Assembly (NCBI GenBank): GCA_017889635.1
Contig: JAGGAC010000024.1
Span: 1-33,998 of the forward strand
Length of the DNA stretch: 33,998 nucleotides
Source: Bacillota bacterium
GTDB taxonomy: Bacteria; Bacillota; Negativicutes; Sporomusales; CTSoil-080
Direction of reading: 5' to 3'
The translations under genes and the position numbers were made by a program. The notes below the pieces were generated by a model. The model was given only the letters and a program-made list of their open reading frames with translations, had not been told where the DNA came from and did not search any database. Below, piece after piece: positions 1-33,998 of this stretch; the stretch's first letter is position 1, and every line of letters begins with the position of its first letter.

Positions 1-87
1 ACTGAAGTTAAGGGAGATAACGCTGAATTAGCAAGGGGGATGGCGGCTTATTACGCCGAACAGGCGCGGATGGCGAGGAAGAAGTGA
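1..87 (+). CDS. C-terminal end of an unidentified protein (partial)
   Basis: Frame 1 is open from the first base and ends in TGA at 85-87, giving 28 residues that finish in a basic ARMARKK tail. The gene converges on the DUF815 gene and the two share the hairpin at 113-155, which supports a real gene end here. The visible stretch has no motif I recognise, so I assign no function. RNase R is often found near smpB and also ends in a basic tail, but the residues seen here do not establish that. Confidence 0.5.
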   Translation, partial: TEVKGDNAELARGMAAYYAEQARMARKK

Positions 88-112
88 GGGAGAATGGTGG
101 TTATGGCGGTAA

Positions 113-155
113 AAGAGCCCTCGCCTAAAACTGATTTGTTTTAAGCGGGACTCTT
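113..155. terminator. Bidirectional hairpin terminator between convergent genes
   Basis: An imperfect inverted repeat pairs an arm starting AAGAGCCC (from 113) with an arm ending GGGACTCTT (to 155) around a loop near 132-137. It lies in the 92-base gap between the stop at 87 and the DUF815 stop at 180. Convergent gene ends commonly share such a symmetric terminator. Confidence 0.6.
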
Positions 156-179
156 CTTTGCTATTATAAATGGCTGCGT

Positions 180-1415
180 TTAATGTTTGCTGCCAAGCAG
201 GTGATTGACAAACTGTCGTGCTACTCGGCCGGAACGGCCGGATCTAGAAAGCTCCCAGCGCAGGGCGGCTGTCTTGAGTTCTTGTTCTGGAAGGTTAACA
301 GAGTTTCGTTTGGCAATGCCTTCGACTATGCGAAGAAATTCGTTTTGGTCTGGGGCTTGATAAGTTAGGGTAATGCCAAATCTATCGGCCAAAGAAATTT
401 TTTCTTGTACAGAGTCTGCGCTGTGGATGTCTTGGGTGTCGGAGCGGTCATCCCAGCTTTCTTTTATAAGATGGCGACGATTTGATGTGGCGTATAGTAG
501 CACATTATCAGGGCGAGCTTCAATGCTGCCATCGATAATTGATTTGAGGTACTTGTAATCTGTTTCGGCTTCTTCAAATGAAAGATCGTCAAGGAAGATA
601 ATGAATTTGGAATTGCGGTTTTTCAGGGTCGCTATGATGTTGCTGAGTGAACGAAGTTGGTGCTTTTGGACTTCAACTAACCTAAGACCGTCGGCGTAGT
701 AGCGGTTAATGAGAGCTTTGACTGATGATGATTTTCCGGTGCCGCGCGATCCTGCTAAGAGAACGTTATTGGCTGGCCTGCCAGCAAGAAAGGCTTCGGT
801 GTTTTGAACCAGGACTGCTTTTTGTGATTCATAGCCGATGATTTCGTCAAGCTCAATGGTGTCAGGGTGGGCTATACCCACAAGCCCTGTATTTTCTTCC
901 CAACGAAAGGCTTTAAATCCTTTCAGGGGTCCGCTTCCATAAATGGTATAGTGGTGAATAAGTTTATCGGCAAGACTATGCGGGGTAACCTCAGTTGAAG
1001 ATAAAATATACTCTTTTAGCGCTGCGAAGCCAGGGGTAACTAAGGAAGTGGTTGGTGAAAAGTTGCTAACTAGGTTATGCGTGTCTTTTAGAGGGGATGA
1101 TTTGAGAAAGGCTAACAATATTTCTAAATCGTGAATGACAGCATGTTTAAGGCTATGTCCAATTTGTCCACGGGATTTTTCTAGTGTAGAGGTTAGGACG
1201 TTTTCATCGTTAATGATATGGTGGATAAGGTAGCTTTGCCAAAGGTTGCCGTCTAAACCAAATTTTTCAGCTGCCCGGATAAGGCCAGCGTCAAGCTCAT
1301 ACTCTAGTTCCGGTTCTTTATCTGATATAACAAGAACCATCATTTTATGGATTAGCGGGTCGGATAAAAGGTTGCGATATATGACAAGGTTAGTGAGTTG
1401 AGTAGTGTGTTTCAT
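180..1415 (-). CDS. DUF815 family AAA+ ATP-binding protein
   Basis: A protein of 411 aa matching the DUF815 group of P-loop ATPases, whose biological role is poorly defined. Numbered from the chosen start, the Walker A loop GSRGTGKSS is at about residues 222-230 and the Walker B segment IIFLDD ends near residue 277. The roughly 180 residues before the P-loop are mostly helical and the protein has no signal peptide or membrane segment, so it should be cytosolic. The frame can be extended to a TTG at 1433. However, GGAGG (complement of about 1427-1431) sits inside that extension, 11 bases before the ATG at 1413-1415, so I take the ATG. The gene diverges from smpB and has its own strong promoter. 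Confidence 0.85.
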   Translation of the reverse strand: MKHTTQLTNLVIYRNLLSDPLIHKMMVLVISDKEPELEYELDAGLIRAAEKFGLDGNLWQSYLIHHIINDENVLTSTLEKSRGQIGHSLKHAVIHDLEILLAFLKSSPLKDTHNLVSNFSPTTSLVTPGFAALKEYILSSTEVTPHSLADKLIHHYTIYGSGPLKGFKAFRWEENTGLVGIAHPDTIELDEIIGYESQKAVLVQNTEAFLAGRPANNVLLAGSRGTGKSSSVKALINRYYADGLRLVEVQKHQLRSLSNIIATLKNRNSKFIIFLDDLSFEEAETDYKYLKSIIDGSIEARPDNVLLYATSNRRHLIKESWDDRSDTQDIHSADSVQEKISLADRFGITLTYQAPDQNEFLRIVEGIAKRNSVNLPEQELKTAALRWELSRSGRSGRVARQFVNHLLGSKH

Positions 1416-1484
1416 CAGAAGATTGACCTCCAAATCAAAAATAAGGACTACTTTTTAGAATAAGTGAATAAAAACGTTGGCTAC

Positions 1485-1513
1485 AGTATAAAAGTCGTAG
1501 CAGTTATTGTCAA
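1485..1513 (-). promoter_or_regulatory. SigA-type promoter of the DUF815 gene
   Basis: On the minus strand, TTGACA (complement of 1508-1513) and TATACT (complement of 1485-1490) are separated by exactly 17 bases. The -35 box is a perfect match and the -10 box matches 5 of 6. It lies about 70 bases upstream of the ATG at 1415. Confidence 0.75.
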
Positions 1514-1564
1514 TGATTTTTGCTTAGTCCGTTCCTGCGCGAATGTGCAGCAAGAGGTATTTTA

Positions 1565-1573
1565 TGCTATAAT
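1565..1573 (+). promoter_or_regulatory. Extended -10 promoter of smpB
   Basis: TGC followed by a perfect TATAAT (1568-1573) forms an extended -10 element about 34 bases before the smpB GTG. I see no good -35 box, which is usual for extended -10 promoters. Confidence 0.6.
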
Positions 1574-1606
1574 ATATGAGCAGGATCGGGGAATGAGGTG
1601 AACTCA

Positions 1607-2068
1607 GTGGGGAATATTAAAATAGTAGCGGAAAATCGTAAAGCGCGGCACGATTATCATATTCATGAGAATTATGAAGCTGGGATAGCCTTGACTGGTA
1701 CTGAAGTCAAATCCCTTAGGGCTGGAAAGGCTAATCTTAAAGATAGTTACGCTCGGATTGATAATGGTGAATTGATGCTGCATAACATGCATATTAGTCC
1801 GTATGATCAGGGAAACCGCTTTAACCATGAGCCGCTTCGTACTAGAAAACTACTGATGCATCGGTATGAGATAAATAAATTGATTGGTAAGACTAAGGAA
1901 AAGGGCTATACCTTGGTGCCGCTCAAACTTTATCTTACAAGAGGTAAGGTGAAGTTGGAACTTGGTTTGGCGACAGGGAAAAAGACTTATGATAAGCGGC
2001 AGGATATTGCGGAGCGGGATGCCAAAAGGGAAGTGGCCCGGGCTTTTCGCGAAAATCAGAAGGAATAG
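1607..2068 (+). CDS. smpB: SsrA-binding protein SmpB
   Basis: SmpB binds tmRNA and delivers it to stalled ribosomes for trans-translation. The 153-aa product has the family signatures [15 protein letters not shown] at the N terminus and [19 protein letters not shown] in the core. It ends in a basic, lysine-rich tail ([19 protein letters not shown]) that enters the ribosomal mRNA channel in this family. Two in-frame GTG codons are possible, at 1598 and 1607. I choose 1607 because GAGGTG (1596-1601) is correctly spaced before it and overlaps the earlier GTG. The gene sits immediately upstream of ssrA, its RNA partner, a common arrangement in Firmicutes. Confidence 0.95.
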
Positions 2069-2097
2069 TTTACGGAAAAGAGTTTTTGTGGTATAAT
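2069..2097 (+). promoter_or_regulatory. Promoter of ssrA
   Basis: TTTACG (2069-2074) and TATAAT (2092-2097) are 17 bases apart, and TGG before the -10 box gives an extended -10 element. The promoter starts directly after the smpB stop codon. Transcription would begin near 2104, leaving a 5' leader of about 50 bases to be processed off tmRNA. Confidence 0.65.
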
Positions 2098-2157
2098 ACT
2101 TTTTACATTGCTATTATATTGTTCGCGTGTATCGTTATAGTAGCGTTTTGTTAATAT

Positions 2158-2504
2158 GGGGGCGTACTGGCTTCGACAAGGGTGGTTGTGGCATGGGTAG
2201 CGAGCCGGGGTTCCATCTGCCCGCAATACGGTGGATCTTAAAGTAAACGCAAATAACGAATACGCTTTAGCAGCTTAATGCTAACGTCCTGCCTACGCTT
2301 GCCCGTGGCCTAGGATAGGGCGTCAATTAACGGGATACCTGAAGCTCAATTCTCGGAGGGCCGACTGGAAAACTTTATCGAGATAGCGCCAGAGAAGCTT
2401 GTCTATGAGCGTCAAAGGGGCGAATTTTAAAACATAGACTGCGCTCGGAGAAGCCTATGTAGCAATATCTTTGGACAGGGGTTCGATTCCCCTCGCCTCC
2501 ACCA
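2158..2504 (+). ncRNA. ssrA: Transfer-messenger RNA (tmRNA)
   Basis: tmRNA rescues ribosomes stalled on broken mRNAs and tags the nascent peptide for degradation. The 5' end GGGGGCG pairs with the 3' CGCCTCC over seven base pairs (one G-U), followed by an encoded ACCA at 2501-2504. The conserved GTACTGGCTTCGACAAGG follows the 5' end, and the T-arm GGTTCGATTCC is at about 2480-2490. The tag reading frame runs from GCA at 2249 to TAA at 2276-2278 and encodes ANNEYALAA. With the alanine charged on tmRNA this gives AANNEYALAA, ending in the classic protease signal. The gene is one-piece, not permuted. Confidence 0.95.
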
Positions 2505-3233
2505 ATTAAGCGCAAAACGAAATACAACATCAATTTCGTTTTGCTTAACGATAACAGAATCAATTACTGTATGGATAATGTCCCTGACTTGGTCAGGGCT
2601 TTTTTCATTTAATGAAAAAGATTTAAGTATAGCTATTACTTGGTCGTTAGTCATATTGCGGTAAACGTATAGCTGTGACATTTGCTGAGTTTGATTTTCA
2701 ATTTCCGAAAGGCGGCAAGTTTTTCTTTGATTAAAGGGTTGAGTCCAGTTTCGTCAATTGCGGAAACTAAATTATAGATCTTCTTTGTTAACTCTTTCTT
2801 TTGATTTTGAAACACAGTTAATTCTTGCGTGGCTTCCTTACTAGACTCAGCAATTGCTCGATTGATACTTTCTGTTAAGAGAGGGATATTTTCATCTGAA
2901 AATTGTTGCTTGATATAGTCAAAAACAACAGCTTCAATATCTTCATTTTTAATACGAGCATTACCACAACTGTTGTTACGCTGCTGTTTATCGCAGCGGT
3001 AATAACTGTATTTATTTCCCCGGGAAGTAACCTTTGAACCGGACATTATAGCGCCACATTCACCGCAATGAACTAAACCACTTAAAAAGTAAGTCTCTTT
3101 TGCAGTATAAGCACCGGGGGGACGTTTAGTGAAATGACTTTGGACGTTGTTAAATGTATCAACATCGATTATTGGGGGAATTTTCCCTCCAATTTCAACC
3201 ATATTCTCGCTGTCTTTGTGTTATTACGTTTTT
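2505..3233 (-). pseudogene. Large serine recombinase, C-terminal remnant
   Basis: On the minus strand this encodes the second half of a large serine recombinase, the phage/integrative-element integrase family. The start of the recombinase DNA-binding domain (GGKIPPIIDVDTFNNVQ) is followed by the zinc beta-ribbon with CGECG, YRC and CGN cysteines, a coiled-coil stretch, and the typical tail VIVKQNEIDVVFRFA. The N-terminal resolvase domain with the catalytic serine is missing. The frame also breaks twice: near 2710-2720, where the reading must change frame to continue into MSQLYVYRNMTNDQV, and near 3221-3225, where an in-frame TAA interrupts the match. The last frame runs on antisense into the 3' end of ssrA and stops at about 2427. 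This is a dead gene left by an element inserted at ssrA. Confidence 0.8.
2506..2548. repeat. Long inverted repeat just after ssrA
   Basis: The arm 2506-2523 pairs with 2533-2548 (about 16 bp with a two-base bulge) around a nine-base loop. It begins two bases after the tmRNA CCA. It could end the ssrA transcript, but no T-run follows, and the same bases encode the C terminus of the recombinase remnant on the other strand. The function is uncertain. Confidence 0.4.
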
Positions 3234-3245
3234 CGGAAAAACGGA

Positions 3246-3849
3246 TAATATTGAGCGCGCAGCACTATCGACTTATAGATATATGGGAGCGACAATTTCT
3301 TTCCAAGTTATTGGTATGGTTGTACCCCTAGTCGTGTTTGTAAGCAACAGACCGAATGGAGACAGGGTTTCTCTTGTCGGCATTGCACTTGCCGTAATTG
3401 TATTGATTTGCTATATACTGTGTTACAAGCTGACAACTGAACGGGTTCATGATGCGAAAATGATGAGTGCCTTTTACGGCTTAGGAATCATTATAATGTT
3501 CATGATTGTTCCTATGGTGATACAGCTTATTAAAAGATTGGGGGTAAAAGAGGTTGCGGCAGGCGGTTTATTGTTTTCTGCGGTAATGTATTTAATTCTG
3601 TTCTTATTGCCAATAACCAATGTATATTTGTATCTAGTACTGGTCTTTATAGCTGAGTTTGGCAAGAACTTTTTCCTGTACACTCTTTGGGCAATGGTAA
3701 ACGATGTTATTGATTATCATGAGTATACTACCGGAATTCGTGAAGTAGCTACTATTTATTCAGTATACATGTTTATTGGAAAGTTAGCCCAGGCATATCT
3801 GCATGTTGTACAGATGGCTTATAATGTCATCTGCTTTTGGTATGTTTAA
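3246..3849 (+). pseudogene. GPH-type sugar:cation symporter remnant (MFS)
   Basis: The readable protein resembles the second half of glycoside-pentoside-hexuronide:cation symporters. It has an ALSTYRYMGA segment, several hydrophobic spans, and the family motif VNDVIDYHEYTTGIREVA. The first six membrane segments are absent. About 50-60 residues expected after the cytoplasmic ERVHDAK stretch appear deleted, because the sequence jumps straight to a later span. The end loses similarity after GKLAQA, consistent with a frameshift or truncation before TAA at 3847-3849. It directly abuts the recombinase remnant on the opposite strand, and the breakpoint lies around 3233-3246. It is unlikely to be functional. 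Confidence 0.7.
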
Positions 3850-4023
3850 ATCAAAAAAATAGCGTTCACCACTTTTTGATACATTAACCTGCTCTTAACT
3901 ACTTAACTTAATGACATTGACTTTAAAGGGTGCATATCATTATTTTCAGGGTAGCTCCTTTTGTAATTTCGATTGACTAAGATGTACTCTTGCAACTAAA
4001 AAATTATACCAGTTAATCGACTT

Positions 4024-4029
4024 TATAAT
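4024..4029 (+). promoter_or_regulatory. Candidate -10 box for the biosynthetic operon
   Basis: A perfect TATAAT lies about 225 bases upstream of loaP. I cannot identify a matching -35 hexamer at 16-18 bases, so an activator or another promoter may be involved. Confidence 0.3.
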
Positions 4030-4051
4030 CGCCCAAAAGGTGTTTTTCGAC

Positions 4052-4069
4052 AATATTAGTGGTAATATT
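4052..4069. repeat. Short perfect inverted repeat upstream of loaP
   Basis: AATATTA (4052-4058) and TAATATT (4063-4069) flank GTGG, just downstream of the candidate -10 box. The position and symmetry fit a transcription-factor operator, but AT-rich palindromes also arise by chance. Confidence 0.35.
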
Positions 4070-4116
4070 CAAAAAAAGTGATAAAAATATATTAGAAAAA
4101 GGTTTGGGTTGAGAAT

Positions 4117-4185
4117 ATGGCTAAGTGGAAAATTCTCTTGAATTTCATTGCGGAGGCGCATGAAATATTTAGGAGAAGGTTATAA
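4117..4185 (+). CDS. Possible 22-aa leader peptide
   Basis: An ATG at 4117 opens 22 codons ending in TAA at 4183-4185, predicting an amphipathic basic peptide with the core WKILLNFIAEAHEIF and the end RRRL. The Shine-Dalgarno match upstream (GGGTTGAG) is weak. The frame overlaps the hairpin at 4142-4166, so translating it would unfold that structure. It may be a translated leader peptide or simply chance. Confidence 0.25.
   Translation: MAKWKILLNFIAEAHEIFRRRL
4142..4166 (+). promoter_or_regulatory. Bulged RNA hairpin in the leader, candidate LoaP target
   Basis: ATTTCAT (4142-4148) pairs with ATGAAAT (4160-4166). A single bulged T at 4149 is followed by GCG/CGC pairs closing a GAGG loop (4153-4156). 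This makes ten pairs with one bulge, about 85-110 bases before loaP. LoaP proteins are known to recognise an RNA hairpin in the operon leader. That this is the one is inferred from position and quality only. Confidence 0.45.
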
Positions 4186-4249
4186 GTTTTCATATATTGG
4201 GGGTGTTTCTTCAAGCCCTTAATGGTTCCCTTATGCCGTTTTACTGGAG

Positions 4250-4789
4250 GTGTCCATTATCGAATGGTATGTATTACGTACTGCTTGTGGTAAAGAGGAT
4301 GCGGTTTTAGTGATCTTACGAAAGATGTTTTTTGAAGTAGAGTTTATTTATCCCAGGAGGAGAGTAAGTTGGCGGAAACAGGGACGGATTATTGATTTAC
4401 TCAGACCCTTATTTGAAGGCTATTTATTTGTTGTGTGTCCCAAGGAGAGGATTACGTTATTTGACCAATTATTGCGAATGAGCAAATTGAATATTGCTTG
4501 GTTGGTATATAGCGCTGGGACTTTAGTTCCGATTCTTAATGCCGAACGACAGTTAATTCAGCAGTTGATCGGGAGTGACGGAATCGTGGATGTGAGTATG
4601 GTTAAGAACCGAAATAACCAACTGGAGATAGTTAACGGACCTTTGGTTGGATTAGAGAATATAGTAAAAAAGGTTTCGCGTAGAAAACGGCGGATTACGG
4701 TAGAAATACCGATATTTGAAGAGAAAAGAGACATAGAGTTAGAGGGAATTTTAGTAGATACTGATATTAAGGAAGGTCGATTAACATGA
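4250..4789 (+). CDS. loaP: LoaP-type NusG paralogue, transcription antiterminator
   Basis: The product is about 179 aa with a NusG N-terminal domain at roughly residues 5-105 (WYVLRTACGKED near the start, PLFEGYLFV at 53-61) and a C-terminal KOW segment around 125-175 (NGPLVGLENIVKK). LoaP proteins travel with RNA polymerase and suppress terminators in long, often antibiotic-making, operons. As the first gene of a PKS-NRPS cluster this copy probably acts on its own operon. The start is unclear. GTG at 4250 overlaps the Shine-Dalgarno GGAGG (4246-4250), whereas ATT at 4256 or ATC at 4259 is spaced correctly from it, so a rare start codon is likely. The stop overlaps the next ATG by four bases (ATGA), implying translational coupling. 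Confidence 0.85.
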   Translation: MSIIEWYVLRTACGKEDAVLVILRKMFFEVEFIYPRRRVSWRKQGRIIDLLRPLFEGYLFVVCPKERITLFDQLLRMSKLNIAWLVYSAGTLVPILNAERQLIQQLIGSDGIVDVSMVKNRNNQLEIVNGPLVGLENIVKKVSRRKRRITVEIPIFEEKRDIELEGILVDTDIKEGRLT

Positions 4790-5589
4790 ATACAGTTCGT
4801 ACGTTAAATGATTGGATTCCATATCGGAGGTCGAGCAGAAAAAGCCGGTTGCGGCTTTTTTGTTTTCCTTATGCAGGCGGTAGCGCTTCGGTATTTCGGG
4901 AGTGGCTTGATTCTTTTCCGCCGGAAGTAGATGTTTGTCCTGTTCAGTACCCTGGTAGAGAAAAAAGAATGGCTGAGGTACAATTTACATTAATGGAACC
5001 GCTAATCGATGCGTTAGTTAAAGGTTTATTACCGGAAATTAATATTCCGTTTGCATTTTTTGGACATAGTCTAGGTGCTTTAATCAGTTTTGAATTGGCT
5101 CTTAGACTTCAAAAAAGAGGCATTAACCCTATTCGTTTATTTATATCTAGTTATCGTGCTCCTGTAATCGCGAAAAGAAAATCCCCGATGCATTTATTGC
5201 CAGATGCTGAATTTGTAGAGAGATTGCGCAAATATAATGGTACTCCGGAGGCTGTATTAAGCAATTGTGAATTAATGCGGGTGTTATTGCCTACTCTCAG
5301 AGCCGATTTCGCGCTTCATGAGACATATGTATATTCATCTGGTGCTCGGCTGAGTTGCCCAATTTCCACTTATGGCGGAATAGAAGATCCGGAAGTGAAT
5401 TATAATGATTTAAAATTATGGGAGGCGCAGACTACACAAAGTTTTAAATTAAAAATGTTCCCAGGAGACCATTTTTATATACATAACAGCCGTAGTGGGT
5501 TAGTTGCTTCTATTACTAACGATTTAATGCTTGATTATAGAAAATGCTATATAGAGCAAGATGGTATAAACACCGGAACGGGTGTTTAA
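4786..5589 (+). CDS. Type II thioesterase of the NRPS/PKS cluster
   Basis: A 267-aa stand-alone alpha/beta-hydrolase of the GrsT/SrfA-D group. These enzymes clear misloaded or stalled groups from carrier-protein arms and so keep the assembly line running. The N-terminal FCFPYAGGSA motif is present. The catalytic triad reads as Ser95 in GHSLG, Asp201 in GGIEDP and His229 in GDHF. The length is normal for the family. The ATG overlaps the loaP stop. The beginning of the gene carries a terminator-like hairpin (4839-4861), which may couple its expression to LoaP. Confidence 0.92.
   Translation: MNTVRTLNDWIPYRRSSRKSRLRLFCFPYAGGSASVFREWLDSFPPEVDVCPVQYPGREKRMAEVQFTLMEPLIDALVKGLLPEINIPFAFFGHSLGALISFELALRLQKRGINPIRLFISSYRAPVIAKRKSPMHLLPDAEFVERLRKYNGTPEAVLSNCELMRVLLPTLRADFALHETYVYSSGARLSCPISTYGGIEDPEVNYNDLKLWEAQTTQSFKLKMFPGDHFYIHNSRSGLVASITNDLMLDYRKCYIEQDGINTGTGV
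4839..4861 (+). terminator. Intragenic intrinsic-terminator-like hairpin
   Basis: AAAAAGCCG (4839-4847) pairs perfectly with CGGCTTTTT (4852-4860) around GTTG, followed by a total run of six T to 4861. This is a textbook intrinsic terminator placed about 55 bases inside the thioesterase gene and just after loaP. It would stop untreated polymerase after making loaP and could be a target of LoaP antitermination. Coding constraint on the FCFPYAGG motif explains only part of the T-run. Confidence 0.5.
5567..5588 (+). repeat. Hairpin at the end of the thioesterase gene
   Basis: TAAACACC (5567-5574) pairs with GGTGTTTA (5581-5588) around GGAACG and overlaps the thioesterase stop codon. No clear T-run follows, so it may stabilise or mark an RNA end rather than terminate transcription. 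Confidence 0.4.
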
Positions 5590-5622
5590 GTCGGTGGCTA
5601 AATAGCCAAATAAATATATATT

Positions 5623-5650
5623 TCTAGGTTAGATAAGCATTTAGCCTAGA
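5623..5650 (+). repeat. Stem-loop just upstream of the chemoreceptor gene
   Basis: A 12-pair stem with two G-U pairs (5623-5634 with 5639-5650) and an AAGC loop sits six bases before the chemoreceptor Shine-Dalgarno GAGG. No T-run follows. It could affect translation or RNA processing in this gap. Confidence 0.4.
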
Positions 5651-5669
5651 GCATTGAGGTGGGGACAAT

Positions 5670-7370
5670 TTGTTTAAGGAGAATAGAATTCCAGTTTTAG
5701 TACAGATAACGGGTATGTTTGGACTAATTATAGTTTTGTTTGTGTTAGCAGTTGGTTTTTCTGTTTATAATTTTACAATTATTTCAAGGGAGGTTAAAAA
5801 TGTTTCATCGCAAACAGTTCCACGACTGATAGTAACTAAAGACGCGCATAGGTTATTTACTAATGCTTTATTAAATATGCGTGGTTTTATACTGTATGGT
5901 GGTGAATCAGCTTATGAAGCAAGCTATCGTGATGATATAGTTAAAGCAACAAGCGAAGTGCAAAGTTATCGAGATGCTTCAACAGAAAAAGATACTCAAG
6001 AGCAAAGTGGAAAACTTCTGCAAGAATTAAAAGATTACCAAGTAATTGGTGAAAAAATAATTGCCGCCAAAAAGATAAATGCTTCTAATCTAAGTGAACT
6101 AACTACACAAGGAAGAATTTTGGTGGATAAGATTAACGAAGATTTTTCTAAACTAGCGACAGTGCAAGAAGCCTATTTTAATACTAGAACAGAAAAAATG
6201 ATTAATGATATTGATGGTACTAATATAAAAACAACGATTATTTCATTACTTACTTCCATTTTAAGTGTGATAATAGCATTTTTATATGCTAATAGATTAT
6301 TAAAGCGTATTGCCATATTAAACGATGTAATAGCCCGAATTGGGCTATTAGATTTGACGCCTAGCTGTTATAAAGTCTCCACAAATGATGAATTTGGCGA
6401 TATGTTAATACAGCTTGAAGAAACTAAGACCCATGTTTGCGAAACGGTTACTAATGTTCAAGAGTCAGCTTCAGTTTTAGCGGCTTCTTGTGAAGAATTG
6501 ACTGCGACTACGGATGAATTTTCCCGGTCGGCTGAATTTGTCTCAGGAAATATAATTGATATTGCTGCAAGTACAAGTGAGTCAGCAACGAATATTGCAA
6601 ATGTTTCAACGACAATAGGCGAAGTATCAGCTAGTGCAGGGAAATTAAGTGCAGGAAATATACAAATAGACGAAAGTACTCAAGATGCGGTAGCAGAGTC
6701 GCAAAAAGGCATGGAATTATTGGAAGCCGTGGTGACACAAAATCAAACTATTTCAATTTCAATGGGTAAAATAGGAAATACGGCAAATGCGTTAAATAAA
6801 TCATCTGAGCAAATTAAAATGATTGTTGATGTTATTTCAAGTATTGCAAGTCAGACTAATTTACTTGCATTAAATGCAGCAATTGAGGCTGCGCGTGCTG
6901 GCGAAGCCGGAAAGGGTTTTGCAGTGGTTGCTGAAGAGGTTAGAAAACTAGCTGAGCAATCAGAGAATTCAACGCGAGAAATATCAGCTATTATCCAAAA
7001 CATTAGTAATGAGATAAGCAATATGATGGCTATATCAGGCACTGCGGTAACTGAAACTGAAAAAGGTAAGGAGTTTGCTGTTACTACGAAGCAAGGCTTT
7101 GAAAAGATTATTGACCAACTAGGAAAGGTTAGTAACAGCATCAAGGAAATGGCACAGGCATCTGAAGGTATTGCTCTAGGAACACAGGCAGCGGCTGTAA
7201 ATATTCAAGCGGTTAGCGAAAATGTATCATCCAATTCCGGTAAGATTCAAACTGTGGCTGCTGCCACAGAGGAACAAACTGCTAGTATGACTGAAGCAGC
7301 TAGGAATATTGCTGAACTGGCCAATTTAGCTGTTAAAATGAATGAGGATGTAAGTAAATTTAAAGTCTAG
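5670..7370 (+). CDS. Methyl-accepting chemotaxis protein
   Basis: A 566-aa membrane chemoreceptor. It has a first membrane segment at about residues 10-33, an extracytoplasmic four-helix-type sensor at 34-185, a second membrane segment near 187-206 and a HAMP domain at about 207-260. A long cytoplasmic signalling coiled coil follows. The highly conserved hairpin tip that contacts CheA/CheW ([20 protein letters not shown] core) is at about 389-431. No C-terminal CheR/CheB pentapeptide is seen. The start is TTG at 5670 behind GAGGTGGGG, with no better codon nearby. Its place between the thioesterase and the fatty acyl ligase, in the same direction, is unusual. It may sense the product or a related cue, or it may be a passenger. 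Confidence 0.9.
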
Positions 7371-7430
7371 GCTTGAATTGTAGTGGTAATACTGGTTAAA
7401 ACAGCTAGAAATGTGATACTGTGTCAACAA

Positions 7431-7459
7431 GTTAGCGCCTTAGGGCGTTTAATTTTTTT
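7431..7459 (+). terminator. Intrinsic terminator inside the cluster
   Basis: The core stem CGCC (7436-7439) / GGCG (7444-7447) with loop TTAG is extended by G-U and A-T pairs and one mismatch, and runs into seven T (7453-7459). It lies 60 bases after the chemoreceptor stop and 57 before the fatty acyl-AMP ligase start. Without antitermination it would separate the first three genes from the synthetase genes. Confidence 0.65.
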
Positions 7460-7516
7460 GTTTGCCGATGAATTAATTAGGCTGCTTTAGCAGTTTTAGA
7501 AATTGGAGGTAGATTT

Positions 7517-9301
7517 ATGAAGATGGCAGTTGCTGACTCGCTGGAAAAAATCTTATCACTGGTGGAACTTCTACGATATCGGGCGTTTAAGCATCCGGAA
7601 AAACGGGTATACACTTTTTTGTCTAGCGGAGAAACTGAAGGAAGTCACTTGTCTTATAAGGAGCTTGACATACGGGCTAGAGCTGTCGCAGCCTTTTTGC
7701 AAAGTCTTAATTTAGAGGGCGAACGTGCGCTGCTTATTTATCCAGCGGGATTAGATTATATTATCGCTTTCATGGGCTGCCTGTATGCTGGTGTTGTTGC
7801 TGTACCTGCTTATCCGCCAAGGCTTAACCGCAATTTATTAAGGCTCAAGAATGTTGTAAATGATTCAAACGCTAAGGCCGTGCTGACTACCTCGACAATT
7901 ATTTCCAAGTTTGAACCGTTGATTGCTCAAACATCCGGGTTATCAGAAGTGGAATGGCTAATGACTGATGAAATCAATACGGCAATAGCAGGTCGATGGA
8001 AGGAGCCGGAAATAACGAAAGACACACTGGCGTTTTTGCAGTACACTTCTGGCTCGGTAGGAGTACCTAAGGGCGTGATGGTAAGTCACGGCAATGTTCT
8101 TAATAACGAAAAGCTGATACAGACGGCTTTTGAGCTTGATGAAGAAAGTACTATTGTTGGATGGCTGCCTATTTATCACGATATGGGATTGATGGGTAAT
8201 GTACTGCAAGCTCTTTATCTTGGAAGTACCTATGTTTTTATGTCGCCAGTAGATTTTTTGCAAAAGCCATACCGGTGGCTGAAAGCAATTTCCGACTATA
8301 AGGGAGTTTTGAGCGGTGCTCCGAATTTTGCTTATGAGTTGTGTATTAATAAGATTACCGAAGCGCAAAAGGAAACACTGAATCTAGTTTCCTGGAAAAA
8401 AGCCTTCAATGGAGCAGAACCTGTCCGCTATGAGACAATTGAGCGGTTTGCGGCAACGTTTGCGTCGGTTGGTTTTCGCCAAGAAGCGGCGTACCCTTGT
8501 TATGGTATGGCTGAAACAACGTTAATGGTTTCTGGCGGTGCCGTCAGTGAACTTCCTGCATATGGAAAGTTCAGTTCAGAAGAGCTTGAAAAAAATGTTG
8601 TTTCTATCGGTAGTAGCGAAAAAGATCGAATGTTAGTAAGTTGCGGACACGCTTGGCTGGATCATAAGCTTGTTATTGCTGATCCTAAGAAATTATGCCG
8701 TTGCTCGGCTGATAGAGTAGGGGAGATATGGGTTTCTGGGTCTAGCGTTGCTCAAGGGTATTGGAATAAGCCTGAGATTACTGAGAGCACTTTCAGGGCT
8801 TACCTTGCCGACAGCGGAGAAGGTCCCTTTTTGAGGACTGGCGATCTCGGGTTTATTCATGAGGGGGAGCTTTTTGTTACCGGTCGTCTTAAAGATCTTA
8901 TAATTATACGGGGCACAAACCATTACCCCCAAGATATAGAGTTAACTGTGGAAAAATGCCATCAAGCTATTCGACCAGGCGGCTGTGCCGCGTTTTCTAT
9001 GGAAATTGACGGCGAAGAACGTCTGGGTATTGTTGCTGAAATTGAACGGCAATACCGCCCACGCGGGAACAAGAGTCAAGTTAGTAGCAATGAAAATGGC
9101 CAGAACAAAGTTCTGGAAGAAATTTATTCTGCAATTAAGCAGGCTGTATTTACAAATCATGAGCTTCAGGCTGATAACATATTGCTGCTTAAGCCAGGAA
9201 GTATTCCCAAAACTTCAAGCGGCAAAATTCAACGTCATGCCTGTCGCAATGGCTTATTAGACGGAACGCTGAGTGCTGAAAGGGGACTAACGAATGGGTA
9301 A
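7517..9301 (+). CDS. Fatty acyl-AMP ligase (FAAL) loading the lipid starter
   Basis: A 594-aa adenylate-forming enzyme of the FAAL class. It activates a fatty acid as acyl-AMP and passes it to an ACP, here presumably the ACP at the start of the next protein. Visible signatures are YTSGSVGVPKGVMVSH (about 175-190), the FAAL-type LPIYHDMGLMGN, CYGMAETTL, RTGDLGF and the C-terminal PKTSSGKIQRH, with the catalytic lysine at 570. The ATG follows a good GGAGG (7505-7509). The last eight bases overlap the PKS-NRPS start at 9294, indicating coupled translation and a shared pathway. The preferred chain length cannot be read from sequence. Confidence 0.92.
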   Translation: MKMAVADSLEKILSLVELLRYRAFKHPEKRVYTFLSSGETEGSHLSYKELDIRARAVAAFLQSLNLEGERALLIYPAGLDYIIAFMGCLYAGVVAVPAYPPRLNRNLLRLKNVVNDSNAKAVLTTSTIISKFEPLIAQTSGLSEVEWLMTDEINTAIAGRWKEPEITKDTLAFLQYTSGSVGVPKGVMVSHGNVLNNEKLIQTAFELDEESTIVGWLPIYHDMGLMGNVLQALYLGSTYVFMSPVDFLQKPYRWLKAISDYKGVLSGAPNFAYELCINKITEAQKETLNLVSWKKAFNGAEPVRYETIERFAATFASVGFRQEAAYPCYGMAETTLMVSGGAVSELPAYGKFSSEELEKNVVSIGSSEKDRMLVSCGHAWLDHKLVIADPKKLCRCSADRVGEIWVSGSSVAQGYWNKPEITESTFRAYLADSGEGPFLRTGDLGFIHEGELFVTGRLKDLIIIRGTNHYPQDIELTVEKCHQAIRPGGCAAFSMEIDGEERLGIVAEIERQYRPRGNKSQVSSNENGQNKVLEEIYSAIKQAVFTNHELQADNILLLKPGSIPKTSSGKIQRHACRNGLLDGTLSAERGLTNG

Positions 9302-12300
9302 AGGACAGCGCGGAGCAATGAGAGAAGTCAATATGAAAGCCACATGTGCCAAGGATACAAAAACAAGTAATGAAATTGAGAAATGGCTAAGGTTACGGTT
9401 AGCTGAACGGTTAAAGGTGGAACCAAGCAAGATTGATATTTGCGAACCTTTATATAATTACGGGCTAGATTCATCCTCAGCGGTCACTATTACTGGGGAA
9501 ATGGGAGAATGGCTAGGCCAGGATATTTCTCCAACCTTGGTATGGGATTACCCTACTATTGAGGATATTACCAGATTTTTAACTTTAGGTACCGGAGATT
9601 CTGCGATTAAAAATGCGGTAAGTCAGAATAGTACGGCAGAGCCGATTGCGATTATCGGTATTGGCTGCCGTTTTCCCGGTGCTGAAGGACCGGAAGCTTT
9701 CTGGAGTTTGCTAAAAAATAACATCGATGTAATCACCGAGACCCCGATTCAACGTCGTGTTCAGGGAAAAAATGCTAGTTGGGGCGGGTATCTTAATAAT
9801 ATTGATGAATTTGACGCCCGATTCTTCGGTATTTCACCGCGGGAAGCTGCTGAGATGGATCCACAGCAACGTTTATTGCTGGAAGTATCATGGGAGGCAT
9901 TGGAAGATGCCGGACAGATTCCTGAGCGCTTAGTTGGTCAGCCTGTAGGCGTATTTATTGGTATTTCCGGTTACGATTATGGGGCGATGTTAAGAAACTT
10001 TTCGGATACAGATATTTACGCTGCTACCGGTAATGCTCTGAGTATCGCTGCCAACCGTATTTCCTATTTATTTAATTTTCAAGGGCCTAGTTTGGCAATT
10101 GATACTGCGTGCTCATCCTCTTTGGTAGCAGTACATCTGGCTTGCCAAAGCTTGCGAAATGGGGAATCAAAGCTTGCTCTGGTTGGCGGGGTCAATCTTT
10201 TGCTATCACCGGATGTTACGGCGGCATTTGATAAGGCCGGCATGTTGTCGTCTGATGGCAGATGCAAGACTTTTTCCGCAGAAGCAAACGGCTATGTTAG
10301 AGGCGAGGGGGCGGGAGTTGTGGTGCTCAAGCCATTATCTAAGGCGCTTCATGACGGGGATTCGATTTATGCATTAATTCCAGGCAGTGCTGTTAATCAA
10401 GACGGACGTAGTAACGGGTTGACAGCTCCAAACGGCCCCGCTCAAGAAGCAGTACTGCGGGAAGCATACCAACGAGCCGGTGTATCTCCTGGTGAAATTC
10501 AGTATGTTGAGGCTCATGGAACAGGCACTTCGCTGGGTGATCCTATTGAAGCCAAAGCATTAGGACGGGTACTTGCTGAAGATAGGTTGCCGCAGAATCG
10601 TTGCTTGATTGGTTCAGTTAAGACCAATATTGGGCACTTGGAAGCTGCTGCGGGGATGGCGGGGTTGATTAAAGTTGCTTTGGCTCTGAAGCATCGTGAA
10701 ATTCCAGCAAGCCTTCATTTTGATAAACCAAATCCATATATTCCTTTTGAGAAATTGCCTTTATGTGTACAAACAGAAACTGGACCATGGCCGAATATGT
10801 CTTCTTCACTGCTGGCCGGGGTAAGTTCCTTTGGGTTTGGCGGAACTAATGCTCATGTGGTTTTGGAAGGTTTTCAGGCTAGTTCTTTAAAAAAACACAG
10901 TATGACCAGTTATTTCCCGCGAGCGGAGCACCTCTTCGCTATTTCAGCAGTGGATCAGAAAGCTTTGCGTGAATTGGCGCAGTCCTATCGTGATTATATG
11001 AGCAGGTCGGACAGTAATATATCAATAAAGGATATATGTTATACTGCCGGAAATCGTCGGAAACACCATGATTATCGTATGGCGATGGTTGTACGTTCCA
11101 GACAAGAGATGGTTGAATACCTAGATAATTACCTTAATGGTGAAGCGATGCCTGCTTATCAACTCGGACAGAGGACTCACGGCAATTCTTCCAAGGTGGT
11201 TTTCGTTTTTTCTGGGCAAGGGTCTCAATGGTGGGCAATGGGACGAGAACTTTTCCAAGAGGAACAGGTATTTAGAGAAATTATTGAAGAATGTGATGAA
11301 TTATTTCGTTGCCATGTGGATTGGTCATTGATTACTGAATTAACAGCAGAAAAATCAGAGAGTCGTTTGGATCAAACGGAAGTTGCTCAACCGGTTCTCT
11401 TTGCAGTGCAAGTAGCTTTGGCCAAGTTGTGGATGTTATGGGGTATTCAGCCGGCAGCCGTTGTCGGTCATAGTATGGGTGAATTGGCAGCGGGGTATAT
11501 TGCCGGAGCTTTGAGTCTTTCTGATGCGGTTCGGGTCATTTTCCATCGCAGCAGACTTATGCAGAGAACGACTGGCCAAGGAAAAACAGTGGCGGTTGAG
11601 CTTGCTTGGGATGAGGCCGAATTATTGCTTGCTGGGTATGAAGATAAAATTTCTATTGCCTGTTATAATGGGCCAACATCACTGGTTTTATCAGGCGAAC
11701 CTGCTGCTATGAATGAAATTATGGCAAAGTTGGAGCAAATGAACGTATTTTGCAAGGCGTTGCCTGTAGACTATGCTTTTCATAGTTATCAAATGGAGCC
11801 GTTAAAGGATGAATTAACAGCATCTCTAAAGGGGCTGCAGTCAGAAGTTGCTGTGCTTCCTATTTACTCAACGGTTACAGGAAAGGTTATAAATGGCCAG
11901 CAACTTAACTCAGCTTACTGGGTAAAAAATCTCCGAGAACCGGTACTTTTTGCTACAGCGGTGGAGCATTTGGTGGAAGATGATTACAATGCATTTTTGG
12001 AGATAAGCCCGCATCCTGTACTCGCAGGTGCGGTTAGGCAAAGCTTAAACAAGCTGGGAAAAGAGGGTATCATACTGCCCAGTTTGCGCAGGCAAGAACC
12101 AGAGCGAGCTTGCCTGCTAAAGTCTTTGGGAGGTCTTTATACAAAAGGCTATCAAGTAAACTGGGATGGTCTTTATCCTGAAGGTGGTAAGTGCATTGCT
12201 CTACCGAAATATCCTTGGCAGCGGGAACAATACTGGTTTGAAATGAAAGAGCATAAACCAATTTTTACAGTTGATAAGTTTAATGTTTCTGATAAAATTG

Positions 12301-15300
12301 ACCGTTGGTTATATAAGGTGGAGTGGAAGCCTAAAGAGTTAAGGACATATGAAGAGCAGGCTTATGAACGTCGGGCTCAAGGAACTTGGTTAGTTTTTGC
12401 CCAACGAGATGGTATTGGCGAGTTGGCAGCCCAACGTTTGGTAAAACAGGGCGAAAAGGCAATTGTGGTTTATCCAGGAGAAGCCTTCGAGTGTTTAGCA
12501 GAAGGCGTGTTTAGTATAAGGCCGGATCGCAAGAATCTTGACAGGCTTGTGAACACTGCTTTTGATTCTGACTGGGACGGTTGTCAGGGAATTTTACATA
12601 CATGGGGTATTGGCTCGGGGGATAATGACAAGATAATTCAAGCTGACTTGGAAAAAAGTCAGACTATGGGTTGTCGGCATGTCCTTGAGCTAATTCAGGG
12701 TATTAAGGAATCTAAAAAAGAAGTGATTCGAAACTGGCCGCGTTTATGGATTGTTACTAGGGGAAGTCAAGCTGTTAGTATTGAGGGTGAAATTGTCGAT
12801 TTTACCCAAGCGCCATTATGGGGCTTGGGAAGGACAATTGCGGTTGAAGAACAGGAGCTGTGGGGCGGTTTGGTGGATTTGGATCCCAATATGTTGGATG
12901 AAAATTCCGCCCAAATGTTAGTAGAAGATATACTCGTTTCAAGTGGAGAAGATCAAGTTGCTTATCGACAAGGAACACGCTTTGTAGCCAGATTGAAACA
13001 GCAGAGTCTGGGTGGGGAAAAAGATCGTTCTATTGGGTGGCAGACAAACGGCACGTATTTGATAACCGGTGGACTCGGCGATTTAGGTTTAACGGTTGCC
13101 AAATGGATGGTGAAGCAAGGTGCCAGAAGACTGATTTTGTTGGGGAGAAGCAAGTTGCCGCCGCGTAGTGCCTGGGATAAAGTTTGTGAGACCAAAGATC
13201 ATTTGGCCAATAAAATCGATACTATTAAAGAGTTGGAAGCAATGGGAGCCAATATTCATTTAGCCGCAGTCGACGTAGCAGATGCAGAGCAAATTGAGAC
13301 TTTTCTTACAAAATTCCAGGGAGAAAGTTGGCCGCCGATAAGAGGCGTTGTTCATGCTGCCGGGATTGTGGATAACCAATTATTGGCGACATGTAACCCA
13401 GATGCTTTTTATCAAGTCTTAAGACCTAAAGTTGAGGGGGCTTGGTTGCTCCACCAATTATTGAAGGATGTCCCTTTGGACTTCTTTATCTTATTCTCGT
13501 CAAACTCAGCGTTGCTTAGTTCTCCACGCTTGGGCAGTTATGCGGCGGCAAACGCTTTCTTGGATTCTTTGGCACATTATCGGCGTAGTGTTGGATTGCC
13601 TGCGTTAAGCATTAACTGGGGGCCCTGGGCTGAAATCGGTATGGCGGCGCGGTTTGATATATTGTCGTCGACTACCGGCATGGGTATTAGCTCAATATCA
13701 CCAGAGCAAGGACTAGAAATGCTAGGATTTTTGATTGGTAAGGATATAACCCAGGTTGCAGTTATGGAGATAGATTGGGTGCGCTGGAAGATGGTTAGCC
13801 AGCAGGATGGGAAAACCGGGTTGTTGGCGGATTTATTGCAGGAAGAAGGTAATTTGGTCAAAGCTATCGGCAATGTCAGCGATCAAGACACCTCTATTCG
13901 CCAGGCACTTATAGCCGCTAACAAAAGTGAGCGCTATAAACTTTTGGAAAAGTATCTTTGCGATCAGGTTGCACAGGTGCTACGGCTAGCTAATTCCAAA
14001 CTTGATGTCAGTGTATCGTTAACCAGTTTAGGGCTTGATTCCATAATGGCCGTCGAGTTAAAGAACAGAATTGAAAAAGCGCTGGATATAATTGTTCCGA
14101 TGGTAAATTTTTTACAAGGACCAAGTGTTACAGAGTTAGCTGCTCAAATTCAAACGCTGTTGACGTTAGATTCTGAAATTGCGGTTATTCCTATAGCTCC
14201 TAAGCAGGAAGTTTATCCAGTATCATCGGCGCAAAAACGAATGTTTATTCTAAATCAGTTCGAAGTAAATGATACTTCCTACAATAATTCTGTGGCCTTT
14301 ATGATAGAAGGCGCTCTGGATATACCGCGCTTTGAGAATGTGATTAAATCGCTCATTCAACGGCATGAAACATTACGTACTTCTTTTGAAATTATTGACG
14401 GGGAAACTGTACAAAGAATTCATGAGTCGATTGAGTTTGCAATCGACTTTATTCATGGGGCTGAAAGAGATATACCTAATATTATACAAGAATTTGTGCA
14501 GCCCTTTGATTTAAGCAAAGCTCCGCTCTTTAGAGTCGGGCTGGTCGAATTGACTAAAACAAAATATATGGTGGTGTTCGACATGCACCATATCATATCC
14601 GATGGCGTGACAGCAGCTATTTTTATAAAAGAGTTGGCAAGCCTCTATGAAGGCCTGGAATTACCGGATCTGAGAATACAGTACAAGGATTTTGCTATTT
14701 GGCAAAATAGTGTGTTTCAGACTGAAGATTTTAGGAAACAGGAAGAATACTGGCTGCAAAATTTTGTGGGAGAACTGCCGGTATTGAATATGCCGAGCGA
14801 TTATCCAAGGCCGCCGGTTAGAAGCTTCGAGGGAGCGGTGCAACAGTTTTCCCTGGATGAAAAATTGACGGGAGAACTAAACAAACTTTCCAGGGAAAAT
14901 GGTACGACTCTGTATATGGTGCTCTTGGCAGCGTATAATGTCGTATTGGCTAAATATACCGGTCAGGAAGATATTGTTGTCGGCTCGCCGATTGCGGGAC
15001 GCCAGTACGCTGATTTGCATAATATTATTGGTGTATTTATAAATACGCTGGCGATGCGCAACTTTCCGGAAAAAGATAAAAGCTTCCTGGAATTTTTGCA
15101 AAAAGTCAAAGAGAATGCTCTTTCAGCCTATGAACATCAGGATTACCCATTCGAAGAACTAGTTGATAAACTGGATATACCAAGAGATTTAAGCCGGAAT
15201 CCATTGTTTGATACCATGTTTGCCTTACAAAGCGTGGATATGGCGGAACTGACAATTGGCAGCTTGAGATTTTCACGTTATGAATTCTACAATAGAATTG

Positions 15301-18300
15301 CAAAATTTGATTTGACAGTAGAAGCGATAGAAAGAAACAATCGGCTAGATTTTACACTGGAGTATGACACTAAACTGTTTAAGCAAGAAACCGTGCAAAG
15401 ATTGAAAGGACATCTTGAAACTGTCCTGAAAGCCATCGTAGAACAGCCTGAGATCAAATTGGCAGACATTGAGCTTGTGTCTGAAGCTGAAAAACAACAG
15501 CTCCTTTTTGATTATAACAATACAAAAACAGATTATCCGAAGGATAAGACTATTCAGGAAATATTTGAAGATCAGGTCGCAAAGAATCCCGATAATATTG
15601 CCATAGTATTTAAAGAGCAGAAACTTACTTATAAAGAACTAAACAATAAAGCTAATAAACTGGCGTTGGCATTAAGAAACAAGGGAGTAAAAGCGGGCAG
15701 AATTGTCGGTATGATGGTGGAACGTTCGCCGGAAATGATAATCGCCATTATGGGGATATTGAAGGCCGGAGGGGCATGTCTGCCAATTGATCCGGAGTAT
15801 CCGGAGGAGAGAATCAGCTACATACTGGAAGATAGCAGGACTAATATTTTATTGACTCAACGGCATTTGGTGCAGACAATCGCCTTTGCAGGAGATATTA
15901 TTGCTGTAGATGCCCAGGAATTATACCAGGGCGAGGCTGAGAATCCAATACAACAAAATACCGCACAGGATTTAGCCTATATAATCTATACCTCAGGATC
16001 GACAGGTAAACCTAAAGGCAATTTGACGATGCATCACAATGTCGTTCGGGTGGTAAAAGAGACAAATTATATTAAAGTCACGGATCATGATGTGTTACTG
16101 CAACTGTCAAACTACGCCTTTGACGGATCGGTATTTGATATCTATGGTGCACTTTTAAACGGAGCTAAACTGGTGTTGTTAGACAAGGAAACAGTGCTGG
16201 ATATGGGGTGTTTAGCTAAGGTAATCGAGCAGGAAAAAGTAACCGCCTTCTTTATTACAACCGCCTTATTCAATACGTTAGTGGATGTAAATATTGAATG
16301 CTTGAAAAATATAAGAAAAGTACTGTTCGGCGGAGAGCAGGTTTCGGTGCGACACGTACAAAAGGCTTTCGAGTACCTGGGAAGCGGCAGGATAGTACAT
16401 GTTTATGGTCCGACAGAGACGACGGTTTTTGCAACATATTACGAAGTAAACCATAGCGACCCCGGCGATTTAAGCGTACCGATTGGTGCTCCAATAGCTA
16501 ATACTGTAATTTACATTTTGGATCAGGGCGGAAATTTGCAGCCTGTTGGTGTTCCAGGAGAATTGTGCATAGCAGGAGACGGCTTGGCTAGGGGATATTT
16601 AAATAGACCGGAACTGACAGCAGAGAAGTTTGTCGCAAATCCCTTTGCACCTGGGGAAAGAATGTATAGGACCGGTGATCTTGCCAAATGGCTGCCGGAC
16701 GGAAATATTGAGTTTTTAGGCCGGATAGATCACCAAGTAAAAATCCGGGGCTTTAGAATTGAATTGGGTGAAATCGAAGCCGAAATCCTGAAGCATCCAG
16801 ATATAAAAGAAACATGCGTTATGGCGAAGGACGATCCAACAGGTCAGAAGTATCTCTGCGCGTATGTTGTAGCCGAAGATGCATTTGATGCAAGGGAACT
16901 GAAGGCGTATTTGAGAAATCCGCTGCCTGATTATATGGTACCAACAAGCTTTGTCCAGCTTGAAAAGCTGCCGCTTACACCAAATGGGAAGGTCGACCGA
17001 AAGGTGCTGCCTGAGCCGGAGGGAAGAATGAGCGGTGCTTCGGAATACGTAGCACCACGCAATGAAGCCGAAGAAAAGCTGACGCGGATTTGGCAGGAAG
17101 TTCTAGGTGTTGAGAGGATCGGAATAGAAGATAACTTCTTTGAACTCGGCGGACAATCTCTAAAAGCGATAACCCTTGTCGCTAAAATCCATAAAACCTT
17201 TGGGGTCGAAGTACCGTTGCAGGAAGTATTTAAGGCTCAGACCATTAAAGCACTTAGCCAAATAATTCAGAATGTGGCGGAAACTGATTATATAGCAATA
17301 GAACCGGTAGCTGAAGCGGAATACTATCCAGTATCATCGGCGCAAAAGCGGATGTTTATCCTGAATCAGTTCGAAAATGGCGATACTGCCTATAATATGC
17401 CTGCGGCATTTAAGGTGGAGGGGGCTTTTGATAAAAAGCGGTTTGAAGAGGCCTGGGAAAAATTGGTTCAGCGCCATGAAGCATTAAGAACCTCTTTTGA
17501 ATTAAGTAATGGTGAACCTGTACAAAGAGTTCACGAAGCGGTTGCGTTTAGCATCGGCCAACTTAAAGGCGCGGAGAAAGACATCCCCAGCCTTTTCCAA
17601 GCTTTTGTGCATCCCTTTGATTTAAGTAAAGCGCCGCTTTTTCGTATCAACCTGGTTGGAATAGCTGAAAACCAGTTTGTTATGTTCTTTGATATGCATC
17701 ATATAATATCTGACGGTGTATCTATGGAAATTTTAGTCAAAGAATTGACAAGGTTGTATAAAGGAGAGGAACTTCCAGAACTAAGAGTTCAGTACAAAGA
17801 TTTTTCGGCTTGGCAAAATAGCTTGTTTACAACGGAGCGTTTTAAACAGCAGGAAAAATACTGGTTGCAAACTTTTGACGGAGAATTGCCAGTACTAAGC
17901 TTGCCAAACGATTATCCAAGGCCGCAGGTTCGAAGTTTTGAAGGTGATCAGTATGAATTTGCGCTGGGCGAAGAAGTAACGGAGAAACTAAACAAACTGG
18001 TGGGGCAAACAGGCGTAACGATGTATATGGTGCTGCTGGCGGCGTATAATGTCATATTGTCCAAGTATAGTGGTCAGGAAGATGTTATTATCGGTACGCC
18101 AATTGCTGGTAGACCGCATGCTGATTTGGAAAACGTAGTGGGGATGTTTGTTAATACACTGGCAATGCGAAATTATCCGGCAGGAGACAAAAAGTTTACC
18201 GATTTTTTACAAGAAGTCAAAAAAAATGCGCTATCAGCATATGCGCATCAGGATTATCAGTTTGAAGAATTGGTGGACAAGCTGGATATACCAAGGGATT

Positions 18301-21300
18301 TAAGTAGAAATCCGCTGTTTAGTACACTATTTACACTGCAAAACATGGATATAGGTTTGCTGGAGATAGATAGTCTAAAGTTTTCAGCGTATGAACTGGA
18401 CAATAATACAGCAAAATTTGATTTAACTCTACGGGCAATTGAAAGAAATAACCGACTAAACTTTACCTTGGGGTATTACAGCAGACTGTTTAAGAAAGAG
18501 ACGGTTGAGCAGTTTGGACAGCATTTTGTTAATGTGTTAACAAGTATTGTAGAGCAACCTGAAGTAAGATTAGCGGAAATTGCACTACTGACCGAGGATG
18601 AAAGAAACCGGATTCTAGTTGACCTTAATAACACGAATATTGTCTATCCTAATAAAACAATCAAAGAATTATTCGAATTGCAGGTCAAAAGAAATCCGGA
18701 TAGTATTGCTGTAACTTTTGTGAATCAGCACCTAACTTACCGGGAATTAAACTATAGAGCCAACCAATTCGCAAGAGTGCTAAGGAATAAAGGAGTAAAA
18801 CCAAATAGCATTATTGGCTTAATGGCAAAGCGGTCTTTGGAAATGATCGTTGGAATAATGGGGATATTGAAAGCCGGCGGGGCCTATTTACCAATTGACC
18901 CTGAGTATGGGGCCGAAAGAATTGCCTATATGCTCGAAAATAGTCAATCTGAAATCGTTCTCACTCAAAACGATGTTATTTATAAGGTACCAAAAAATAT
19001 TGTAATAATTGATTTTGCTGACGTGAGTATCGGGTGCGAAGATGGTACGAATCTCGATACTCTAAACCAACCGGAAGATCTAGCCTATGTAATCTATACA
19101 TCAGGAACTACTGGACAACCAAAAGGAGTAATGATTGAAAATTGCAATGTAGTAAATCTAGTTTATGGCTTACAAGATTGTATCTACAATAAGTATGTTT
19201 CAAACCTAAATGTAGCATTATTATCACCGTACGTGTTTGATGCTTCAATCAAGCAGATTTTTCCGGCGCTTTTAAGCGGGCATAATTTGTGCATCGTGCC
19301 GGAAGATATCCGCTTTGACCGAAGTGGCTTATTGAACTTTTACCAGAAGACTAAAACAGATATTTCTGATGGGACGCCAGCGCATATTAGAGTATTAAAT
19401 TCTATCTGTCGAGAGGGTGAATGTTTAAATGTAAAGGAATTTTTAATAGGCGGGGAAGCGCTGTCGGGTGCATTGGTGGGAGAATTCTGCAAAAATTTTA
19501 AGAACAGCAAAATTAACATTACTAATGTTTACGGGCCAACCGAGTGTTGCGATATTGCAACGCTCTATAAAGTTGATTGCGACGTAGCTAATAGCGGAGA
19601 TATTGTACCCATCGGAAATCGGCTTCCAAATGTAAGAATCTATATATTGGGGAAAGATTTGGAGGTTCTTCCTTTTAACGCTGTGGGTGAGGTTTATATT
19701 AGTGGAAAAGGCGTTGGAAGGGGATATATAAATAACCTAGGACTAACGGCAGAGAAGTTTGTGGGAAATCCATTTATTATAGGTGAGAGGATGTACCGGA
19801 CCGGGGACTTGGGGCGGCAATTGCCTGATGGAACCATAGAGTTTTTTGGCCGGGTAGATCATCAAGTAAAGATTCGAGGTTTTAGGATCGAACTAGGTGA
19901 GATCGAAGCGAAGCTTTTGGAGCATAAAGAAATAAAAGAAACGATCGTTGTTGCGCGAGAAGAAGTAAGTGGCAATAAATATCTTTGCGCGTATATCGTA
20001 GCAAACGGTGAACTCTCGGCTAAAGAACTAAGGGAACATTTAGGCAAAACATTGCCAGAGTATATGATACCGTCCTACTTCCTTCAACTTGAAAAGCTGC
20101 CGCTTACATTGAATGGTAAGATCGACCGAAAGGCGTTGCCCAAGCCGGAGGGGAGAATTAATACTTCGGCGGAGTATATAGCGCCGCGAAATGAAGCTGA
20201 AGAAAAACTGGCGCAAATCTGGCAGGATGTTTTAGGCGCTGAAAAGGTCGGGATTGAGGATAATTTCTTTGAGCTTGGCGGTCATTCATTAAAGGCGATA
20301 AATCTTGTTGCTAAAATCCATAAAGCCTTTGGCGTTGAAATACCTCTGCTGGGAGTATTTAAGGCTCAAACCATAAAAGAACTGATGGAAATGATAGCGG
20401 GTGCGGCTGAAACTGACTATGCCGCGATCGAACCGATCGCAAAGGCGGAATATTATCCGGTATCGTCGGCGCAAAAGAGAATGTTTATTCTGAATCAGTT
20501 CAAAGCAAGTGATACTACCTACAACATGCCAGCGGTTTTTAAAGTAGAGGGGAAATTAGATAAACAGCGGTTTGAAAATGCATGGAAAAAACTCATTGAG
20601 CGGCACGAAACGCTGCGGACATCATTTGTAGTTATCGAAGGTGAGCCTGTTCAAAAAGTTCATGATGGCGAGATTCAATTCACAATGGACGTGATTCAAG
20701 GGAATGAAGAGAATATACCGGGTATAGTTAAAGCATTTGTGCGGCCCTTTGATTTAGGAAAAGCTCCGCTTCTTAGAGTGGGGCTGGTCGAAGTTGCTGA
20801 AACCGAGCATATGGTATTGTTTGATATGCACCATATAATATCTGATGGTGTGTCCATGAGGATTTTAGTCAAAGAACTTACCAGACTATATGAAGGACAG
20901 GAATTAGCAGAGCTCAGGATTCAATATAAGGATTTCTCTGCTTGGCAGAATGGCGTGTTTAAAACTGAAGCCTTTAAGAAACAAGAAGAGTATTGGCTTA
21001 AAACTTTTAACGGTGAAATTCCAGCACTTAACCTGCCGAGCGATTATTCGCGACCGACGGTTAGAAATTTTGCCGGAGATCGGCTGAGTTTTACCGTAGG
21101 GGAAGAATTAACAGGAAAGTTGAATGACTTGGCGGGGCAAAACAGCGCAACGATGTATATGGTGCTGTTGGCGGCTTATAATGTTATGCTGGCTAAGTAT
21201 AGCGGACAGGAAGATATTGTTATAGGGTCGCCAATTGCCGGTAGAGCGCATGCGGATTTAGAAGGTATTATCGGGATGTTTGTTAATACCCTGGCGATGC

Positions 21301-24300
21301 GCAACTTCCCGGAAAAAGATAAAAGTTTCAGAGCGTTTTTGGAAGAGGTTAAAGAAAATGCGCTGTCAGCCTATGAGCATCAGGATTACCAGTTTGAAGA
21401 ACTGGTGGATAAGCTTGATATACCGAGGGATCTAAGCAGGAATCCGCTGTTTGACACCATGTTTGTTCTGCAAAATATGGATACCATAGCTCTGGAATTT
21501 AAAGGTTTGCGATTTTCTAGCTGTGAAATAGACAGTAAGATCGCGAAATTTGATTTAACTTTAGAGGCAGTGGAAAGAAATAACCACCTTGAGTTTACGC
21601 TGGAGTACGATACTAAACTATTTAAACAAAAAACGGTGGAAAGATTAGGTAGGCACTTTGTAAATGTGTTAGCTAGTATTGTAGAACAGCCTGAGATCAA
21701 GCTGGCGGATATCGATATAGTATCTGAGGCTGAAAAACGCCAACTACTTATTGATTTTAACGATACAAAAATGGCCTATCCGAAAGATAAGACCATCCAG
21801 GAACTTTTTGAAGAGCAAGTAGCTGAGAACCCAGATCATATTGCTGTAGTATTAGGAGAACAACAGCTTACGTATAAAGAACTTGACGCTAAAGCTAACC
21901 AACTGGCGCGAGTATTAAGAAACAAGGGGGTAGCATCGCCCTGCATTGTGGGTATTTTGGCTGAGCGGTCGCCTGAACTGATTACTGGGATAATGGGTAT
22001 TTTGAAGGCCGGAGGAACATACCTGCCGATTGATCCGGAGTATCCAGAGGATAGAATCAGTTATATGCTGGCAGATAGCGAAAGCAAGATATTATTAGCA
22101 CCGCGGCATTTAGCAGATAAGGTGGTTTTCTCTGGGGAAATTATCCATTTGGATGATCCTAGTCTGTATATTGGAGATTCCTCCCGACTATTTTTAGAGC
22201 GTAATCCTAGGGACTTAGCCTATGTAATTTATACTTCAGGTTCGACAGGCAAACCTAAGGGGGTTGAGATTGAACATACCAGTCTGGTTAACTTGGTATC
22301 TTGGCACCGACGCATATATAATATTAAGGCTGAAGATCGGGCCACCCTGCTGGCTGGGCAGGCCTTTGACGCTGCGGTTTGGGAAATCTGGCCGTATCTG
22401 ACCTCGGGTGCCGGATTATACATTCCTGATAATAGAACTAGAGCTTTCACAACCGGTTTAATAAAATGGCTTAAAGACAACAAGATTACTATAAGCTTCA
22501 TGCCGACGCCAATGGCCGAAGCGCTCATGAATGAAGAGTGGCCGCAGGAAATGGCGCTTCGGGCGCTATTAACCGGCGGGGATAAATTGCATTGCCGGCC
22601 CCAAGAGATGGCTTTTATGTTGGTTAATCACTATGGTCCAACTGAAAGCACGGTTGTTGCTACCTGGGGCACTGTCAATCCGGATGAGCCTGGAGATGTG
22701 CTTCCTTCTATAGGGCGACCGGTAGATAATACGCAAATCTATATTTTGGACAAAAATAACAAGTTGCAACCTGTTGGTGTACCGGGGGAAATGTGCATAG
22801 CTGGAGATGGTTTGGCTAGAGGCTATTTAAACAGAACGGAACTGACAGCAGAGAAGTTTGTCGTCAATCCCCTCGTTCCGGGAGAAAGAATGTATCGGAC
22901 AGGCGATCTTGCGAAATGGCTGCCGGACGGGAATATTGAGTTTTTAGGCCGGATAGATCACCAAGTAAAAATCAGGGGCTTTAGAATTGAACTGGGTGAG
23001 ATCGAAGCAGAAATTCTGAAGCATCCAGCCATAAAAGAAGCATGTGTTCTTGTAAAGGACGATGTAGGCGACCAGAAGTATCTCTGCGCGTATATTGTAG
23101 CCGAAGAAGCACTTGATGTAAGGAACCTAAAGGCGTATTTAAGAAAGCCACTGCCTGATTATATGGTGCCAACAAGCTTTGTTCAGCTTGAAAAGCTGCC
23201 ACTTACGCCGAATGGGAAGATCGACCGAAAGGCGTTGCCTGAGCCGGAGGGAAGAATGAGCGCTGCTGAGGAGTACATGGCACCGCGCAATGAGGCCGAA
23301 GAAAAGCTGGTGCGGATTTGGCAGGAGGTTTTAGGTGCTAAGAAGATTGGAATAGAAGATAACTTCTTTGAACTTGGCGGACAATCTTTAAAAGCAATAA
23401 CCCTTGTCGCTAAAATTCATAAAACATTTGGGGTAGAAGTACCGCTGCAGGAAGTATTTAAGGCTCAAACAATTAAAGCGCTTAGTAAAATAATCGATAG
23501 CTTAAAGGCAACTGATTATATAACAATAGAACCAGTAGCTAAAGCGGAATATTATCCCGTATCATCGGCGCAAAAGCGGATGTTTATCCTGAATCAGTTC
23601 GAAAATGGCGATACTGCCTATAATATGCCTGCGGCATTTAAGGTGGAGGGTTTTTTAGATACGGCTAGATTTGATGATTGTTTGAACAACTTGATTCAGC
23701 GGCATGAAACGCTACGGACGTCTTTTGAATTAGTTGATGGGGAACCGGTACAAAGGGTTCATGAGGCGGTTGAGTTTACTATTGATATGAGTAAAGGAAA
23801 TGAACAAGAAATATCGGATATCCTCAAAGCTTTTGTGTCTCCTTTTGATCTAAGTAAAGCCCCGCTTTTTCGTGTCAAACTGGTTGAAATAGCTAAAAAT
23901 CAGTATGTGGTGCTCTTTGATATGCACCATATTATATCTGACGGTGTAACGATGGGAATTTTAGTTGAAGAACTGGCAAAGTTGTATGAAGGACAGGAGC
24001 TAGCAGAACTGAGGATTCAGTACAAAGATTTTTCGGCTTGGCAAAATAACCTGGTGACAACAGAAAGTTTTAAACAGCATGAAGAATACTGGTTGAAAAC
24101 TTTTGCCGGAGAGTTGCCGGTATTAAGTATGCCGAGCGATTATCAAAGGCCGCCGGTTCGAAGCTTTGAAGGCGCTCGGTTAGAATTTGCTTTGGGCGAA
24201 GATGTGACGAAGAAACTAAACAAATTGGCGGGGCAAGCAGGTGCAACGATGTATATGGTGCTGCTGGCGGCGTATAGCGTTGTATTGTCCAAATATAGTG

Positions 24301-27300
24301 GTCAGGAAGATGTTATTGTCGGATCGCCGATTGCCGGTAGACCGCATGCCGATTTGGAGAACGTAGTTGGTATGTTTGTCAATACACTGGCAATGCGAAA
24401 TTACCCAGCAGGAGACAAAAGGTTTATCGAGTTTTTACAAGAGGTCAAAGAAAATGCGCTATCAGCCTATGCGCATCAGGACTATCAGTTCGAGGAACTG
24501 GTGGACAAGCTAGACATACCGAGGGATTTAAGTAGAAATCCCTTGTTTGATACATTATTTATATTGCAAGACACAGATATAGCATGTCTGAGAATGGGCG
24601 ACCTAAACTTAATAATGTATCAGTTTGATAATAAAACGGCTAAGTTTGACCTAATATGCCAAGCCTTTGAAAGAAACAATCGGTTAGAATTTACGCTAGA
24701 GTATTATAGTAAACTCTTTAAGAAAGAAACGGTTGAGCGCTTTGGGCAGCATTTTGTTAATGTACTAACAAGCATCGTAGACCAACCTGAAGTAAGATTG
24801 GCGGAAATTGCTCTGTTGGCAGAGGCTGAAAGAAGACAGATTTTAGTTGAGTTTAATAACACGAGGATTGTCTATCCCAACAAGACAATACAAGAATTAT
24901 TTGAGGAGCAGGCCAAAAAGAACCCAGAAAAAATTGCCGTAGTTTATGAAGAATATCAGCTTACCTATAAAGAGTTGGATAAGAAAGCTAACCAATTAGC
25001 GCAAATACTAAGAAATAGTGGAGTGCGGGAAAACAGTATTGTTGGTATTCTAGCCGAGCGTTCGCCGGAAATGATTATCGGAATGATGGGAATATTGAAA
25101 GCTGGCGGAGCCTATCTGCCGATTGATACAGAATATCCAGAGGATAGAATCAGCTATATGTTGGAAGATAGCGGGACTAAGATACTGCTAACCAAAAAGC
25201 ACTTGGCAGATAAAGTACTTTTCTCCGGGGAAGTTATCCACCTAGATGACTCCGATATTTACTCCGGAGATGGTGCTAGCCTATTTCTAAAGCATAATCC
25301 GCACGATTTAGCCTATGTAATATATACCTCAGGTTCGACAGGAAAACCTAAAGGAGTTGAGATTGAACAGATTAGTCTGGTTAACCTGGTAAAATGGCAC
25401 CAACGCGTGTATAACATTACTGTTAATGACAGGGCAACATTACTGGCGGGCCAGGCTTTTGATGCTTCAGTTTGGGAGATTTGGCCATATCTGACTGCTG
25501 GTGCCGGGCTGTACATTCCCGACAGCGAAACTAGAGCATCAACAACTAGACTAATCAAGTGGCTCAAGGATAATTTGATTAATATAAGTTTTATGCCGAC
25601 TCCGATGGCTGAAATGCTACTGGCTGAGGTTTGGCCGCCCCAAATGGCACTCCGGGCGCTGTTAACTGGAGGGGATAAACTGCATCATCAGACTCAAAAT
25701 CTTCCTTTTACATTGGTTAATCATTATGGTCCAACTGAAAGCACGGTTGTTGCCACAGCTGGCGCTGTTAGTCTGGATGAGTCCGAAGATAGGTTGCCAT
25801 CAATAGGTCGGCCTGTGGACAATACCAAGATTTATATCGTTGATAGAAACAATAATTTACAGCCTGTCGGTGTGGCTGGAGAGCTGTGTATAGCAGGGGA
25901 TGGATTAGCTAGAGGCTATTTAAACAGACCTGAGTTGACCGCAGAGAAGTTTGTTGCCAATCCTTTTGATTCAGGGGAAAGAATGTATCGGACAGGCGAC
26001 CTTGCCAGATGGTTGGGGGATGGTAATATTGAATTTTTAGGCCGAATTGACCAACAAGTGAAGATTAGAGGTTTTCGTATCGAACTAGGAGAAATTGAGG
26101 CTGGCCTGTTAACTTATCCAGCTGTAAAAGAAGCGATAGTTATTGTTAAAGATGATTTAACCAACAGTAAATATTTATGTGCATATATCGTAGCTGAAGA
26201 TAAACTTACTCTTGCAGAACTACGAGATCATTTAGCGCCAATGTTGCCTGAATATATGCTCCCGACGAGTTTTGTCCAGCTTGATAGACTGCCACTTACG
26301 CCGAATGGAAAAATTGACAGGAAGGCGCTTCCGCAGCCAGAGAGGATAAGCGCTGGAAAAGAATATGTAGCACCACGAAACGAGGCGGAAGAAAAACTGG
26401 TGTGGATTTGGCAGGAAGTCTTAGGTGTGGAGAAGGTTGGAATTGAAGATAATTTCTTTGAGCTTGGTGGTCATTCATTGAAAGCAATAACTCTTGCCGC
26501 TAGAATTCATAAAGAATTTGGCATCGAAGTGCCATTGCAGGAACTATTTAAAGCTCAGACTATTAAGAATTTGATAGTATTTATTGAAGGCACGACAAAA
26601 GTTAATTATGCTGCGATCAAACCGGTACCTGAGCAGGATTACTATCCGGTATCTTCGGCCCAAAAGAGGATGTTTGTTCTAAATCAGTTTGAGGATAGCC
26701 AGACTGCCTATAATATGCCGGCGGTGCTTAAGATAGAAGGGGTTTTAGATAAGGAACGATTTGAAGCGGCATGGAAAAAATTAATTCAAAGGCATGAAAC
26801 CTTGCGGACATCATTTGGGCTATGGGGAGGTGAGCCGGTACAAAGAGTGCACCAAGAGGTTGCATTTACTATCGACATTATTCAAGGGACTGAACACTGT
26901 ATTCAAAATATCATTAAAGCTTTTAGGCGTCCCTTTGATCTAAGCAAAGCTCCGCTTATACGGGTTAATTTGGTAGAAATGGATGAAAATAAACACTTGT
27001 TATTATTTGATATGCATCATATTATATCGGACGGCGTATCAATAGGGATTTTAGTCAAGGAACTGGCAAGTCTGTATGAGGAGCAGAATCTAGCGGAAAT
27101 AAAGATCCAATACAAAGATTTTGCAGTATGGCAAAATGATATATTCAAGACTAAAGCATTTAAAATGAAAGAAGCATATTGGTTAAAGGTTTTTGAGGGA
27201 GAGATACCATTACTCAATATTCCAAGCGATTACCCAAGGCCGATGATTAGAAGTTTTGAGGGAAACCGGCTAAGTTTCAATGTGGGCGAAGATTTGACGG

Positions 27301-27998
27301 GAAAGCTAAACAAAATTGCTGGTCAAACTGACGCCACGATATATATGGTGCTGCTTGCGGCCTATAACATCTTATTGGCGAAACACACTGGTCAGGAGGA
27401 CATTGTTGTGGGGACGCCAATTGCTGGCAGACAGCATGCGGATTTAGAAAACCTTGTCGGTATGTTCGTTAATACATTGGCGATGCGGAATTACCCTTCT
27501 GGTAACAAAAGCTTTAAGGCGTTTTTGCACGAGATTAAAGAGAATGCTCTCCTGGCCTATGAAAATCAGGACTATCAATTTGAAGAATTGGTAGAGAAAC
27601 TGGACATAGCGCGAGATTTAGGTCGAAACCCGCTGTTTGATACTATGTTTGTACTGCAAAACATGGATATGACATCAATGGAAATGGGTGGTTTAACGTT
27701 AGTGCCGGTTGAAATTGATAATAAAACAGCTAAAGTAGATTTAACTTTATATGCGGTAGAAGGAAATAATGGTTTAGAACTTATGCTGGAGTATTGTACT
27801 AAGCTGTTTACAGAAGAAACTGCTGCACGATTATTAAAGGACTATTGCAAAATACTCAAAGAGATTACGGACAACGATGACATATTAATAAAAATGATTA
27901 TGTTAGAAAAACAGTATAGTAAGCGCCGGGGAATTAAGCAGAGTTTAAATTTTAATCTGGCGGCTCAGTTTGGCGAAGCCAAAGCTGGCTCTAAGTAA
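9294..27998 (+). CDS. Hybrid PKS-NRPS megasynthase, one PKS and four NRPS modules
   Basis: A single 6234-aa protein. Domains in order by approximate residue: ACP 24-97, KS 117-525, AT 634-958, KR about 1010-1460, ACP 1545-1625, four C-A-PCP modules (1640-2666, 2677-3702, 3720-4736, 4753-5766), a complete C domain (5783-6200) and a short basic tail. It should extend a FAAL-supplied acyl chain by one malonyl-type unit, reduce it to a 3-hydroxyacyl group, add four amino acids, and condense the chain with the residue held by the next protein. There is no DH, ER, epimerase or thioesterase domain. The ATG overlaps the FAAL stop, with AAGGGG before it. No frame interruption occurs over 18.7 kb. The terminal C domain implies docking with the next synthetase. 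Confidence 0.95.
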   Translation: MGKGQRGAMREVNMKATCAKDTKTSNEIEKWLRLRLAERLKVEPSKIDICEPLYNYGLDSSSAVTITGEMGEWLGQDISPTLVWDYPTIEDITRFLTLGTGDSAIKNAVSQNSTAEPIAIIGIGCRFPGAEGPEAFWSLLKNNIDVITETPIQRRVQGKNASWGGYLNNIDEFDARFFGISPREAAEMDPQQRLLLEVSWEALEDAGQIPERLVGQPVGVFIGISGYDYGAMLRNFSDTDIYAATGNALSIAANRISYLFNFQGPSLAIDTACSSSLVAVHLACQSLRNGESKLALVGGVNLLLSPDVTAAFDKAGMLSSDGRCKTFSAEANGYVRGEGAGVVVLKPLSKALHDGDSIYALIPGSAVNQDGRSNGLTAPNGPAQEAVLREAYQRAGVSPGEIQYVEAHGTGTSLGDPIEAKALGRVLAEDRLPQNRCLIGSVKTNIGHLEAAAGMAGLIKVALALKHREIPASLHFDKPNPYIPFEKLPLCVQTETGPWPNMSSSLLAGVSSFGFGGTNAHVVLEGFQASSLKKHSMTSYFPRAEHLFAISAVDQKALRELAQSYRDYMSRSDSNISIKDICYTAGNRRKHHDYRMAMVVRSRQEMVEYLDNYLNGEAMPAYQLGQRTHGNSSKVVFVFSGQGSQWWAMGRELFQEEQVFREIIEECDELFRCHVDWSLITELTAEKSESRLDQTEVAQPVLFAVQVALAKLWMLWGIQPAAVVGHSMGELAAGYIAGALSLSDAVRVIFHRSRLMQRTTGQGKTVAVELAWDEAELLLAGYEDKISIACYNGPTSLVLSGEPAAMNEIMAKLEQMNVFCKALPVDYAFHSYQMEPLKDELTASLKGLQSEVAVLPIYSTVTGKVINGQQLNSAYWVKNLREPVLFATAVEHLVEDDYNAFLEISPHPVLAGAVRQSLNKLGKEGIILPSLRRQEPERACLLKSLGGLYTKGYQVNWDGLYPEGGKCIALPKYPWQREQYWFEMKEHKPIFTVDKFNVSDKIDRWLYKVEWKPKELRTYEEQAYERRAQGTWLVFAQRDGIGELAAQRLVKQGEKAIVVYPGEAFECLAEGVFSIRPDRKNLDRLVNTAFDSDWDGCQGILHTWGIGSGDNDKIIQADLEKSQTMGCRHVLELIQGIKESKKEVIRNWPRLWIVTRGSQAVSIEGEIVDFTQAPLWGLGRTIAVEEQELWGGLVDLDPNMLDENSAQMLVEDILVSSGEDQVAYRQGTRFVARLKQQSLGGEKDRSIGWQTNGTYLITGGLGDLGLTVAKWMVKQGARRLILLGRSKLPPRSAWDKVCETKDHLANKIDTIKELEAMGANIHLAAVDVADAEQIETFLTKFQGESWPPIRGVVHAAGIVDNQLLATCNPDAFYQVLRPKVEGAWLLHQLLKDVPLDFFILFSSNSALLSSPRLGSYAAANAFLDSLAHYRRSVGLPALSINWGPWAEIGMAARFDILSSTTGMGISSISPEQGLEMLGFLIGKDITQVAVMEIDWVRWKMVSQQDGKTGLLADLLQEEGNLVKAIGNVSDQDTSIRQALIAANKSERYKLLEKYLCDQVAQVLRLANSKLDVSVSLTSLGLDSIMAVELKNRIEKALDIIVPMVNFLQGPSVTELAAQIQTLLTLDSEIAVIPIAPKQEVYPVSSAQKRMFILNQFEVNDTSYNNSVAFMIEGALDIPRFENVIKSLIQRHETLRTSFEIIDGETVQRIHESIEFAIDFIHGAERDIPNIIQEFVQPFDLSKAPLFRVGLVELTKTKYMVVFDMHHIISDGVTAAIFIKELASLYEGLELPDLRIQYKDFAIWQNSVFQTEDFRKQEEYWLQNFVGELPVLNMPSDYPRPPVRSFEGAVQQFSLDEKLTGELNKLSRENGTTLYMVLLAAYNVVLAKYTGQEDIVVGSPIAGRQYADLHNIIGVFINTLAMRNFPEKDKSFLEFLQKVKENALSAYEHQDYPFEELVDKLDIPRDLSRNPLFDTMFALQSVDMAELTIGSLRFSRYEFYNRIAKFDLTVEAIERNNRLDFTLEYDTKLFKQETVQRLKGHLETVLKAIVEQPEIKLADIELVSEAEKQQLLFDYNNTKTDYPKDKTIQEIFEDQVAKNPDNIAIVFKEQKLTYKELNNKANKLALALRNKGVKAGRIVGMMVERSPEMIIAIMGILKAGGACLPIDPEYPEERISYILEDSRTNILLTQRHLVQTIAFAGDIIAVDAQELYQGEAENPIQQNTAQDLAYIIYTSGSTGKPKGNLTMHHNVVRVVKETNYIKVTDHDVLLQLSNYAFDGSVFDIYGALLNGAKLVLLDKETVLDMGCLAKVIEQEKVTAFFITTALFNTLVDVNIECLKNIRKVLFGGEQVSVRHVQKAFEYLGSGRIVHVYGPTETTVFATYYEVNHSDPGDLSVPIGAPIANTVIYILDQGGNLQPVGVPGELCIAGDGLARGYLNRPELTAEKFVANPFAPGERMYRTGDLAKWLPDGNIEFLGRIDHQVKIRGFRIELGEIEAEILKHPDIKETCVMAKDDPTGQKYLCAYVVAEDAFDARELKAYLRNPLPDYMVPTSFVQLEKLPLTPNGKVDRKVLPEPEGRMSGASEYVAPRNEAEEKLTRIWQEVLGVERIGIEDNFFELGGQSLKAITLVAKIHKTFGVEVPLQEVFKAQTIKALSQIIQNVAETDYIAIEPVAEAEYYPVSSAQKRMFILNQFENGDTAYNMPAAFKVEGAFDKKRFEEAWEKLVQRHEALRTSFELSNGEPVQRVHEAVAFSIGQLKGAEKDIPSLFQAFVHPFDLSKAPLFRINLVGIAENQFVMFFDMHHIISDGVSMEILVKELTRLYKGEELPELRVQYKDFSAWQNSLFTTERFKQQEKYWLQTFDGELPVLSLPNDYPRPQVRSFEGDQYEFALGEEVTEKLNKLVGQTGVTMYMVLLAAYNVILSKYSGQEDVIIGTPIAGRPHADLENVVGMFVNTLAMRNYPAGDKKFTDFLQEVKKNALSAYAHQDYQFEELVDKLDIPRDLSRNPLFSTLFTLQNMDIGLLEIDSLKFSAYELDNNTAKFDLTLRAIERNNRLNFTLGYYSRLFKKETVEQFGQHFVNVLTSIVEQPEVRLAEIALLTEDERNRILVDLNNTNIVYPNKTIKELFELQVKRNPDSIAVTFVNQHLTYRELNYRANQFARVLRNKGVKPNSIIGLMAKRSLEMIVGIMGILKAGGAYLPIDPEYGAERIAYMLENSQSEIVLTQNDVIYKVPKNIVIIDFADVSIGCEDGTNLDTLNQPEDLAYVIYTSGTTGQPKGVMIENCNVVNLVYGLQDCIYNKYVSNLNVALLSPYVFDASIKQIFPALLSGHNLCIVPEDIRFDRSGLLNFYQKTKTDISDGTPAHIRVLNSICREGECLNVKEFLIGGEALSGALVGEFCKNFKNSKINITNVYGPTECCDIATLYKVDCDVANSGDIVPIGNRLPNVRIYILGKDLEVLPFNAVGEVYISGKGVGRGYINNLGLTAEKFVGNPFIIGERMYRTGDLGRQLPDGTIEFFGRVDHQVKIRGFRIELGEIEAKLLEHKEIKETIVVAREEVSGNKYLCAYIVANGELSAKELREHLGKTLPEYMIPSYFLQLEKLPLTLNGKIDRKALPKPEGRINTSAEYIAPRNEAEEKLAQIWQDVLGAEKVGIEDNFFELGGHSLKAINLVAKIHKAFGVEIPLLGVFKAQTIKELMEMIAGAAETDYAAIEPIAKAEYYPVSSAQKRMFILNQFKASDTTYNMPAVFKVEGKLDKQRFENAWKKLIERHETLRTSFVVIEGEPVQKVHDGEIQFTMDVIQGNEENIPGIVKAFVRPFDLGKAPLLRVGLVEVAETEHMVLFDMHHIISDGVSMRILVKELTRLYEGQELAELRIQYKDFSAWQNGVFKTEAFKKQEEYWLKTFNGEIPALNLPSDYSRPTVRNFAGDRLSFTVGEELTGKLNDLAGQNSATMYMVLLAAYNVMLAKYSGQEDIVIGSPIAGRAHADLEGIIGMFVNTLAMRNFPEKDKSFRAFLEEVKENALSAYEHQDYQFEELVDKLDIPRDLSRNPLFDTMFVLQNMDTIALEFKGLRFSSCEIDSKIAKFDLTLEAVERNNHLEFTLEYDTKLFKQKTVERLGRHFVNVLASIVEQPEIKLADIDIVSEAEKRQLLIDFNDTKMAYPKDKTIQELFEEQVAENPDHIAVVLGEQQLTYKELDAKANQLARVLRNKGVASPCIVGILAERSPELITGIMGILKAGGTYLPIDPEYPEDRISYMLADSESKILLAPRHLADKVVFSGEIIHLDDPSLYIGDSSRLFLERNPRDLAYVIYTSGSTGKPKGVEIEHTSLVNLVSWHRRIYNIKAEDRATLLAGQAFDAAVWEIWPYLTSGAGLYIPDNRTRAFTTGLIKWLKDNKITISFMPTPMAEALMNEEWPQEMALRALLTGGDKLHCRPQEMAFMLVNHYGPTESTVVATWGTVNPDEPGDVLPSIGRPVDNTQIYILDKNNKLQPVGVPGEMCIAGDGLARGYLNRTELTAEKFVVNPLVPGERMYRTGDLAKWLPDGNIEFLGRIDHQVKIRGFRIELGEIEAEILKHPAIKEACVLVKDDVGDQKYLCAYIVAEEALDVRNLKAYLRKPLPDYMVPTSFVQLEKLPLTPNGKIDRKALPEPEGRMSAAEEYMAPRNEAEEKLVRIWQEVLGAKKIGIEDNFFELGGQSLKAITLVAKIHKTFGVEVPLQEVFKAQTIKALSKIIDSLKATDYITIEPVAKAEYYPVSSAQKRMFILNQFENGDTAYNMPAAFKVEGFLDTARFDDCLNNLIQRHETLRTSFELVDGEPVQRVHEAVEFTIDMSKGNEQEISDILKAFVSPFDLSKAPLFRVKLVEIAKNQYVVLFDMHHIISDGVTMGILVEELAKLYEGQELAELRIQYKDFSAWQNNLVTTESFKQHEEYWLKTFAGELPVLSMPSDYQRPPVRSFEGARLEFALGEDVTKKLNKLAGQAGATMYMVLLAAYSVVLSKYSGQEDVIVGSPIAGRPHADLENVVGMFVNTLAMRNYPAGDKRFIEFLQEVKENALSAYAHQDYQFEELVDKLDIPRDLSRNPLFDTLFILQDTDIACLRMGDLNLIMYQFDNKTAKFDLICQAFERNNRLEFTLEYYSKLFKKETVERFGQHFVNVLTSIVDQPEVRLAEIALLAEAERRQILVEFNNTRIVYPNKTIQELFEEQAKKNPEKIAVVYEEYQLTYKELDKKANQLAQILRNSGVRENSIVGILAERSPEMIIGMMGILKAGGAYLPIDTEYPEDRISYMLEDSGTKILLTKKHLADKVLFSGEVIHLDDSDIYSGDGASLFLKHNPHDLAYVIYTSGSTGKPKGVEIEQISLVNLVKWHQRVYNITVNDRATLLAGQAFDASVWEIWPYLTAGAGLYIPDSETRASTTRLIKWLKDNLINISFMPTPMAEMLLAEVWPPQMALRALLTGGDKLHHQTQNLPFTLVNHYGPTESTVVATAGAVSLDESEDRLPSIGRPVDNTKIYIVDRNNNLQPVGVAGELCIAGDGLARGYLNRPELTAEKFVANPFDSGERMYRTGDLARWLGDGNIEFLGRIDQQVKIRGFRIELGEIEAGLLTYPAVKEAIVIVKDDLTNSKYLCAYIVAEDKLTLAELRDHLAPMLPEYMLPTSFVQLDRLPLTPNGKIDRKALPQPERISAGKEYVAPRNEAEEKLVWIWQEVLGVEKVGIEDNFFELGGHSLKAITLAARIHKEFGIEVPLQELFKAQTIKNLIVFIEGTTKVNYAAIKPVPEQDYYPVSSAQKRMFVLNQFEDSQTAYNMPAVLKIEGVLDKERFEAAWKKLIQRHETLRTSFGLWGGEPVQRVHQEVAFTIDIIQGTEHCIQNIIKAFRRPFDLSKAPLIRVNLVEMDENKHLLLFDMHHIISDGVSIGILVKELASLYEEQNLAEIKIQYKDFAVWQNDIFKTKAFKMKEAYWLKVFEGEIPLLNIPSDYPRPMIRSFEGNRLSFNVGEDLTGKLNKIAGQTDATIYMVLLAAYNILLAKHTGQEDIVVGTPIAGRQHADLENLVGMFVNTLAMRNYPSGNKSFKAFLHEIKENALLAYENQDYQFEELVEKLDIARDLGRNPLFDTMFVLQNMDMTSMEMGGLTLVPVEIDNKTAKVDLTLYAVEGNNGLELMLEYCTKLFTEETAARLLKDYCKILKEITDNDDILIKMIMLEKQYSKRRGIKQSLNFNLAAQFGEAKAGSK
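9363..14165 (+). other. PKS segment: ACP-KS-AT-KR-ACP
   Basis: The first ACP carries the phosphopantetheine site GLDSSSAV at Ser60 and should receive the acyl group from FAAL. The KS is complete: Cys273 in DTACSSS, His408 in VEAHGTGT, His448 in KTNIGHLE. The AT has GHSMGE with Ser727 and YAFHS (His830). HAFH marks malonyl and YASH methylmalonyl specificity, so YAFH is intermediate and I favour malonyl only weakly. The KR has the NADPH loop TGGLGDLG (from residue 1258) and catalytic Tyr1416 and Asn1420 in SYAAAN, so it looks active. HAAGIVDN resembles a B-type KR signature. There is no DH between AT and KR. The second ACP uses Ser1583. The expected product is a two-carbon-extended 3-hydroxyacyl chain. 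Confidence 0.85.
14211..17290 (+). other. NRPS module 1 (C-A-PCP), predicted Ile
   Basis: The C domain has an intact HHIISDG (His1765 to Gly1771) and accepts the hydroxyacyl chain from the PKS. From the A domain I read the ten-residue specificity code as D-G-F-F-L-G-V-V-F-K. This differs at one position from the known isoleucine code DGFFLGVVYK, so Ile or a close branched residue is expected. The PCP uses LGGQSLK with Ser2622. The code was aligned by eye. Confidence 0.7.
17322..20400 (+). other. NRPS module 2 (C-A-PCP), specificity unassigned
   Basis: The C domain (HHIISDG) is of the ordinary LCL type and the PCP has LGGHSLK with Ser3665. The A domain differs from the other modules: FDASIKQIF at the A4 region, DGTPAH where others have FMPTP, and YGPTECC instead of YGPTETT. 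By eye the code is about D-A-K-G-L-G-V-D-I-K, which I cannot match to a known amino acid. The core ATP-binding motifs (TSGTTGQPKG, TGDL, GRVDHQVKIRG) are intact, so it should be active. Confidence 0.65.
17331..17422 (+). repeat. 92-base perfect repeat, copy 1 (start of module 2 C domain)
   Basis: This block is identical base for base, as read by eye, to 23559-23650. It encodes the first conserved motif of a C domain. The DNA upstream in PCP1 and PCP3 is also very similar, but with scattered mostly silent changes. Confidence 0.8.
20451..23500 (+). other. NRPS module 3 (C-A-PCP), predicted Leu
   Basis: C (HHIISDG), A and PCP (LGGQSLK, Ser4698) are intact. The code reads D-A-W-F-L-G-H-V-V-K, one change from the known leucine code DAWFLGNVVK. 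Its A-PCP end resembles that of module 1 closely at DNA level, while its A-domain core resembles module 4. Confidence 0.65.
23550..26590 (+). other. NRPS module 4 (C-A-PCP), predicted Leu
   Basis: C (HHIISDG), A and PCP (LGGHSLK, Ser5728) are intact. The code reads D-A-W-F-L-G-H-V-V-K, the same as module 3, so a second Leu-like residue is expected. The start of its C domain is identical in DNA over 92 bases to the start of the module 2 C domain. Confidence 0.65.
23559..23650 (+). repeat. 92-base perfect repeat, copy 2 (start of module 4 C domain)
   Basis: Identical to 17331-17422. Perfect identity including silent positions points to recent duplication or gene conversion between modules. Confidence 0.8.
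26640..27998 (+). other. Terminal C domain and C-terminal tail
   Basis: A complete condensation domain (SSAQKRMFVLNQ start, HHIISDG catalytic motif) ends the 6234-aa protein with no A domain after it. It is followed by about 40 residues rich in basic and small residues (KQYSKRRG region onward), a plausible docking tail. It should condense the module 4 peptide with Ser on the next protein. Confidence 0.75.
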
Positions 27999-28030
27999 TA
28001 GGCATAAAGAATTGCAGGGAGGGAAGTTAA

Positions 28031-31000
28031 GTGTTGTTAGATAAACATTCTCAAAATATTATTATAGCAAGTGGGGAATATCAGGAAGAAAGAGAATATT
28101 GGCTGGATAAATTAAGTGGTGAAATATATTTTCACGGTTTTCCCGGCAATAATGATCAACAAGGATATACAAAAGCAACATTTAAAGGTACATTATCAAG
28201 TGACGTGTTTAATAAAATACTTCACTTAAGTAATAACTCTGAATATGCCGCTTACGTGATTTTGTTATCCGGGATAAAATATCTGTTGTGTCGCTACAAT
28301 GATGCAAGTGATGTAATAGTAGGTATGCCTGTATTTAAGCAAGCCCCAGATGATTTATATTTAAATAGTATGTTACCACTTCGAAGCTCTATTGATATGG
28401 AGGAACCATTTAGCAATTTTGTAATGAGAATTAAAGATATTATGATTGAAGCGGATAGTTATCAAAACTATCCGCTTGACCAAATTTATGAGCAGTTGAA
28501 TTTATGTTCTGCTGGTGACGGGGGCGTAGCTTATAAAACGGTTGTTTTGATGGAAAACATTCACGAGGGAAAATTTATCAGTGATTTAGAAATAGATACA
28601 GTATTTTCATTCTTGCTGACAAAAGACTCTATAGAAGTTGTGGTGGAATACAATGCTAATATGTATACAGAACAAATAATTAAGCAGGTAGTTAAGTACC
28701 TGTTTAATTATTTGGGGGAAGTGACACAAAATCCGCAAATTAAGTTATCAGAAATAGAAATTTTGTCTGAGGCTGAAAAGAAAGAACTGCTTTTTAATTT
28801 TAATAATACGGACGCTGTTTATCCCAAAGATCAGACAATACATAAAGTTTTTGAGGCACAGGTGGAAAGAAGTCCAGATAACATCGCCGTTGTCTTTGCT
28901 GATCAGCGTCTTACTTATCAGGAACTAAACAACAAAGCTAACCAATTGGCAAGAGTGTTAAGGAGTAAGGGCGTACAAGCCAACAGTATTGTGGGCATAG
29001 TGGTGGAACGTTCATTGGAAATGATTATTGGGATTATGGGAATCGTGAAAGCGGGAGGGGCATATTTACCGATAGCGCCTGATTATCCAAAAGAAAGAAT
29101 AGACTATATGCTGGAAGACAGCGGGACAAAAATTATCTTAACGCAGAAACGCTTTCTTGATCAGCTATCATCATTTACGGGTCAGATACTTGATCTAGAA
29201 GCAGCAAGCTTATACTCTGGCGATTGTTCGAATCTGAGGATAGAGAATAACTCTCATGATTTGGCCTATGTGATCTATACTTCTGGTTCAACTGGAAAGC
29301 CTAAAGGGGCTATGATCGAACATTACTCTGTTATTAATAGAATAAATTGGATGCAAAATTACTATAGTCTTGAAGAGAAAGACGTCATTTTACAAAAAAC
29401 CCCTTTTACGTTTGATGTATCGGTATGGGAAATTTTTTGGTGGTCGTTTATTGGTGCGAGTGTTTATATGCTAAAACCAGGCGGAGAAAAAGAACCGGGA
29501 GAAATTGTAAGGTCAATAGAGAAAAACAAAATAACAACTATGCATTTTGTTCCTTCAATGCTAACGGTTTTCCTAAATTATATTGATAATCGAATCAACT
29601 TTAATAGTATTGCAAGTCTGAAACAGGTATTTGCCAGCGGTGAAGCGCTGAATCCGGAACATGCCAATAAGTTTAATAAGCTATTTGCCGGGTATGGCGC
29701 CAGGTTGATAAATTTATATGGTCCAACAGAAGCTACTGTTGATGTATCTTATTTTAATTGTACAACAGGAGAAGAGCTTAAGCTTGTACCGATTGGTAAA
29801 CCGATTGATAATATTAAGTTGTACATAGTAAATAGAAACAATAAGCTTCAGCCTGTTGGCGTGGCTGGCGAACTTTGCATTGCGGGAGATGGTTTGGCTA
29901 GAGGATATATAAATAAGCCAGAGTTGACAGCAGAGAAATTTGTGAAAAATCCGTTTCTCTCTGGCGAGCGGATGTATCGTACCGGCGACCTTGTCCGCTG
30001 GCTTCCAGACGGAAATATTGAATTTTTAGGCCGGATTGATTTTCAAGTAAAAATTAGAGGCTTTCGGATAGAACTAGGCGAGATTGAAACCGAGCTATTA
30101 AAGCATCCATTAATAATGGAGACAATAGTCATAGCTAAAGACGGTACCGACGGCGACAAATATCTTTGCGCCTATATTGTGGCGGAACAGGAGGTCACAA
30201 TAGCGGAAATGAGGGCGCATTTATCGCGAAATTTACCTGATTATATGCTGCCATCATATTTTGTTAAGCTGGACAAAATGCCCTTGAATTCAAATGGTAA
30301 AGTAGATAGGAAGGCTCTTCCCGAACCAAATGGTAATATTAATACCGGAGTTGATTATATTGCTCCCAGAAATGAAACGGAAGAGATATTGGCAAAGGTA
30401 TGGCAGACTGTTTTAAAGGCCGAAAGGGTAGGTATTAAAGATAATTTCTTCAGTTTGGGTGGAGATTCAATTAAAGCAATCCAGGTTTTGGCTCGTTTGA
30501 GCCAAAATGGCTTAACTATGGAAATGCGAGATTTATTTAAATATCCAATAATTGAAGATCTGAGCAGTTATGTAACAAGCTCGGATAGGAAAATTGATCA
30601 AGGAATTGTTGAAGGTCCGGTATTGTTCTCACCTATGCAGAGATGGTTATTGGAGCAGAGTTTCGCGGATAAGCATTACTTTAATCAAGCTGTTATGCTT
30701 TATGGAAAACAGGGGTTTGAAGAAAATATTATTAAAAAGGTCTTTTCAAAGATTGTAGAGCACCATGATGTATTACGAATGGTTATTAAGGATGACGAAG
30801 GCAAGATAATTCAGTTTAATCGTGGACTTGAAGAAAAGGTATATTCTTTAGAAACGGTACATTTAATAGACAATGATAATTGTCTGGAAATAATTTCGAA
30901 AGAGGCAGAGCGAATTCAAAAAAGTATCAATCTTAATACTGGTCCTTTGGTTAAATTGGGACTATTTAAGACTAAAGCAGGAGATCACCTGCTGATTGTC

Positions 31001-32017
31001 ATTCATCACTTGGTTGTTGACGGGGTATCCTGGAGAGTAATTCTTCAGGATCTTTTTAGTGGGTATATTCAGGCATTAAATAATGAAGAAATAAAGTTTG
31101 TGGCCAAGACAAGCTCATTTCGAGAGTGGACGGATGGATTAGCTTGCTATGCCAATAGTAGGGAACTCTTAAGTCAAATAGAATATTGGCTAAATCTTGA
31201 AAGAACAATTGTAAGAACGCTCCCTAAAGACAAAAACTTAATACGCAGATTAAGTGGAGATAATGAGCATATTCAGTTAAAAATGACTAAGGGAGAAACA
31301 GAAAAACTACTGACTAAGGTAAATTCAGCTTATAATACCGAGGTGAACGATATTCTGCTTACCGCACTAGGTCTTACAGTCAAAGAATGGGCTGGAGAAG
31401 AACAGGTACTAATCAACCTGGAAGGACACGGCAGAGAAGGAATAGTGAAAGGTACTGATATATCAAGAACCGTTGGTTGGTTTACCGCTCAGTACCCTGT
31501 TGTGTTAGACATGCGTGGTGAACGGGATCTTGTGTACTGGATAAAATCTGTAAAAGAAAGTATGCGTCAGGTACCAGATAAAGGAACCGGATATGGAATT
31601 CTAAAATATTTCACTTCGCCTGAAAACAAAGAAGGTTTAAGGTTTAATCTGGAGCCGGAAATAAATTTTAATTATCTCGGGCAGTTTGATGAGGATATGA
31701 GTACTGAACTATTTACTATGTCGGATATTCCTACAGGAAAAGCTGTATCACCACTAATGGAAAGTTTGTACACTCTGGATATAAATGGAGTAGTTGCAAA
31801 AGGCAGGTTAACATTGAGTTTCATTTATAATGCTGAGGAGTATAAAAAAAATACCATAATAAAGTTTGCCGAGATTTTCAGGCAAAACTTGACTAATATT
31901 ATCAATCATTGCACCACGATTGATTCTACTGAGATGACACCGAGTGATTTTACTTTGAAAGATATCACGATGGAAGAAATCGAAACTTTTATGGACGCAT
32001 TTAGTGATGTGGAATAA
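28031..32017 (+). CDS. NRPS: half-C, A (Ser), PCP, epimerase
   Basis: A 1328-aa synthetase. Residues 1-247 match only the C-terminal lobe of a condensation domain: EYWLDKLSGE, SDVIVGMPV and QNYPLDQIYEQL are recognisable, but there is no HHxxxDG. The A domain (about 267-767) has a code read as D-V-W-H-F-S-L-V-D-K, the known serine code of EntF. The PCP (772-847) has LGGDSIKA with Ser813, the form typical before an epimerase. The E domain (about 860-1295) has HHLVVDG (His992, His993, Asp997), EGHGRE and NYLGQFD, so the product residue should be D-Ser. The start is GTG at 28031 with AGGGAGGGAA before it, 32 bases after the previous gene. The acidic C-terminal end (EEIETFMDAFSDVE) may dock to the next protein. 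Confidence 0.93.
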   Translation: MLLDKHSQNIIIASGEYQEEREYWLDKLSGEIYFHGFPGNNDQQGYTKATFKGTLSSDVFNKILHLSNNSEYAAYVILLSGIKYLLCRYNDASDVIVGMPVFKQAPDDLYLNSMLPLRSSIDMEEPFSNFVMRIKDIMIEADSYQNYPLDQIYEQLNLCSAGDGGVAYKTVVLMENIHEGKFISDLEIDTVFSFLLTKDSIEVVVEYNANMYTEQIIKQVVKYLFNYLGEVTQNPQIKLSEIEILSEAEKKELLFNFNNTDAVYPKDQTIHKVFEAQVERSPDNIAVVFADQRLTYQELNNKANQLARVLRSKGVQANSIVGIVVERSLEMIIGIMGIVKAGGAYLPIAPDYPKERIDYMLEDSGTKIILTQKRFLDQLSSFTGQILDLEAASLYSGDCSNLRIENNSHDLAYVIYTSGSTGKPKGAMIEHYSVINRINWMQNYYSLEEKDVILQKTPFTFDVSVWEIFWWSFIGASVYMLKPGGEKEPGEIVRSIEKNKITTMHFVPSMLTVFLNYIDNRINFNSIASLKQVFASGEALNPEHANKFNKLFAGYGARLINLYGPTEATVDVSYFNCTTGEELKLVPIGKPIDNIKLYIVNRNNKLQPVGVAGELCIAGDGLARGYINKPELTAEKFVKNPFLSGERMYRTGDLVRWLPDGNIEFLGRIDFQVKIRGFRIELGEIETELLKHPLIMETIVIAKDGTDGDKYLCAYIVAEQEVTIAEMRAHLSRNLPDYMLPSYFVKLDKMPLNSNGKVDRKALPEPNGNINTGVDYIAPRNETEEILAKVWQTVLKAERVGIKDNFFSLGGDSIKAIQVLARLSQNGLTMEMRDLFKYPIIEDLSSYVTSSDRKIDQGIVEGPVLFSPMQRWLLEQSFADKHYFNQAVMLYGKQGFEENIIKKVFSKIVEHHDVLRMVIKDDEGKIIQFNRGLEEKVYSLETVHLIDNDNCLEIISKEAERIQKSINLNTGPLVKLGLFKTKAGDHLLIVIHHLVVDGVSWRVILQDLFSGYIQALNNEEIKFVAKTSSFREWTDGLACYANSRELLSQIEYWLNLERTIVRTLPKDKNLIRRLSGDNEHIQLKMTKGETEKLLTKVNSAYNTEVNDILLTALGLTVKEWAGEEQVLINLEGHGREGIVKGTDISRTVGWFTAQYPVVLDMRGERDLVYWIKSVKESMRQVPDKGTGYGILKYFTSPENKEGLRFNLEPEINFNYLGQFDEDMSTELFTMSDIPTGKAVSPLMESLYTLDINGVVAKGRLTLSFIYNAEEYKKNTIIKFAEIFRQNLTNIINHCTTIDSTEMTPSDFTLKDITMEEIETFMDAFSDVE

Positions 32018-32075
32018 AGATGACGAGTTATAACAGGCTGTTAGTAAGAACTAAGTGGGCTGGGAGGAGATTTGT

Positions 32076-33998
32076 ATGAGTAATGAAAAGAAAAAAGATA
32101 ATAAAATAAAAGATATATATTCGTTATCTCCCATGCAGGAAGGTATGTTATATTATTCGCTGTTGGACAATGCTTCGAATGCGTATTTTGAGCAGAGTCT
32201 TTTATCAATAGAAAGTAGTTTGAACATTAAGTATCTTGAAGACAGCTTTAACAAGCTTATTGAACGCTATGACATATTACGGACTGTATTTGTGCATGAA
32301 AAAGTAGAAAGGCCAGTCCAGGTCGTTATGAAAGCGCGCAAGGCCCATATTCAATTTGAAAATATTGAGCATTTGACGGAAGACGATAAGAAAAAATTTG
32401 TTGAAGATTTTAAACAGAAAGATAGGCAGAGGGGGTTCAACTTAAGTAAAGATCTATTGATGCGGATTAGTGTAATTAAGACGAATCGTGAGTCATATAA
32501 ATTAATTTGGAGTTTTCACCATATCATCATGGATGGTTGGTGTATGGCAATTATACGTCAGGAATTCTTAGAGATATATAATTCTTTGGAAGAGAACAGA
32601 ACGCCTAATTTAGGAAAAGTATTTCCTTATAGTGACTATATTAAGTGGCTTACTCGGCAAAATCGGGAAGATGCTGCTTTATATTGGCAAAATTATTTAG
32701 GAGATTACTCCGAGCGGGCTTTGATTTTACCGAATAAAACTATATCAGCGCCCGGAAACTATAAAGTAGCTGAGGTAGCTTTTCCGATAAGCGACAACAC
32801 GAAAAAAAGGCTTGAGATTATTGCAAGAAAGAATAATGTAACCCTTAACACTATTGTTCAATCAGCATGGGGAATAGTATTGCAGCGATACAACAATAGC
32901 AATGATGTTGTATTTGGTGCCGTCGTTTCAGGTCGACCGCATGAGATAACGGGGATTGAAAATATGGTGGGACTATTTATTAACACTTTGCCTGTAAGAA
33001 TAAAGTGCGATAATGATGAAACGTTTTCTAAAGTGATAAATAAGGTACAGAATGTTGCTGTAGAGTCTGAACGGTACAGTTATTATCCGCTTGCGGAAAT
33101 ACAGGCAGGGACAAGTTTAAAGGGGGCTTTAGTTGATCATATCGTTGTTTTTGAGAACTATCCTGTAGAAGAAGCCTTGGTGGCTAATAATACCAGGATT
33201 ACTATTGGTGGCAGTGAAGCTTATGAGCAGACAAACTATAATCTTAACGTAATTATTATTTTGGGAAAAAATTTAACTGTTAAATTTAACTATAATTCAT
33301 TGGTGTATGACGAAAGTATTATTAAGAGAATAGGGGAGCATTTTCAATCAGTTATTAGCTGTATAGTCGAAAATCCAGATATTTTGGTAAGCAACATCGG
33401 TATACTCACTGAAGAAGAACGCAGAAAACTATTGTCTGGTTTCAACAATACGAAAGCGGATTATCAAAAGGATAAGACCGTACAGGAACTTTTTGAAACA
33501 GCAGCAGTTAGGAATCCCGAAAATATTGCTGTAGCCTATGGCGAGCAGCGACTTACTTATAAAGAACTTAACAGCAAAGCCAATCAGCTGGCACGAGTAT
33601 TACGAAACAAAGGCGTAAAATCCGCCAGCATTGTAGGTATCCTAGCTGAACGGTCGCCGGAGCTGATTATCGGAATATTGGGCATATTGAAAGCCGGAGG
33701 AACCTATTTGCCGATTGATCCGGAGTATCCAGAAGATAGAATCGGCTATATGTTGAAAGATAGTAGCAGTAGAGTTTTATTAACCCAGCGGCACTTAAAT
33801 GGTAGAACAGGCTTCTCAGGAGTGACCATTGAGTTAGATGACTCTGGTCTGTATACAGACGATGATTCTAACCTCTCTTTGGCCTGTAATCCAAAGAACC
33901 TAGCCTATGTGATTTATACATCCGGCTCGACCGGTAAACCTAAAGGGGTGGAGATTGAGCAGACCAGTCTGGTTAATCTTGTAAGCTGGCACCAACGC
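32076..33998 (+). CDS. NRPS starting with a DCL-type C domain (partial)
   Basis: The frame opens at ATG 32076 after GGGAGGAG (32062-32069) and stays open for 641 codons to the window end. Residues about 12-440 form a C domain with SPMQEGMLYYS at its start and HHIIMDGW (His148, His149, Asp153). This is the DCL style that accepts a donor peptide ending in a D-residue, which agrees with the epimerase ending the previous protein. An A domain begins near residue 475 and is cut just after TSGSTGKPKG, before its specificity residues. Its visible part resembles the two Leu-like A domains (EIEQTSLVNLVSWHQR), so a Leu-like residue is only a guess. The 58-base gap and same direction indicate one operon. 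Confidence 0.92.
   Translation, partial: MSNEKKKDNKIKDIYSLSPMQEGMLYYSLLDNASNAYFEQSLLSIESSLNIKYLEDSFNKLIERYDILRTVFVHEKVERPVQVVMKARKAHIQFENIEHLTEDDKKKFVEDFKQKDRQRGFNLSKDLLMRISVIKTNRESYKLIWSFHHIIMDGWCMAIIRQEFLEIYNSLEENRTPNLGKVFPYSDYIKWLTRQNREDAALYWQNYLGDYSERALILPNKTISAPGNYKVAEVAFPISDNTKKRLEIIARKNNVTLNTIVQSAWGIVLQRYNNSNDVVFGAVVSGRPHEITGIENMVGLFINTLPVRIKCDNDETFSKVINKVQNVAVESERYSYYPLAEIQAGTSLKGALVDHIVVFENYPVEEALVANNTRITIGGSEAYEQTNYNLNVIIILGKNLTVKFNYNSLVYDESIIKRIGEHFQSVISCIVENPDILVSNIGILTEEERRKLLSGFNNTKADYQKDKTVQELFETAAVRNPENIAVAYGEQRLTYKELNSKANQLARVLRNKGVKSASIVGILAERSPELIIGILGILKAGGTYLPIDPEYPEDRIGYMLKDSSSRVLLTQRHLNGRTGFSGVTIELDDSGLYTDDDSNLSLACNPKNLAYVIYTSGSTGKPKGVEIEQTSLVNLVSWHQR

Follow-up and report, generated by a model that had tools for sequence, protein, structure and literature searches.

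A divergent LoaP-type protein and a covarying leader RNA element point to a probable antitermination circuit on a lipopeptide operon

The window (the whole stretch of DNA analysed, 33,998 nt) is contig G000:C109 of a draft assembly of 4.5 Mb in 152 contigs. Every gene from 4250 on lies on the + strand, and Pfam and NCBIfam models give a cluster that begins with a loaP-type NusG paralog, continues with a thioesterase, a methyl-accepting chemotaxis protein (MCP), a fatty acyl-AMP ligase (FAAL) and a PKS module, and passes into NRPS modules whose genes run off the contig end:

4250..4789, + strand: loaP-type NusG paralog (179 aa, GTG start; NCBIfam LoaP model, 118 bits, alignment and tree)
4786..5589, + strand: type II thioesterase (Pfam Thioesterase, 162 bits)
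5670..7370, + strand: MCP (Pfam MCPsignal, 147 bits)
7517..9301, + strand: FAAL, first synthetase gene (Pfam AMP-binding; FAAL models)
9294..27998, + strand: PKS/NRPS megasynthase of 6234 aa, ACP-KS-AT-KR-ACP followed by C-A-T modules (Pfam)
28031..32017, + strand: NRPS of 1328 aa (Pfam)
32055..33998, + strand: NRPS, C-A, ending at the contig edge (Pfam)

An earlier note on this DNA had placed a LoaP-type gene at the head of a lipopeptide operon, and the gene content, including the ACP-KS-AT-KR module and the NRPS modules behind it, confirms this assignment; the predicted product is a lipid-linked peptide. The MCP gene occupies the same place in two related genomes (G002 and G003).

The best NCBIfam model for the product of 4250-4789 is antiterm_LoaP (118.1 bits, E 4e-34), far ahead of UpxY (41 bits), NusG (32) and RfaH (19), although the score misses the curated LoaP cut-off of 125; the cut-offs of the UpxY and RfaH models (100 and 144.5 bits, respectively) are missed as well. 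Pfam NusG also matches, and the closest PDB sequence match is 8f5g (E 6e-15). The housekeeping nusG of the same genome is a separate gene, located on C54 between secE and rplK, whereas the paralog adjoins a long secondary-metabolite operon (FAAL/PKS/NRPS), just as the two LoaPs of another genome of the order, G008, adjoin trans-AT PKS genes. LoaPs from three other genera of the order share 61-78% identity with that of the window, and in the tree the six LoaPs of the order form a single, fully supported clade on a long stem branch. Three residues of the Bacillus velezensis LoaP, E40, R41 and I143, contact RNA, and E40 is needed for binding of the dfn hairpin (PMC12691694). At the position equivalent to E40, all six LoaPs of the clade carry W in the alignment, whereas E is kept in five other aligned LoaP-like proteins of the phylum and in four Bacillus LoaPs; R41 is kept in the clade, and the equivalent of I143 is I or V (V in the window). 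Given the score below the cut-off, the absence of the E40 contact and the non-UNCG loop of the leader hairpin described below, the protein is filed as a divergent LoaP-type variant rather than a standard member, one that very probably works like LoaP.

The region upstream of and within the loaP leader contains four features:

4043..4055, + strand: TTTTTCGACAATA, candidate Spo0A box upstream of the leader (invariant in 4/4 loaP leaders; 0.01 expected in the window)
4079..4088, + strand: TGATAAAAAT, possible extended -10 of the leader promoter (TGnTAAAA kept in four leaders)
4129..4186, + strand: R1 leader RNA element (folding, covariance model, compensatory changes)
4195..4242, + strand: second leader module, a hairpin (4195-4224) followed by GTTCCCTTA, TGC (4234-4236) and a T-run (layout shared with other copies)

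The TTCGACA within TTTTTCGACAATA is the reverse complement of TGTCGAA, which we take from the known consensus to mark a candidate Spo0A site, and a leader promoter would lie at TGATAAAAAT. The strong leader hairpin reported in the earlier note is a real, covarying RNA element, here called R1. Its region folds stably (4135-4180, -16 kcal/mol, z -4.5, with none of 200 shuffles as good) and comprises an outer stem (4133-4139/4171-4177), an inner stem (GCG 4150-4152/CGC 4157-4159) closed by a GAGG loop (4153-4156), and a tail, GGUUAUAAG. Alignment of four loaP leaders (the window and three other genera) gives AAAATTC, a variable stem, TGCGGAGGCGC, the matching stem and GAACGTTAT; the tip GCGGAGGCGC is almost invariant, and the loop is GAGG or AAGG (RAGG) across copies. 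A covariance model built from six sequences, the four loaP leaders and two G008 motifs, scores the window copy at 67.5 bits. Across the 11 copies, pairing holds in 95.5% of cells, and two-sided (compensatory) changes affect 8 of 12 pairs, counts that are biased since six of the copies built the model and the alignment was fitted to it. For four of five measures, the observed value exceeds that of all 500 shuffles, and all shifted registers score far lower; the G008 copies added by the search have stems changed on both sides and the same kind of gene downstream. As a bare genome pattern, TGCGGAGGCG gave five matches, the same number as a control, so the motif alone is uninformative and the structure model informative.

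The distribution of R1 follows that of the protein. A whole-genome scan across the order (28 genomes) finds R1 in all five genomes with this LoaP type and, in the other 23, no match above noise; the best, in G007 (E=0.96), is itself noise and is without the second module. A match at L038 9461 (E 0.97) was likewise treated as noise. R1 is also absent from 397 other genomes of the phylum, seven of which encode distant LoaP-like proteins, as judged by a scan (398 genomes including that of the window) with stricter filters, in which weak copies could be missed. R1 lies in the loaP leader in the window and in three relatives. In G008, the two loaP genes have leaders of their own without R1, which is found instead in the operon adjoining each (for one loaP upstream and on the opposite strand, for the other downstream). 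Six of the seven G008 copies precede trans-AT PKS ketosynthase, acyltransferase or phosphopantetheinyl transferase genes, and the seventh, the weakest, precedes a B12-radical SAM gene. As R1 stands before antibiotic-type operons only in related genomes with such a LoaP, the hairpin is very probably a tag by which this LoaP recognizes the operons whose terminators it is to pass.

Past R1, 10 of the 11 copies have a further hairpin and then TGC with a T-run 6-12 nt beyond its 3' arm, a combination that arises in about 1-4% of shuffles for most copies and in 11% for one. This geometry, a hairpin ending ~10 nt before a U-G step, resembles that of hairpin-type RNA polymerase pause sites such as the his pause, and the second module is a probable pause site. 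A short ORF follows the R1 loop in the window and in G002 and is missing in several copies; a leader-peptide attenuator was rejected because the leader ORF is not conserved.

Downstream of the leader, two hairpins resemble terminators:

4838..4870, + strand: terminator-like hairpin with T-run, within the thioesterase gene (z -3.0; stem not kept in relatives)
7434..7459, + strand: terminator-like hairpin and T-run between the MCP and FAAL genes, the proposed LoaP-controlled checkpoint (conserved position and pairing)

Both had been listed in the earlier note and both exist, but they fare differently on comparison. The first is the better fold (4836-4870, -12.7 kcal/mol, z -3.0, 2 of 300 shuffles as good), but the T-run of the 4838-4861 hairpin encodes a conserved Leu-Phe-Cys-Phe-Pro of the thioesterase and is largely dictated by those codons; with its stem absent from relatives, it was rejected as the main checkpoint and may be incidental. 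The second is modest alone (7426-7465, -10.1 kcal/mol, z -2.1, 12 of 300 shuffles as good), but a terminator-like hairpin before the FAAL gene is kept in four genomes: G002 and G003 have a hairpin and T-run at the equivalent position in the MCP-FAAL intergenic region, in G002 with a C-G to U-A replacement, and G027, which is without the MCP gene, has a counterpart between thioesterase and FAAL. A consensus terminator scan of the region finds 15 where 9.9 +/- 3.1 are expected, barely above chance, and it is therefore the comparison with relatives that separates the conserved 7434-7459 from the non-conserved 4838-4861. The former is a conserved terminator before the synthetase genes by position and pairing, at which transcription would be predicted to end. 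The claim that polymerase without LoaP would make little beyond loaP is thereby revised, the predicted LoaP-free product becoming a loaP-thioesterase-MCP transcript. No compact terminator was found between the R1 hairpin and loaP in the four leaders, so some LoaP could always be made.

The conserved terminator might instead simply end a small loaP-thioesterase-MCP operon, with the FAAL and NRPS genes under a promoter of their own and LoaP not acting here. The MCP is an odd member for the operon, and the 57 nt between T-run and FAAL start in the window leave some room for such a promoter. One was sought before 7517, and the + strand from 7371 to 7516 gave no sigma-70-type match in consensus scans, which do not span all promoter types. 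In G003 and G027, however, the T-run is followed within about 25-40 nt, ribosome site included, by the start codon, leaving little or no promoter room, so read-through is the simplest way to transcribe the synthetase genes; moreover, R1 stands directly before the PKS genes themselves in G008. We consider a separate transcription unit unlikely, and read-through past 7434-7459 is the reading pursued here.

Such read-through has a precedent in B. velezensis, where LoaP action combines a hairpin in the leader with a pause and with internal terminators, the dfn leader pause lying between hairpin and terminator and helping antitermination (PMC12691694). LoaP is reported to stand alone among known bacterial NusG-type factors in recognizing a specific RNA element, its published site being a UNCG hairpin (PMC12691694), and as far as our literature search reached, such an element has been described for the B. 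velezensis dfn and mln operons only. The locus analysed here shares with that system a NusG paralog, a leader RNA hairpin followed by a candidate pause, internal terminator-like hairpins, long PKS/NRPS targets and the residues R41 and I/V143. It differs in protein identity (28%, with a separate clade) and in the position of loaP, which is divergent from its target operon in B. velezensis and lies inside it, behind the hairpin, in the window. The target also differs, being an NRPS operon with a chemoreceptor gene, whereas the trans-AT PKS-type targets of R1 in G008 are of the same kind as those of B. velezensis LoaP. UpxY of Bacteroides capsule operons likewise is a NusG paralog that heads its own operon and acts in its own 5' leader, but belongs to another phylum and serves another product, and the target proposed in the window is an RNA hairpin. 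RfaH, in turn, is a NusG paralog dedicated to particular operons, with recruitment at a signal in the leader and a pause; its ops element is read as non-template DNA, whereas the compensatory changes in R1 point to RNA structure rather than a DNA signal. With W for E40 and a GAGG loop instead of the UNCG of dfn and mln, the RNA specificity looks different, and the whole looks like LoaP-type antitermination with a changed specificity. The earlier note's parallel to B. velezensis thus holds for the type of protein and the presence of a leader element, and fails for the loop and the E40 contact.

R1 might have another reader, such as a small molecule, a different RNA-binding protein or a ribosome attracted by the Shine-Dalgarno-like GGAGG of the loop, with LoaP using a DNA or pause signal in the manner of RfaH. 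The short ORF after the loop in the window and G002 would suit a ribosome, and the contact between LoaP and R1 is predicted, in a clade with W at the place of E40. However, the strict co-occurrence of R1 and LoaP across the 28 genomes would be difficult to account for in this way, and the ORF is missing in several copies; an Rfam search returned tmRNA only and in the leader nothing credible, even at permissive E-values, and the known LoaP recognizes an RNA hairpin placed likewise in its leader (PMC12691694). A reader other than LoaP is accordingly improbable. Far less probable still is that R1 and the second module are part of a conserved promoter and leader inherited with loaP and without a role in termination control since, although four genomes conserve the entire leader beside loaP, Spo0A-like box included, R1 recurs seven times in G008 without the upstream box, away from loaP and before other operons, and its stems change by compensatory replacements.

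We therefore favor, as the likely reading, processive antitermination of the LoaP type, in a circuit that uses an RNA code of its own. Transcription would start upstream of 4129, possibly under Spo0A, and the nascent leader would fold into the R1 hairpin, to which LoaP from the same operon would bind. Polymerase would probably pause at the second module, giving the LoaP-RNA complex time to join; once modified by LoaP, it would pass the 7434-7459 terminator into the FAAL, PKS and NRPS genes, whereas polymerase without LoaP would yield mainly loaP, thioesterase and MCP mRNA. The LoaP made at baseline would then raise expression of the synthetase genes by feedback. In line with the self-contained, feed-forward layout proposed in the earlier note, the draft assembly of the window has one LoaP and one R1 copy, and loaP lies inside the operon it would control, as it does in three relatives. 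The all-or-none switching that was also part of that proposal is a prediction about behavior beyond what sequence shows. The earlier interpretation, partly supported, is right in outline.

A broader and more tentative proposal, which we would rate somewhat below an even chance, is that of a second LoaP recognition code, in which the E40 to W replacement was accompanied by a change of the leader hairpin, with RAGG in place of the UNCG loop, a large outer stem and a hairpin-type pause attached to it. Genomes would put this code to one of two uses, autogenous feed-forward loading at a single lipopeptide operon or the marking of a regulon of about seven operons, and the outer stem would be general to LoaP elements. 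As one clade represents one evolutionary event, the joint difference of protein and RNA is a correlation and not a proof. A separate LoaP clade whose RNA element is defined, covaries and differs in sequence offers a natural specificity swap for the study of LoaP-RNA recognition, and the R1 model, which picks likely targets genome-wide with little noise, could serve as a tool for silent biosynthetic operons under antitermination control.

The outer stem also bears on a puzzling result in B. velezensis: deletion of the 10 nt just before the dfn hairpin abolishes antitermination, for which a firm explanation is lacking, and the mln leader has no sequence similarity to dfn in this stretch (PMC12691694). 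The dfn hairpin was read from two Bacillus genomes (G449 and G463), and leader geometry, along with a second occurrence ahead of another trans-AT PKS gene, served to identify it. Provided that the 417 nt of the published leader extend to the dfnA start, TTCAATCGCTGTTTCGGCACGTTGAA, with a UUCG loop, lies ~53 nt into the dfn leader; a copy of its core with one mismatch precedes the other trans-AT PKS gene, in G463, at a locus taken to be macrolactin (mln). Position and recurrence fit the UNCG hairpin as published, together with the five 10-nt deletions made upstream of it. Directly before the dfn hairpin lies CCTATTAAAT, whose CCTATT pairs with a downstream AATAGG, and the mln leader has AUAAAA/UUUUAU at the equivalent place, where the minimum-energy fold prefers another pairing. 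An outer stem like that of R1 in both leaders would account for the deletion effect as well as for the dissimilarity of mln, and provides a testable explanation. With filters off, the R1 model did not match the dfn leader among the Bacillus loaP loci, and hence we do not claim that R1 and the dfn hairpin are identical at the sequence level. Besides the possible outer stem, the R1 tail GUUAUAA resembles GAUUAUAA of the dfn leader.

Two further features accompany the lipopeptide operon:
4043-4055, Spo0A-box-like sequence TTTTTCGACAATA, 5' of the loaP leader
5670-7370, methyl-accepting chemotaxis receptor gene, inside the operon

The Spo0A-box-like sequence is invariant upstream of the four loaP leaders compared, and the G002 locus (L007) carries a further TGTCGAA copy at position 3082, a pattern that suggests control of the operon in the sporulation phase. 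The receptor gene occupies the equivalent place in the related operons of G002 (L007 4624-6330) and G003 (L009 2734-4434) and is absent from the G027 counterpart; its placement hints at a link between the operon's product and chemotaxis signalling.

R1 is the covarying leader RNA element. In the window, a 20-codon ORF (4160-4222; MKYLGEGYKFSYIGGVSSSP) lies 3' of the GGAGG loop; the G002 leader has a similar ORF, which most other R1 copies lack. The fourth relative, G008, encodes two LoaPs and seven R1 copies across L037, L038, L039 and L040, and several of its leaders contain an additional third long hairpin of the CCCCCCTGTTTAAG ... CTTAAACAGGGGGG type. Its T-run is only weak, and the hairpin is a candidate for a terminator that depends on NusA.

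For the Bacillus dfn leader, deletion of the 10 nt 5' of the hairpin is reported to abolish antitermination (PMC12691694). These nucleotides, within the region L048 8695-8745 (minus strand), supply the 5' strand of a possible CCTATT/AATAGG outer stem, and the mln leader (L066) has AUAAAA/UUUUAU at the equivalent position. The mln leader also carries TACATGCTTTTTGC 5' of its terminator (minus strand), which resembles the CATGCnTTTTT with which second modules end in the window's order, a likeness that may be due to chance.

The G003 loaP gene lacks an ordinary in-frame start codon, has a stop codon immediately 5' of the conserved N-terminus and contains one extra base in the start region (L009 1310-1335) relative to the window, which could reflect a genuine lesion or a mistake in the assembly.

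Upstream of the cluster lie:
2158-2504, tmRNA gene (ssrA), together with smpB
2651-3202, minus strand, truncated recombinase (zinc-ribbon part), 3' of ssrA
3154-3849, truncated GPH/MFS transporter, 3' of ssrA

The two truncated genes are remnants separating ssrA from the biosynthetic cluster.

Follow-up and report, generated by a model that had tools for sequence, protein, structure and literature searches.

A hybrid PKS-NRPS line predicted to make a 3-hydroxyacyl octapeptide, within a composite cluster of a diderm Bacillota bacterium

Gene content of the locus and extent of the assembly line

The window, i.e. the whole stretch of 33,998 nucleotides that was analysed, is judging from its ends an entire contig broken within a collapsed repeat; all the features described below lie on its + strand. 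Its host is, according to gene content, an LPS-making (diderm) Bacillota bacterium, and LpxC and an outer-membrane efflux protein are encoded in the genome. A gene coding for a LoaP-like NusG paralogue (4250..4789; NusG PF02357) is followed by a predicted proofreading type II thioesterase (TEII; 4786..5589; PF00975, 3.5e-47), kept in 6/6 clusters, and by a methyl-accepting chemotaxis-type receptor (MCP; 5670..7370; PF00015) that lies within the cluster, at the same place in genomes G002, G073 and G290, and is absent in G314 and G318. A terminator scan identified an intrinsic leader terminator, with a T run after it, just upstream of the first assembly-line gene (7434..7449). The assembly line consists of a FAAL gene (7517..9301), a hybrid PKS-NRPS of 6234 aa (9294..27998), a second subunit of 1328 aa (ORF2; 28031..32017) and the start of a third (32055..33998).

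The end of the contig is reached at position 33998, inside the sixth adenylation domain, and the line continues beyond it. The final 99 bases (33900..33998) recur without a mismatch at the end of contig C27, which puts the break of the assembly inside an A-domain repeat that was collapsed, and exact 99-base end overlaps give the order window, C27, C103 as one linear path with overlaps at both ends. An unbroken copy with the same gene order is present in G073 and G314, and in G290 too, but there the module order differs and the reading frame is broken in the PKS. The complete line comprises eight modules in three subunits and a thioesterase (TE, on contig C103), about two thirds of it being in the window. 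The contig overlaps and the unbroken copies in relatives thus rule out a line stopping at the window edge and do not bear out a chain of five or six residues. The span of 9294-33998 given in an earlier note has to be corrected at both ends, since FAAL is a separate gene preceding it and 33998 is where the contig, not the line, ends.

In a search of the genome for this repeat, the only high-identity matches were the two contig ends. Both pockets fall inside the unassembled repeat, of about 1 kb, and separate A6 and A8 residues are therefore not assignable from this genome; the relatives G073 and G314 have a Leu-like code at module 6 and an Ile-like code at module 8. Natural copying of a whole A domain, A6 onto A8, probably altered residue 8 and is a good case for the study of line evolution.

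The line was found in four families of a single class (f1, f2, f8 and f15), and the whole head in 5/380 genomes of that class. An integrative element at the tmRNA gene is not supported, the 3' end sequence of this gene having a single exact copy in the genome, one match with two mismatches on C64 and none in L011. Bacillota of this kind, diderm and probably anaerobic, have been little explored for natural products.

Lipid head

The FAAL (PF00501), whose best solved relatives include the FAALs 3kxw, FadD32, FadD23 and FadD28, is a predicted fatty acyl-AMP ligase that would load the starter fatty acid onto ACP1. The hybrid protein has the Pfam domain order ACP-KS-AT-KR-ACP-(C-A-T)x4-C. Its head is composed of ACP1 (9369..9593; PF00550, in two stretches), a KS with the active-site motifs DTACSSS, EAHGTGT and NIGH (9639..10898; 3e-92), an AT with the motifs GHSMGE and YAFH, ambiguous as to extender unit, malonyl or methylmalonyl (11199..12263; 9e-88), a KR with a structural half and a catalytic half matching PF08659 (12384..13793; 6e-66), and ACP2 (13914..14168; Pfam). 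The VDN motif of the KR is atypical, relatives having VDD or VAD at the same place, and the A-type Trp was not seen in this domain by motif reading. The order FAAL, ACP-KS-AT-KR-ACP supports the earlier suggestion of a 3-hydroxyacyl head arising from one reductive PKS extension. A ketoreductase standing where iturin-type lines have an aminotransferase is correct as anatomy, as no aminotransferase family is among the 13 Pfam families found in 9294-14201; as a statement of iturin descent of the head it fails (see below).

By sequence, the affinities of both FAAL and KS are with cyanobacterial types. The FAAL search of the genome contigs gave at least 80 loci, of which the best 80 were taken, and among these the identity to cyanobacterial FAALs is 52-58%. 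The KS is up to 67% identical to cyanobacterial KS domains and lies within a clade of them in the KS tree (support 0.966), the KS of BamA being placed elsewhere.

NRPS modules and subunit split

Pfam E-values are about 1e-123 to 1e-142 for the C domains and about 1e-44 (the cut one) to 1e-94 for the A domains. Four C-A-T modules, delimited with Pfam and read through their pocket codes, follow the head: module 1 (14202..17288; DGFFLGVVFK, Ile-like), module 2 (17319..20417; DAKDLGVDIK, perhaps Glu-like), and modules 3 (20442..23516) and 4 (23541..26606), both with the Leu-like code DAWFLGHVVK. Subunit 1 closes with the condensation domain of module 5, in which the HHIISDG motif is intact (26634..27893). 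Subunit 2 opens with a C-lobe stub (28055..28840; PF00668 positions 186-456), made of the C-terminal half of a C domain and the C-A linker and devoid of the HHxxxDG motif, and continues with the A-T of module 5 (28841..30574; DVWHFSLVDK, Ser) and an epimerization domain (30617..31966), assigned from its position in the tree clade of E domains and a TIGR01720 match above the cut-off of that model. Subunit 3 starts with a C domain of the D-to-L type (Pfam, tree) and the first half of A6. All the domains named in the earlier note are present, in the order given and far above chance, except that ORF2 is not a plain A-T-E protein, as the stub comes first. This stub is kept in 4/4 complete clusters. 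It is not unique to them, since BamB of bacillomycin D also has one, and its conservation at a subunit split common to both systems makes a structural question on split modules directly testable.

The series Ile-like, unassigned, Leu-like, Leu-like, D-Ser put forward previously agrees with the pocket codes, whose meanings as residues (Ile, Leu, Ser etc.) we take as given. The D configuration of Ser is predicted because the E domain is followed by a C domain belonging to the clade of those that follow E domains, which holds nine members in the C-domain tree (support 97/98). C1 sits among elongation C domains in this tree, apart from the C0 domain of a second line described below. The Ser code is found at position 5 in 3/4 clusters, and no module of G290 carries DVWHFSLVDK. 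A basic residue was considered for code 2 and has no basis; a text search of the open-access literature on six codes of the kind of 2 and 7 found no paper.

A second line and a shared leader

The lipopeptide line is, by gene content, one half of a composite cluster. Each of the four complete copies has a LoaP-like gene, TEII, DUF362, Sfp, an exporter and an NRPS with a starter-like C and a predicted terminal reductase. In all four this second line adjoins the lipopeptide line, with the order starter-like C-A-T-E-C-A-T-reductase. Its C0 domain is separate in the C-domain tree (support 100/99) and has the RzmA starter C structures as best solved matches (7c1k, 7c1h), with a TycC C domain close behind. 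The reductase aligns with the full length of TIGR01746 (model positions 1-371 of 371) at 196.8 bits, below the NCBIfam cut-off of 213.35. This line would yield an N-acyl-D-X-Leu aldehyde or alcohol, and the PPTase and the exporter would serve both lines. In a fifth genome, G318, the recurring genes, the second line, DUF362 and the exporter among them, are present together with a PapA-like gene and without the lipopeptide line, indicating that they can stand alone. A deletion scar in G318 is not established: the leader, the only comparable part, scores 64 against the MCP-FAAL gap of G000 (shuffle maximum 52) and 31-42 in the other four comparisons, one of which (G073) is above its shuffles. The association with a reductase line that can occur separately offers a good case of how such lines evolve.

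The best NCBIfam model for the NusG paralogue is LoaP (118.1 bits, below the cut-off of 125), and the LoaP-like gene is present in 6/6 related clusters examined. A hairpin and T run equivalent to the leader terminator precede the first assembly-line gene in 6/6 clusters as well, with paired changes. The UNCG hairpin known for LoaP has no match in the window region, and none is common to the six clusters. The leader terminator and the LoaP-like protein encoded upstream of it, a probable operon antiterminator, suggest control by antitermination. A tentative extension is a modular two-product operon. Its stable part would comprise the LoaP-like gene, TEII, the line for an acyl-dipeptide aldehyde, DUF362, the PPTase and the exporter, while a lipo-octadepsipeptide line of 34 kb would be optional and occupy a single fixed position after the shared leader terminator; one antitermination switch might then release both products, a lipopeptide active on membranes and an aldehyde, e.g. 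a protease inhibitor, that acts together with it.

Predicted product and alternative readings

The domains, their order, the contig path, the conservation and the separability of the two lines are direct readings of the DNA. Substrates, stereochemistry, ring closure, regulation and activity are what we infer from them. FAAL would activate a fatty acid and pass it to ACP1. A single extension by KS-AT-KR, with reduction of the keto group so formed, would leave ACP2 carrying a 3-hydroxyacyl or, alternatively, a 2-methyl-3-hydroxyacyl chain. C1 would transfer this chain to the first amino acid, and the eight modules in three subunits would assemble Ile-X-Leu-Leu-D-Ser-Leu?-(Gln-like)-Leu?, which the TE would free, closure to a macrolactone through the 3-hydroxyl being the likeliest form of release. 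The product is very probably a new peptide, eight amino acids long and bearing a fatty-acid tail. It is probably a lipo-octapeptide lactone, given the eight modules and a TE (in a T-TE arrangement) nearest by sequence to those of fengycin and surfactin (2cb9, 1jmk). We hold with good confidence the reading as a whole, that of one hybrid PKS-NRPS line making a 3-hydroxyacyl octapeptide and forming half of a composite cluster. The earlier remark that the assembly line was not recognised stands, as no description of the cluster or its products was found in the open-access literature; the product is an orphan and the pairing of lines unusual, yet the line is conserved and readable, with testable residue predictions.

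Ring closure is not readable from sequence and a Ser code stands at position 5 in most clusters, which would be consistent with linear release by hydrolysis or with closure on the Ser side chain rather than on the 3-hydroxyl. We find this possible but rather doubtful, as the TE is nearest to two cyclising enzymes, the line spends a KR on making the 3-hydroxyl, and G290 keeps PKS, KR and TE while having no Ser code, so that the 3-hydroxyl is the nucleophile common to all four clusters. A single conjugated product, with the lipopeptide coupled to the aldehyde of the reductase line and the PapA-like protein as a possible catalyst, would fit the gene order: in 3/4 complete clusters the TE gene is immediately followed by the second line and the PapA-like gene (linked in the fourth). 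It is nevertheless improbable, considering G318 and the fact that each line has its own means of release, a TE in one and a reductase in the other, the latter also with its own starter-like C.

A further reading is an iturin-family origin, with a KR having replaced the aminotransferase. The broad logic is the same (FAAL-ACP-KS...ACP-C-A-T...C, then stub-A-T-E), and so is the fusion of a FAAL-ACP-KS head to an NRPS in bacillomycin D (bamDABC), where BamA, the first subunit, likewise has a complete C domain at its end and BamB, the second, opens with a stub, 31% identical to the one here, followed by A-T-E; moreover, identity between the NRPS C domains and those of Bam reaches 51%. However, FAAL and KS are only 27% and 46% identical to BamA, against the cyanobacterial values given above, and fall in separate clades, for which iturin descent of the head is rejected. 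The AT is in cis here, with a KR and no aminotransferase, whereas bamD is a separate gene whose product acts in trans; there are eight modules instead of the seven of iturin-family lines, and an extra reductase line. Membership of the iturin family is consequently very unlikely.

Relationship with other known systems

Cyanobacterial FAAL-PKS-NRPS lipopeptides of the desmamide and hectochlorin type (FAAL review PMC11837247) similarly build a beta-hydroxyacyl starter with FAAL and KS-AT-KR before an NRPS and a TE, whereas the line described here has neither a methyltransferase nor a second PKS module. Its KS and FAAL are closest in sequence to cyanobacterial ones (for FAAL, among the best 80 loci), and the arrangement is that of such lipopeptides, with FAAL, ACP-KS-AT-KR-ACP and C-A-T in succession and a terminal TE that is of the cyclising type by sequence, cyclisation itself being predicted. 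In contrast, the host is a diderm Bacillota and a second, reductase-ended line follows.

A Leu-rich, predicted 3-hydroxyacyl peptide and a TE of the same family are shared with surfactin and fengycin. There, a ready-made 3-hydroxyacyl group is loaded by a starter C domain, whereas here the line itself would make the 3-hydroxy group. For surfactin, the use of acyl-CoA is also described in PMC7804268. Module 1 has no such starter C, C1 being placed among elongation C domains.

Finally, NRPS lines with a starter C and a terminal reductase are of the acyl-dipeptide aldehyde kind. The mutanoclumpins, as described in PMC12403116, come from a FAAL-started cluster with an R domain and two co-acting products. 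Reductive release, as predicted for the second line, is common to these systems, but here each cluster has two separate lines, one TE-ended and one R-ended.

Architecture and full extent of the assembly line

The cluster is real, conserved and orphan, and belongs to the FAAL-PKS-NRPS lipopeptide kind. The window spans an entire contig of the genome G000, on which a FAAL gene is followed by three large genes, all in the same direction. All domains named in the earlier note were found with Pfam: the first product (9294-27998, 6234 aa) carries ACP-KS-AT-KR-ACP, four C-A-T modules and a final C domain, the second (28031-32017) a partial C, an A, a T and an E/C-type domain, and the third (from 32055) a C and half an A domain. 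The partial C domain covers only positions 186-456 of the 456 in the C-domain model, and a motif check gave no HHxxxDG match in it. Such a stub-first subunit is also present in BamB of bacillomycin D and in the next subunit of a Bacillus amyloliquefaciens plasmid copy.

The line had been read earlier as ending with a C-A at position 33998; it continues through two further G000 contigs, C27 and C103. The window and C27 share an identical 99-base 3' end, and C27 in turn opens with the same 99 bases as C103 in reverse reading, the first mismatch being at base 100 in both cases. Within G000, a search with the window-end DNA gave high-identity (97%) matches only in the window and C27, the remaining copies being at most 85% identical. 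The contig break at the window end is one at a collapsed repeat. Since this repeat can be entered from two contigs and left towards two, there is a sole linear path, from the window through the repeat to C27 and through the repeat again to C103. The domains of C27 are T-C-A-T-C-A (half), and those of C103 begin with T-TE. Exactly the same order is found in the related genomes G073 (on one contig here) and G314, where the open frames of the subunits measure 6242/6215, 1335/1343 and 3374/3365 residues, respectively, so that the complete line comprises eight modules and a TE. G290 harbors the same set with rearranged modules, an additional E domain and an interrupted PKS reading frame. In G002 (locus L013, 8196-16071) the megasynthase gene is divided near 11300 by an apparent frame break, which may be real or a sequencing error.

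Distribution and ancestry

The head of the line matched 15 of the 380 genomes of the class (E 1e-100), five of them at full or near-full length (in one piece in G000, G073 and G314, in two in G002 and G290) and ten with matches confined to KS or KS-AT (39-47%). The KR-ACP-C piece matched three of 398 phylum genomes, the two besides G000 at 34-36%. Among the best 80 loci listed for the FAAL, the top one is a Bacillota MAG, CTSoil_082 (L013, 80%), whose contig matches G002, followed mostly by cyanobacteria (52-58%). In quick trees the KS groups with six cyanobacterial KS (0.966) and the FAAL falls among a cyanobacterial/planctomycete set, whereas BamA of bacillomycin D lies outside these groups for both domains.

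Predicted chemistry

The KS active-site motifs are intact and the KR carries a YAAANAFLD box. The AT reads GHSMGE and YAFH in all five copies, the latter intermediate between the malonyl form HAFH and the methylmalonyl form YASH, both of which can be seen in the alignments with CurL and EryAII. Solved relatives of the FAAL include 3kxw, FadD32, FadD23 and FadD28, and those closest to the TE are the fengycin and surfactin TEs. A tree built from 58 C-type domains, for which the program warns of long branches, unites the nine post-E C domains in one clade (97/98) and groups E domains, stubs and C0, the first C domain of a second line, each separately. This clade supports the D-Ser predicted earlier for module 5.

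Pocket codes were read as nine positions plus the fixed Lys, with residue names as in the published code table (Ile, Leu, Ser, Gln-like). Those of G000 are DGFFLGVVFK, DAKDLGVDIK, DAWFLGHVVK, DAWFLGHVVK and DVWHFSLVDK for modules 1-5 and DARNFGLIDK for module 7, the A6 and A8 pockets lying in the unassembled repeat. G073 and G314 have Ile-like, DAKDLGVDVK, Ile-like, DAWFLGHVVK, DVWHFSLVDK, DAWFLGHVVK, DAWQFGQIDK and Ile-like, and G290 has Ile-like, DAWFLGHVVK, DAWFLGHVVK, DAKDLGVDVK, DVWDFALVYK, DAWFLGHVVK, DAWQFGQVDK and Ile-like. Six of these codes were printed in no paper found by open-access text search. In G000 the identity between A6 and A8, over the halves that were read, is 97.7%, against 57.2% in G073 and 51.4% in G314, from which we infer a replacement of A8 by an A6 copy in G000. 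This would account for the assembly break at the contig end and would shift residue 8 from Ile-like to Leu-like. This recent A-domain copy is one of two unusual points, the other being the pairing of the lipopeptide line with a separable reductase line.

A second line with a probable terminal reductase

Downstream of the TE gene, G000, G073 and G314 carry genes for a putative C-domain protein (working label PapA-like), an NRPS (C-A-T-E-C-A-T-R, with R a probable reductase), a DUF362 protein, Sfp and an ABC exporter, all of which G290 has in a different order. The PapA-like protein (locus L010, 14606-15868, minus strand) matches PF00668 at just 19.2 bits, below cut-off, and has no HHxxxDG match. 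The DUF362 and ferredoxin-like protein (L010, 4487-5749, minus strand), whose nearest NCBIfam model is the Npun_F2552 family, below cut-off, accompanies the reductase line in all of the copies that were read. The second-line codes are DAWL[FI]GAVI and DAWFLGHVV in all five.

The PapA-like protein is present in five of the 380 class genomes, four with a complete lipopeptide line and G318. The latter harbors LoaP-like, TEII, PapA-like, reductase NRPS, DUF362, Sfp (in pieces) and exporter genes, with no FAAL, PKS or lipopeptide NRPS in the 60 kb scanned of its 63-kb contig and no head match in the class search. G002 has the head and no PapA match; the completeness of this genome is 65%, and its contig breaks off within module 1. 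An unrooted tree of eight concatenated proteins (78.3% identical between G000 and G318) places these two genomes on one side (100%), a grouping that fits a loss of the lipopeptide line in G318 best and a gain less well. An outer-membrane efflux protein is encoded on C103 as well, and LpxC elsewhere in the genome, so the host is a diderm, its class tentatively Negativicutes.

Control and upstream neighborhood

A short terminator hairpin with a T run lies 5' of the first assembly-line gene in all six clusters, in G318 5' of the PapA-like gene. Together with the upstream LoaP-like gene, it suggests control by processive antitermination, as described for the difficidin and macrolactin operons (PMC12691694). 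The UNCG hairpin of that system had no match in the window region, and no such hairpin was common to the six clusters. By eye, translations contain a LytTR-like response regulator 5' of the LoaP-like gene in L013 (2093-2842), G073, G290 and G318, and none at this place in the window.

Directly preceding the cluster (window 1598-3849) are smpB and then a tmRNA gene (2158-2504, tag ANNEYALAA), with fragments of a recombinase zinc ribbon (2651-3202, minus strand) and of an MFS transporter (3154-3849). Insertion at the tmRNA end was suspected and is not supported, as a search of the genome found no second exact copy of the tmRNA 3' end. Finally, four genomes (G000, G002, G073 and G290) have a chemotaxis-receptor-type gene (window 5670-7370) inside the cluster, which G314 and G318 lack.
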